A stretch of 64,000 bases of DNA from contig JAIOJX010000032.1 of the NCBI GenBank assembly GCA_022376925.1, positions 115,173,979-115,237,978 on the forward strand, in the 5' to 3' direction. Origin of the DNA: Tragulus kanchil (taxonomy: Eukaryota > Chordata > Mammalia > Artiodactyla > Tragulidae). This document shows positions 1-64,000 of this stretch, piece by piece. A program made the position numbers and the translations under genes. Below the pieces are notes generated by a model. That model did not search any database and was not told the DNA's origin. It saw only the letters and a program-made list of their open reading frames with translations. Within the stretch, counting starts at the first letter, position 1; each line of letters opens with the position of its first letter.

Positions 1-170
1 TCTGTTGTGCTTTTTTGTGTTCCCTACATGTTCTAAGTAAGCCTGTTATTGTGAAAAACAAGCAAAAAAACGTATTTTAAATGAAAACGCCAGGCAGAAG
101 TTGAGGGCAGACCACAAGGGTTTGTCTCTGGGGTAAGATGTCAGCCCTGCGCTTCCCTCTTCTCTTGTAG

Positions 171-212
171 GTGTTCCGTGTGTACGAGGGCCAACAGCAC
201 AGGACCTGCAAG
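171..212 (+). CDS. MUTYH: MUTYH penultimate coding exon (partial gene)
   Basis: Seen: a pyrimidine-rich tract ending in AG at 169-170 precedes 42 bases (14 codons, VFRVYEGQQHRTCK), followed by a GTGAGT donor at 213. The peptide matches the VFRVYQGQQPGTC stretch near the C-terminus of mammalian MUTYH (recalled from the human protein), and the frame joins directly to the exon at 885. MUTYH is the adenine DNA glycosylase that removes adenine mispaired with 8-oxoguanine in nuclear and mitochondrial base-excision repair. Only the tail of the gene is inside the window; the catalytic and 8-oxoG-recognition domains lie to the left. Neighbour: convergent with HPDL. Confidence 0.88.
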
Positions 213-884
213 GTGAGTCTCTTGGTCCTCACCCAGCCGTCTCTCCCCGGGACCAAATCCATAGGTTTTCAGTGAGTTAAGTGACACATGTTTGGATGAA
301 CCGTCTCCATGACAGACTTCACTGGGGAGAAAGGAATAGGTCTTGACCTGGAGACCTTACAGGGCAGAGAGGAGACAGGAGCAAATGATGGAGACACTAG
401 TGTACTCAGTTTTTGGGGATAGCAAGTGGGGAGCTGTTATTTCTACCTGGGAGATAAGAATCAAGAATGGCTGCTTGGAAGAAGCAGCTGGTGATCTGGG
501 TCCTAGAACTAAATCATTTTCTCCAGGTTTGGAAGGAGAATTGGCAGTAAAGAGTTCTTTCCAGGCCTAAGAGTAGTCTGAACCACGGTGGGGTACAGTA
601 CAGACTGCAGGGCTCAAGGTGCTATAAGCATTTGATTTAGCTGGAGAGGTTAGCAGGGCCAGTCCAGGCCAGTTAGGGCTGGGCACACCAGGCCCTGAAG
701 GATTTTAGGTGGAGAGAGGGGTCAAATTTGCATGTTAGGAAGACTGCAGTTAGACACTGGAAACAGGATGGAAGCTTTCCAGTATTAAGGCTAGAATCTG
801 AACGAGATCACTGGCGTGGGAGACCAGGTGGAAGGAGATTCTCTGTTCCCACCTCAGTGCCTCCTTCCTTTGACTTCTACACAG
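213..884 (+). other. MUTYH: Last intron of MUTYH
   Basis: The intron has a canonical GTGAGT donor and a pyrimidine-rich acceptor ending in ACAG at 884. The stretch around 590-780 looks like an old, decayed mammalian interspersed repeat, but I cannot name the family. The open frames here are not supported as genes. Confidence 0.75.
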
Positions 885-1016
885 GGCTCCAAAAGACCAC
901 CAGTGGCCACCCTGTCCAAACAGGAAAAGCCCCGTCCCGGCCAGCAAGTCCTAGATAGGTTCTTCCGGCCCCACATTCCTGCTGACACTCCCAGCCTCGA
1001 CAGTGCGGCTCAGTGA
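885..1016 (+). CDS. MUTYH: MUTYH terminal coding exon with PCNA-binding motif
   Basis: Seen: 43 codons plus TGA, beginning GSKRPPV and ending SLDSAAQ. The last residues SAAQ and the block GQQVLD-x-FFRxHI are those of the mammalian MUTYH C-terminus. QQVLDRFF (942-965) fits the PCNA-interacting PIP box (Q-x-x-hydrophobic-x-x-aromatic-aromatic), which in human MUTYH couples the glycosylase to replication forks. The middle of the exon ([14 protein letters not shown]) differs most from the human sequence I remember, as expected for a flexible linker. The acceptor at 884 and the in-frame join to the 171-212 exon support the start of this exon. Confidence 0.93.
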
Positions 1017-1055
1017 TGCCTCTGGAGTCCCCATACCCCCCTGAGAATCCTGTTT

Positions 1056-1061
1056 AATAAA
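1056..1061 (+). terminator. MUTYH: MUTYH polyadenylation signal AATAAA
   Basis: A canonical AATAAA lies 40 bases after the MUTYH stop codon. Cleavage would be expected about 15-25 bases later, near 1075-1085. The very short 3' UTR fits the compact convergent arrangement with HPDL. Confidence 0.8.
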
Positions 1062-1452
1062 GTACTTATGTTTGTAATCATTTTGAAGACTTCCCTGCCC
1101 CCCGAGTCCCCTCGCTTCTCACCTCTGAGGGACCCAAGAAAGTGGTAAAGTCCTGTTTGGTCTTGACTTCTGCTGAGCTCCTAGCCAGCCCTGGGCAGAC
1201 AGAGAAAGGGGGCGTTCTGTCCTGAGTGATCTGTCCTCCTCCAACCCCTGAAGGGCAGCAGGCAGCTGCAGGGGCCCCTGCCAGTGGCTGACAGCCAGCA
1301 CTCTCTGGCCAGGTCTCTGGTCAGCTGTGATTGGAGCTGCGTTACCGAGCCTAGAGCAGGTGGTTGGGCGGTACTCAGCCCCTCCTACCAGCAATGGCCG
1401 CTCCCTAGGGAGAGGGGAAGCACAGAGAAGGATTTTTGTTTAAGTCTCCTGT

Positions 1453-1572
1453 GTTCAGTCGTTCAGTTGTGTCCGGCTCTTTAGGACCCCATGAACTGCG
1501 TAGATAGCCTGCTAGGCTCCTGTGTCCATGCAATTTTCCAGGCAAGAATATTGGAGTGGATTGCCATTTTAA
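1453..1572 (-). mobile_element. BovB LINE 3'-end fragment
   Basis: The antisense BovB 3' end is recognisable from the gttcagt..gttgtgtccggctct start and the caggcaagaatattggagtgg block. It sits in the short MUTYH-HPDL intergenic stretch. I see nothing else identifiable between 1085 and 1453. Confidence 0.8.
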
Positions 1573-1622
1573 ATCATTTGTTTAGGGATATATGTGTAGT
1601 GAAACAATACAGAAAAAAGTTT

Positions 1623-1628
1623 TTTAAT
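1623..1628 (-). terminator. HPDL: Possible HPDL polyadenylation signal (ATTAAA)
   Basis: TTTAAT on the + strand reads ATTAAA on the - strand, about 245 bases downstream of the HPDL stop as it stands in the left copy (1874). I saw no AATAAA between this point and the stop. If the HPDL duplication is an assembly artefact, this is the gene's true downstream region. Confidence 0.35.
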
Positions 1629-1694
1629 CATAGTATTGGGGATGTGGTGGAGAGAAATGGGGTCAGAAAGACACAAGAAGGGTTCAACAGGTTA

Positions 1695-3850
1695 TGTTCT
1701 ATTTCCTAATACAGTTATTCACATTTTACGTGTGTATTAGATACAGACAATATGAGAACTGTTTCAGTTAAAAAAACCTGGACCCTTGTGAGAGTTTCGA
1801 CTTCTGGCAGGTACTGATGAGATGGAGGTCCCTAAAGACGAAGGCTTTCACTCCACGCCACTGTGGGTGTCCCTCAGTTCCAGCAGGCCCTGTCCTGTGC
1901 TGGACTTCCCAGCACTCCGGGACATGCAGCTGCATCCAACTTGGGCCCTTTGCAGGCTTCCCGGACCCTGGCAGCTTGCTCCTGCACAGACTGCCACAGG
2001 GCCCGAATGTTGCCCTGGCCAAAGCCAGTGGCCCCCTGCCTCTGGATCAGCTCCAGGAAGAAAGTGTCCTCTGCAAAGAGGGGCTTCGTGAAGACCTGAA
2101 GTAGAAACTTGCCTCTGTCACCATCTAGCAAGACCCCCTGTCGGGCCAGCAGGCTCGGCTGGTGCCCAGCAGCCAGGATCTGCTCCTGCTTGCCTGGCTG
2201 CTGGTAGTAGGCCTCTGGAGGAGTCAGAAGCTGACCCCCGGCCCCTGCCACTCCTTCAGTGGCTTCCATGATACTTGGTGTGTACAACCCCACGTGCTGC
2301 AATCCAGGTCCTCTGTTCCCAGCCAGGAACTGCTCCACCTGGTCTTGACCGCTGGTGACCCTCGGCAGGGACTCTGCCAGCAGGAGGGTGGGGATAGTGC
2401 TGCCGGCAGGGCCCTGCAGGGCTGTGAGCCTCAGCCCCCCATGCCCAGCCCCTGCTGCCACCTCCAAGCCCAGCTCCGGATCCTCACCTGGGCTCAGCGG
2501 CATATGGCAAAAGCCTAGACAGTCGTGGAACCAGCGCATCAGTTTTGGGGAGCTTCTGGGGTTGCAGGCCAAGGTCAGATGATCCACATGGCTGAACCAG
2601 CCGGGTCCAGGTGCGGAGGACACAGGGCTAAAGCCAGGCAGGAAGGGCCCAGTGAAGCCAGTGCACTCCAGCAGTGTCAGACTGAGGTTGCCTGCCGGTG
2701 AACTGACCACGGTGTAGGTGGCGGCGCCTGCTCATCTTGCACTCTGACTGGGCACTGACTACCCGCAGGTGCTGCGGGCCCGCAGGCGCACTTGTTCTAT
2801 TTCCTAATACAGTTATTCACATTTTACGTGTGTATTAGATACAGACAATATGAGAACTGTTTCAGTTAAAAAAACCTGGACCCTTGTGAGAGTTTCGACT
2901 TCTGGCAGGTACTGATGAGATGGAGGTCCCTAAAGACGAAGGCTTTCACTCCACGCCACTGTGGGTGTCCTCAGTTCCAGCAGGCCCTGTCCTGTGCTGG
3001 ACTTCCCAGCACTCCGGGACATGCAGCTGCATCCAACTTGGGCCCTTTGCAGGCTTCCCGGACCCTGGCAGCTTGCTCCTGCACAGACTGCCACAGGGCC
3101 CGAATGTTGCCCTGGCCAAAGCCAGTGGCCCCCTGCCTCTGGATCAGCTCCAGGAAGAAAGTGTCCTCTGCAAAGAGGGGCTTCGTGAAGACCTGAAGTA
3201 GAAACTTGCCTCTGTCACCATCTAGCAAGACCCCCTGTCGGGCCAGCAGGCTCGGCTGGTGCCCAGCAGCCAGGATCTGCTCCTGCTTGCCTGGCTGCTG
3301 GTAGTAGGCCTCTGGAGGAGTCAGAAGCTGACCCCCGGCCCCTGCCACTCCTTCAGTGGCTTCCATGATACTTGGTGTGTACAACCCCACGTGCTGCAAT
3401 CCAGGTCCTCTGTTCCCAGCCAGGAACTGCTCCACCTGGTCTTGACCGCTGGTGACCCTCGGCAGGGACTCTGCCAGCAGGAGGGTGGGGATAGTGCTGC
3501 CGGCAGGGCCCTGCAGGGCTGTGAGCCTCAGCCCCCCATGCCCAGCCCCTGCTGCCACCTCCAAGCCCAGCTCCGGATCCTCACCTGGGCTCAGCGGCAT
3601 ATGGCAAAAGCCTAGACAGTCGTGGAACCAGCGCATCAGTTTTGGGGAGCTTCTGGGGTTGCAGGCCAAGGTCAGATGATCCACATGGCTGAACCAGCCG
3701 GGTCCAGGTGCGGAGGACACAGGGCTAAAGCCAGGCAGGAAGGGCCCAGTGAAGCCAGTGCACTCCAGCAGTGTCAGACTGAGGTTGCCTGCCGGTGAAC
3801 TGACCACGGTGTAGGTGGCGGCGCCCTGCTCATCTTGCACTCTGACTGGG
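1695..3850. repeat. Tandem duplication 1 (period ~1098), carries the HPDL 3' part
   Basis: Copy 1 is 1695-~2752 and copy 2 is 2793-~3850, separated by ~40 garbled bases. The copies are near-identical. Differences cluster at the block ends: GCGCC-TGC against GCGCCCTGC near 2730, a shortened G run near 2749, and GTCCTC against GTCCCTC at 2969, just inside copy 2. This looks like an unmerged contig overlap. Confidence 0.9.
1874..2710 (-). pseudogene. HPDL: Duplicated C-terminal part of HPDL (278 codons, no start region)
   Basis: This open frame is identical in protein sequence to the last 278 residues of the intact HPDL at 2971-4164. It includes both downstream metal ligands and the same stop. 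It lacks the first 119 residues, the promoter and the CpG island. Its frame is broken near 2728-2750 by single-base losses and then runs into unrelated filler before the second copy begins at 2793. There is no independent start context. It exists only because of tandem duplication 1 and is most likely an assembly duplicate, not a paralogue or natural pseudogene. Confidence 0.88.
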
Positions 3851-4164
3851 GGCACCTGCACGCTGCAGCCCAGCGCCGCCAGCGCGCGGGCGGCAGCTCC
3901 TGCATCGGCCACGTCGAAGCACAGGTTCGTGGCGCTCGATACCTCACGATGTGGGTCCAGGCCATACAGCGGCTCCCCGGGCCCGGCGCCCTCGTTCACC
4001 AAAAAGACCGCGTGGCCGCTGCGCAAAGCCAGCTGCCGCCAGCCGTCTGCTTCCCGCACCGCCAAGGGCTGGAAGCCGAAGAGGCGCTGCAGATCCCGGG
4101 CGAAGGGTAGCTCCGCCGGCACGTGGAAGGTGATATGGCACAGACGGCGGACGGGCGCGGCCAT
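2971..4164 (-). CDS. HPDL: HPDL, 4-hydroxyphenylpyruvate dioxygenase-like protein, single exon
   Basis: An uninterrupted 397-codon frame starts in a strong context (GCC-ATG-G) and matches mammalian HPDL along its length. Known of the family: a mitochondrial non-haem iron enzyme of the VOC (glyoxalase/HPPD) fold that converts 4-hydroxyphenylpyruvate to 4-hydroxymandelate for the coenzyme Q headgroup; human loss causes a neurodegenerative spastic disorder. Seen: an N-terminal VOC half (about residues 7-135) and a C-terminal half (about 158-340). The predicted 2-His-1-Glu iron ligands are present at H163 (VDHLTL), H258 (LQHVGL) and E339 (FFLEL), at the same numbering as human. Human HPDL is 371 residues and ends shortly after the EQ-ARxxEA block; here 26 more residues follow. 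The intronless structure agrees with human. It is convergent with MUTYH and expressed from the CpG island at its start. Confidence 0.96.
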
Positions 4165-4480
4165 GGCAGTCTGGATGGCGACCCTGGTCTGTCCTTCCCC
4201 TGGGGACGCTCCCTCACTTTTCGTTCAGGACTCTGAGACGCTCAGTCGGAAGCCGGTGGAGTGCAATTTTGCCGGCAAAGCACCTTTCCCGATCTTTCCT
4301 GGGGAGAGGACACAGATGGACCCCGTGGGGGCTGGCAGCTGCTACGGCCGCAGAGGCACCGCAAACGAGCAGCCTGCGGACCACCGGAGTCTGAGTTGCG
4401 GCTCTAGAGAACCGCGTGGAGGCTCCGGTAGGGGAGGGGCGGGAGAAGGGGCGGAGCCAGTGACTCTGCGGCTGCCACTC
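3790..4480 (-). promoter_or_regulatory. HPDL: HPDL CpG island and promoter region
   Basis: CpG density is visibly high over the 5' coding part and the ~300 bases upstream of the HPDL start (4165-4480). This region includes GC-box-like GGGGCGGGAG and GGGGCGGAG near 4435-4455. No TATA box is obvious, as expected for a housekeeping-type island promoter. A bidirectional transcript is possible but not shown by the sequence. Confidence 0.7.
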
Positions 4481-5220
4481 TAGTTCGTCTTGTGTGGCCG
4501 AGAGTACACCGGAGACACCGGACTGCCCCCTCCCATGGCCTCTGGCTGGGCCTTACCCTTGGGCTCTGACCTTCCCATGCCTCTGGCTGGGCCACACATC
4601 CTTGGGCACCGAGCCTCCCTTCCCCCAACTGTTGCGATCACAATAGCTGCCTTCACTAGGTGCCAGGCACTGGGCTCTCATTCATGCCGCAACCTCAGAG
4701 CAAAGGGAATCAACTCTAGTTGGCAGAAGAGCCCGGATTTGCCCCCTCAAGCACGGAATTTCTTAGCAATTTCATGTCTTAAAATATTTGGAGAATTTTG
4801 CTTTTAAGTCCTAATGTTCCCTTAAAACTTAAAAACATAAAATGCTCTAAGTTACAAATTTTCACTCCTTCCCCAAAATAGTGCAGAGAAATTTATGTTA
4901 TATATAGACCATTTATATAGCTCCTACATGCACCTATCTTTGAGGAAATCTCTCAGCTGCACGGCTTTCTTTAACCCCACTTCTCTCTTACTATCCTTTA
5001 CCCTCCTGTCCCAAACAAGAATTGGAGAAAAAAAAAAAAAAAAGATGGCTCAGGATTTGAAAGGAACAGTTACACTGGTGTCCTTTCTCACCTTCCTGAG
5101 TCTATTAGGACTGAATAAGACCTCCCTGCTCTTTGCAACTTCCTGATTGGGTATGGGCAAGCTGAGCTTTCTGGGGCATTTGCAGTCTTGCCTCTCAGAG
5201 CTGTGTAAGATCCCTGGGTC
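4481..5220. other. Intergenic stretch upstream of HPDL
   Basis: About 4640-4735 resembles an antisense MIR (ctaggtgccaggcactggg followed by a cctcagag-type block). An A-rich run lies at 5029-5043. I see no gene; the short frames here have no recognisable protein. Confidence 0.4.
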
Positions 5221-7448
5221 CAGGTTCAGGAAATCAGGAGTCTTTTGGAGTTCACTTGGTAGCTCTTGAAGGAATGGGAAGGGCATTCCAAGAAGGGCAA
5301 ATAGCATAAGCAAAAGCTCAGGAAGGAGTGTGGGCTGAACCCATAGAGGAGCCATGGAGCATAAGGCTGGGATGGATGCTATGGTCTGAGGCATTGCAAA
5401 AGAGACTCCTTCATCAAGCAGCCTGTGACAGCTTACTGTTGAGTTTCATTGGCAAGAAGGAGAAGGATGTGATGAGGGGACAGGGCATAGAAAAAGGTCT
5501 GACTGAGTGTTCAGGCCTGTAGTCAGGAAGGCAGTTCCCAGAAGCTAGTCACTAATGGTGAAAGGCACTTTGTGCTACTCTGCACACGAGTGGATTTGAG
5601 AACCTGGGTTCCAGAAGCCAGACAGACCTGGGATAAAATTCACCTCAAAGGGGTGGGAGGGGGTAAAAACAAATAAAAATTCACCTCCGATACTTAATAC
5701 ACCTTTATAACTCTCGGCAAATTGCTTCTCTGAGCCTTAGTTTCTTCATCTGTAAAAATGGGAATGATAATAGCACCTTGTTCATGGGATTGTTATGATT
5801 AAATGAAATAGTACATGGTATAGTATATGGCAAGAGAAGCCAATTTTAGGCTGTGAACTTGGGCCTGACTGTGGGTTAAAGGGCTACTCCTCCCTAGGCC
5901 TGAGCATTGGGAAGGCTTTGGTGGTGGATTCTGGGGAAGAGACACTGGGAATAGGGCTCTGAGAGGGCTGGTACAGGATAGGCAATGTTCTGCCCTAGGT
6001 CTCATGATTAAGCCCCCAAGAGAGCAACTTTCAGGCCTTTGGTCCAAAAGGAATTTCCACTCAAGGGCCCCGGGTATGGGCAAAGGGGATAGAAACAGGA
6101 CTCCTGGCCCATTATTTTGACCCAGGGAAGGGTAGATTTCTGGAGGCTAAGTGAGGGCTGTCTGCAAGGGCACTGTGCTTGACTCTGGCCCAGGGCATAG
6201 ATTGGGGTCTTGAAGACCAGCTGGGAGTAGAGAACTAGACTCCACTTCCTGTAGCCCTGCTTGGCGTCTGGGCCATGACCAACGTAGGGCTCCTGTCCCC
6301 TGGCATAGCCCATTGTGGTCTGGGGGGGACGCCATGGCGAGGGTGCTTAGACTGGGCCCCCAGGTTCAGGAAATCAGGAGTCTTTTGGAGTTCACTTGGT
6401 AGCTCTTGAAGGAATGGGAAGGGCATTCCAAGAAGGGCAAATAGCATAAGCAAAAGCTCAGGAAGGAGTGTGGGCTGAACCCATAGAGGAGCCATGGAGC
6501 ATAAGGCTGGGATGGATGCTATGGTCTGAGGCATTGCAAAAGAGACTCCTTCATCAAGCAGCCTGTGACAGCTTACTGTTGAGTTTCATTGGCAAGAAGG
6601 AGAAGGATGTGATGAGGGGACAGGGCATAGAAAAAGGTCTGACTGAGTGTTCAGGCCTGTAGTCAGGAAGGCAGTTCCCAGAAGCTAGTCACTAATGGTG
6701 AAAGGCACTTTGTGCTACTCTGCACACGAGTGGATTTGAGAACCTGGGTTCCAGAAGCCAGACAGACCTGGGATAAAATTCACCTCAAAGGGGTGGGAGG
6801 GGGTAAAAACAAATAAAAATTCACCTCCGATACTTAATACACCTTTATAACTCTCGGCAAATTGCTTCTCTGAGCCTTAGTTTCTTCATCTGTAAAAATG
6901 GGAATGATAATAGCACCTTGTTCATGGGATTGTTATGATTAAATGAAATAGTACATGGTATAGTATATGGCAAGAGAAGCCAATTTTAGGCTGTGAACTT
7001 GGGCCTGACTGTGGGTTAAAGGGCTACTCCTCCCTAGGCCTGAGCATTGGGAAGGCTTTGGTGGTGGATTCTGGGGAAGAGACACTGGGAATAGGGCTCT
7101 GAGAGGGCTGGTACAGGATAGGCAATGTTCTGCCCTAGGTCTCATGATTAAGCCCCCAAGAGAGCAACTTTCAGGCCTTTGGTCCAAAAGGAATTTCCAC
7201 TCAAGGGCCCCGGGTATGGGCAAAGGGGATAGAAACAGGACTCCTGGCCCATTATTTTTGACCCATGGGAGGGTAGATTTCTGGAGGCTAAGTGAGGGCT
7301 GTCTGCAAGGGCACTGTGCTTGACTCTGGCCCAGGGCATAGATTGGGGTCTTGAAGACCAGCTGGGAGTAGAGAACTAGACTCCACTTCCTGTAGCCCTG
7401 CTTGGCGTCTGGGCCATGACCAACGTAGGGCTCCTGTCCCCCTGGCAT
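5221..7448. repeat. Tandem duplication 2 (period ~1140)
   Basis: Copy 1 is 5221-~6306 and copy 2 is 6361-~7448, separated by ~54 bases of unmatched filler containing a run of seven G. The copies match base for base over most of their length. The differences (TTATTTTGACCCAGGGAAGG against TTATTTTTGACCCATGGGAGG) lie within the last ~200 bases of copy 1. Confidence 0.92.
5590..5835 (+). mobile_element. MIR SINE (sense)
   Basis: The MIR core is clear: gagccttagtttcttcatctg, then aaaatgggaatgataatag, then a gggattgttatgattaaatg block. It is an ancient mammalian tRNA-derived SINE. The duplicate lies at about 6730-6975. Confidence 0.8.
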
Positions 7449-8110
7449 CAGGACCCTGCGGAAGTTTCCCCAGATGAGTCCTGGGAGCCAGGCAGGGATG
7501 GCACTCCTGCTGGGGCTACTGGCACTGACGGTGGAGACCTGAACGAACCAGTCGATTCCACAGGAGGGCGTGCGGGTCCAAGAGGTGAGGTGGTGACGCC
7601 TCGCCTATATGCGATCTACAACGACAGGGTCAGAGGAGGTGGAGGCGGGAGCTGTGGAGGGCCTAGGAGTTGAATTCTGGGAATAAGATCTCAGTCTAGG
7701 CCAGCGGCTAGCCGAGGCTTCCGAAGCCTCAGAGGAAACCCTGACCCTTGTAAGCTCCCAGCTCTTTTTCCCTCTCCAACCTCTGCCACTTTCGCTTCTA
7801 CCTCTGCAGAGAGCTCACCTTTCAGGCCCCGCCCCGCCCCGCCCTCCCTTGACCCCGCCCCGCCCTCCCTTGACCCCGCCCCTTCCCGCCCTCCCCTTCC
7901 CTGGCCCGGCTCCACCCACCCGGTCCTTCCTTGACCCCGCCACTCCCAAGCTCCGGCCTTACTCCCTTCCCCGGAAACCTGCTCCCTTAAAGTATCATAT
8001 TTCTGGCCGTGCTTCCCGAGCTCCCGCCCCATCAAGGAAACGCTCTTGGAAGCTCCCTCCTTTCTGGCCTTGCCCTCGCCCTTCTTCCACGTAATCCCGT
8101 TCTCCGTGAG
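7449..8110. promoter_or_regulatory. GC-rich island with clustered GC boxes, possible promoter
   Basis: CpG-containing GC-rich sequence occupies 7450-7690. It is followed at 7825-7890 by a short tandem array of CCCCGCCC units separated by ctcccttgac, consistent with Sp1-type GC boxes, and by more CpG to ~8095. A GTGAGG donor-like site follows ccaagag near 7585. There is no recognisable coding sequence; the frames over it are compositional. It could be the start of a noncoding transcript in the HPDL-ZSWIM5 interval or a decayed CpG island. Confidence 0.4.
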
Positions 8111-8164
8111 TCCTTGACTTTCCTAAGGAGTGACCTGGAAGACCTCGAAGAAGGTGACTTTGTG

Positions 8165-8183
8165 TGTTTGTGTGTGTGTGTGT
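8165..8183. repeat. (TG)n microsatellite
   Basis: A short run of TG dinucleotides with one interruption sits at the edge of an old LINE fragment. Confidence 0.7.
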
Positions 8184-8186
8184 GGT

Positions 8187-8480
8187 AAAATACATATAAT
8201 ATTTACCATTTTACATTTTTAAGGTAGAGTTCAGTGGTATTGAGTACTTCTGTGTCGTGCAACCAGCACCTCGTCCTGTACAGAATCCCTCTTCCACAGC
8301 TGAAACGCTACCCATCAGCTAATTCTCCACTTTCTCCTTCCCGGAGCCCCTGGCAACCACCCTTGTATTTTCTGTCTCTATGATTTTGACTACTCCAGGT
8401 ACCTCATGTAAATGAAATTGTGCAGTGTGCGTGTTTGACTTTTTTCATTTAGCATCATGCCTTTTAAGTTTTATCCATGT
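8187..8480 (-). mobile_element. Ancient L1 3'-UTR-like fragment
   Basis: The layout (ggtaaaatacatataa, ccattttacatttttaagg, ccctggcaaccaccctt, then a tccatgtcgtagc end) is that of old mammalian L1 3' ends in antisense. A related fragment lies at 38936-39305. Confidence 0.55.
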
Positions 8481-8688
8481 CGTAGCCTACCTCAGGGTTC
8501 CTGGTAGGTGACTTTTGAGTTAATTCCTGAAGGAAGTGAGGGAGCAAGAGGAACAAATGAAAGGCCCCGAAGCAGTAATGGGGCTGGTGTGCTGGAGCCA
8601 AGGGCCAGTGAAGCTGGAAAAAGATGGAGGAAGGGAGTCGTAGTAGCTTGTAGTCTGTTAGGACTTTGACTTTAAGTCTTAGCGAGCT

Positions 8689-8868
8689 GGGCTTCTCTGG
8701 TGGCTCAGATAGTGAAGAATCTGCCCGCGATTGGTACCCTGGAGAAGGGGATGGCAACCCAGTATCCTTTCCTGGAGAATTCCATCAACAGAGGAGCCTG
8801 GCGGTCTGCAGTCTTTGAGGTTACAAAGAATCAAGACAGGACTGAACAACTAACACTTTTCACTTTCC
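8689..8868 (+). mobile_element. BovB/ART2A-type 3' end with tRNA-like head
   Basis: A gggcttctctggtggctcag head is followed by the BovB-derived block ggagaattccatcaacagag...actgaacaactaacac. It interrupts an old repeat that resumes after it (gatagaaagtcattggaggg). The duplicate is at 9855-10035. Confidence 0.82.
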
Positions 8869-9267
8869 TAGCAAGATAGAAAGTCATTGGAGGGTTGAAG
8901 CTGAAGGCTTACTGATCAGGCTACATTTCCACTGAATCTTGCTGACTGCTGGGTTGATAATAAACTGGAGGGGTTTATTAAACTACAAATTGGCATTTAC
9001 CAATTACACCTCCAATGACTGAACAAGGGTATTTGCCATCTGCCTCTGACGCCTGGGCTGTGACAGCTGCTGACCTTCAACACCCCCTGAGGTTGTTCAG
9101 GGTAGAGTAGGCACTCTGTGCTCCAGGGAATCTGGTGGGGCAGGTCTTTAGATAGGTGGATGCTTTTAGGAACACATTTTATTATCTCAATCCTTGTTTC
9201 TCTAAATCTCTTCATCAGGTGACATTAGATCCTTATGACTAACCAAAAACCTTTTGTTACTGGTATT

Positions 9268-9533
9268 GTAGGCCATTCTCTTTTTTAACTTCATGCCACA
9301 AGCTCTTTCTTAGTTATTTATTATTTTCATCTATCTTTATTCTTTGACATGTGTGGGCCTCCCCTTGCAGTGGTCTCCTCGCAGCAGATGTGCCCAGAGC
9401 ACTGGCTCGCAGTTGGACACACCGGTCGTCCAGCCGCTCCACAGCACATGGGGTCTTCCCGGGCCAGGGATCGAACCGATGCCCCTTGCACTGCAAGGTG
9501 GAGTCTTTACCCACTGGACCACCAGAGAAGCCC
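9268..9533 (-). mobile_element. CpG-rich tRNA-derived SINE with extended 3' tail
   Basis: The insert is flanked by a 13-base target duplication TGTTACTGGTATT at 9255-9267 and 9534-9546. Read on the - strand it begins gggcttctctggtggtcc, has a B-box-like GGTTCGATCCC and the gatggatgaaaat block. It then continues ~45 bases beyond the usual A-rich end before the duplication, suggesting readthrough into a flank of the source copy. The duplicate is at 10434-10700. Confidence 0.85.
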
Positions 9534-10800
9534 TGTTACTGGTATTAATCTCCCCCTTCCTCAAAATCTTGTGTATTGATCTTCTTCCTGCTGCCTCCTT
9601 GGAGCAGTCTCTCAGAGCTATCTGAGGTGCTGTCTTCCGGGCTGCAATCCTAATTGTGCCTCAGGTAAAACTCAACTCACAACTCTCAAATTGTTCATCT
9701 TGTTAGTTGACAGGTGCAAGGGCAGAATGGGAGGCCAGTGAAGGGACTGTTGCTTCTGACATTGTCTGCAGGTCTAGGGAAGGCTTCCAGGGAAAGTTGA
9801 GACCAGAATTTTGAGTAGGAATTGACAAGGTGAGAAATATCATTATGTGTAGCTGGGCTTCTCTGGTGGCTCAGATAGTGAAGAATCTGCCCGCGATTGG
9901 TACCCTGGAGAAGGGGATGGCAACCCAGTATCCTTTCCTGGAGAATTCCATCAACAGAGGAGCCTGGCGGTCTGCAGTCTTTGAGGTTACAAAGAATCAA
10001 GACAGGACTGAACAACTAACACTTTTCACTTTCCTAGCAAGATAGAAAGTCATTGGAGGGTTGAAGCTGAAGGCTTACTGATCAGGCTACATTTCCACTG
10101 AATCTTGCTGACTGCTGGGTTGATAATAAACTGGAGGGGTTTATTAAACTACAAATTGGCATTTACCAATTACACCTCCAATGACTGAACAAGGGTATTT
10201 GCCATCTGCCTCTGACGCCTGGGCTGTGACAGCTGCTGACCTTCAACACCCCCTGAGGTTGTTCAGGGTAGAGTAGGCACTCTGTGCTCCAGGGAATCTG
10301 GTGGGGCAGGTCTTTAGATAGGTGGATGCTTTTAGGAACACATTTTATTATCTCAATCCTTGTTTCTCTAAATCTCTTCATCAGGTGACATTAGATCCTT
10401 ATGACTAACCAAAAACCTTTTGTTACTGGTATTGTAGGCCATTCTCTTTTTTAACTTCATGCCACAAGCTCTTTCTTAGTTATTTATTATTTTCATCTAT
10501 CTTTATTCTTTGACATGTGTGGGCCTCCCCTTGCAGTGGTCTCCCTCGCAGCAGATGTGCCCAGAGCACTGGCTCGCAGTTGGACACACCGGTCGTCCAG
10601 CCGCTCCACAGCACATGGGGTCTTCCCGGGCCAGGGATCGAACCGATGCCCCTTGCACTGCAAGGTGGAGTCTTTACCCACTGGACCACCAGAGAAGCCC
10701 TGTTACTGGTATTAATCTCCCCCTTCCTCAAAATCTTGTGTATTGATCTTCTTCCTGCTGCCTCCTTGGAGCAGTCTCTCAGAGCTATCTGAGGTGCTGT

Positions 10801-12975
10801 CTTCCGGGCTGCAATCCTAATTGTGCCTCAGGTAAAACTCAACTCACAACTCTCAAATTGTTCATCTTGTTAGTTGACAGGTGCAAGGGCAGAATGGGGA
10901 GGCCAGTGAAGGGACTGTTGCTTCTGACATTGTCTGCAGGTCTAGGGAAGGCTTCCAGGGAAAGTTGAGACCAGAATTTTGAGTAGGAATTGACAAGGTG
11001 AGAAATATCATTATGTGTTGGAGGTTGGGAGTAAAGTGCCCTAGGAGGAGAACACAGTTTACACAAAGGCCTAGGAGGTGAGAGAAAAGTGTAGTTGGTT
11101 GACATTTATTAGTACAATTAATCCTAGAACAACGTGAGTTTGAACTTTCAGGTGCTCTCATAAGGGTTTGTTTTTTTTTCTCTTTTTTCCCAGTAAATAT
11201 GTACTATTGTTCAATACCTAAGTTGTGTCTGACTCTGTCACCCCACGGATGGAGGCATATCAGGCTTCCCTATCCTTTGTCATTTCCTGGAGTTTGTTCT
11301 TCCCATATCCATTGAGTCGATGATGCTGTCTAACCATCTCATCCTCTGTTGTCCTCTTTTCCTCCTGCCTTCGATCTTTCCCAGCATCAGGATTTTTTCC
11401 AATGAGTTAGTTCTTTGCATCAGGAGCCAAAGTATTGGAGCTTCATCTTTAGCAGCAGTCCTTCCAATGAGTATTCAAGGTTGATTTCCTTTAGGATTGA
11501 CTGGTTTTGATCTCCTTGCTGTCCAAGGGACTCTCGAGAGTCTTCCAGCATCACAGTTCAAAAGCATAAGTTCTTTGGCGCGCAGCCTTCCGTATGGTCC
11601 AACTCTCACGTCCGTACATGACTACGGGAAAAGTCATAGCTTTGACTATACAGACTTTTTAATACACTAAGTTTGTCACAGCTTTTCTTCCAAGGAGCAA
11701 GTCTTTTACTTTCATGACTGCAGTCACTGTCCACAGTGATTTTGGAACCCAAGAAAATAAAATCTGCCACTGTGTCCATTTTTCCCCCATCTATTTGCCA
11801 TAGAGTGAAGGGAACAGATGTCATGGTCTTAGTTATTTCTTTTTTAAGTTTTTTGAATATTGACGTCAGCTTTTTTTCATCTCAGACAAGGTCCTTCCGG
11901 GCTGCAATCCTAATTGTGCCTCAGGTAAAACTCAACTCACAACTCTCAAATTGTTCATCTTGTTAGTTGACAGGTGCAAGGGCAGAATGGGAGGCCAGTG
12001 AAGGGACTGTTGCTTCTGACATTGTCTGCAGGTCTAGGGAAGGCTTCCAGGGAAAGTTGAGACCAGAATTTTGAGTAGGAATTGACAAGGTGAGAAATAT
12101 CATTATGTGTTGGAGGTTGGGAGTAAAGTGCCCTAGGAGGAGAACACAGTTTACACAAAGGCCTAGGAGGTGAGAGAAAAGTGTAGTTGGTTGACATTTA
12201 TTAGTACAATTAATCCTAGAACAACGTGAGTTTGAACTTTCAGGTGCTCTCATAAGGGTTTGTTTTTTTTTCTCTTTTTTCCCAGTAAATATGTACTATT
12301 GTTCAATACCTAAGTTGTGTCTGACTCTGTCACCCCACGGATGGAGGCATATCAGGCTTCCCTATCCTTTGTCATTTCCTGGAGTTTGTTCTTCCCATAT
12401 CCATTGAGTCGATGATGCTGTCTAACCATCTCATCCTCTGTTGTCCTCTTTTCCTCCTGCCTTCGATCTTTCCCAGCATCAGGATTTTTTCCAATGAGTT
12501 AGTTCTTTGCATCAGGAGCCAAAGTATTGGAGCTTCATCTTTAGCAGCAGTCCTTCCAATGAGTATTCAAGGTTGATTTCCTTTAGGATTGACTGGTTTT
12601 GATCTCCTTGCTGTCCAAGGGACTCTCGAGAGTCTTCCAGCATCACAGTTCAAAAGCATAAGTTCTTTGGCGCGCAGCCTTCCGTATGGTCCAACTCTCA
12701 CGTCCGTACATGACTACGGGAAAAGTCATAGCTTTGACTATACAGACTTTTTAATACACTAAGTTTGTCACAGCTTTTCTTCCAAGGAGCAAGTCTTTTA
12801 CTTTCATGACTGCAGTCACTGTCCACAGTGATTTTGGAACCCAAGAAAATAAAATCTGCCACTGTGTCCATTTTTCCCCCATCTATTTGCCATAGAGTGA
12901 AGGGAACAGATGTCATGGTCTTAGTTATTTCTTTTTTTTTTTAAGTTTTTTTGAATATTGACGTCAGCTTTTTCA
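10801..12975. repeat. Tandem duplication 4 (period ~1093)
   Basis: Copy 1 is 10801-~11873 and copy 2 is 11894-~12975, with under 20 bases of filler. At the end of copy 1 a T run has 6 T where copy 2 has 10, and a second run is one T shorter. The G run GGGGA at 10895 is GGGA near the start of copy 2 (11985). Confidence 0.92.
11112..11203 (+). mobile_element. Left part of a Tigger-like DNA transposon remnant
   Basis: Resembles the left end of a Tigger/TcMar nonautonomous element (attaatcctagaacaacgtg, gagtttgaact, then cagtaaatatgtactat). The matching right part (ctgaaccacagatatggagg, gttgttcaagggtta) lies at 16395-16550, so the BovB cluster sits inside this element. The second copy of the left part is at 12204-12298. 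Confidence 0.55.
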
Positions 12976-13118
12976 CTCTCCTCTTTAACCTTCATCAAGA
13001 GGCTCTTTAGTTTCTCTTTGCTTTCTGCCATTAGGGTGGTATCATTTGTATATCTGAGGTTGTTATTTTTCCCTGCAAACTTGATTTCAGTCTGTGAGTC
13101 ATCCAGCCAAGCATTTCT
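12299..13118 (-). mobile_element. BovB LINE, 3' and C-terminal RT-ORF part (antisense)
   Basis: BovB in antisense: the 3' end is at ~12302 (gttcaatacctaagttgtgtc). The - strand frame at 12698-12916 reads the typical BovB segment with WQIDGG, VADFIFLGSKIT and DCSHE. The coding region carries frameshifts, so it is a dead copy. It is interrupted at 13118 by an L1 insertion and resumes at 14174. The duplicated block is at 11206-11873. Confidence 0.9.
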
Positions 13119-14173
13119 TTCTTTCTTTATTTTTTTTTAATTCTTTACTTTAAAGGTTTTACAGAGTTTTGTTGTTCATAGACATGCATGTTCCCAGATC
13201 AGTCATATGCATATCCCTGGTCCCCTCTCCACTCCCAGGTTCCCCTATCCCACCCCTCTGGGCCATCGCACCAAGTCATTGTAAGTACTCCTGTTCTATT
13301 AGCACAACGAAAATAGCTATCTTTTTCACACATGGCAATATAGGTTTCCATGTTACTCCCTCTATGCTTCCCACCCACTATTCATTCCCCACAATGTCCA
13401 TAGGTCTGTTCTCTGCCCATTTTTCCATGAGTTCACTACGTGTGTTATCATGACCATCCTACTAGATTCCATATATGTGTGTTAGTATACTGTACTTGTC
13501 TTTCTGTTTTTGACTTACTTCACTTTTTATGATAGGTTCTAGCTCCAGCCACCTCATTAGGGCTGATTCTTCTGCATTTCTTTTAACAGCTGAGTAGTAT
13601 TGCATTGTATATATGTACCAGAGCTTCTTTATCCATTCATTCGTCAATGGACATCTAGGTTGCTTCCATGTTCTGGCTATTGTATAGAGAGCTGCAATGA
13701 ACATTGGGGTATAGGTGCTTCTTTCAGTTTATTTTTTTTTTAAAGATTTATTTATTTATTTTGGGCGGGGGTCGGGTTGGGGAGGGAGGGGAGCAGGCGG
13801 GCCACTTCTATTGGTCTTTCATTTCTCTATTTTCATCCGTCTTTGTTCTTTGGCTCCTGTGGGCTTCCCATCGCGGTGGCGTCTGTTGTTGCAGAGCGCC
13901 GGCTCTGAGCGCATGCGCTCCAGAGTTCCGGCTCGGTGATTGGACACATCAGTCCAGCCGCTCCGCGGGACGTGGGATCTTCCCAGGCAAGGGCTCGAAC
14001 CGCCGCCCCTTGCACTGCAAGGCGGTGTCCTTACCCACTGGACCACCAAGGGAAGCCCGGTGCTTCTTTCAGTTTTCATTAAATCTGGGTATAAGCCTAA
14101 GAATGGGATTGCTGGGTCGTATGGTGCTTCTATTTTTAGTTTTTTAAGGACTCTCCATACTGTCTTCCATAGA
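13119..14173 (-). mobile_element. 5'-truncated L1 inserted in BovB
   Basis: The 15-base target duplication CAGCCAAGCATTTCT lies at 13104-13118 and 14174-14188. The - strand frame at 13462-13704 is the L1 ORF2 C-terminus (WKQPRCPLTNEWIKK, YYSAVKRN, SEVSQKQKDKY). It is followed at 13130-13460 by an unusual 3' UTR ending acaacaaaactctgtaaa before the A-rich tail. This 3' end differs from the standard ruminant L1 end seen at 49329-49555. A SINE is nested inside at 13731-14058. Confidence 0.9.
13731..14058 (-). mobile_element. CpG-rich tRNA-derived SINE nested in L1
   Basis: The target duplication GGTGCTTCTTTCAGTTT is at 13714-13730 and 14059-14075. In - orientation the element has the full family structure: a tRNA-like head with A- and B-box-like motifs, the GCGCATGCGC palindrome, the gatgaaaat block, a C-rich stretch, then a TAAATAAAT-type tail. 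It is the youngest layer of the nest. Confidence 0.92.
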
Positions 14174-15255
14174 CAGCCAAGCATTTCTCATGATGTCGTC
14201 CACATAGATGTTAAATAAGGAGGGTGATAATATACAGTCTTGAGATACTCTGGCTCTTTAGAACCAGTCCATTGTTCCATGTCCAGTTCTAATTGTTGCT
14301 TCTTGTCTTGCATATAGGTTTTGCAGGAGTCAGGTAAGGTAGTCTGGTATTCCCATCTCATTAAGAGTTTCGCAGTTTGTTGTGATCCACACAGTCAAAG
14401 GATTTAGTATAGTCAATGTAGCTGAAGTAGATGTTTTTCTGGAATTCCCTTGCCTTTTCTATGATCCAACGGATGTTGGCAGTTTGATCTCTGGTTCCTC
14501 TGTCTTTTCTAAATCCAGCTTTGGACATCCAGGAGTTACCAGTTCATATACTGTTGAAACCTTGTTTGAAGAATTTTGAGCATTACCTTGCTAGCATGTA
14601 AAATAAGCAGAATTGTGTGGTAGTTTGAACATTCTTTGGCACTCTCTTATTTGGGAATTGGAATGAAAACTGACTTTTTCCAGTCCTGTGGCCTCTGCTA
14701 AATTTTCTAACTGTTGAGTGCAGCACTTTAACAGCATCATCTTTTAGGATTTGAAGACTCAGCTGGAATTTCATCACCTCTGTTAGCTTTGTTTGTAGTA
14801 TTGCTTCCTAAGGCCCACTTTACTTTACACTCTAGGATATCTGACTCTAGGTGAGTGATTACATCATCGTGGTTATCTGGGTCATTAAGACTATTTTGTA
14901 CATTTCTTCTGGGTATTCTTGCCCCTTCTTAATCTCTTCTGCTTCTGTTAGGTCCTTACTTTTCTTTCCTTTATTGTTTCTTTCCTTTATTATGCCCATC
15001 TTTGCATGAAATGTTCCCTTGGTATCTCTAATTTTCTTGAAGACATCTCTAGTCTTTCCCATTCTGTTGTTCTCTATTTCTTTGGATTGTTCGCTTAAGA
15101 AGACTTTCTTATCTCTCCTTGCTATTCTTTGGAACTCTGCATTCTTTTGAGTATATCTTTCTCTTTCTCCTTTGCTTTTTGCTTCTCAGCTATTTGTAAG
15201 ATCTCCTTATATACCGATTTTGCCTTCTTGCATTTCTTTTTCTTTGGGATGGTTT
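14174..15255 (-). mobile_element. BovB LINE, upstream RT-ORF part (antisense)
   Basis: This is the continuation of the BovB interrupted at 13118. The - strand frame 15416-15622 of the duplicate block carries the RT segment with YFCFTDYTKAFDCVDHNKL, a hallmark of BovB/RTE reverse transcriptase. Stops and frameshifts show decay. The second copy of the block is 15423-16350; the first ~150 bases of that copy differ from this one by many substitutions. Confidence 0.9.
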
Positions 15256-16498
15256 TGGTATCATACTATACATGTTGTATATAAATACATACATAGTGCA
15301 TCATTTGTAGTATTTTGGATCTGAGGATGCTGAACCACAGATATGGAGGGTTGACCATAAAGTTATATGCAGATTATATAGGGATCTCCAATTGTTCAGG
15401 GGATTTTTTCAAGGGTTATTGGGAGTCAGGTAAGGTAGTCTGGTATTCCCATCTCATTAAGAGTTTCAGTTTGTTGTGATCCACACAGTCAAAGGCTTTA
15501 GTATAGTCAGTGAAGCAGAAGTAGATATTATTCTTGAATTTTCTTGCCTTTTCTATGCTCCAACGGATGTTGGCAGTTTGATCTCTGGTTCCTCTGTCTT
15601 TTCTAAATCCAGCTTTGGACATCCAGGAGTTACCAGTTCATATACTGTTGAAACCTTGTTTGAAGAATTTTGAGCATTACCTTGCTAGCATGTAAAATAA
15701 GCAGAATTGTGTGGTAGTTTGAACATTCTTTGGCACTCTCTTATTTGGGAATTGGAATGAAAACTGACTTTTTCCAGTCCTGTGGCCTCTGCTAAATTTT
15801 CTAACTGTTGAGTGCAGCACTTTAACAGCATCATCTTTTAGGATTTGAAGACTCAGCTGGAATTTCATCACCTCTGTTAGCTTTGTTTGTAGTATTGCTT
15901 CCTAAGGCCCACTTTACTTTACACTCTAGGATATCTGACTCTAGGTGAGTGATTACATCATCGTGGTTATCTGGGTCATTAAGACTATTTTGTACATTTC
16001 TTCTGGGTATTCTTGCCCCTTCTTAATCTCTTCTGCTTCTGTTAGGTCCTTACTTTTCTTTCCTTTATTGTTTCTTTCCTTTATTATGCCCATCTTTGCA
16101 TGAAATGTTCCCTTGGTATCTCTAATTTTCTTGAAGACATCTCTAGTCTTTCCCATTCTGTTGTTCTCTATTTCTTTGGATTGTTCGCTTAAGAAGACTT
16201 TCTTATCTCTCCTTGCTATTCTTTGGAACTCTGCATTCTTTTGAGTATATCTTTCTCTTTCTCCTTTGCTTTTTGCTTCTCAGCTATTTGTAAGATCTCC
16301 TTATATACCGATTTTGCCTTCTTGCATTTCTTTTTCTTTGGGATGGTTTTGGTATCATACTATACATGTTGTATATAAATACATACATAGTGCATCATTT
16401 GTAGTATTTTGGATCTGAGGATGCTGAACCACAGATATGGAGGGTTGACCATAAAGTTATATGCAGATTATATAGGGATCTCCAATTGTTCAGGGATT
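14327..16498. repeat. Tandem duplication 5 (period ~1096), within BovB
   Basis: Copy 1 is 14327-~15402 and copy 2 starts at ~15422. Copy 1 skips ~38 bases found in copy 2 (16495-16535) and then ends caagggttattgggag, joining copy 2 through a GGGAG(T) microhomology. Substitutions near the start of copy 2 suggest its consensus was mixed with another BovB copy. Confidence 0.88.
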
Positions 16499-16550
16499 GT
16501 CATCCCAACCCTACCCCTTTATTCGCCACTGTGTTGTTCAAGGGTTATTG
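16356..16550 (+). mobile_element. Right part of the Tigger-like DNA transposon remnant
   Basis: Contains ggatgctgaaccacagatatgg, a ggttgaccataaagttata block and tgttgttcaagggttattg, matching the right half of the element whose left half is at 11112-11203. A partial duplicate is at 15262-15420. From 16551 to 17000 I see no identifiable element apart from an A run at 16881-16894. Confidence 0.5.
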
Positions 16551-16999
16551 GGAGCTTCCCAGGAGGTGGGAGTAGGGGCTGTGTTTTTATTTCCATAGCC
16601 CTAGGGCCAGGTTCTAAAGACCTGCTGATATCACCCTCTCCTCCCCTGTCATTGTGAAGGAGGACAGAAGAATGTCACCTAGGTAAGACTACCTGGGACT
16701 CTGGATCTCATCAACATTCACATCATCAGTGAGCTTGCTTTACTGATTTTCCTCTCTCCTATGTATCTTCACTCCCTCCCTCTTAAGAGATCAATAGGTC
16801 TCTCTCGAATCTCAAGTTCTGTAGTCAGATGTGTCATCCATTGTGCCACTGGCCCCCCTACTGGTCTGTCTCTTATCTTAAAAAAAAAAAAAAAGCCCAA
16901 CCCTTCCTCTCTCCTCTTTCCCACTTACTTCTACAACTATTTTTGTATAATTCTCTTTCCCTTCACAGCCAAACTTCTAAAAATAAGTATCTTTAAAAA

Positions 17000-17345
17000 G
17001 TTGATTTACAATATTGTGCTAGTTTCAGGTGTATAGCAGAGTGATTCTGTTATATTTTTTTTTCTTTTTTTTTCAGATTATTTTCCTTCCCCGCCCTATC
17101 TCTTTCCCCTTTGGTAACCATATGTTTGTTTTCTATGTCTGGGAGTCTGTCTCTGTTTTATATTTTTCAAGATTCCACATATAATTGATGTATACTGTCT
17201 GTGTTTCTCTTCTAACTTACTTACCAGTGTGTGATATTCTCTAGGTCCATGCATGTTGCTGCGGATGGAAATATTTAATTCTTTTTATGGGTGACTAATA
17301 TTTCATTATATATGTATATATATATATATACACACACATACATAT
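17000..17345 (-). mobile_element. Ruminant L1 3'-UTR fragment with TA/CA microsatellite
   Basis: The antisense L1 3' UTR is recognisable from tttcaggtgtatagcagagtg and the ggtaaccatatgtttg and attccacatata blocks. A (TA)n/(CA)n simple repeat at 17304-17356 lies at its right end. Confidence 0.7.
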
Positions 17346-17357
17346 ACATATACACTA

Positions 17358-17619
17358 CATTAAAAATGTGTTTGGCTCCATCAGGTCTTAGTTGTGGCAT
17401 GCAGGATCTTCCTTGCATCATGCAGGAAGATCTTGTTGGGGTGCCTGGGCTCTCTCGCCATGGCACACAGGCTCTGGAGCAGGTGGGCTCTATAGTTGTA
17501 GTGTCCAGGCTTTGTTGTTTCATGTATGTGGTATTTTTAGTTCTCTGAGACAAGGTTCAAACCCATGTCCCTGAATTACAGGGCAGATTTTTAACCACTG
17601 GACCACCAGAGAAGTCCCC
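17358..17619 (-). mobile_element. Old Bov-tA/CHR-type SINE (antisense)
   Basis: The antisense tRNA-type head ends at 17619 (actggaccaccagagaagtcc). Its body contains cttagttgtggcatgcagg. It is diverged, with no clear target duplication. Confidence 0.75.
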
Positions 17620-17647
17620 CACATTTTTTTTTTTAACTTAACATTTT

Positions 17648-17914
17648 TCTTTTAATTTTTATCTTACTTTTTACTTTTACGGAGTTTTGTTGTTTACAGA
17701 TATGTATGATCCCAGATTAGTCATATGTATATCCCCCCCCATCCCACCCCTCCAGGCCGTCGCACAGCACCGCTGCAGGATCCCCTTTTCTCACAGTGCA
17801 ATTACAGTAGCTATTTTTTTCACATATGACAGTATAGGTTTTCATGCTACTTTCTTTACGCCTCCCGCCCACTGTTCATTCCCCACGATGTCCATATGTC
17901 TATTCTCCATGTCT
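17648..17914 (-). mobile_element. Short 5'-truncated L1 with unusual 3' end
   Basis: The target duplication TTAACTTAACATTTT lies at 17633-17647 and 17915-17929. The 267-base insert is the same 3' UTR as the L1 at 13119 (ggagttttgttgtttacag, agattagtcatatgtatat). Confidence 0.85.
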
Positions 17915-18184
17915 TTAACTTAACATTTTATTTCATAAAACTAACATACAAAGTAAAACAGTGTCTGAGAACAAAAAATGATTTTCCAAGTACGTTTTTT
18001 TTCTTTCTAGTTGATTTAATAAATATTTGTTATACTCATACTATGTATGGGGAACTTTGCTATCTTCTTAGAACACACACATATTTGGCATTGCCCCTAC
18101 TTTTAATCTAATGATGGATAATGGCTGTTGGTAATAAGAACAAAACCTTCTATGTTTAACATACATTAACTCTTAAACAAAAGT

Positions 18185-18285
18185 ACTTTAATTTGTCCAC
18201 TTTGTAGATGAGGAGACTGAGGCAAAGAAGAGTTAAATAATTTGCCCTAGTCAGCAAGTCAGACAGCTGGTAAATAGAACAGAAT
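18185..18285 (-). mobile_element. MIR fragment (antisense)
   Basis: The block gtagatgaggagactgaggc followed by gttaaataatttgccc is the antisense MIR core. The stretch from 17930 to 18185 is AT-rich with nothing identifiable. Confidence 0.65.
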
Positions 18286-18324
18286 TTCAAATTTTCAAAT
18301 TTTTTAGTCTCTTAATCATTACAG

Positions 18325-18650
18325 GGCTTCCCTGGTGGTCCAGTGGGTAAGGACACCGCCTTGCAATGCAAGGGGCGTCGGTTCGATCCCTGGCCTGGGA
18401 AGATCCCACGTGCCGCGGAGCGGCTGGACTGATGTGTCCAATTACTGAGCCCCGGCTCTGGAGCGCATGCGCCCAGAGCGGGTGCTCTGCGACAACAGAG
18501 GCCACCGCGAAGGGAGGCCCACAAGAGCCAAAGAACAAAGATGGATGAAAATGGACAAATGAAAGACCAATAGAAGTGGCCCGCCTGCTCCCCTCCCTCC
18601 CCACCCCACCCCCACCAAAATAAGTAAATAAAAAATCTTAAAAAAAAAAA
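18325..18650 (+). mobile_element. CpG-rich tRNA-derived SINE, full length
   Basis: The target duplication ATCATTACAG is at 18315-18324 and 18651-18660. A near-complete + strand copy: GGTTCGATCCC B box, GCGCATGCGC palindrome, gatggatgaaaatgg, C-rich stretch, A-rich tail. It is useful as a reference copy for the family. Confidence 0.93.
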
Positions 18651-18689
18651 ATCATTACAGCACATTTCTTCTCTTAGGTTTTTGTTTGT

Positions 18690-19038
18690 TTAATTTTAGT
18701 TATTGATTTATTTTTGGCTATTTTGGGTTTTCACTGCTGCCCCAGGCTCTTCTCTAGTTGCAGGGAGTGGGGGCTACTCTCCAGTTGAGGTGAGCAGGCT
18801 TCTTCTTGTGGTCACTTCTCTTGTTGTGGAACTTGGGCTCTAGGCCACACGGGCTTCAGTAGTAGTGGCATGTGGGCTCTACAGTTGTGGCTCCGAGGCT
18901 CTAGGGCACAGCCTCAGTAGCTGTGGCTCACGGGCTTCATTGCTCCGCAGCATGTGGGATCTTCCCAGATCGGAGATTAAATTCATGTCTCCTGCATTGG
19001 CAGGCAGACTCTTTACCACTGAGCTACCAGGGAAACCC
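18690..19038 (-). mobile_element. Bov-tA2-type SINE (antisense)
   Basis: Full-length-like antisense element from the A-rich tail (tgatttatttttggc) to the tRNA head (ctttaccactgagctaccagg). A second short antisense SINE fragment follows to 19145. Confidence 0.8.
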
Positions 19039-19149
19039 TTTTGTTTGTTTTTTGGCCATGCCTCATGGTGTGTAGAATCTTAGTTCCCCAACCAGGAATT
19101 GAATCCAGACCCACAGCAGTAAAAGTGCCATCTTAACCACTTGTGCCCT

Positions 19150-19505
19150 GCATGTGTCTATTTGAATTTGTTTTCATCTTTTCCAAGTATTTGCCCAGGA
19201 GTAGGATTGCTGGATTGCATGGGAGCTCTATTTTTAGCTTTTTAAGGAACCCCCATACTGTTTTCCATGATGGCTGCACCAATTTACATTTCCACCAGCA
19301 GTGCAGGAAAGTTCCCTTCTCCGCACACCTACTCCAGCATTTATGGTTGTAGACTTTCTGATAGTGGCCAATCTGACCAGTGTGAGGTGGTACCTCATTA
19401 TAGTTTTGTTTTGCATTTCTCTGGTAACTAGCAATGTTGAGCATCTTTTCATGGGCCTGTTGACTCTCTGGAGAAATGTCTGTTTAAGTCTTCTGCCTGT
19501 TAAAA
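19150..19505 (-). mobile_element. L1 ORF2 fragment (antisense)
   Basis: The - strand frame at 19133-19444 shows the L1 ORF2 C-terminal block ([34 protein letters not shown]). It is truncated at both ends. Its left part is repeated at 20503-20680 by duplication 6. Confidence 0.85.
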
Positions 19506-19708
19506 ACTAGTTATAAAAATTATTTATCAAATTAGTTATATACATTATTATATGGATATATAAATTACATAAAATTTCACTGTATATTGTTTGAAATAAA
19601 ATTGAAATATATGAAAACCCTAAATGAAAAGTAAAATTCTTACACTGATTACCCTGCAGAAGTAACCACTATGAAGAGCTTCTTATGTATCCATGTTAAG
19701 TATTTTCT

Positions 19709-19835
19709 TTTTTTTTTTTAAACTTTTATTTTACTTTTAACTTTTACAGAGTTTTGTTGTTTACAGATACGTATGTTCCCAGATTAGTCATATGAATATC
19801 CCCCCCAACCCACTCCTCCAGGCCGTCACATAGCA
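19709..19835 (-). mobile_element. Very short L1 3' end of the unusual family
   Basis: The target duplication CATGTTAAGTATTTTCT is at 19692-19708 and 19836-19852. The 127-base insert contains the same 3' UTR as 13119 and 17648. The duplicate is near 20885-21010. Confidence 0.85.
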
Positions 19836-19953
19836 CATGTTAAGTATTTTCTATTCATGTATACAAGCATATATATGGCTATACTTTTTTCTTGATAAAT
19901 CCAGTCTTAGGTATGTACCCATTTCAATGCATATCAATCTAACATGTTCTTTT

Positions 19954-20026
19954 TTTTTTTTTTTTTTTCTGTTTGGATGCTAAGTCGTGTCCAACTCTTT
20001 TGTGATCCCATGGGCTGTTCATGGGA
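19954..20026 (-). mobile_element. 73-base BovB 3'-end insertion
   Basis: The target duplication TAACATGTTCTTTT is at 19940-19953 and 20027-20040. The insert is a T run plus the antisense BovB 3' terminus (tgctaagtcgtgtccaac). The duplicate is near 21128-21201. Confidence 0.85.
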
Positions 20027-20351
20027 TAACATGTTCTTTTCAATGGACATATAACATCCTATCACGCGTATGTGTTACAGCTAATTTAACCAACCACCTG
20101 TTGATGAATATGAAAGTTGTATTTCACTTTAGCTATTTATAAAATGCCACAGTAAACATTGTTTCTGTAAATCATTGTGCATGGGTAATGTACAATTTAT
20201 AGGCTAACTTATTGAAAGTAGGATTGTTGGAATAAAGGCTATGTATATTTTTAATTTTCATAAGTTCTGCCTAATTGCCATTCAAAAAAGTTGTACCTAA
20301 TTACATTGTCACGTTCTTGAACTTTCTAGCACTTCCTCCTGCCTGAAGCAC

Positions 20352-20461
20352 TAGGGCTTCCCTGGTAGCTCAGTGGTAAAGAACCCGTTTGCCAATGCAG
20401 GAGACAAAAGAGATGTGGGGTGCTGGTGTATTCTTTACTACCAAGCCACTGGGGAAGCCCA
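20352..20461. mobile_element. SINE with inverted head-to-head ends
   Basis: The left end reads gggcttccctggtagctcag and continues tggtaaagaa; the right end reads ttctttactaccaagccact and continues ggggaagccc. These are imperfect reverse complements, so a ~110-base element starts and ends with the same tRNA-like head in opposite orientation. The duplicate is at 21527-21636. Confidence 0.75.
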
Positions 20462-21669
20462 ATTATGTTACAGTCCTGCTTAAAACTCATGTGCGGATTT
20501 GACCTACTCCAGCATTTATGGTTGTAGACTTTCTGATAGTGGCCAATCTGACCAGTGTGAGGTGGTACCTCATTATAGTTTTGTTTTGCATTTCTCTGGT
20601 AACTAGCAATGTTGAGCATCTTTTCATGGGCCTGTTGACTCTCTGGAGAAATGTCTGTTTAAGTCTTCTGCCTGTTAAAACTAGTTATAAAAATTATTTA
20701 TCAAATTAGTTATATACATTATTATATGGATATATAAATTACATAAAATTTCACTGTATATTGTTTGAAATAAAATTGAAATATATGAAAACCCTAAATG
20801 AAAAGTAAAATTCTTACACTGATTACCCTGCAGAAGTAACCACTATGAAGAGCTTCTTATGTATCCATGTTAAGTATTTTCTTTTTTTTTTTTAAACTTT
20901 TATTTTACTTTTAACTTTTACAGAGTTTTGTTGTTTACAGATACGTATGTTCCCAGATTAGTCATATGAATATCCCCCCCAACCCACTCCTCCAGGCCGT
21001 CACATAGCACATGTTAAGTATTTTCTATTCATGTATACAAGCATATATATGGCTATACTTTTTTCTTGATAAATCCAGTCTTAGGTATGTACCCATTTCA
21101 ATGCATATCAATCTAACATGTTCTTTTTTTTTTTTTTTTTTTCTGTTTGGATGCTAAGTCGTGTCCAACTCTTTTGTGATCCCATGGGCTGTTCATGGGA
21201 TAACATGTTCTTTTCAATGGACATATAACATCCTATCACGCGTATGTGTTACAGCTAATTTAACCAACCACCTGTTGATGAATATGAAAGTTGTATTTCA
21301 CTTTAGCTATTTATAAAATGCCACAGTAAACATTGTTTCTGTAAATCATTGTGCATGGGTAATGTACAATTTATAGGCTAACTTATTGAAAGTAGGATTG
21401 TTGGAATAAAGGCTATGTATATTTTTAATTTTCATAAGTTCTGCCTAATTGCCATTCAAAAAAGTTGTACCTAATTACATTGTCACGTTCTTGAACTTTC
21501 TAGCACTTCCTCCTGCCTGAAGCACTAGGGCTTCCCTGGTAGCTCAGTGGTAAAGAACCCGTTTGCCAATGCAGGAGACAAAAGAGATGTGGGGTGCTGG
21601 TGTATTCTTTACTACCAAGCCACTGGGGAAGCCCAATTATGTTACAGTCCTGCTTAAAACTCTTCACTA

Positions 21670-22010
21670 GGGCTTCCCCCCTGGTGGTCCAGTGGGTAAG
21701 GACACCGCCTTGCAGTGCAAGGGGCGCCGGTTCGAGCCCTGGCCTGGGAAGATCCCACGTGCCGCGGAGCGGCTGGACTGATGTGTCCAATCACCAAGCC
21801 GGAGCTCTGGAGCGCATGCGCCCAGAGCCGGTGCTCTGCGACAACAGAGGCCACAGTGATGGGAGGCCCACAGGGGCCAAAAGAACAAAGATGGATGAAA
21901 CTAGACAAATGAAAGACCAAGAGAAGTGGCCCGCCCACTCCCCTCCCTCCACAACCCGACCCCCGCCCAAAATAAATAAATAAATAAATCTTTAAAAAAA
22001 AAAAAAAAAA
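21670..22010 (+). mobile_element. CpG-rich tRNA-derived SINE, full length
   Basis: The target duplication AACTCTTCACTA is at 21658-21669 and 22011-22022. It has the complete family structure with GGTTCGAGCCC as B box and a long A tail. It is absent from the copy-1 side of duplication 6 because that block ends just before the insertion site. Confidence 0.92.
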
Positions 22011-22154
22011 AACTCTTCACTAAATTCTGACTGCACCTAGGATAAAGGTGCCGTCAGAACTTAATCAGTCTCCCCTGGCTTTCTCATAGGCCCTAGCAAC
22101 CTTCCCAGTTGTTGTTGTCATTACTAACCCCCTCCTTCATACTATGGTTAGCTT

Positions 22155-22380
22155 CTTGAATGTGTTGTGCTCCTTCCCACTCAGAGTTTTTGTCTTTGCT
22201 GTTCCTTCTTGCCTGGAATACTCTATTTTCCCCTCCTGCCTTGACCGGGAAAATACATCAATCAGTAAGTGTCAGTATAAATTTAGCTTGTTTGAGGATG
22301 TATTCCAAGACCCCCCAGGACTTATGCCCAGGGCCTAGCACAAGAGCTGGAACGTCGTGAGAGCTCAATAAAAATTTATT
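22155..22380 (+). mobile_element. L2-like LINE 3' end
   Basis: cttgcctggaatactct..., gcccagggcctagcac and gagctcaataaaaatttatt give the layout of an L2 3' terminus. Part of it is repeated from 23434. Confidence 0.55.
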
Positions 22381-22881
22381 AATGAACTGATCAGGTAAGG
22401 CCTCAACGGCCAGGTTGGGGGTTACCAGAATGCAGTTTTTCACTTACACTCTAGGTGTCGCCCTTGACTTCAGTTTAAAGGTTTTGGCTGGGACCCTAGA
22501 CGGAAGGGCAAGAGTTGATGCCCATCCTGGCCCATCAATTCAGCAAACTGGGAAAGGTTATGCAAATTTCACTAGTTTCAAGGTCTCACACCTTTTCCAT
22601 CTGCCCTGGGTCAGCTGTCTTGATAGGGTGACCAATCATAGTTTTCCCAAGGCTGAACTTCAGGCAAATAGGGAGGACTGGGCACCAAAACATCCATGGT
22701 CAGAGTGGTTGAAACCCTGATGTATGTCCTCAACTGAGGTCCAAGCTCAGCAGGAGAGATAGGTCCAACCCAGCCATGTTCCTTACAGCTACATCACTGG
22801 TGGACTGCCCCTGTAGCCTCGTGCTTATAAGCATTTAGAGAGGTGTGTATACTTTAAATGAATGGAAAGAGACCAACCTAT

Positions 22882-23153
22882 GGGGCTTTCCTGGTAGCTC
22901 AGTGGTAAAGAATCTGCCTGCCAATGTAGGAGACAGATTCAGTCTCTGGTCAGGGAAGATCCCACATACCTCAGAGCAACTAAACCCCTGTACCACAACT
23001 ATTGTGCCTGTGCTCTAGAGCCTGGGAGCTGCAACAATTGAAGCCACTGTGACGAGAAGCCTGTACACTGCAACTGTAGAGTAGCCCTTGCTTGCCACAA
23101 CTAGAAAAAAGCCTATTCAGCAACAAAGACTCAAGACAGCCATAAATAAATAA
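22882..23153 (+). mobile_element. Bov-tA2-type SINE (sense)
   Basis: Runs from ggggctttcctggtagctca through gatcccacatacctcagagc and cagcaacaaagactcaag to an AAATAAATAAAATC tail. It is the classic ruminant Bov-tA dimer-like structure. The duplicate is at 24000-24272. Confidence 0.88.
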
Positions 23154-23254
23154 AATCTCTTTTTTTTCTTATTTTTGTCTTTCTTTTATCTCTTATAAAT
23201 AAATAAAATCTTTTGAAAAATTAAAAAAAAAGGGCGACCAGTCCAAAATGAATT

Positions 23255-23391
23255 CTGCTACTTTCTTGCTGGGTAACTTTAGGAAAGTTACTCAACCTCT
23301 CTGAGTCTTGATTTCCTCAATTGATAAATTGGGGTAATAATACTGTCTGTGTCATAAGTTTGTTTTGAGGCTAAATGTGCCCACCAATTTG
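23255..23391 (+). mobile_element. MIR fragment (sense)
   Basis: ctcaacctctctgagtcttg and the ttgataaattggggtaataa block are the MIR core. The same sequence recurs at 24375-24509 and, in part, at 25571. Confidence 0.7.
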
Positions 23392-24519
23392 TTGAAAAAA
23401 TTGGAGGTCATATATAGTTCTAGCCCAGGAGTTTTATGCCCAGGGCCTAGCACAAGAGCGAGAACGTCTTGAGAGCTCAACAAAAATTTATTAATGAACT
23501 GATCAGGTAAGGCCTCAACGGCCAGGTTGGGGGTTACCAGAATGCAGTTTTTCACTTACACTCTAGGTGTCGCCCTTGACTTCAGTTTAAAGGTTTTGGC
23601 TGGGACCCTAGACGGAAGGGCAAGAGTTGATGCCCATCCTGGCCCATCAATTCAGCAAACTGGGAAAGGTTATGCAAATTTCACTAGTTTCAAGGTCTCA
23701 CACCTTTTCCATCTGCCCTGGGTCAGCTGTCTTGATAGGGTGACCAATCATAGTTTTCCCAAGGCTGAACTTCAGGCAAATAGGGAGGACTGGGCACCAA
23801 AACATCCATGGTCAGAGTGGTTGAAACCCTGATGTATGTCCTCAACTGAGGTCCAAGCTCAGCAGGAGAGATAGGTCCAACCCAGCCATGTTCCTTACAG
23901 CTACATCACTGGTGGACTGCCCCTGTAGCCTCGTGCTTATAAGCATTTAGAGAGAGAAAGTGTGTATACTTTAAATGAATGGAAAGAGACCAACCTATGG
24001 GGCTTTCCTGGTAGCTCAGTGGTAAAGAATCTGCCTGCCAATGTAGGAGACAGATTCAGTCTCTGGTCAGGGAAGATCCCACATACCTCAGAGCAACTAA
24101 ACCCCTGTACCACAACTATTGTGCCTGTGCTCTAGAGCCTGGGAGCTGCAACAATTGAAGCCACTGTGACGAGAAGCCTGTACACTGCAACTGTAGAGTA
24201 GCCCTTGCTTGCCACAACTAGAAAAAAGCCTATTCAGCAACAAAGACTCAAGACAGCCATAAATAAATAAAATCTCTTTTTTTTCTTATTTTTGTCTTTC
24301 TTTTATCTCTTATAAATAAATAAAATCTTTTGAAAAATTAAAAAAAAAGGGCGACCAGTCCAAAATGAATTCTGCTACTTTCTTGCTGGGTAACTTTAGG
24401 AAAGTTACTCAACCTCTCTGAGTCTTGATTTCCTCAATTGATAAATTGGGGTAATAATACTGTCTGTGTCATAAGTTTGTTTTGAGGCTAAATGTGCCCA
24501 CCAATTTGTGTAAAGAATA

Positions 24520-24752
24520 TATATTTATTGAATGCTTATTATGTTGTGGCAGGTCATGTTTAAGTGCTTTGTAAGCAGAGTGTGAACTCACGTATTATGG
24601 GTTGTGTACTTCCATTGTCTGTGCATTATAGATGCAAAACTGATACTCAAAAGAGCGTGAGTAACTTGCCCCCACTGACAGATAGCAGAGCCAGGATTCA
24701 GACCCGGAGAGTCAGGCTCCAGTTCACACATACTTAACTACTGAGCCATGAT
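24520..24752 (-). mobile_element. MIR SINE (antisense)
   Basis: tttattgaatgcttattatg through gtaacttgccc, cagagccaggattcagaccc and taactactgagccatgatgcc is a near-complete antisense MIR. The duplicate is at 25643-25875. Confidence 0.82.
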
Positions 24753-24899
24753 GCCATATGGAGTAGGGCTGAATAAAGAATAGCTATTATGATCACAGTA
24801 ATTTAGTATTAAGTGCTTTTTATATCCATGGTGCTAAGTGTTAATTATTAGTGTATTTGGATGCAACATTTATCCTTTTTGTTCCTATTTCTTCCACAG

Positions 24900-25153
24900 C
24901 CATGGCAACAAAGGGCCTTGTGCTCACTACAGCAGAGCATCCTGCCTTTGTCCGATCCAGCCCAGTGCGTCAGTCTCTGCAAATAACAAAAGATGTGGCC
25001 ACTCAGCTGCTTGTCCCTGCTCCCACCAGAGCACCAAGAGAGGCTGAGGCCTCTCCAACTGGAACCGACCTAAGGAAGCAGCAGACAGGTACAGATTGGC
25101 AGACCGGGAGCAAGACTCAACAAAGAGAGGTCATGCTTAATAAACCTGATTAA
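24900..25153 (+). CDS. Candidate unannotated exon / small ORF (83 aa from a Kozak ATG)
   Basis: A pyrimidine-rich tract ends in CACAG at 24899, an excellent splice acceptor. Two bases later is CC-ATG-G, a strong start context. The frame from 24902 reads MATKGLVLTTAEHPAFVRSS and on for 83 residues to TAA at 25151-25153. Within it, ACAG|GTACAG at 25088/25089 could be a donor (187 coding bases before it), and AATAAA at 25139-25144 could be a polyadenylation signal if it is a last exon. The sequence is not a recognisable repeat and I do not recognise the protein. The same exon is repeated at 26022-26275 by duplication 8. It could be a novel small gene, an exon of a lncRNA, or chance. Confidence 0.3.
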
Positions 25154-26629
25154 TTTCTTTGAGGGACAACAATGCAAGCAGACAGGGGTGAAAGGCGGGA
25201 TAGTGATTTATCCTGATTCCAAGGCACAGGAGTGCAGCTAAAACCAACACACAGATTTGTATGGAGATGCTGCTGAGAGGCCCAGAGGGTTCTGGTGGGG
25301 TTCAGACTTGGGGGCAGCAAAAGGAAACTTGATGAGTTGTTTGTATTTACCTAGTGAAGAGGAAACCCAGTGCAGGGACCAAGCACTAACTGCCCAACCT
25401 ATCTAACCTAGACACAAAGCTGCCAAGGGCACTTGCCTATTAATTCCTTTCCAGTGTCTTCCCGCTATCTAAACACGATAATGTGGATGATCATAAAACA
25501 ATGACAGCTGCGTTTATTGGGTTTTCATTTCACCGGGCTATCTAGTTAATTTGGCTCAATGTTTCATGAAGGGTAATAATACTGTCTGTGTCATAAGTTT
25601 GTTTTGAGGCTAAATGTGCCCACCAATTTGTGTAAAGAATATATATTTATTGAATGCTTATTATGTTGTGGCAGGTCATGTTTAAGTGCTTTGTAAGCAG
25701 AGTGTGAACTCACGTATTATGGGTTGTGTACTTCCATTGTCTGTGCATTATAGATGCAAAACTGATACTCAAAAGAGCGTGAGTAACTTGCCCCCACTGA
25801 CAGATAGCAGAGCCAGGATTCAGACCCGGAGAGTCAGGCTCCAGTTCACACATACTTAACTACTGAGCCATGATGCCATATGGAGTAGGGCTGAATAAAG
25901 AATAGCTATTATGATCACAGTAATTTAGTATTAAGTGCTTTTTATATCCATGGTGCTAAGTGTTAATTATTAGTGTATTTGGATGCAACATTTATCCTTT
26001 TTGTTCCTATTTCTTCCACAGCCATGGCAACAAAGGGCCTTGTGCTCACTACAGCAGAGCATCCTGCCTTTGTCCGATCCAGCCCAGTGCGTCAGTCTCT
26101 GCAAATAACAAAAGATGTGGCCACTCAGCTGCTTGTCCCTGCTCCCACCAGAGCACCAAGAGAGGCTGAGGCCTCTCCAACTGGAACCGACCTAAGGAAG
26201 CAGCAGACAGGTACAGATTGGCAGACCGGGAGCAAGACTCAACAAAGAGAGGTCATGCTTAATAAACCTGATTAATTTCTTTGAGGGACAACAATGCAAG
26301 CAGACAGGGGTGAAAGGCGGGATAGTGATTTATCCTGATTCCAAGGCACAGGAGTGCAGCTAAAACCAACACACAGATTTGTATGGAGATGCTGCTGAGA
26401 GGCCCAGAGGGTTCTGGTGGGGTTCAGATTTGGGGGGCAGCAAAGGAAACTTGATGAGTTGTTTGTATTTACCTAGTGAAGAGGAAACCCAGTGCAGGGA
26501 CCAAGCACTAACTGCCCAACCTATCTAACCTAGACACAAAGCTGCCAAGGGCACTTGCCTATTAATTCCTTTCCAGTGTCTTCCCGCTATCTAAACACGA
26601 TAATGTGGATGATCATAAAACAATGACAG

Positions 26630-26755
26630 CTGCATTTATTGGGTATTTACTATGTGTAAGGCACTATACAGAGAGGAAACTGAGACAGAAAGCTTAAGAA
26701 ACCTACCCAGTCACACAGGTATTAACACACAACTGGGCCTCCAACCCAGCCTGCT
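26630..26755 (-). mobile_element. MIR fragment (antisense)
   Basis: tttattgggtatttactatg, gagaggaaactgagacag and cagtcacacaggtattaac are the antisense MIR core. The duplicate is at 27731-27856. The flanks from 26756 to 27160 show nothing identifiable. Confidence 0.75.
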
Positions 26756-27182
26756 CTGACATTCCAAATAGAGGCAGTCTATTTGCAGCTGTGTCTAATC
26801 ATGCATCTCTTCCATCAGTCAGGAAGCCCTCAGTAGGGGGAGATATTGAAGCTCTAGGCCCTCTGACTTCTCTCTGAACACTCTTCCCTGGGTTAGCTCA
26901 TCCTTGCTTTTGGCTTCAAGTCCCGCCTCCTAGAGGAAGACTTCTAGAGAAGGCATTATGGTTGACCCCATAACCCCTACTGCACCGCAGACAATTAATC
27001 AGAGCCCTTCATATAAATTCCTTCCTTCTTGCCAGTAACTGGTTTAGTAATGGGGATCTGCCCAGTGAGACTAAGAGGACATTTGCTGCGGGAAAGGTTT
27101 TCTCACTCCCAGGAGAGAACCACCGCAAGCAACATTCCCAGTAGCTTTCTTCCTGGGAATGTTATCAAGTCTGGATGTGTTC

Positions 27183-27511
27183 CAGGGCTTCCCTGGTGGT
27201 CCAGTGGGTAAGGACACTGCCTTGCAGTGCAAGGGGCGCCGGTTCGATCCCTGGCCTGGGAAGATCCCACGTGCCGCGGAGCGGCTGGACCCATGTGTCC
27301 AATTACAGAGCCAGAGCTCTGGGGCGCATGCGCCCAGAGCCAGGGCTCTGTGACAACAGAGGCCACCGCGATGGGAGGCCCACGCGGGCCAAAGAACAAA
27401 GATAGATGAAACTAGACAAATGAAAGACCAGTGGAAGTGGCTCGCCCACCCCACTCCCTCCCCACCCCCCCAAAATAAATAAATAAATAAATAAATGTTC
27501 AAAAAAAAAAA
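27183..27511 (+). mobile_element. CpG-rich tRNA-derived SINE, full length
   Basis: The target duplication AAGTCTGGATGTGTTC is at 27167-27182 and 27512-27527. The head, B box, palindromic GCGCATGCGC core, C-rich stretch and (AAAT)n tail are all intact. The duplicate is at 28286-28621, with its own flanking pair. Confidence 0.93.
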
Positions 27512-28947
27512 AAGTCTGGATGTGTTCTGGACCTACTGCAGCTGGTGAGCTCCCAGCTGAGGATGGAGCCAATAGCGGGTGGCAGAGTGGGAGCTGGAAG
27601 GAGTCCCTGTCTTGTGATGCCCTGCACTCTGGTGACACAAAGCTGCCAAGGGCACTTGCCTATTAATTCCTTTCCAGTGTCTTCCCGCTATCTAAACACG
27701 ATAATGTGGATGATCATAAAACAATGACAGCTGCATTTATTGGGTATTTACTATGTGTAAGGCACTATACAGAGAGGAAACTGAGACAGAAAGCTTAAGA
27801 AACCTACCCAGTCACACAGGTATTAACACACAACTGGGCCTCCAACCCAGCCTGCTCTGACATTCCAAATAGAGGCAGTCTATTTGCAGCTGTGTCTAAT
27901 CATGCATCTCTTCCATCAGTCAGGAAGCCCTCAGTAGGGGGAGATATTGAAGCTCTAGGCCCTCTGACTTCTCTCTCTGAACACTCTTCCCTGGGTTAGC
28001 TCATCCTTGCTTTTGGCTTCAAGTCCCGCCTCCTAGAGGAAGACTTCTAGAGAAGGCATTATGGTTGACCCCATAACCCCTACTGCACCGCAGACAATTA
28101 ATCAGAGCCCTTCATATAAATTCCTTCCTTCTTGCCAGTAACTGGTTTAGTAATGGGGATCTGCCCAGTGAGACTAAGAGGACATTTGCTGCGGGAAAGG
28201 TTTTCTCACTCCCAGGAGAGAACCACCGCAAGCAACATTCCCAGTAGCTTTCTTCCTGGGAATGTTATCAAGTCTGGATGTGTTCCAGGGCTTCCCTGGT
28301 GGTCCAGTGGGTAAGGACACTGCCTTGCAGTGCAAGGGGCGCCGGTTCGATCCCTGGCCTGGGAAGATCCCACGTGCCGCGGAGCGGCTGGACCCATGTG
28401 TCCAATTACAGAGCCAGAGCTCTGGGGCGCATGCGCCCAGAGCCAGGGCTCTGTGACAACAGAGGCCACCGCGATGGGAGGCCCACGCGGGCCAAAGAAC
28501 AAAGATAGATGAAACTAGACAAATGAAAGACCAGTGGAAGTGGCTCGCCCACCCCACTCCCTCCCCACCCCCGCCAAAATAAATAAATAAATAAATAAAT
28601 GTTCAAAAAAAAAAAAAAAAAAAGTCTGGATGTGTTCTGGACCTACTGCAGCTGGTGAGCTCCCAGCTGAGGATGGAGCCAATAGCGGGGTGGCAGAGTG
28701 GGGAGCTGGAAGGAGTCCCTGTCTTTGCAGGCATGAGTGCCCTGCCATCTCTGGTGGCCACCCTAATGCTGAACGAGGGAAACTAAATACTGTCACTGCT
28801 GAAGTCATTAAGATGGGCTTTCTGTTTAGAAAGCATCCTTAGTACAACCAGGGCAGCATTATGACTTTTGTGACCTCATTTCTATGGAACCATTTCTTTT
28901 TAAATTATCTTTTATGATGGCAATGGTGTAAAGATGAATATATTGTG

Positions 28948-29023
28948 TGTTATGCATGTGTGCTCAAATCATGTCTGACTCTTTGTGACTTCGTGGACTG
29001 TAGCTCACCAGGCTCCTCTGTCC
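28948..29023 (-). mobile_element. BovB 3'-end fragment
   Basis: atgtctgactctttgtgac and gtagctcaccaggctcctct followed by gtccatgg are the antisense BovB 3' end. The remaining DNA from 28733 to 29257 shows no identifiable gene. Confidence 0.8.
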
Positions 29024-29469
29024 ATGGAATTTATTGAAACATCTTTATCTATTAAGACTTTTTTTTTTCTGATTGAAAGGAGATTAAAACTTTTGTGTGT
29101 GAGAGAGAGCCCTAAGGGTACTGGGGCACTAATGTGCCTAGCCATGCCTCGTCAATAGACTGGCCTTGGATATGACTTCAAAATATTCATCTCCAGTCCG
29201 TACCTCCCCTTTGACCTTCAAGCCAGCATAGCCCACTGCTTATTGGATAGTTCCACTTGACTGTCTCACCTCACATTCAGTATACCTGAGGCTGAACACA
29301 CAGTTTCTCCCACACTTTTTCTTTGTCCAGTGTTCCCTGTCTGAGTGAACCATGTACTAATTGTAACAGCCAAAAAACTTGGAGCCCAACCTCTCCTTCA
29401 CCTTGTGCCCAATCCATCTCCAGCTGCCATCACTGTCCCTCTTAAAGGGCTCTTAAAAGCATTTACTTG

Positions 29470-29785
29470 GGCTTCCCCTGGTGGTCCAGTGGGTAAGGAC
29501 ACTGCCTTGCAGTGCAAGGGGCGCTGTTTCGATCCCTGGCCTGGGAAGATCCCACGTGCAGCGGAGCAGCTGGACTGATGTGTCCAATCACTGAGCCGGA
29601 GCTCTGGAGCGCATGCTCCCAGAGCTGGTGCTCTTCAACAACAGACGCCACCGCGGTGGGAGGCCCACAGGAGCCAAAGAACAAAGACGGATGAAAATAG
29701 AGAAATGAAAGACAAATAGAAGTGGCCCGCCTGCTCCCCTCCCTCCCCAACCAGACCCCCGCCCAAAAATAAATAAATTAAAAAA
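29470..29785 (+). mobile_element. CpG-rich tRNA-derived SINE
   Basis: The target duplication AAAAGCATTTACTTG is at 29455-29469 and 29786-29800. The B box is altered to TGTTTCGATCCC. The duplicate is at 30673-30985. Confidence 0.92.
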
Positions 29786-29927
29786 AAAAGCATTTACTTG
29801 TTCTAGTCTCCATTCCTACCTCCATTGCTATTGTCCTATTCCCCATGTGACCAACATCTCTTGCCTGGGTTACTGCCATGGACCCGAAGAGTCTCCCTGC
29901 TTGTCACACTCCATGTAATACATATTT

Positions 29928-30030
29928 TTAATATTTATGTTTATTTTTGTGTTTGCCAAGTCTTGGTTGTGGCACATGGGTTCTTCGATCTTCGTTAGGG
30001 CATGCTGGATCTCTAGTTGTGGCATGTGAA
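29928..30030 (-). mobile_element. CHR/Bov-tA-type SINE fragment (antisense)
   Basis: aatatttatgtttatttttg then cttggttgtggcacatggg and ctctagttgtggcatgtg. The head is missing. The duplicate is at about 31135-31230. Confidence 0.6.
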
Positions 30031-30219
30031 AGTCAGAAAGAGGCCCAGGCTATTGCTTACTCATCTGGGAATTTTGTGTAGTTTATTGCACGTATCAGGT
30101 ACTCATCTAAGGAAACTGAAATACCATAGCTTTAAGAGTATACATAGTAGAATCAAATGTGTCTTCTCTCCCAAAGCCTTGTGGATTAGCATTGATAGAT
30201 AAACGTTCTGTGACGTGAT

Positions 30220-30462
30220 TGTTGGTTTGAAGAGTGTGATCATTTGTTTTGTGTCAATTTGACTAGTCTCTGATAGCCAGCTATGTGGTCAAATACTAAT
30301 CTAGATGTTATTGTGAAAGTATTTCTAGATAAGATTAACATTTCAATCAATAGACTTTGAGCCAATCAAGTTACACTCTATAGTGTGGATGGGCCTCATC
30401 TAAGCAGTTGAAGGTCTTAAGAGAAAAGATTGAGCCCTCCTGAAAAGGGAGGAAGTCTGCCT
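30220..30462 (+). mobile_element. ERVL-type LTR fragment (MLT2-like)
   Basis: The order tgtgtcaatttgactagtc, gattaacatttcaatcaatag, gtggatgggcctcatc resembles the start of old mammalian ERVL LTRs. Family name uncertain. The duplicate is at 31427-31668. Confidence 0.45.
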
Positions 30463-31810
30463 CCTGACTGTCTCACCTCATTCAATACCTGAGGCTGAAC
30501 ACACAGTTTCTCCCACACTTTTTCTTTGTCCAGTGTTCCCTGTCTGAGTGAACCATGTACTAATTGTAACAGCCAAAAAACTTGGAGCCCAACCTCTCCT
30601 TCACCTTGTGCCCAATCCATCTCCAGCTGCCATCACTGTCCCTCTTAAAGGGCTCTTAAAAGCATTTACTTGGGCTTCCCCTGGTGGTCCAGTGGGTAAG
30701 GACACTGCCTTGCAGTGCAAGGGGCGCTGTTTCGATCCCTGGCCTGGGAAGATCCCACGTGCAGCGGAGCAGCTGGACTGATGTGTCCAATCACTGAGCC
30801 GGAGCTCTGGAGCGCATGCTCCCAGAGCTGGTGCTCTTCAACAACAGACGCCACCGCGTGGGAGGCCCACAGGAGCCAAAGAACAAAGACGGATGAAAAT
30901 AGAGAAATGAAAGACAAATAGAAGTGGCCCGCCTGCTCCCCTCCCTCCCCAACCAGACCCCCGCCCAAAAATAAATAAATTAAAAAAAAGCATTTACTTG
31001 TTCTAGTCTCCATTCCTACCTCCATTGCTATTGTCCTATTCCCCATGTGACCAACATCTCTTGCCTGGGTTACTGCCATGGACCCGAAGAGTCTCCCTGC
31101 TTGTCACACTCCATGTAATACATATTTTTAATATTTATGTTTATTTTTGTGTTTGCCAAGTCTTGGTTGTGGCACATGGGTTCTTCGATCTTCGTTAGGG
31201 CATGCTGGATCTCTAGTTGTGGCATGTGAAAGTCAGAAAGAGGCCCAGGCTATTGCTTACTCATCTGGGAATTTTGTGTAGTTTATTGCACGTATCAGGT
31301 ACTCATCTAAGGAAACTGAAATACCATAGCTTTAAGAGTATACATAGTAGAATCAAATGTGTCTTCTCTCCCAAAGCCTTGTGGATTAGCATTGATAGAT
31401 AAACGTTCTGTGACGTGATTGTTGGTTTGAAGAGTGTGATCATTTGTTTTGTGTCAATTTGACTAGTCTCTGATAGCCAGCTATGTGGTCAAATACTAAT
31501 CTAGATGTTATTGTGAAAGTATTTCTAGATAAGATTAACATTTCAATCAATAGACTTTGAGCCAATCAAGTTACACTCTATAGTGTGGATGGGCCTCATC
31601 TAAGCAGTTGAAGGTCTTAAGAGAAAAGATTGAGCCCTCCTGAAAAGGGAGGAAGTCTGCCTCCTGACTCAAAAATATAATATTACCTTCTGTCGGGATT
31701 TCCACACAGGTGGACAGTCTTACACATTTCAAACTTGCTAGCATGTGTGTGTGCTTGCTTGCATGTACACACCCATACCCATACACCTGGATTCTTTTTC
31801 TCTGGAGAAC

Positions 31811-32058
31811 CTTTTTCTTTCTTTCTTTTTTTTTTTTTTTTTTTTAAATTTTGGCCGCTTTTATTGGTTTTTTTATTTATTTATTTTCATCCATCTTTAT
31901 TCTTTGGCCTATGTGGGCCTCCCATTGCAGTGGCCTCTCTTGTTGCAGAGCATAGGCTCTGGGTGCATGCATGTGAGATCTTCCCGGGCCAGGGATCAAA
32001 CTGATGACCCTTGCACTGCAAGGCAGACTCTTTACTCACTGAACCACCAGGAAAGCCC
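31811..32058 (-). mobile_element. CpG-rich-type SINE with internal deletion (antisense)
   Basis: Starts with a long T run, then the ttcatccatctttattcttt block and gcctcccattgcagtggc. It ends at the tRNA head (actcactgaaccaccaggaaagcccc). The stretch between the palindromic core and the B-box part is missing compared with other copies. Imperfect flanking CCTGGATTCTTTT/CCTGGAATCTTTT may be the target duplication. Confidence 0.75.
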
Positions 32059-32070
32059 CTGGAATCTTTT

Positions 32071-32547
32071 AAAAAATATTTATTTGGCTGTGTTGGGTCT
32101 TAGTTGTGGCCGGAAGATCTTCATTGTGGTGCATGGATTCTCATTGTGGTGTGTGGACTTAGTTGCATGTGGGATCTTAGTCCCTGATCAGGGATTGAAC
32201 TCATGTCCCCTACATTGCAAAGCAGATTCTTTTTTTTTTTTTTTTTAAATTTTTGGCCTCTTTTATTGATATTTTATTTATTTTCATCCATTTGTATTAT
32301 TTGGCCTGCATAGGCCTCCCATTGCAGTGGCTTCTCTCCTTTCAGGGCACCGGCTCTGGGTGCATGCGCTCCGGAGTGCTGGCTCATAATTGGACCCACA
32401 GGTCCTGCCGCTCCGCCGCACGTGGGATCTTCCTGGGCCAGGGATCAAACTGGCGCCCCTTGCATTGCAAGGCAGACTCTTTACCCACTGGACCACCGTG
32501 GAAGCCCTGCAAAGCAGATTCTTAACCACTGGACCACCAGAGAAGTC
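32071..32547 (-). mobile_element. Older SINE interrupted by a younger SINE
   Basis: An antisense CHR/Bov-tA-type SINE (tttatttggctgtgttggg ... accactggaccaccagagaagtc) is split by an insertion at 32232-32507. The target duplication TGCAAAGCAGATTCTT lies at 32216-32231 and 32508-32523. The duplicate of the whole composite is at 33148-33624. Confidence 0.88.
32232..32507 (-). mobile_element. CpG-rich-type SINE nested in the older SINE
   Basis: Antisense copy with tRNA head at 32507. CpGs are partly decayed. Flanked by the 16-base target duplication given in the host-SINE entry. The duplicate is at 33309-33584. Confidence 0.88.
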
Positions 32548-33945
32548 TCTCTCTGGAGAGCTTTGACTTACTAATACAAGGAACCTAAATGAAAGCAGAG
32601 AAAAAGTTCAGGGCTTCTAAGATCTTTGTGTGAAAAATTTATAGCCCAACTAGGATTGAGGAAACTGAGAAAAAGGGGGAAATACTGAAATTGTATATCA
32701 TGTAGTAATAATAAAGGACTAGGAAATGATGTGTTGTAGTACTAATAGTTGCTCTCATTTTTTGACCCTTCTGGGCTGTTTGCTTTCAGTGCTTTATCTC
32801 TTTACATCCTCAAAACAGCCAATGAGATTCAGGATAGGAAACAGAAACCATTCAAAAGGAACATAAAGGGGCTTCCCTGGTGGTACAGTGGGTAAAGAGT
32901 CTGCCTTGCAGTGCAAGGGGCACCGGTTTGATCCCTGGCCTAGGAAGATCCCACATGCCATGGAGCAGCTGGACCGGTGTGTCCAACTAAATACGAGGCA
33001 GCTGGACTGGTGTGTCCAAATACAAGGCAGCATTCTGGAGTGCATGTGCCCAGAGCCAGTGCTCTTTAACAAGAGAGGCCACTGCAATGGGAGGCCCACA
33101 CAGGCCAAAGAATAAACAATGGCATGCAGAATAAATGTGAATCTTTTAAAAAATATTTATTTGGCTGTGTTGGGTCTTAGTTGTGGCCGGAAGATCTTCA
33201 TTGTGGTGCATGGATTCTCATTGTGGTGTGTGGACTTAGTTGCATGTGGGATCTTAGTCCCTGATCAGGGATTGAACTCATGTCCCCTACATTGCAAAGC
33301 AGATTCTTTTTTTTTTTTTTTTAAATTTTTGGCCTCTTTTATTGATATTTTATTTATTTTCATCCATTTGTATTATTTGGCCTGCATAGGCCTCCCATTG
33401 CAGTGGCTTCTCTCCTTTCAGGGCACCGGCTCTGGGTGCATGCGCTCCGGAGTGCTGGCTCATAATTGGACCCACAGGTCCTGCCGCTCCGCCGCACGTG
33501 GGATCTTCCTGGGCCAGGGATCAAACTGGCGCCCCTTGCATTGCAAGGCAGACTCTTTACCCACTGGACCACCGTGGAAGCCCTGCAAAGCAGATTCTTA
33601 ACCACTGGACCACCAGAGAAGTCTCTCTCTGGAGAGCTTTGACTTACTAATACAAGGAACCTAAATGAAAGCAGAGAAAAAGTTCAGGGCTTCTAAGATC
33701 TTTGTGTGAAAAATTTATAGCCCAACTAGGATTGAGGAAACTGAGAAAAAGGGGGAAATACTGAAATTGTATATCATGTAGTAATAATAAAGGACTAGGA
33801 AATGATGTGTTGTAGTACTAATAGTTGCTCTCATTTTTTGACCCTTCTGGGCTGTTTGCTTTCAGTGCTTTATCTCTTTACATCCTCAAAACAGCCAATG
33901 AGATTCAGGATAGGAAACAGAAACCATTCAAAAGGAACATAAAGG

Positions 33946-34250
33946 GGCTTCCCTGGTGGTACAGTGGGTAAAGAGTCTGCCTTGCAGTGCAAGGGGCACC
34001 GGTTTGATCCCTGGCCTAGGAAGATCCCACATGCCATGGAGCAGCTGGACCGGTGTGTCCAACTAAATACGAGGCAGCTGGACTGGTGTGTCCAAATACA
34101 AGGCAGCATTCTGGAGTGCATGTGCCCAGAGCCAGTGCTCTTTAACAAGAGAGGCCACTGCAATGGGAGGCCCACACAGGCCAAAGAATAAAGATGGATG
34201 AGAATAAATGGATAAAAAGTCAATAAAAGAGGCTAAAATTAAAAGAAAAA
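33946..34250 (+). mobile_element. CpG-rich-type SINE with internal ~33-base duplication
   Basis: This is the complete copy; the partial copy at 32869-33138 ends at a block edge. Inside it, GCAGCTGGACCGGTGTGTCC and GCAGCTGGACTGGTGTGTCC occur in tandem about 33 bases apart, so the middle of the element is duplicated. It is followed by unusual AT-rich sequence up to ~34250. Confidence 0.82.
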
Positions 34251-34794
34251 ATGGACTTCAATGCAGGGAATTAGATGCTTACAAAAGAGTACCTGTAGGA
34301 TGAGAAAACTCCAGGATGAGGCTCTCAGAATGATTCTCAGCGTCCTGAAGAAGTGACTTGTCATGGGAGTTACTCTGTCACCATAGGGTAGCTGGGAATC
34401 AGCAGGTAGGTGGGGAATCAGAATGTCATGGAAACCACTGAGTTTGAGAACACGTATTTATAGATGCATTCTGAGGACCAGGAACCTGCTGTAGCTATTG
34501 CCACAGTGGCTGTTTAACTCATCAAACTGATGACTGGACACTGGATCATGTAGTTCCAACTATCACCTTTGCTGCTGCTACTTTTTGACCCCCACTGTGC
34601 AGACTGGAACTGAAATTCCATATGACCATGACCTTGAAAACAGCCAGAAGCATCCAGAAGTTGACTTCCATTGTAAGTGCAGTAATTCATGGAACCTAAT
34701 TCTTATCCAGAACCCTAACTTCAAGCACATTTAGGAAGCGTAGTCATCTCTGTGGTACAGGAAGGTGTACTAGAGGGAGGCAAAAATAGATTAT

Positions 34795-34925
34795 GAGTGA
34801 AACGGGATAAATGTTGATGTATCTGCTCTGCAGGTGAGAAAATGAGAGACTTATAAGCATTAACCACTTTATCTAGGGTCATGCAGTCAGACCGTGGCAG
34901 AACTGGAATTTGAATCCAGATCTGT
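34795..34925 (-). mobile_element. MIR fragment (antisense)
   Basis: caggtgagaaaatgagagac, ggtcatgcagtcagacc and ggaatttgaatccagatctg are the antisense MIR core. The duplicate is at 35925-36055. From 34251 to 34790 I see nothing identifiable. Confidence 0.7.
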
Positions 34926-35221
34926 TTTCCCACGACCCATATACCTCAGGAGATGGTCTCTGCTGGTTTTCTTTCTGTGAGCGGGGAGAGGGAACATTGG
35001 GACTGGTGAATAGACACCACAGAACTCTCTTCCGAGCATCCTGACTGAGCGTAATTCATTGTAATAGACACACAGTTACCATGTGCTCCCTAGAGCACAT
35101 CAGATGTGACTGTGTGACATTATGTAGAGAGAAGGGCTCAATCATTTATAAAGGATATTGAAAATATGCAAATAACTGTGTTTTTCTTTTCTCGTTCAAA
35201 AGGCAGAGGCTTTGTGCACTG

Positions 35222-35495
35222 ATTTTTTTTTTTTTTTGGCCACTTCTATTGGTCCTTTATTTATTTATTTTCATCCATCTTTGTTCTTTGGCCTGTGTGG
35301 GCTGACCATTGCAGTGGCCTGTCTCATTGCAGAGCACTGGCCCTGGGCACATGCGCTCCAGAGCTTCGGCTTGGTAGTTGGACACATCGGTCCAGCCGCT
35401 CCATGGCACATGGGATCTTCCCAGGCCAGGGATCGAACGGGCGCCCCTTGCACCACAAGGCGGTGTCCTTACCCACTGGACCACCAGCAAAGCCC
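35222..35495 (-). mobile_element. CpG-rich-type SINE, present three times through chained duplications
   Basis: The antisense SINE runs from a T run to the tRNA head gactggaccaccagcaaagccc. The same insertion appears at 36351-36624 and 37437-37711 with T runs of different length. All three are one insertion carried by duplications 12 and 13. Confidence 0.9.
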
Positions 35496-36296
35496 TGCGT
35501 TGATGTTTTGGGAGAGGTTTGGGACCAACCTTCCAGGGTAGCTTCGAGGTGGGGAATCAGAATGTCATGAAAACCACTGGTTAACCTTTATAGATGCATT
35601 CTGAGGACCAGGAACCTGCTGTAGCTATTGCCACAGTGGCTGTTTAACTCATCAAACTGATGACTGGACACTGGATCATGTAGTTCCAACTATCACCTTT
35701 GCTGCTGCTACTTTTTGACCCCCACTGTGCAGACTGGAACTGAAATTCCATATGACCATGACCTTGAAAACAGCCAGAAGCATCCAGAAGTTGACTTCCA
35801 TTGTAAGTGCAGTAATTCATGGAACCTAATTCTTATCCAGAACCCTAACTTCAAGCACATTTAGGAAGCGTAGTCATCTCTGTGGTACAGGAAGGTGTAC
35901 TAGAGGGAGGCAAAAATAGATTATGAGTGAAACGGGATAAATGTTGATGTATCTGCTCTGCAGGTGAGAAAATGAGAGACTTATAAGCATTAACCACTTT
36001 ATCTAGGGTCATGCAGTCAGACCGTGGCAGAACTGGAATTTGAATCCAGATCTGTTTTCCCACGACCCATATACCTCAGGAGATGGTCTCTGCTGGTTTT
36101 CTTTCTGTGAGCGGGGAGAGGGAACATTGGGACTGGTGAATAGACACCACAGAACTCTCTTCCGAGCATCCTGACTGAGCGTAATTCATTGTAATAGACA
36201 CACAGTTACCATGTGCTCCCTAGAGCACATCAGATGTGACTGTGTGACATTATGTAGAGAGAAGGGCTCAATCATTTATAAAGGATATTGAAAATA

Positions 36297-38449
36297 TGCA
36301 AATAACTGTGTTTTTCTTTTCTCGTTCAAAAGGCAGAGGCTTTGTGCACTGATTTTTTTTTTTTGGCCACTTCTATTGGTCCTTTATTTATTTATTTTCA
36401 TCCATCTTTGTTCTTTGGCCTGTGTGGGCTGACCATTGCAGTGGCCTGTCTCATTGCAGAGCACTGGCCCTGGGCACATGCGCTCCAGAGCTTCGGCTTG
36501 GTAGTTGGACACATCGGTCCAGCCGCTCCATGGCACATGGGATCTTCCCAGGCCAGGGATCGAACGGGCGCCCCTTGCACCACAAGGCGGTGTCCTTACC
36601 CACTGGACCACCAGCAAAGCCCTGCGTTGATGTTTTGGGAGAGGTTTGGGACCAACCTTCCAGGCTTCTCTTTCCTTTGAGGAGAATAGGAGTGGAGGAA
36701 AGAGGCATGTCTCCTAAACTAAGAAAAGGTTCCTTTGGTGTGAAAGAAGGAGAGGCCTGTGCTTCCTACAAGTAAAAGGGCGTCTTCCCTCCCCTCCAGA
36801 GGTACAGGGTTCTGAGGGCATGACTGTGTGGACCTTGTCAGAGTCCCGTATCCAAAGCAGGGCAGAAAGCAGCTGAGGGACAGATGTGAGAGGATCTGTG
36901 AACCAGGGCTGGCGTTCCAGAGATAAGCCATATGGGCAAGGGACTGATCACTGATGACCAGAGGGACACTTTGACTCTGGAATCTTTGTGTCAGCCCTCA
37001 AAGTTACACAGGTGAAGTATCATAGGTGCCATTAGGAGGCTGCTTTATAGAGAATAAAGAAACGTGGTATCTTGGGGACTTTCTCAGTGTTTCAGTGGCT
37101 AAGACTCAGCGCTTTGGGCTCAATCTCTGGTCAGGGAACTAGATTCCATATGCTACAGCTAAAGATTCCACATGCCACAACTAAGATCCAACATACTGCA
37201 ATGAAGATTGGAGATCCCATATACTGCAACTAAGACCTGGAATAAACAAACAAATACATAAATATATATAATTTTGAAAAGAAATGTGACAACTCTTTGA
37301 GAACAAAGAGACCAGTATCAAAAGGCTTTATACAGATCTTCTCTTCCTCTTCAGACTTCAACCATGTAGACAACTTCTATTGTGCAAATAACTGTGTTTT
37401 TCTTTTCTCGTTCAAAAGGCAGAGGCTTTGTGCACTGTTTTTTTTTTTTTTTTGGCCACTTCTATTGGTCCTTTATTTATTTATTTTCATCCATCTTTGT
37501 TCTTTGGCCTGTGTGGGCTGACCATTGCAGTGGCCTGTCTCATTGCAGAGCACTGGCCCTGGGCACATGCGCTCCAGAGCTTCGGCTTGGTAGTTGGACA
37601 CATCGGTCCAGCCGCTCCATGGCACATGGGATCTTCCCAGGCCAGGGATCGAACGGGCGCCCCTTGCACCACAAGGCGGTGTCCTTACCCACTGGACCAC
37701 CAGCAAAGCCCTGCGTTGATGTTTTGGGAGAGGTTTGGGACCAACCTTCCAGGCTTCTCTTTCCTTTGAGGAGAATAGGAGTGGAGGAAAGAGGCATGTC
37801 TCCTAAACTAAGAAAAGGTTCCTTTGGTGTGAAAGAAGGAGAGGCCTGTGCTTCCTACAAGTAAAAGGGCGTCTTCCCTCCCCTCCAGAGGTACAGGGTT
37901 CTGAGGGCATGACTGTGTGGACCTTGTCAGAGTCCCGTATCCAAAGCAGGGCAGAAAGCAGCTGAGGGACAGATGTGAGAGGATCTGTGAACCAGGGCTG
38001 GCGTTCCAGAGATAAGCCATATGGGCAAGGGACTGATCACTGATGACCAGAGGGACACTTTGACTCTGGAATCTTTGTGTCAGCCCTCAAAGTTACACAG
38101 GTGAAGTATCATAGGTGCCATTAGGAGGCTGCTTTATAGAGAATAAAGAAACGTGGTATCTTGGGGACTTTCTCAGTGTTTCAGTGGCTAAGACTCAGCG
38201 CTTTGGGCTCAATCTCTGGTCAGGGAACTAGATTCCATATGCTACAGCTAAAGATTCCACATGCCACAACTAAGATCCAACATACTGCAATGAAGATTGG
38301 AGATCCCATATACTGCAACTAAGACCTGGAATAAACAAACAAATACATAAATATATATAATTTTGAAAAGAAATGTGACAACTCTTTGAGAACAAAGAGA
38401 CCAGTATCAAAAGGCTTTATACAGATCTTCTCTTCCTCTTCAGACTTCA
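36297..38449. repeat. Tandem duplication 13 (period ~1086)
   Basis: Copy 1 is 36297-~37360 and copy 2 is 37383-~38449, with ~22 filler bases that loosely resemble the true continuation. It overlaps duplication 12, giving three copies of ~35168-35536. Confidence 0.92.
37078..37262 (+). mobile_element. Old CHR-type SINE (sense)
   Basis: ggggactttctcagtgtttc, gggctcaatctctggtcag and ccacatgccacaactaag. It is strongly diverged and contains a small internal repeat of gattccatatgctac-type units. The duplicate is at 38165-38350. From 36664 to 37077 I see nothing identifiable. Confidence 0.75.
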
Positions 38450-38504
38450 CTATAGTCCCTATCCTGGCAATAAAAAATCCCAACCACTCAGCAAAAGGCT
38501 GATT

Positions 38505-38736
38505 TTTTTAAAAAAAATTTTTATTTTACTTTTTACTTTCACAGAGTTTTGTTGTTTATAGGTATGTATGATCCCAGATTAGTCATATGTATATCCCCCC
38601 ATCCCACCCCTCCAGGCTGTTGCACAGTGCCCCTGCAGGATCCCTTTTTCTCACAGCACAATGACAATAGCTATTTTTTTCATATATGATAGTATAGGTT
38701 TTCATGCTACTTCCTTTATGCCTCCCACCCCCTGTT
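38505..38736 (-). mobile_element. Short L1 3' end of the unusual family
   Basis: cacagagttttgttgtttat, agattagtcatatgtatatc and gatagtataggttttcatgc match the L1 3' UTRs at 13119, 17648 and 19709. Imperfect target duplication AAAAGGctGATTTT/AAAAGGaaGATTTT. The duplicate is at 39628-39859. Confidence 0.82.
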
Positions 38737-38935
38737 AAAAGGAAGATTTTGATGTAACTATTTAGTAGTGCTGGATCATTGCAGTTTCTTTCAAGTACTG
38801 TGTCTTTAAAGTAAAAAGATGAAAATATGCATATGATTGAAAAACAGGATGTTCTCCTTCCATTTGTACTGAAAAAGAAATAATTTCATTGCTTTTTTGT
38901 TTATGAGTACTGTTTTGTGACTTTTCTTTTTAAAA

Positions 38936-39305
38936 AACGGAGATGAAATTCATATATCATTAACCACTTAAAAGTGTGGCATTCAGCATCACTTAGTGTA
39001 ATCACAGTGTTGTGGACAACCATCTCTCTCTAGTTTCAAAGTTTTTTTTTTTTATCATTCCAGAAGACTCCCACTAAGCAATCCCTCCCCATTCCTCCCC
39101 TCTGCCAGTCCCTGGCAACTACTAATCTGCTTTGATATCTTTATGGATTTTCCCATTTCTAGATATTGCATGTTAAATAAACCATGTGGTACATGCTATT
39201 TTCTGTCTGGCTTATTTGGTTTTGCATGCTTTTGAGGTTCATCCAAGTTGTAGCATGTATCAGTGGTTCACTGGTTTTTATGGATAAATTATATCCTTGG
39301 TATCA
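38936..39305 (-). mobile_element. Ancient L1 3'-UTR fragment split by BovB
   Basis: gagatgaaattcatatatc, ccctggcaactactaatctg and cattcatgaacaattg show an old L1 3' end in antisense. It is interrupted by BovB sequence (39308-39446; complete at 40431-40634 in the second copy) and resumes at 40640-40735. Confidence 0.6.
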
Positions 39306-40430
39306 TTGTTTAGTTGCTAAGTCGTGTCGACCCTTTGCGGCCCTATGGACTATAGCCCACCAGGCTCCTCTGTCCATAGGATTTCCCAGGCAAGAATACT
39401 GGAGTGAGTCGCCATGTCCTTCTTCAGGGGATCTTCCCAACCCTAAAAAGACCAGTATCAAACAAATACATAAATATATATAATTTTGAAAAGAAATGTG
39501 ACAACTCTTTGAGAACAAAGAGACCAGTATCAAAAGGCTTTATACAGATCTTCTCTTCCTCTTCAGACTTCACTATAGTCCCTATCCTGGCAATAAAAAA
39601 TCCCAACCACTCAGCAAAAGGCTGATTTTTTTAAAAAAAATTTTTATTTTACTTTTTACTTTCACAGAGTTTTGTTGTTTATAGGTATGTATGATCCCAG
39701 ATTAGTCATATGTATATCCCCCCATCCCACCCCTCCAGGCTGTTGCACAGTGCCCCTGCAGGATCCCTTTTTCTCACAGCACAATGACAATAGCTATTTT
39801 TTTCATATATGATAGTATAGGTTTTCATGCTACTTCCTTTATGCCTCCCACCCCCTGTTAAAAGGAAGATTTTGATGTAACTATTTAGTAGTGCTGGATC
39901 ATTGCAGTTTCTTTCAAGTACTGTGTCTTTAAAGTAAAAAGATGAAAATATGCATATGATTGAAAAACAGGATGTTCTCCTTCCATTTGTACTGAAAAAG
40001 AAATAATTTCATTGCTTTTTTGTTTATGAGTACTGTTTTGTGACTTTTCTTTTTAAAAAACGGAGATGAAATTCATATATCATTAACCACTTAAAAGTGT
40101 GGCATTCAGCATCACTTAGTGTAATCACAGTGTTGTGGACAACCATCTCTCTCTAGTTTCAAAGTTTTTTTTTTTTATCATTCCAGAAGACTCCCACTAA
40201 GCAATCCCTCCCCATTCCTCCCCTCTGCCAGTCCCTGGCAACTACTAATCTGCTTTGATATCTTTATGGATTTTCCCATTTCTAGATATTGCATGTTAAA
40301 TAAACCATGTGGTACATGCTATTTTCTGTCTGGCTTATTTGGTTTTGCATGCTTTTGAGGTTCATCCAAGTTGTAGCATGTATCAGTGGTTCACTGGTTT
40401 TTATGGATAAATTATATCCTTGGTATCATT

Positions 40431-40634
40431 GTTTAGTTGCTAAGTCGTGTCGACCCTTTGCGGCCCTATGGACTATAGCCCACCAGGCTCCTCTGTCCAT
40501 AGGATTTCCCAGGCAAGAATACTGGAGTGAGTCGCCATGTCCTTCTTCAGGGGATCTTCCCAACCCAGGGATTGAACTTGTGTCTTCTACACTGGCAGAT
40601 GGATTCTTTACCATTAAGCCAGCAAGGAAGCTAA
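40431..40634 (-). mobile_element. BovB/ART2A 3' end (antisense)
   Basis: Complete copy: ttagttgctaagtcgtgtcg, ccaggctcctctgtccatag, gggattgaacttgtgtcttc, tttaccattaagccagcaag. The truncated duplicate at 39308-39446 ends at a block edge. Confidence 0.88.
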
Positions 40635-40779
40635 ATGGACATACCACAATTTTTAAAATCCATTCATTCCACCTTTTTGGCTATTGTGAATATTGCTGCT
40701 GTGAACATTCATGAACAATTGTCTGTTAGAGTACCTATTTTCTTTTGGGTCACCAAAGTAGAGAATCATGGCTTCTCAT

Positions 40780-42560
40780 TCAATTTGCAGGATTAATCCA
40801 GTTCTGAAGCCCACAGCCCCTTGATTGAAGGGAAAGCTGAGTCTCTTTGTGGAAGAATTCTAAAGATTTGCCAGAAATATATAATGTAAATTTTTCTTGT
40901 GAGCCCAAAAAGATACCTGATGTTATTCGCTAAAGTGGAGAAAGGAAATGCTCAGACCTTCCATGGATGTCTACACACTAATTTTGGATTAATGTTAATC
41001 CCAAGGAACCCCAGATGCCACTGTGGCCCACTAATGTATGGGACCCATCAGTTCATGACTCTACTCTATAGTAATTTCCCCAGTGATTAGAACAGACAAA
41101 CTTGACCAGAGGCAAAATTCTTGTGTTGACTCTGTAACCCATGGGGCAAAGTCATTTTGGTAGCAATAGCTAAATGGAAGACCCTTGAAATTCCTCCTTC
41201 TACCAAGATAGTAAACCAGAAGCAATGCTGTATTCCTGAGGAAACTGCAGTGATCAGTGCCACAGCAAAGACTTGAAACATGGAAGATTGGTGATATCTA
41301 GAATATCCCCATTTAATTTACCTGTTTGTCTTCGGTGAAAGTAGAATGGATATTGAAGAATGACTATAAATTTCGATAAACTTAGGATGTGACTTCAGTT
41401 GCAACTCCCATTATAAAAGAATATTTGTATTAGAACAAATCAATAGGGTCCTTAGCCTTGTTAGTGACACCAAGTTGAAATGACAACCATGGAAAATTTA
41501 CTTTTCCCTGGCAGTGACAATACACATTCATTGTCTTGGCTCAGTTCTACGTCAGCTCTCAGTCTGACTGCCATGTGATAGTCAGCAGAGGTCTCCATGG
41601 TCTTGATGTTCCACAAAGTGGTCTATTGCATAGATGACATTTTGCTAATTGCACCTGATGAGCAAAACATAGCAGAGGGACCTGCCACTTCAGTGAAGTT
41701 TCTGGGAATCCAGCAGACTGGAGCACATTGAGATAGTCTTTCCAAGGTGACAGCCAAATTGATACCATGATGGAAGAGTCACAACAATTGATAGGCTTTT
41801 TTGGATTTTGGAAGCAATAAAACCACGTTTTGAGTTGGAACCATCTGAAGAGTCACCCAGAAGGCTGCCTGTGTCAAATCGGAGAACAAAGCAAGCAAGG
41901 AAAGCCAATGCAGCATGTCCAGACTGTAGCACAAGATGTTCTTCTACTTGGTCCTTATGATCCAGCAGATTCAGTGACATTCAAGAATCTGTAACAAATA
42001 TGGGTGGTAAATAAAATCTTAGGCAAGTAACAGTAAGAGAATCACAGTATAGACCTTTAAGATTTTGGAGCAGATCTATGCCGTTTTATCAGCCTCCCCA
42101 GTGCTTGTTTAATGGACTCATAATAAGAGCTGAGCATGAGCTCGACAACATAGACTTTCCCTTAAGGAAGCACTACTTTTGAGTGCCTCATCTGCTAATA
42201 GATGATGTCCACACCAAGTCTCCAATAGATAGCATTCCCCTGAGGGACAAGCCAGCCAGATGGTGGTAAGCTAAATATATTTCTTCCATCATGGAGAGGT
42301 CATAAATTCATCCTTGGAGGAATAGACATATATTATGGATATGGATTTTCCAACCCGCCTGTAATGTTCCTACCAATTCCACTGTCTACAGACTCTCAGG
42401 GTGCTTTATCCAGTGTCATGGATTCTGACCATGGTCAATGGGCTCATACCCAGGGGAAATTTAAATGACCTTACTACTTTTACCATTCTCTAGAAGTATC
42501 TGGCTTACTAAAAAGGTGGAATGGCATATTGAAGACCCAGTTTTGTGTCAGTTTGAAGGC
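40780..42560 (+). pseudogene. Decayed endogenous retrovirus pol remnant (ERVL-like)
   Basis: Seen on the + strand: a reverse-transcriptase catalytic-type box (YCIDD) near 41624-41638, and about 700 bases downstream a GxDxYxGYGF-type and SDxGQWAH-type integrase-like segment near 42325-42445. Many stop codons and frameshifts separate these islands, and no long open frame survives. The order RT then integrase, and the integrase-type words, suggest a class III (ERVL) pol. The end part is repeated from 43031 by duplication 15. Not functional. Confidence 0.5.
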
Positions 42561-44058
42561 AAGAATCCAAAAGGACAATGTTCTGTCTTACAGGCTGAAG
42601 TATTGAAATGGAGCAGGACCCTGTGGTCCTTGTCCCCCATTCCCATGTCCTCTGCCTGCCTGTTGTCTGTGGAAAACTTAAGTCAAAGAATAAGTTTAGG
42701 GCTACCCTGGTGATCCAGTGGGTAAAGAGTCTGCCTTGCAATGCAAGAGGCACTGGTTCGATTCCTGGCCTGGGAAGATCCCACGTGCTGCAGAGCAGCT
42801 GGACTAGTGTGTCCAATTATGAGCCAGGGCTCTGGAGCTCATGTGCCCAGAGCCGGTGCTCTGCAGTGAGAGAGGCCACTGCAATGGGAGGCACACACAA
42901 GCCAAAGAATAAAAAGATGGATGAAAATAAATATAAATAAAAGAGGCATGATAGGGAAAAGCAAAAATTAGAAAAGATTGCCAAAAAGTGTAATCAAAAA
43001 GAAATGTGAAAACAAAGGAAAATAAAAGATCAAGTAACAGTAAGAGAATCACAGTATAGACCTTTAAGATTTTGGAGCAGATCTATGCCGTTTATCAGCC
43101 TCCCAGTGCTTGTTTAATGGACTCATAATAAGAGCTGAGCATGAGCTCGACAACATAGACTTTCCCTTAAGGAAGCACTACTTTTGAGTGCCTCATCTGC
43201 TAATAGATGATGTCCACACCAAGTCTCCAATAGATAGCATTCCCCTGAGGGACAAGCCAGCCAGATGGTGGTAAGCTAAATATATTTCTTCCATCATGGA
43301 GAGGTCATAAATTCATCCTTGGAGGAATAGACATATATTATGGATATGGATTTTCCAACCCGGCCTGTAATGTTCCTACCAATTCCACTGTCTACAGACT
43401 CTCAGGGTGCTTTATCCAGTGTCATGGATTCTGACCATGGTCAATGGGCTCATACCCAGGGAATTAACTGACCTTACTACTTTTACCATTCTCTAGAAGT
43501 ATCTGGCTTACTAAAAAGGTGGAATGGCATATTGAAGACCCAGTTTTGTGTCAGTTTGAAGGCAAGAATCCAAAAGGACAATGTTCTGTCTTACAGGCTG
43601 AAGTATTGAAATGGAGCAGGACCCTGTGGTCCTTGTCCCCCATTCCCATGTCCTCTGCCTGCCTGTTGTCTGTGGAAAACTTAAGTCAAAGAATAAGTTT
43701 AGGGCTACCCTGGTGATCCAGTGGGTAAAGAGTCTGCCTTGCAATGCAAGAGGCACTGGTTCGATTCCTGGCCTGGGAAGATCCCACGTGCTGCAGAGCA
43801 GCTGGACTAGTGTGTCCAATTATGAGCCAGGGCTCTGGAGCTCATGTGCCCAGAGCCGGTGCTCTGCAGTGAGAGAGGCCACTGCAATGGGAGGCACACA
43901 CAAGCCAAAGAATAAAAAGATGGATGAAAATAAATATAAATAAAAGAGGCATGATAGGGAAAAGAAAAAAAATTAGAAAAGATTGCCAAAAAAGTGTAAT
44001 CAGAGAAATGAGAACATGTGAAAACAAAGGAAAATAGTCAAAGAAGATCAAGTAATAA
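42024..44058. repeat. Tandem duplication 15 (period ~1007)
   Basis: Copy 1 is 42024-43039 and copy 2 is ~43029-44058, joined through a shared AGATCAAGTAA, the longest microhomology in the set. Copy 2 starts with CCGTTTATC and CCTCCCAG against CCGTTTTATC and CCTCCCCAG. The end of copy 1 has lost ~25 bases in several pieces. Confidence 0.92.
42699..42955 (+). mobile_element. CpG-rich-type SINE with AT-rich tail
   Basis: gggctaccctggtgatccag head, GGTTCGATTCC B box, gatggatgaaaataaat block. CpGs are mostly decayed and there is no C-rich stretch. The duplicate is at 43702-43960. Confidence 0.88.
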
Positions 44059-46197
44059 TAATGTACTCATTAAGGATAGTAAAGAACCTTTCCCAAGAGC
44101 TATAGATAATATTCTGAGCTGTTTTATAGATAACTAAAACAATGACCAAACTCTACCCACAACATGAGCTGCCACAATTCTGAGAACTGGCCTCAAAGAA
44201 ATGGGAACAAATGAACCTTGGAACTGAAGATTACCTAAAACAACCAAGATAATGCTAATGAGACCACTGATGACCATCTGAAGATGATTATCAGACTGCC
44301 TCTGCTGCTCCTACATGTAGCCCCTCCTTCTGTCTGTAAAAGCTCTTACCCCACTGGTTGACAGTGGGCAGGAGGTAGAGGGGGAGTCGGTCTTTGGGCA
44401 GATTTTAACCCTCCCCCCAGTCCCAGTTGCCTGCGTCTGAAATAAAGCAAATTTTCCTTTCCACCAACCTGATCTGTTTATTGGCTTTTGATCGGCAAAC
44501 AGCTGGACTCATACACACACTTTCAGTAATGCTATCTGCTCTGATTCAGGGACAACTATATGGATGATATGCTACTTTCTCCCCCATAGCCAGATTATGT
44601 GGATTTGGGAATCAGTGCATACAGGTACAATGTATACAATACAATATATGCAAATAGCTCCTTACACTCTTATACCCAAAAACCCACAGGATTTTTGCCT
44701 CCCATCTTGTCAACTTTAAGCTTCAGTAGTTTAGAGGTATTGTTCTTGGGTGAGAAACCATGAGGGCTCTGGTTTCTCTGTGTGGTAGCAGGAGTCTGGC
44801 TTCATGGAACCATGGTGGTGACTTAAGCATACTTGAGACTCCCTCAGGCGGGAAGTGCTTGTAGGACGTCATCCTCTGGGCCAGAAGCTTGTGTTAGGGA
44901 AGCTCCCAGCCAGAGACAGAGGGCGCCACTCTGGTGCAGGTTGTCTCTGGGTTGGGTGTCAAGTCATTGCTGCTTGTGGCTTGGGCTTATGACTTGGTGT
45001 GTTTTTGTTCCTTATTATGTTTCTTTTTAATACTTTTTTTTAACATTTATTTATTTTTTAAATTTATTTCCATCCATCTTTTGCCATAAGAACCCTTGTT
45101 TTAAGCACGGTCTTCATGCTAAAACAAAGGAAAATAGTCAAAGAAGATCAAGTAATAATAATGTACTCATTAAGGATAGTAAAGAACCTTTCCCAAGAGC
45201 TATAGATAATATTCTGAGCTGTTTTATAGATAACTAAAACAATGACCAAACTCTACCCACAACATGAGCTGCCACAATTCTGAGAACTGGCCTCAAAGAA
45301 ATGGGAACAAATGAACCTTGGAACTGAAGATTACCTAAAACAACCAAGATAATGCTAATGAGACCACTGATGACCATCTGAAGATGATTATCAGACTGCC
45401 TCTGCTGCTCCTACATGTAGCCCCTCCTTCTGTCTGTAAAAGCTCTTACCCCACTGGTTGACAGTGGGCAGGAGGTAGAGGGGGAGTCGGTCTTTGGGCA
45501 GATTTTAACCCTCCCCCCAGTCCCAGTTGCCTGCGTCTGAAATAAAGCAAATTTTCCTTTCCACCAACCTGATCTGTTTATTGGCTTTTGATCGGCAAAC
45601 AGCTGGACTCATACACACACTTTCAGTAATGCTATCTGCTCTGATTCAGGGACAACTATATGGATGATATGCTACTTTCTCCCCCATAGCCAGATTATGT
45701 GGATTTGGGAATCAGTGCATACAGGTACAATGTATACAATACAATATATGCAAATAGCTCCTTACACTCTTATACCCAAAAACCCACAGGATTTTTGCCT
45801 CCCATCTTGTCAACTTTAAGCTTCAGTAGTTTAGAGGTATTGTTCTTGGGTGAGAAACCATGAGGGCTCTGGTTTCTCTGTGTGGTAGCAGGAGTCTGGC
45901 TTCATGGAACCATGGTGGTGACTTAAGCATACTTGAGACTCCCTCAGGCGGGAAGTGCTTGTAGGACGTCATCCTCTGGGCCAGAAGCTTGTGTTAGGGA
46001 AGCTCCCAGCCAGAGACAGAGGGCGCCACTCTGGTGCAGGTTGTCTCTGGGTTGGGTGTCAAGTCATTGCTGCTTGTGGCTTGGGCTTATGACTTGGTGT
46101 GTTTTTGTTCCTTATTATGTTTCTTTTTAATACTTTTTTTTAACATTTATTTATTTTTTAAATTTATTTCCATCCATCTTTATTCTTTTGCCATAAG
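44021..46197. repeat. Tandem duplication 16 (period 1100)
   Basis: Copy 1 is 44021-~45093 and copy 2 is 45121-~46197, with ~28 filler bases. The end of copy 1 has lost TATTC within the SINE tail (45077-45083) relative to copy 2. Confidence 0.92.
44060..44525 (+). mobile_element. Probable LTR (class I-like) with polyadenylation signal
   Basis: ctgtaaaagctcttacccc followed ~120 bases later by AATAAA (44440-44445) and ttattggcttttgatcgg gives a retroviral R-U5 layout. Boundaries are unclear. A second RT-like box (YMDDM) occurs just downstream near 44559-44573, so pol debris continues past this LTR. The duplicate is at 45160-45625. Confidence 0.45.
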
Positions 46198-46396
46198 AAT
46201 GTGGGCCTCCCATCACAGTGGCCTCTCTCGTTGCAGAGCACTGGCTCTGGGTGCATGCGCTCCAGAGTGCTGGCTCATAATTGGACACACCGGTCCAGCC
46301 ATTGGGCAGCATGTGGGATCTTCCCAGGCCAGGATAGGACCGGTGCCCCTTGCACTGCAAAGCAGACTCTTTATCCACTGGATCACCAGGGAAGCC
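46126..46396 (-). mobile_element. CpG-rich-type SINE (antisense)
   Basis: The target duplication CCTTATTATGTTTCTT is at 46110-46125 and 46397-46412. Only its tail is present in the left copy (45026-45093), because that block ends there. Confidence 0.9.
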
Positions 46397-46412
46397 CCTT
46401 ATTATGTTTCTT

Positions 46413-47138
46413 AATATGTAACTTGGTATTATAGGGGAGAACTGGGCAAGTGGGGAGGAGAGGAGATGGCCGTACATTGGGAGAGGAGTGTCTTGTTTCA
46501 GTTGCTTGGACTGAACCTTTGTTTAAGTCCGAGTTGTCTGAACCATGAGGACCTAGGGGTCACCGCTGATTAGCCCTGGGAAATTGTCCTTTCCACTGTT
46601 GTGACATGCCCTTAAGCTGGATTTTCCCACCCCTTCAAGTACAGTACCCATGCTTCTGCCATCACACTCAGATGTTCTACTGTCACTTTTGTTCCCACTG
46701 TAACCTTTAAATAAACAGAAGTTTCACAGGTAACCCAGCTTTCTAGGTCACCTGTCAGTCTCACTGCCTACAGACTTGAACGTGGGCCTGAGCCAGTGCA
46801 ATTTGGATTCTATCTGTTAATAGGACCTCATTTGTACTTACGAGGTCTGGAGAAATTCTGGTATAAAAACATTTCCAAACTGAAAGTTTTTCTGAGAAAG
46901 AGACAAAAAGCCCCAATCCAGACAAGGCATTTGCAAATACTTTCCACATGGAATATATAGTTCCAGTTTATATTCAAATGGCCACTCATCTCATGTACTA
47001 GCGCTGGCTCCACACATTAATCTACACATTAAAAGTCTTTTGTGGCTACGGGCAAGGTGTTCTTGCTTTTCCTAGCATTTTCTGCCCAAAAGTATCATCT
47101 GCTCCCTCACATCAGCATTATTAAAAAGAATTGCCCAG
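46413..47138. other. Unrecognised single-copy stretch
   Basis: No gene, repeat or RNA that I can name. An AATAAA sits at 46709 but has no associated exon. Not duplicated: this lies inside the longest unduplicated block (46198-50608). Confidence 0.4.
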
Positions 47139-47276
47139 GGACTTCCCTAGTGGTCCAGTGGTTAAGACTTTGCGCTTCCACTGCAGGTGGTGTGGGTTCC
47201 ATTCCTGGTTGGGAAACTAAGATCCTCCATTGATCCCACAAGCTCCAGGCATCGCCAAAAAATTTAAGCATAAAAA
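47139..47276 (+). mobile_element. Old CHR-type SINE (sense)
   Basis: agggacttccctagtggtcc, gtggttaagactttgcgc and tggttgggaaactaagatcc. Diverged, with no clear target duplication. From 47277 to 48095 the DNA is AT-rich with a TA-rich patch at 47836-47866 and no identifiable gene. Confidence 0.8.
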
Positions 47277-48099
47277 AGAATTTCCCATTAACATTCTCAG
47301 GTGAATAATCATTACAAAAAGTTATTAGTTTCATTAACTTTAGAAAAGATTGTCAAACGTGCAGTAGGGGTAGTTCTTATTTTTTAATTTCAAGGGTAGT
47401 TTTTGACTTACAACCTGTACTTTTGTACATTACACTTTGATATCTCTAAATAAAACATTTTGAGTGTTTGCATATCTGCTAATAAGTGAATATTCTGATC
47501 CATCACACAATGCCAAGCAGCAGTTTGGTTTCTCCATTTTTATAGGTGCAACAATATTTGTCCAACTTTGAGTTTTTTGTATATTTTATATAAATAAATG
47601 GAAAAATGAAATTGCTGATAGTAGTGATAAAATATATATGTTTTATAAATGTATTGCAATTGAGATTAAATGGTTACCATTCGGTTAAGCTGAAAGTGGT
47701 GACTTTATTCTCATTTAGATGTGAATGTGTTAACTCAGTTTATTTTGTGTTGATTTGGGTGGAAAAAGGATTAAAGAATAGGTCAAAAATATTGGAAGTA
47801 TATAATCAGATATACTTTGAGATTTTATGTATGTATTTGTACATATATACTTATATATATGTACATGTTAAGAATAGATATCTCTTTGATAAATAGAAAG
47901 TTAAATGCTCACATATTTGACTTCTATACACGATTTTTATGAGCAAATTGTGTAGGAAAATGGAATAGTTATTTCTTACACCTCTTCCTTGGATACCACT
48001 GATCAAAACTGACAAGGAACCTCAAGGCAAATGTTGGGATTTTTTCAGATCCCACAGGTACACTATTAATAATGATAGCAGTGGTAGAGTAGTAACTCC

Positions 48100-48325
48100 T
48101 GTTGACACTCTTGCTATGTTCAGGCTCTGTGCTTGCTATGTCACAAGTCCGACATCACCTAAAGCTTTCAATCCTTGGTTGAAATTCTTAGTTACAGGTA
48201 GCCTTCCATTTTATAAAATAGCATTCTAGAGTTCACTGAATGGAAATGACTTGTCCAAAGTCACTGCCAGTATGTAGAAGCATTTGTTGATTCCAGAGCC
48301 CATTTTGTAAGCACTGCGTTATATT
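48100..48325 (-). mobile_element. MIR-like fragment (antisense)
   Basis: The order of a tgtcacaag/cacctaaag block, ttccattttataaaatag and gacttgtccaaagtcactgc fits a diverged antisense MIR. Confidence 0.5.
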
Positions 48326-48377
48326 ACTCCCCTCTTTGCTCAACAGTCAAGTTTGAACAAGCTTCTTTTATTTATTT

Positions 48378-48562
48378 ATTTAACTAAAAATATTTATTTC
48401 ACTGCACTGGGTCTTAGTTACAGCATATGGGATCTTTTAGTTGTGGCGTGTGGAGTCCTTAGTTATGGCATGTGGGATCTAGTTCCCTGACCAGCAATCA
48501 AGCCTGGGCCTCCTGTACTGGGAGCACAGAGTGTTAGCCACTGGACCACTAGGGAAGTTCCC
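48378..48562 (-). mobile_element. CHR/Bov-tA-type SINE (antisense)
   Basis: tatttatttcactgcactgg, tagttacagcatatggg and ccactggaccactagggaag. The stretch 48563-49100 has nothing identifiable. Confidence 0.8.
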
Positions 48563-49103
48563 AGAACAAACCTCTTTTAAAATGAGATTATAACTAGATG
48601 ATAAGACCTGTGTGAGAAAAAGAGGCATGGGTCTCTGTGTCTTGTACAGATAGATGAAATGATTTCAGAAACAAGAAGTAATAGGCTTTGTGAAATAATT
48701 TTAATAAAAGTATTGAAAAGGGAAATAACTGAACATACAATATATTATGAATTAAAGATAAGGACATTTTGTAGAAGATTGGGCCAATGAAACGTTTGCT
48801 TTCCTAACCTGCAGTGTACATCAGAATGCTATAGGTCAACAGAACCAGCAGCACAATAAGTGATAGAATATTGCTGCCATGTTGCATGGTTATCGCTCTC
48901 CACCTGAAGACTGACTCTTAATGATGTGTGCAGTTTTTTCTGACTTGACCTCTTGGTACTGATGAACCTATTTTTAGGGCATAAATAGAGATGCAGACAT
49001 AGACAATGGCCTTGTGGACAAGAGGGGAAGGGGAAGGTGGACAAATTGAGAGAGTAGTATTGACACATATATATATACACCACTGTGTATAAAATAGTTA
49101 GCT

Positions 49104-49322
49104 AGAAGGAAGCTTAGGTGGCACAATTGTAAAGATCCGCCTGCTAATACAGGAGGTGCAAGAAACATGGGTTCCATCCTTGGCTCAGGAGGAGCCCCTG
49201 GAGAAGGAAATGGCAATGCACTCCAGTGTTCTTGCCAGGAAAATTCCATGGTCGATGGAGACTGGAAGACTACAGTCCATGGAGTCACAAAGAGTTGGAT
49301 ATGACTGACTGAGTGCACAGAC
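49104..49322 (+). mobile_element. BovB/ART2A 3' end (sense)
   Basis: agcttaggtggcacaattg head, then ctggagaaggaaatggcaat, ctccagtgttcttgcc, and cacaaagagttggatatgac to the end. Confidence 0.85.
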
Positions 49323-49328
49323 ACACAT

Positions 49329-49555
49329 GGTGGGAGCTGCTGTATAGCACAGGAAGCTCAGCTTGGTACTCTGTGATGACCTAGTTGGGTGAGATGGGGG
49401 TGGGGTGAGAGAGAGGCTCAAGGGGTAGGGTTTATATGAATACATACAGCTGATCCACTTTGGTGTACAGCACAAACTAACACAACATTGTAAAGCAACT
49501 ATACTCCAAATTTTTTAAAAAAGACTATCAAAAAATAAATAAAAAAGAAATTGAC
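49329..49555 (+). mobile_element. Standard ruminant L1 3' UTR (sense)
   Basis: gctgctgtatagcacagg, ctgatccactttggtgtac and aactatactccaaatttttt are the usual ruminant L1 terminus. It contrasts with the unusual L1 3' ends elsewhere in the window. From 49556 to 50608 I see no gene; 50040-50240 looks like an old noncoding repeat. Confidence 0.8.
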
Positions 49556-50778
49556 CTCTTATTTACATTATGAAAGCAGCCCTTTTTCAAACTATCTGGA
49601 AAAGAATTTTTGAGAAACAGAACTGTGTTGTTAGCCAATAACCACTGTTGAACCTTTTCTACTTGCAGAGGCAGAAATACAAATCCACAAATGTTGACTA
49701 AATGAAAGCATACTAGAAAGATCTTGAAAATGGCGTGTAGACCACAGGAGGGCAGCTAGGTTCCTGAGATCAGTGTGTCCTTCAGAAGCCATTTCCATTT
49801 TCTCCTGGAAATGCATCAATTAAAGAGTAAAGGAATATGAGGAGGCAAGAGCAGGGTGCTCCAATATTGGCTAACCTTCAACTTGGCAGAGGCAATGCAA
49901 GTTCTAGAAATACAGCAACAGAAACTGATGATAACAGTAGCTCAGAATATGAGACCCATTAGATTAAGTCTGAGTTAGTTTTGCTCAATTTTTCCTGAAG
50001 ATCTTTTCTAGAAATGAATACTAGAGTTGAGGAGATGTAATTAATGCATTTGTTCATTCCTCATACTTGTACCAGGTGCTGGGAATGGCCATGCTTTAGT
50101 GAGACTTGAAGTTAGGGAGGATGTGTGGGCCATGAGAACTGTAGAGAGGAGCATGTGGGCTGTTCCAGGCAAAGGGAGCAGTATATGCTGAGGCACAGAG
50201 GCAGATGTTGATGTTAAAAGAATGATTTTCTCCATGGAGTGGGGAAAATTGCTCTTTGGAAAAAAAATGACTCAGGAGCAAAACAGCATTCATGGCACAG
50301 ATAGAAAAACGATGTATGATTCTCAGGAGAGGGATACAGAATGGGCAGGAGAAGAGGAAGGCAGAAGAGATGAGGACAGCAGAACTGATCTGCCAGAGAA
50401 AGTAAGATGTAAGGGGAATTTGGAGTTTGAGCGCAGACTCGGGGAATTGGCCTGGACAACTTGGAGAGTGGAGCAGTGAGAAGAAGTGAAAAGATTGGAA
50501 GACCAAGTCCAAGCAAGAACCTTGAGTGAATAAGTCTTGAGTGAACCTTGAGTTAAGTGAACCTTGAGTGAAGTTAGTTGGAGAAGAGGACAGTCAGTGA
50601 TAAGCAGAACGTGAGTCTTTCCCAAGCAATATGATAAGCATCAGGCGGGCACAGAATTCTGCATTCTGTAGGGCAGTGGCTTGAACAATCTGTATTTGGA
50701 TATTAAAGAGTAACCCCAGCAGGCTGGAGAACTTAGGGTGGATGTCAAGAGGACATTGTCTCTCTCTCTTTTCTATTT

Positions 50779-51127
50779 AAAAATCTTTATTTATTTATTT
50801 ATTTTTGGCTGCGCTGGGTCTTCATTGCTGCCCCAGGGTCTTTCTCTAGTTGCGGTGAGCAGGGGCTATTCTTCCTTGCGATGTGCTGATTCTCATTGCA
50901 GTGGCTTCTCTTGTTGTGGAGCAGGGGCTGTAGGCATGCTGGCTTTAGTATTACGACACTCAGGCTCAGTACTTGTGGCTCCCAGGCTCTAGAGCTTGGG
51001 CTTGGTAACTGTGGCACAGGGGCTCAGTTACCCCATAGCATGTGGAATCTTCCTGGACCAGTGATCAAACCTGTGTCCCCTGCATTGGCAGGCAGACTCC
51101 CATCCACTGCTTTAGTAGGGAAGTCCT
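50779..51127 (-). mobile_element. Bov-tA2-type SINE (antisense)
   Basis: tttatttttggctgcgctgg, ctctagttgcggtgagcag, gcttctcttgttgtggagc and gcattggcaggcagactcc, ending at the head tagtagggaagtcc. The duplicate is at 51857-52205. Confidence 0.85.
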
Positions 51128-51556
51128 CATTTTCTTATATTTGCAGTTTTTGTGTACTTTTTCTAGCTGGCAAACAACACTTTGTTCTTAAAGTCCTGTA
51201 CCTTATGGGCTCTATCTTTTATATTTAAAAATAATTTTGATCAGTGGATTTGTAATTTATGCTCTGAATGTAAAATGTTTTAAAACATAATATATAAAAT
51301 GTAATAATCTTGAACAAAATTATATACAAGTTTATGTGCTTAATCCAACAAAAAAGAATTTCATATTTAATACATTTTTCCAAATGTCTGGTTAAGAAAC
51401 ACACTCTCTTATTTACATATTTCTTGGGAATTTGCAAGTCTGACTTTCAGGCTCAATCAGTTCTCTGATCTAGAGGAAGGGCATTATAGGCAAAAGATGA
51501 AGCAAAATACCTGTTACTGTGCCTCTGCTTCATTAGACCCTTAAAAGAGACTGATC

Positions 51557-51680
51557 TAGGACTTCCCTGGTGGTCCAGTGGCTAAGACTCTACACTCCCA
51601 GTGCAGAGGGCTCAGGTTCAGTCCCTGGTCAGAGAAACAGATACCACATGCTGCAACTAAGACCTAGTACAGTCAAAAAA
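51557..51680 (+). mobile_element. CHR-1-like SINE (sense)
   Basis: taggacttccctggtggtcc, gtggctaagactctacac and gttcagtccctggtcagag. It appears again at 52635-52757, and its distal part again at 53797-53882, through chained duplications 17 and 18. Confidence 0.85.
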
Positions 51681-52670
51681 AAATCCACGTGAGTCTTTCC
51701 CAAGCAATATGATAAGCATCAGGCGGGCACAGAATTCTGCATTCTGTAGGGCAGTGGCTTGAACAATCTGTATTTGGATATTAAAGAGTAACCCCAGCAG
51801 GCTGGAGAACTTAGGGTGGATGTCAAGAGGACATTGTCTCTCTCTCTTTTCTATTTAAAAATCTTTATTTATTTATTTATTTTTGGCTGCGCTGGGTCTT
51901 CATTGCTGCCCCAGGGTCTTTCTCTAGTTGCGGTGAGCAGGGGCTATTCTTCCTTGCGATGTGCTGATTCTCATTGCAGTGGCTTCTCTTGTTGTGGAGC
52001 AGGGGCTGTAGGCATGCTGGCTTTAGTATTACGACACTCAGGCTCAGTACTTGTGGCTCCCAGGCTCTAGAGCTTGGGCTTGGTAACTGTGGCACAGGGG
52101 CTCAGTTACCCCATAGCATGTGGAATCTTCCTGGACCAGTGATCAAACCTGTGTCCCCTGCATTGGCAGGCAGACTCCCATCCACTGCTTTAGTAGGGAA
52201 GTCCTCATTTTCTTATATTTGCAGTTTTTGTGTACTTTTTCTAGCTGGCAAACAACACTTTGTTCTTAAAGTCCTGTACCTTATGGGCTCTATCTTTTAT
52301 ATTTAAAAATAATTTTGATCAGTGGATTTGTAATTTATGCTCTGAATGTAAAATGTTTTAAAACATAATATATAAAATGTAATAATCTTGAACAAAATTA
52401 TATACAAGTTTATGTGCTTAATCCAACAAAAAAGAATTTCATATTTAATACATTTTTCCAAATGTCTGGTTAAGAAACACACTCTCTTATTTACATATTT
52501 CTTGGGAATTTGCAAGTCTGACTTTCAGGCTCAATCAGTTCTCTGATCTAGAGGAAGGGCATTATAGGCAAAAGATGAAGCAAAATACCTGTTACTGTGC
52601 CTCTGCTTCATTAGACCCTTAAAAGAGACTGATCTAGGACTTCCCTGGTGGTCCAGTGGCTAAGACTCTA

Positions 52671-54909
52671 CACTCCCAGTGCAGAGGGCTCAGGTTCAGT
52701 CCCTGGTCAGAGAAACAGATACCACATGCTGCAACTAAGACCTAGTACAGTCAAATAGAGTGAGAAAGACTGATCCATCCAGGCTGTGTGCTCCATCAGT
52801 TGTAAACCAGTGTGTTCTCCACATCCTCCATCCCCTCCATTCTCTATCCGATTTGTCTTCCCTGTTTTTTTTTTTTGTTGTTGTTGTTGTTGTTGTTAAT
52901 ATTTTTTAGATAATGGACTATTTTTAAGGTCCTCATTGAATTTGTTACAGTATTGCTTCTGATTTGTTTTGGGGGGGGCCCCATGGCATATGGGGTCTTA
53001 GCTCCCTAACTAAGGATCAAACCCACACCCTCTGCACTGGAAGGTGAAGTCTTAACCACTGGTCCACCAGGGAAGTCCCCTGTCCTTCCTGTTCAATTTG
53101 GACATACCAGCAACCACTCTCATTTCTCTGGCCCTGGACTCTTTTTCAGTCTTTAATGTCATGAAATGAGTAAGTAGCATGTATCAAGTAGACAGAATGT
53201 TCAGAGCTCAGATGGGACATCTAGGTTAGAAACATAAATTTAAGTTATTGATATACAGCTAGTTATCAAAGATATGGGTATGGATGAAATTGTGTAGAGA
53301 GAAGAAAGTTGAATGAGAAAGACAGTAAAATAAATATATTGACAGTCCAGAGATATTGGGAAGTTTAGTTTAGCTGTGTGCCCAGGAAGAAGAAGTTGGT
53401 TTGGTGACCAGCTAGCAATCTCTGCTATAGGGGGAGAAGTTAAAGATGCAGGAAATGAGGTGGGGGGTTGAAGAAGGGGGTACTAAAAAGAGTGAGCTTT
53501 CTTAGAAAACAAGAAAGCAAGTAGAAACTAGGCTCGAGAGCCCGTGAGAGTAATTTTTTTTTCCCCCAGCCAGATCACGGGGGCAGGGAGGCCAAGGATA
53601 TTTGCAAAAGAATGATCATAAAGACAGACCATGTTTAAGGTATTAAGGAAGGTGCTGATGGACAGAATGGAGCAAAGCCAGTAAGTTGGAGACCCTGATA
53701 AGGCCAAGAATGACTTCCATATGGATTCATAAGCAAATAAACTGGAATGAGAGGGCACTGTGGTGTTTGCCTTTCAAGAAGGGATGTCTGATGATCCACT
53801 CCCAGTGCAGAGGGCTCAGGTTCAGTCCCTGGTCAGAGAAACAGATACCACATGCTGCAACTAAGACCTAGTACAGTCAAATAGAGTGAGAAAGACTGAT
53901 CCATCCAGGCTGTGTGCTCCATCAGTTGTAAACCAGTGTGTTCTCCACATCCTCCATCCCCTCCATTCTCTATCCGATTTGTCTTCCCTGTTTTTTTTTT
54001 TGTTGTTGTTGTTGTTGTTAATATTTTTTAGATAATGGACTATTTTTAAGGTCCTCATTGAATTTGTTACAGTATTGCTTCTGATTTGTTTTGGGGGGGC
54101 CCCATGGCATATGGGGTCTTAGCTCCCTAACTAAGGATCAAACCCACACCCTCTGCACTGGAAGGTGAAGTCTTAACCACTGGTCCACCAGGGAAGTCCC
54201 CTGTCCTTCCTGTTCAATTTGGACATACCAGCAACCACTCTCATTTCTCTGGCCCTGGACTCTTTTTCAGTCTTTAATGTCATGAAATGAGTAAGTAGCA
54301 TGTATCAAGTAGACAGAATGTTCAGAGCTCAGATGGGACATCTAGGTTAGAAACATAAATTTAAGTTATTGATATACAGCTAGTTATCAAAGATATGGGT
54401 ATGGATGAAATTGTGTAGAGAGAAGAAAGTTGAATGAGAAAGACAGTAAAATAAATATATTGACAGTCCAGAGATATTGGGAAGTTTAGTTTAGCTGTGT
54501 GCCCAGGAAGAAGAAGTTGGTTTGGTGACCAGCTAGCAATCTCTGCTATAGGGGGAGAAGTTAAAGATGCAGGAAATGAGGTGGGGGGTTGAAGAAGGGG
54601 GTACTAAAAAGAGTGAGCTTTCTTAGAAAACAAGAAAGCAAGTAGAAACTAGGCTCGAGAGCCCGTGAGAGTAATTTTTTTTTCCCCCAGCCAGATCACG
54701 GGGGCAGGGAGGCCAAGGATATTTGCAAAAGAATGATCATAAAGACAGACCATGTTTAAGGTATTAAGGAAGGTGCTGATGGACAGAATGGAGCAAAGCC
54801 AGTAAGTTGGAGACCCTGATAAGGCCAAGAATGACTTCCATATGGATTCATAAGCAAATAAACTGGAATGAGAGGGCACTGTGGTGTTTGCCCTTTCAAG
54901 AAGGAGATG
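52671..54909. repeat. Tandem duplication 18 (period ~1126)
   Basis: Copy 1 is 52671-~53790 and copy 2 is 53797-~54909. Near the start of copy 2, (GTT) has 6 units against 7 and a G run has 7 against 8. The tail of copy 1 (aagaagggatgtctga) is a corrupted form of aagaaggagatgtttgaac. Confidence 0.93.
52967..53081 (-). mobile_element. CHR-type SINE fragment (antisense)
   Basis: ccatggcatatggggtcttag through taaccactggtccaccaggg. The duplicate is at 54092-54198. The DNA from 53082 to 53790 carries no gene or repeat I can name. Confidence 0.78.
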
Positions 54910-55207
54910 TTTGAACAAGTCATTTAGGATGTGATTGGATTCTGATGATGACAAGGTCCATACTGTAACCATGGACATGGGGAGGCTGAGATGGAATGAA
55001 GAAAATAGTCATTGACAGTGAGGAAGCCAAGGAAACCAAGAGCCCAGGACATTTGAAAGTTTAGCTGTGTGAGTACTGGTACCACCCAGAAGGATAATAG
55101 GAATTTCAGAGGAGGACTGCTCATGCCTAAGAAACTGGGTAGTTTTGTGGGGAGTAGAAGATGGTGGTAAACCTAGATGAGCTGAAACTTTGAAGGCACA
55201 TAATTTA

Positions 55208-55460
55208 AAAAAAAAATATTTTGGCCTCTTTTTTGGTCTTTAAATTTATTTATTTTCATCCTTCCAATTTATTTAGTTTGTTCTCTCTCGTTGCAGAGCA
55301 CCTGCTCTGGGCGCATGTGCTCCAGAGTACTGGCTCGTAATTGGGCACACCAGTCTGGCCACTCTGCAGCATGTGGGATCTTCCCAGGCCAGAGATTGAA
55401 CCAGCGCCCCTTGCAGTGCAAGGCGGACTCTTCACCCACTAGACCACCAGGGAAGTCCCC
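55208..55460 (-). mobile_element. CpG-rich-type SINE (antisense), abutting another SINE
   Basis: Tail at 55208, tRNA head ending accagggaagtccc. Immediately followed by a second antisense SINE (55461-55670). CATAATTT words occur on the left of the first, between the two, and on the right of the second, so both may have used nearly the same target. Duplicates are at 56305-56555 and 56556-56766. Confidence 0.85.
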
Positions 55461-55670
55461 CATAATTTTTATTTTATTTTATTTTTTGGCTGTGCTGAGT
55501 CTTCATTGTGTCACAAGGGCCCTTCATTGCTGTGAGCAGGCTTCTCTATTTGTGGTGCTTGGGCTTAGTTACCCTGTGGCATGTGGGGTCTTAGATTCCC
55601 GACCAGGGACTGAACCTGTATCCCCTGCATTGGAAGGTGAATTATTAATCGTTGGAAGAGCAGGAAAGTT
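55461..55670 (-). mobile_element. CHR/Bov-tA-type SINE (antisense)
   Basis: tattttttggctgtgctgag, gttaccctgtggcatgtgg and gcattggaaggtgaattatt, ending aagagcaggaaagttccc. Flanked by CATAATTTTT on both sides. Confidence 0.82.
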
Positions 55671-56888
55671 CCCATAATTTTTCTTTTACAAGAAGGAGAC
55701 GTAGTAAAATTCTATAAGTTAAACGTGGTAGGGAGAAGGACACTGATTCCACCTTCCAGTTTTCAGTAGATGAAAAGTTGGAGAGGAAGCTCTGACGGGG
55801 CAGGGAGGCCAAGGATATTTGCAAAAGAATGATCATAAAGACAGACCATGTTTAAGGTATTAAGGAAGGTGCTGATGGACAGAATGGAGCAAAGCCAGTA
55901 AGTTGGAGACCCTGATAAGGCCAAGAATGACTTCCATATGGATTCATAAGCAAATAAACTGGAATGAGAGGGCACTGTGGTGTTTGCCCTTTCAAGAAGG
56001 AGATGTTTGAACAAGTCATTTAGGATGTGATTGGATTCTGATGATGACAAGGTCCATACTGTAACCATGGACATGGGGAGGCTGAGATGGAATGAAGAAA
56101 ATAGTCATTGACAGTGAGGAAGCCAAGGAAACCAAGAGCCCAGGACATTTGAAAGTTTAGCTGTGTGAGTACTGGTACCACCCAGAAGGATAATAGGAAT
56201 TTCAGAGGAGGACTGCTCATGCCTAAGAAACTGGGTAGTTTTGTGGGGAGTAGAAGATGGTGGTAAACCTAGATGAGCTGAAACTTTGAAGGCACATAAT
56301 TTAAAAAAAAAATATTTTGGCCTCTTTTTTGGTCTTTAAATTTATTTATTTTCATCCTTCCAATTTATTTAGTTTGTTCTCTCTCGTTGCAGAGCACCTG
56401 CTCTGGGCGCATGTGCTCCAGAGTACTGGCTCGTAATTGGGCACACCAGTCTGGCCACTCTGCAGCATGTGGGATCTTCCCAGGCCAGAGATTGAACCAG
56501 CGCCTTGCAGTGCAAGGCGGACTCTTCACCCACTAGACCACCAGGGAAGTCCCCCATAATTTTTATTTTATTTTATTTTTTGGCTGTGCTGAGTCTTCAT
56601 TGTGTCACAAGGGCCCTTCATTGCTGTGAGCAGGCTTCTCTATTTGTGGTGCTTGGGCTTAGTTACCCTGTGGCATGTGGGGTCTTAGATTCCCGACCAG
56701 GGACTGAACCTGTATCCCCTGCATTGGAAGGTGAATTATTAATCGTTGGAAGAGCAGGAAAGTTCCCATAATTTTTCTTTTACAAGAAGGAGACGTAGTA
56801 AAATTCTATAAGTTAAACGTGGTAGGGAGAAGGACACTGATTCCACCTTCCAGTTTTCAGTAGATGAAAAGTTGGAGAGGAAGCTCTG

Positions 56889-57400
56889 TCTGGTGAGGGG
56901 GTAGGGTGAGGAGGGAGGGATGTAGTGAAGCCAGGCTTCAGTTTAGGCAAAAGATAGGGGTTCCAGTCTAAGAAAAGCCTGAGGATGTTGGTATCTAAGG
57001 GAATTTACCAGTTTCAGAATTGAAGTTCAAGAGGATACGAATGAATGACTGGGGAGCAGGGCCTAGAAGGAATGCTGGGTCAGTTGAGAGGGTATCAGGA
57101 ACAGATGAGGAGAGTCACAAAGCTCAGATGACCCTTTTGAACAGGACTTGTCCTGAGAGTTCTTTGGGGAAAGAGGTACACACTGGCCAAGCATAGTTGG
57201 GTGCCTTCTTGTGGTGATCTGGCAATAATACCGTACTGTGGCCCCTGCAGCTTCACAATGGGAGGACAGCACACAGAGGAAGGTTAGATGCCTCAGGGCG
57301 TCTGCCCCCAGGTTCACGTGGCACAGCCACTGAGACCCAGAGCCCGACTCACGGGGGCCTTTTAGAGCCTCCATCCTCGCATGTTCTTCTCTGCTGTCTC
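56889..57400. other. Unrecognised stretch
   Basis: The G-rich tract at 56889-56930 is followed by sequence without identifiable repeats or coding potential. The - strand frame 57063-57374 has no recognisable protein. The part from 57039 is duplicated at 58135. Confidence 0.35.
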
Positions 57401-57650
57401 TTATTCATCCTTCAAATCTTGACTAAAGCATCCCTCCTTTGGGTACACCCCAGGCTCCCCTATTATTCTCTCTCATCAGGTTGTGTGCTTTTCCTTCACA
57501 GAGCTTATCATAGTTGTAATTTTGCAGTTATTTGCGTGCTCATTTAATTAAAGCTGCTCTCCTTCACTTGCCTGTAAATTCCACAAGGGTCATGTCTATT
57601 TGATACACATGGAAGTATTATTCTAATACTTGCATATAGTAGGTGTGACA
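57400..57650 (+). mobile_element. L2-like LINE 3' end
   Basis: cttcacagagcttatcatag, cctgtaaattccacaaggg and catatagtaggtg follow the usual L2 3'-end order. The duplicate is at 58495-58742. Confidence 0.65.
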
Positions 57651-58986
57651 GTTTTTTAAAATATCCACAAATGCTTTGACACTCCCTTTTTCAAGGCAGA
57701 AATCTAATTTTCCTTCTCTTGATGTTGACCAGACTTAATGACTTGCTTCTAACAAATAGAATCTGATGGAAGTGACAGTATATGACACCTGAGGTTATAG
57801 AAGAGAACAGCTTCCTCCTGGTGCTTTCTTGTTCTTGGATCACTTGCTCAGAGAAAACCAGGGCATGTTGTGAGATCATTCAAGAAACACTGGGAGGGAT
57901 TTCCCTGGTGGTCCAGAGGCTAAGGTTCTGTGCTCCCAGTGCGGGGGCCTGGGTTTGATCCTGGTCAGGGAACTATATTCCACATGCTACAACTAAAGAT
58001 CCCAAGTGCCACAATTAAGACTCAGCACAGCCAAATAAATAATCATTTTTAAAAAGAAACACCATGGTAACACTCACACGGAGTGGAATTGAGGCCTTCT
58101 ACCAGTAGCCAGGATCTAGTATTCTGACATGGGAGAATGAATGACTGGGGAGCAGGGCCTAGAAGGAATGCTGGGTCAGTTGAGGGTATCAGGAACAGAT
58201 GAGGAGAGTCACAAAGCTCAGATGACCCTTTTGAACAGGACTTGTCCTGAGAGTTCTTTGGGGAAAGAGGTACACACTGGCCAAGCATAGTTGGGTGCCT
58301 TCTTGTGGTGATCTGGCAATAATACCGTACTGTGGCCCCTGCAGCTTCACAATGGGAGGACAGCACACAGAGGAAGGTTAGATGCCTCAGGGCGTCTGCC
58401 CCCAGGTTCACGTGGCACAGCCACTGAGACCCAGAGCCCGACTCACGGGGGCCTTTTAGAGCCTCCATCCTCGCATGTTCTTCTCTGCTGTCTCTTATTC
58501 ATCCTTCAAATCTTGACTAAAGCATCCCTCCTTTGGGTACACCCCAGGCTCCCCTATTATTCTCTCTCATCAGGTTGTGTGCTTTTCCTTCACAGAGCTT
58601 ATCATAGTTGTAATTTTGCAGTTATTTGCGTGCTCATTTAATTAAAGCTGCTCTCCTTCACTTGCCTGTAAATTCCACAAGGGTCATGTCTATTTGATAC
58701 ACATGGAAGTATTATTCTAATACTTGCATATAGTAGGTGTGACAGTTTTTTAAAATATCCACAAATGCTTTGACACTCCCTTTTTCAAGGCAGAAATCTA
58801 ATTTTCCTTCTCTTGATGTTGACCAGACTTAATGACTTGCTTCTAACAAATAGAATCTGATGGAAGTGACAGTATATGACACCTGAGGTTATAGAAAGAG
58901 AACAGCTTCCTCCTGGTGCTTTCTTGTTCTTGGATCACTTGCTCAGAGAAAACCAGGGCATGTTGTGAGATCATTCAAGAAACACT

Positions 58987-59146
58987 GGGAGGGATTTCCC
59001 TGGTGGTCCAGAGGCTAAGGTTCTGTGCTCCCAGTGCGGGGGGCCTGGGTTTGATCCCTGGTCAGGGAACTATATTCCACATGCTACAACTAAAGATCCC
59101 AAGTGCCACAATTAAGACTCAGCACAGCCAAATAAATAATCATTTT
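58987..59146 (+). mobile_element. CHR-1-like SINE inserted in the MLT1 LTR
   Basis: gagggatttccctggtggtcc to agcacagccaaataaataatc. Also present at 57894-58048 and 60138-60297 through chained duplications. This interior copy has the longest G and C runs and is the best consensus. Confidence 0.85.
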
Positions 59147-59261
59147 TTAAAAAAAGAAACACCATGGTAAGACTCACACGGAGAGGAATTGAGGCCTTCT
59201 ACCAGTAGCCAGGATCTAGTATTCTGTCATGGGAGAAAAAGGCCTTTCTTTCCTTTTTTTA

Positions 59262-59584
59262 ATTTTAATTTTTATTATTTATTTATTTATCTTTTGGGGG
59301 GTGGGGTGGGAGGGAGGGGATGGGCGGGCCACTTCCATTGGTCTTTCATTTTTCTGTTTTCATCCGTCTTTGTTCTTTGGCTCCTGTGGGCCTCCCATCG
59401 CAGTGGCCTCTGTCGTCACAGAGCGCCGGCTCTGGGCGCATGCGCTCCAGAGCTCGGGCTCGGCAATTGGACACATCAGTCCAGCCACTCCGCGGCACGT
59501 GGGATCTTCCCAGGCCAGGGATCAAACCGGCGCCCCTTGCACTGCAAGGCAGTGTCCTTACCCACTGGACCACCAGGGAAAACC
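59262..59584 (-). mobile_element. CpG-rich tRNA-derived SINE (antisense)
   Basis: Flanked by CTTTCTTTCCTTTTTT on both sides (59244-, 59586-). Head at right, palindromic GCGCATGCGC core intact. The duplicate is at 60407-60731. Confidence 0.88.
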
Positions 59585-59659
59585 CTCTTTCTTTCCTTTT
59601 TTTTTTTTTTTTAATTAAAACTTATTATTTTGTATTGGGGTATAGCCTATTAACTGGGT

Positions 59660-59795
59660 TGGGAAGATCCCCTGGAAGAGGAAATGGCAACCTGCTCCAG
59701 TATCCTTGCCTGGAAAATCCCACGGACAGAGGATCCTGGAGGGCTACAGTCCATGTGGTTCCAAAGAGTCAGACACAACTTAGTGGCTAAACAAT
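59660..59795 (+). mobile_element. BovB 3' end (sense), followed by a second fragment
   Basis: gggttgggaagatcccctgg, ctccagtatccttgcctgg and gagtcagacacaacttag. A further BovB terminus fragment lies at 59990-60050 (cagtcccatagggttgcaaag). Duplicates are at 60806-60942 and 61138-61196. Confidence 0.83.
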
Positions 59796-60946
59796 AACAG
59801 CTCTATAGCATGCATTGTGCTGATTCTTGGTAGGCACAGACAGAATGTTCCATATAAGTCATAAGTTTTGTATAGTAAGGAAACTTCTTTTACCTCAAAG
59901 TTTAGCAAGGAGTTAAACTTCCTGATTAAAAAAATAAAATGCAAATTATTTATAAGCAACTGAGAATTCTTTGAATCCTGATGCAATAATTTCAGTCCCA
60001 TAGGGTTGCAAAGAGTTGAACACCACTGAGTGACTGAGCCCACAAGCATAGCTAAACAGCCTTGGTGCTTTCTTGTTCTTGGATCACTTGCTCAGAGAAA
60101 ACCAGGGCATGTTGTGAGATCATTCAAGAAACACTGGGAGGGATTTCCTGGTGGTCCAGAGGCTAAGGTTCTGTGCTCCCAGTGCGGGGCCTGGGTTTGA
60201 TCCTGGTCAGGGAACTATATTCCACATGCTACAACTAAAGATCCCAAGTGCCACAATTAAGACTCAGCACAGCCAAATAAATAATCATTTTTTAAAAAAA
60301 GAAACACCATGGTAACACTCACACGGAGAGGAATTGAGGCCTTCTACCAGTAGCCAGGATCTAGTATTCTGTCATGGGAGAAAAAGGCCTTTCTTTCCTT
60401 TTTTTAATTTTAATTTTTATTATTTATTTATTTATCTTTTGGGGGGTGGGGTGGGGAGGGAGGGGGATGGGCGGGCCACTTCCATTGGTCTTTCATTTTT
60501 CTGTTTTCATCCGTCTTTGTTCTTTGGCTCCTGTGGGCCTCCCATCGCAGTGGCCTCTGTCGTCACAGAGCGCCGGCTCTGGGCGCATGCGCTCCAGAGC
60601 TCCGGCTCGGTAATTGGACACATCAGTCCAGCCACTCCGCGGCACGTGGGATCTTCCCAGGCCAGGGATCAAACCGGCGCCCCTTGCACTGCAAGGCAGT
60701 GTCCTTACCCACTGGACCACCAGGGAAAACCCTCTTTCTTTCCTTTTTTTTTTTTTTTAATTAAAACTTATTATTTTGTATTGGGGTATAGCCTATTAAC
60801 TGGGTTGGGAAGATCCCCTGGAAGAGGAAATGGCAACCTGCTCCAGTATCCTTGCCTGGAAAATCCCACGGACAGAGGATCCTGGAGGGCTACAGTCCAT
60901 GTGGTTCCAAAGAGTCAGACACAACTTAGTGGCTAAACAATAACAG

Positions 60947-63291
60947 CTCTATAGCATGCATTGTGCTGATTCTTGGTAGGCACAGACAGAATGTTCCATA
61001 TAAGTCATAAGTTTTGTATAGTAAGGAAACTTCTTTTACCTCAAAGTTTAGCAAGGAGTTAAACTTCCTGATTAAAAAAATAAAATGCAAATTATTTATA
61101 AGCAACTGAGAATTCTTTGAATCCTGATGCAATAATTTCAGTCCCATAGGGTTGCAAAGAGTTGAACACCACTGAGTGACTGAGCCCACAAGCATAGCTG
61201 ATAAACAGCATTGTGATAGTTTCAAGTGAACAGCGAATGGACTCAGCCATGCATACATATGTAACCATTTTCCCCCAAACTCCCCTTCCATCCAACATTA
61301 AGCAGAGTTCCCTGTGCTATACAGTGAGACCTTGGTGGTTATCCATTTTATTCATTTTGAATATAGCAGGGTGTCCATGTTGATCCCAAACTTCGTAACT
61401 ATCCCTTCACCCCATTGGAGGGTAGCACCTTAAAAGTGGATCCTCAAGCCCCAGTCAAGCCCTCAGATAGCTACAGCTCTGACTGGCATCTAACTGTAAT
61501 CTCATGAGGGAATCTGGGCCAAAACCACTGTGACACGTTGCTTGCTGTGAGAGATAATAAATGATAATCAGTATTGGTTTAAGCATCCAAGTTCTGGGGT
61601 AATTTGTAATGTAACAATAGATAACTAATATAACAGGTTTTTAAACAAATATTTACTGAATGAAAAAATCACCAAATTTATGAATACCTTTTTTTCCCCT
61701 GGTTTGGCGTAAATCAATAATTAGATCAGTAATAATTCTAATAGGTGCCTGAAACTTGCTATTGCCTCTTCTCTGCATTTCACTTTATATATAGACTTTT
61801 TCACCCTTATGAGTGGGAGGAAAAAATAAGAAGAAGTCAGCAAAACTACTTAACCCCCTCCCATTTTTAAAAAATACTTATCCCTTAAAGATTGCATATA
61901 TCTGAGTGGTTTAAGTATAAGGAAAGATTAATTACATTTGCTCTTCTGTTACACACTACCAAAGATTGGTTGGCATAAAAGTAAAACTGACAAGGTAGAA
62001 TTCTTTTTTTTTTTTTAACTATTTTTTAAAAAACCTGTGCTGCGTCTTAGTTGTGGCATGTGGGATCTTTAGTTACAGATGTAGATTCTCAATTAGGGTA
62101 TATGGGACCTAGTTCCTCTATAGCATGCATTGTGCTGGTTCTTGGTAGGCACAGACAGAATGTTCCATATAAGTCATAAGTTTTGTATAGTAAGGAAACT
62201 TCTTTTACCTCAAAGTTTAGCAAGGAGTTAAACTTCCTGATTAAAAAAATAAAATGCAAATTATTTATAAGCAACTGAGAATTCTTTGAATCCTGATGCA
62301 ATAATTTCAGTCCCATAGGGTTGCAAAGAGTTGAACACCACTGAGTGACTGAGCCCACAAGCATAGCTGATAAACAGCATTGTGATAGTTTCAAGTGAAC
62401 AGCGAATGGACTCAGCCATGCATACATATGTAACCATTTTCCCCCAAACTCCCCTTCCATCCAACATTAAGCAGAGTTCCCTGTGCTATACAGTGAGACC
62501 TTGGTGGTTATCCATTTTATTCATTTTGAATATAGCAGGGTGTCCATGTTGATCCCAAACTTCGTAACTATCCCTTCACCCCATTGGAGGGTAGCACCTT
62601 AAAAGTGGATCCTCAAGCCCCAGTCAAGCCCTCAGATAGCTACAGCTCTGACTGGCATCTAACTGTAATCTCATGAGGGAATCTGGGCCAAAACCACTGT
62701 GACACGTTGCTTGCTGTGAGAGATAATAAATGATAATCAGTATTGGTTTAAGCATCCAAGTTCTGGGGTAATTTGTAATGTAACAATAGATAACTAATAT
62801 AACAGGTTTTTAAACAAATATTTACTGAATGAAAAAATCACCAAATTTATGAATACCTTTTTTTCCCCTGGTTTGGCGTAAATCAATAATTAGATCAGTA
62901 ATAATTCTAATAGGTGCCTGAAACTTGCTATTGCCTCTTCTCTGCATTTCACTTTATATATAGACTTTTTCACCCTTATGAGTGGGAGGAAAAAATAAGA
63001 AGAAGTCAGCAAAACTACTTAACCCCCTCCCATTTTTAAAAAATACTTATCCCTTAAAGATTGCATATATCTGAGTGGTTTAAGTATAAGGAAAGATTAA
63101 TTACATTTGCTCTTCTGTTACACACTACCAAAGATTGGTTGGCATAAAAGTAAAACTGACAAGGTAGAATTCTTTTTTTTTTTTTAACTATTTTTTTTTT
63201 AAAAAAAACCTGTGCTGCGTCTTAGTTGTGGCATGTGGGATCTTTAGTTACAGATGTAGATTCTCAATTAGGGTATATGGGACCTAGTTCC
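60947..63291. repeat. Tandem duplication 22 (period 1169), seamless
   Basis: Copy 1 is 60947-62115 and copy 2 is 62116-~63291. Differences: TTCTTGG context gctgatt against gctggtt at the start of copy 2, and shorter T and A runs near 62020 than near 63190. Confidence 0.93.
61208..61425 (-). mobile_element. L1 3'-UTR fragment (antisense)
   Basis: catatgtaaccattttccccc, ccctgtgctatacagtgag, atagcagggtgtccatgttg. This is the standard ruminant L1 region. The duplicate is at 62377-62594. From 61641 to 62030 (again 62810-63198) the DNA is AT-rich with nothing identifiable. Confidence 0.7.
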
Positions 63292-63366
63292 CTGACCAGG
63301 GACCGAACCCAGGCCCCCTGCCTTGGGAGCTTGGAGTCTTAGCCACTGGACCACCAGGGACGTCCC
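63199..63366 (-). mobile_element. CHR/Bov-tA-type SINE (antisense)
   Basis: cctgtgctgcgtcttagttg, ccctgaccagggaccgaacc and agccactggaccaccagggac. Its left part is also at 62030-62115, cut at the block junction. An imperfect GAATTCTT/CAATTCTT pair flanks it. Confidence 0.85.
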
Positions 63367-63474
63367 TACAATTCTTAAGGATCATCAAATCATGGTGAAA
63401 TTTTGGCAAGAGAGGGCTTTTTTTTTTTTTTTTAAATAAATCTCTAATGTAGATTTTTTTGCACAACTTTTTTT

Positions 63475-63803
63475 TTTTTTTAAAGATTTATTTATTTATT
63501 TATTTTGGGCGGAGGTCGGGTTGGGGAGGGAGGGGAGCGGGCGGGCCACTTCTGTTGATCTTTTCATTTCTCTATTTTCATCTGCCTTTGTTCTTTGGCT
63601 CCTGTGGGCCTCCCATCACGGTGGCCTCTGTCGTTGCAGAGCACCGGCTCTGGGCGCATGCGCTCCAGAGCTCCGGCTCGGTAATTGGACACATCGGTCC
63701 AGCCGCTCCGCGGCACGTGGGATCTTCCCAGGCCAGGGCTCGAACCGGCGCCCCTTGCACTACAAGGCGGTGTCCTTACCCACTGGACCATCGGGGGAAG
63801 CCC
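63475..63803 (-). mobile_element. CpG-rich tRNA-derived SINE, young copy
   Basis: The target duplication GCACAACTTTTT lies at ~63461 and 63805. CpGs are largely intact, including the GCGCATGCGC core and a near-consensus C-rich stretch. This is probably among the youngest copies in the window. From 63817 to 64000 I see nothing identifiable. Confidence 0.92.
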
Positions 63804-64000
63804 TGCACAACTTTTTAAGTCAATAAAGTTGACTTACATGTCATTGCATGCTTTGATCAAGTGTTTGCAACTTTTGGGTTTAAAAGGTCAAGTACTTAAG
63901 GGTTGTTGACTACTGCACCTGCTTCGTCTTTGACTTTGTCAACAGAATCCCCAGAATCCTTTCAGCCCATGGAGGACAGAGGGAATTTTCAAAGGGAATC

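Follow-up and report, generated by a model that had tools for sequence, protein, structure and literature searches.

A stretch of 64,000 bases of Tragulus kanchil from assembly GCA_022376925.1 (the whole of which we call the window) contains 22 direct duplications, in each of which two nearly identical copies of about 1.1 kb lie side by side. Judging from the sequence, we consider that these are very probably (about 95%) assembly overlaps that were left unmerged by software of whatever kind, read tiling and gap filling included, and that they are not biological. The animal's own DNA, we infer, lacks the duplications.

The 22 adjacent pairs had been noticed in an earlier, sequence-only reading, and self-BLAST of the window reproduced all of them in the same places, with identities of 98.3–100%. 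They are listed here by coordinates within the window, with spacers in bases.

Junction 1, 1695..3850: copies 1695-2752 and 2793-3850; spacer 40
Junction 2, 5220..7448: copies 5220-6306 and 6360-7448; spacer 53
Junction 3, 8685..11018: copies 8685-9850 and 9851-11018; spacer 0
Junction 4, 10801..12973: copies 10801-11875 and 11894-12973; spacer 18; 218 bp in common with copy 2 of junction 3
Junction 5, 14326..16498: copies 14326-15405 and 15422-16498; spacer 16
Junction 6, 19327..21662: copies 19327-20488 and 20502-21662; spacer 13
Junction 7, 22314..24509: copies 22314-23392 and 23424-24509; spacer 31
Junction 8, 24449..26648: copies 24449-25525 and 25571-26648; spacer 45; 61 bp in common with copy 2 of junction 7
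Junction 9, 26533..28725: copies 26533-27613 and 27634-28725; spacer 20; 116 bp in common with copy 2 of junction 8
Junction 10, 29258..31669: copies 29258-30469 and 30465-31669; overlap of 5
Junction 11, 32062..34210: copies 32062-33137 and 33139-34210; spacer 1
Junction 12, 34408..36664: copies 34408-35537 and 35547-36664; spacer 9
Junction 13, 36297..38449: copies 36297-37360 and 37383-38449; spacer 22; 368 bp in common with copy 2 of junction 12
Junction 14, 38336..40566: copies 38336-39443 and 39459-40566; spacer 15; 100% identical; 114 bp in common with copy 2 of junction 13
Junction 15, 42024..44036: copies 42024-43024 and 43031-44036; spacer 6
Junction 16, 44015..46181: copies 44015-45081 and 45115-46181; spacer 33; 22 bp in common with copy 2 of junction 15
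Junction 17, 50609..52755: copies 50609-51677 and 51687-52755; spacer 9; 100% identical
Junction 18, 52671..54914: copies 52671-53791 and 53797-54914; spacer 5; 85 bp in common with copy 2 of junction 17
Junction 19, 54701..56888: copies 54701-55794 and 55797-56888; spacer 2; 214 bp in common with copy 2 of junction 18
Junction 20, 57039..59237: copies 57039-58137 and 58135-59237; overlap of 3
Junction 21, 58914..61213: copies 58914-60064 and 60063-61213; overlap of 2; 324 bp in common with copy 2 of junction 20
Junction 22, 60947..63291: copies 60947-62116 and 62116-63291; overlap of 1; 267 bp in common with copy 2 of junction 21

With thresholds of 500 bp and 95% identity, these 22 are all the direct pairs that the window contains at any distance. 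A search for inverted pairs of 300 bp or more at 95% identity gave none, and a single mononucleotide-shuffled window used as a control matched only itself. The period is 1007–1207 bp (mean 1116, sd 42); the values given previously were the same at 19 of the 22 sites, and are changed to 1110 from 1112 at junction 7, to 1122 from 1123 at junction 8 and to 1139 from 1130 at junction 12. First-copy overlap lengths (n = 22) range from 1001 to 1212 bp, with a median of 1084, a mean of 1101 and an sd of 48 bp, just one being shorter than 1024 bp. The copies are separated by 1–53 bases at 17 junctions and by none at one, and overlap by 1–5 bases at the other four; the window contains no Ns, so that no N gap lies between copies. 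Together the duplicated zones occupy 46,668 of the 64,000 bases (73%). Copy 2 of one junction and copy 1 of the next have 22–368 bp in common in 10 of the 21 neighboring pairs, and deletion of one period at each site leaves 39,446 of the 64,000 bases. There is thus no match of 500 bp at 95% identity between one site and another, and in terms of sequence similarity this agrees with the previous claim that the duplicated content is unrelated from site to site. With regard to repeat-mediated duplication, among the matches listed (less than 8 kb apart and longer than 200 bp) there are only repeats of ~320 bp with 85–91% identity.

Part of a gene, HPDL, is doubled at the first junction; HPDL is present in the window once in its entirety and once as a headless partial copy.

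2971..4164, minus strand: HPDL open reading frame of 397 amino acids; 85% identity to camel HPDL and 84% to the pig protein
1874..2710, minus strand: headless partial HPDL, a frame of 278 amino acids; 100% identical in alignment to the C-terminal part of 2971-4164

The partial copy is the product of junction 1.

The origin of the pairs can be sought in the way that their copies differ. There are 99 differences over 24,227 first-copy bases, comprising 64 indels and 35 substitutions. Length changes within a longer single-letter run account for 39 of the 64 indels, while 10 of the 35 substitutions are confined to one 63-bp stretch of junction 5; two of the 22 pairs exhibit no difference at all. 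The differences are concentrated at the edges, the outer tenths of the overlaps holding 58 of the 99 (binomial p about 4e-17 if uniform), where both tenths and fifths were chosen after the difference data were known. The indels also have a direction. Of 20 indels in the 5' fifth of the overlaps, 18 leave copy 2 short of bases; of 28 in the 3' fifth, 23 leave copy 1 short; and in the middle the directions are balanced (8 vs 8). The association of direction with overlap end has a Fisher p = 8.6e-7, a value that is too strong because indels are not independent of one another when they belong to the same junction or fall in the 10 shared zones. Counting by junction end is safer, yet still includes zones shared by neighbors; indels occur at 26 ends, of which 21 agree with the direction, four oppose it and one is tied (p = 0.0009). 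The opposition comes from junctions 7 and 13 at their 5' ends and from junctions 5 and 11 at their 3' ends. The pattern looks as it would if two consensus pieces, each of poor quality at its ends, had been abutted, and differences of this type, position and direction would not be expected from real duplications.

We think it very probable that the window is a chain of overlapping assembly units, in which at 22 places one unit was simply placed after its predecessor, the overlap between them being neither aligned nor merged. The stretch of ~1.1 kb common to both would therefore appear twice. Each unit would be of poor quality and deficient in bases where it meets the other, and these defects would persist as the differences between the copies, and perhaps also as the short spacers. 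The sequence-only reading had proposed an assembly or gap-filling artefact of this kind, a proposal supported by what kind of differences the copies show, where these lie and which copy lacks the bases; the units, like the blocks of that reading, are 1.8–6.6 kb long.

The spacer evidence for an origin in unit ends is weak and mixed. Thirteen spacers are 9 bases or longer; in a model combining left tail and right head, four of them are significant at p < 0.05 (p = 0.0035 when combined), and the remaining nine have no significant source under that model. An edge-anchored test was significant for one of 15 spacers as left tail and for none of 15 as right head. At junction 9, 19 of the 20 spacer bases align to sequence starting 8 bases past copy 2, with three bases missing. 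A reverse-complement control against downstream sequence scored no worse than the spacer in five of 13 cases, junction 1 included.

There are two explanations other than an unmerged overlap, and the copy differences bear upon both. Heterotype false duplication, where two parental haplotypes are laid in tandem, was identified in PMC9516828 as the chief source of false duplications among the assemblies studied there. It would lead us to expect mostly substitutions spread along the copies, whereas there are 35 in 24,227 bases with 10 of them in the one short stretch of junction 5, more than half of all differences lie in the outer tenths, and two pairs have none. We have rejected haplotype duplicates as the differences are few, mostly indels and clustered at the ends, and regard them as very unlikely. 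A process in the animal that copied ~1.1 kb in situ, whatever the sequence, is harder still to credit. In its favor, the duplications are present in the sequence file, which by itself leaves such a process a small probability. Against this, indels outnumber substitutions, and bases are missing at unit ends in the direction predicted by unmerged overlaps; real tandem duplication would moreover place 73% of the window in recent duplications, with part of a gene doubled. It is on the direction of the missing bases that we reject biological tandem duplication. Germline or somatic duplication of ~1.1 kb in situ at numerous unrelated sites, each new copy losing bases at its ends, seems to us highly improbable.

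A different question is which software left the overlaps unmerged. The most likely maker, probable but well short of assured, is a long-read assembler of the wtdbg or wtdbg2 kind, the program being deduced from the product. The consensus step of wtdbg joins successive units that share a node, and its nodes are spaced in 256-bp bins. Successive consensus units would share one graph node of ~1 kb, as is suggested by the near-constant overlap together with the clustering of blocks near 2.05 kb. None of the 21 blocks is under 1.8 kb and eight fall at 1.95–2.15 kb, about twice 1024, so that the shortest units are around two nodes long, as expected for unmerged wtdbg nodes; the smallest step between junctions is 750 bp. 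A 256-bp periodicity was not found in either the 21 blocks (Rayleigh p 0.37) or the 21 steps (p 0.67), in a test whose power is low because the values are few and a consensus is not of the same length as its raw reads, and we therefore do not class the window as a proven wtdbg product.

It is possible, though we think it doubtful, that other software was responsible, and the probability of this is contained within that given above for unmerged overlaps. Reads or small contigs could have been tiled with a minimum overlap of ~1 kb and concatenated untrimmed, or a gap filler could have pasted in reads complete with their anchoring ends. The overlaps do begin just over 1000 bp, and the 256-bp periodicity is not seen. 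Homotype false duplications are described as occurring near contig boundaries, with a hummingbird example due to a FALCON bug (PMC8081667), and PMC9516828 lists incorrect gap filling as one cause of the depth gaps that separate false duplicates; the missing Ns say nothing against gap filling because a filled gap has none. Read tiling, however, gives no reason for the clustering of eight of the 21 blocks at 1.95–2.15 kb, or for a spread of overlap lengths as narrow as an sd of 48 bp.

If the overlaps were unmerged, the surplus sequence would amount to 24,554 of the 64,000 bases (38%) of the window, which is a warning about this assembly. Partial doubling touches genes, regulatory DNA and repeats, and the partial neighbor of HPDL could be mistaken for a pseudogene or for a newly gained gene. 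The combination of near-constant overlap, an excess of indels over substitutions and missing bases that point to unit ends provides a fingerprint by which unmerged overlaps could be separated from real duplications with no need of a reference.

The window can be compared with two known systems. In wtdbg2, reads are chopped into 1024-bp segments, similar ones are merged as a vertex, and vertices are connected by adjacency on reads (PMC10989838). The observed overlap is near that node length, and the blocks cluster near two nodes. Unmerged nodes would predict an overlap of 1024 bp or another multiple of 256; the lengths here span 1001–1212 bp, with a median (1084) and a mean (1101) that exceed 1024 by 6–8%, an excess that would require raw reads prone to deletions or nodes with ragged ends. 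The lack of a 256-bp periodicity here is a further difference. Published runs of wtdbg or wtdbg2 have also used node lengths of 1536 (PMC11931762) and 2304 (PMC7831173). A limited search of the literature, which included PMC12037172, found no report of such a wtdbg failure; PMC8178825, in which wtdbg features, concerns uncollapsed haplotypes, and PMC7644962 contributed nothing further.

The second system is homotype false duplication. In the published cases the duplicated length is close to a read length and a gap separates the copies (PMC8081667), whereas here there are units of 1.8–6.6 kb, a near-constant duplicated length, no N gap and 22 occurrences in 64 kb. The likeness to the class lies in one locus being present twice in tandem, near-identical and with no haplotype-like pattern, and in differences such as consensus quality would lead one to expect (PMC8081667, PMC9516828). 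All 22 pairs are adjacent, near-identical copies of one locus, their substitutions have no haplotype-like spread in a test made on the assembled sequence alone, and the errors at unit boundaries have the direction expected of consensus ends at 21 of 26 junction ends.

Self-BLAST of the window confirmed each of the 22 tandem duplications of ~1.1 kb described in the sequence-only reading, as direct, adjacent pairs in the same positions with 98.3-100% identity between copies. The self-comparison yields 22 direct pairs, and no more, when a match must span 500 bp or more at 95% identity or higher; with a limit of 300 bp at 95%, the window has no inverted pairs; one shuffled window, used as a control, matched only itself. 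The period is 1007-1207 bp (mean 1116, sd 42), and the overlap measured on the first copy is 1001-1212 bp (mean 1101, median 1084, sd 48). At each junction (numbered 1-22 from left to right) the left and right copies, copy 1 and copy 2, are separated by 0-53 bases, except at four junctions where they overlap by 1-5. Duplicated zones occupy 46,668 of the 64,000 bases (73%), and the window contains no Ns.

Over 24,227 first-copy bases the copies show 35 substitutions between them, along with 64 indels (112 bases); in 39 of these indels a single-letter run differs in length. Substitutions predominate in DNA that has diverged by mutation, so the excess of indels is the reverse of what mutational divergence should give. 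By successive tenths of the overlap the 99 differences number 29, 11, 2, 5, 7, 2, 2, 3, 9 and 29, with 58 in the outer tenths (binomial p ~4e-17 under uniformity). Junction 5 (14326-15405 vs 15422-16498) has ten substitutions inside 63 bp near its 5' end, the densest such cluster among the 22 pairs. It looks like the poorly built start of a unit, that is, a consensus piece of the assembly.

Overlapping consensus pieces joined without merging would put the end of the left piece at the 3' end of copy 1, and the start of the right piece at the 5' end of copy 2. With unit ends of low quality that lack bases, losses are then expected near the 3' end in copy 1 and near the 5' end in copy 2. In the 5' fifth, bases are missing from copy 2 in 18 of 20 indels; in the 3' fifth they are missing from copy 1 in 23 of 28, and the middle of the overlap is split 8 and 8 (Fisher p = 8.6e-7 for direction by position). 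Counting each junction end once, 26 ends carry an indel: 21 agree with this direction, 1 is tied, and 4 oppose it (5' of junctions 7 and 13, 3' of junctions 5 and 11), giving p = 0.0009. We know of no reason why real duplications would give such directional base loss. The kind, place and direction of the differences argue for the assembly artefact proposed in the sequence-only reading. Judged from the sequence, the 22 duplications are very probably (about 0.95) unmerged overlaps, whatever the software.

Spacers, the bases between copies, reach at least 9 bases at 13 of the 22 junctions. Local alignment of these gave p < 0.05 against the sequence following copy 2 in four (junctions 1, 2, 9 and 16) and against that preceding copy 1 in one of the 13. 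Each spacer's reverse complement, scored likewise, served as control. Downstream, the spacer beat it in 8 of 13 and scored below it in 5, junction 1 included; upstream it was higher in 5, equal in 2 and lower in 6. Modelling each spacer as a left tail joined to a right head gave p < 0.05 in 4 of 13 (junctions 2, 4, 9 and 16), and Fisher p = 0.0035 for the 13 pooled. Edge-anchored alignment covered the 15 spacers with 5 or more bases: 1 was significant as a left tail and 0 as a right head. A few spacers, most clearly that of junction 9, look like degraded unit ends.

Blocks between junctions measure 1814-6563 bp, with 8 of 21 at 1950-2150 bp and none below 1800. The smallest junction-to-junction step in the collapsed map is 750 bp, and neighbouring duplicated zones have 22-368 bp in common in 10 of 21 pairs. 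These sizes, steps and shared zones are consistent with units that would each comprise two adjacent nodes (graph vertices of ~1 kb), one of them also belonging to the next unit; correct merging of units would account for the longer blocks. The longest stretch between duplicated zones, 46182-50608, lies within the 6.56 kb block.

The long-read assembler wtdbg2 has a default node length of 1024 in bins of 256, allows neighbouring nodes an overlap of 256, and lets the overlap between adjacent units be set in its consensus program. It is described as cutting reads into 1024-bp segments, which serve as vertices linked by adjacency on reads (PMC10989838), with wtpoa-cns as its separate consensus program (PMC12037172). 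Two published runs are given with node lengths of 1536 (PMC11931762) and 2304 (PMC7831173), both multiples of 256. Two observations count against wtdbg: neither blocks (Rayleigh p 0.37) nor steps (0.67) are periodic at 256 bp, and the overlaps (median 1084, mean 1101) exceed 1024 by 6-8%. We nevertheless favor wtdbg or a near relative, with some reserve, as the maker of the unmerged overlaps.

The window holds an HPDL (4-hydroxyphenylpyruvate dioxygenase-like) frame, identified by protein comparison, and a ~320 bp repeat, listed without the copies created by junctions:

2971-4164, minus strand, HPDL frame, 397 aa
1874-2710, headless second HPDL frame, product of junction 1, 100% identical in alignment
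18330-18651, ~320 bp repeat
21679-22005, ~320 bp repeat
27191-27513, ~320 bp repeat
29452-29786, ~320 bp repeat
59275-59586, ~320 bp repeat
63488-63804, ~320 bp repeat

The protein comparison scored only the 7995 candidates with most words in common. Among the best 120 of 321 matches, the 397-aa frame is closest to P0001 (87% identity), and camel (85%) and pig (84%) are its nearest named matches, which on its own points to an even-toed ungulate as the probable source. A Pfam scan placed it in the glyoxalase/dioxygenase superfamily (E 1.4e-06) and found no family in the partial frame 1874-2710. The frame has a C-terminal extension of 26 residues past camel HPDL (371 aa) and also extends past the end of the pig protein; most of this extension is present in P0001 (390 aa). 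Pairs of the ~320 bp repeat are 85-91% identical in self-comparison. We take it to be probably a SINE-type element, the six copies not necessarily belonging to one family. Three short ungulate-SINE patterns have 11, 2 and 0 exact matches in the window, and the pattern with none is one we take to be typical of ruminants.

Homotype false duplications are described as occurring near contig boundaries or arising from under-collapsed sequence, with one example, in the hummingbird assembly, caused by a FALCON bug (PMC8081667), and false duplications have been measured both in three older assemblies and in the VGP assemblies that correspond to them (PMC9516828). As that class is presented in these accounts, the case in the window is the same in anatomy, with duplications that are denser and more regular.
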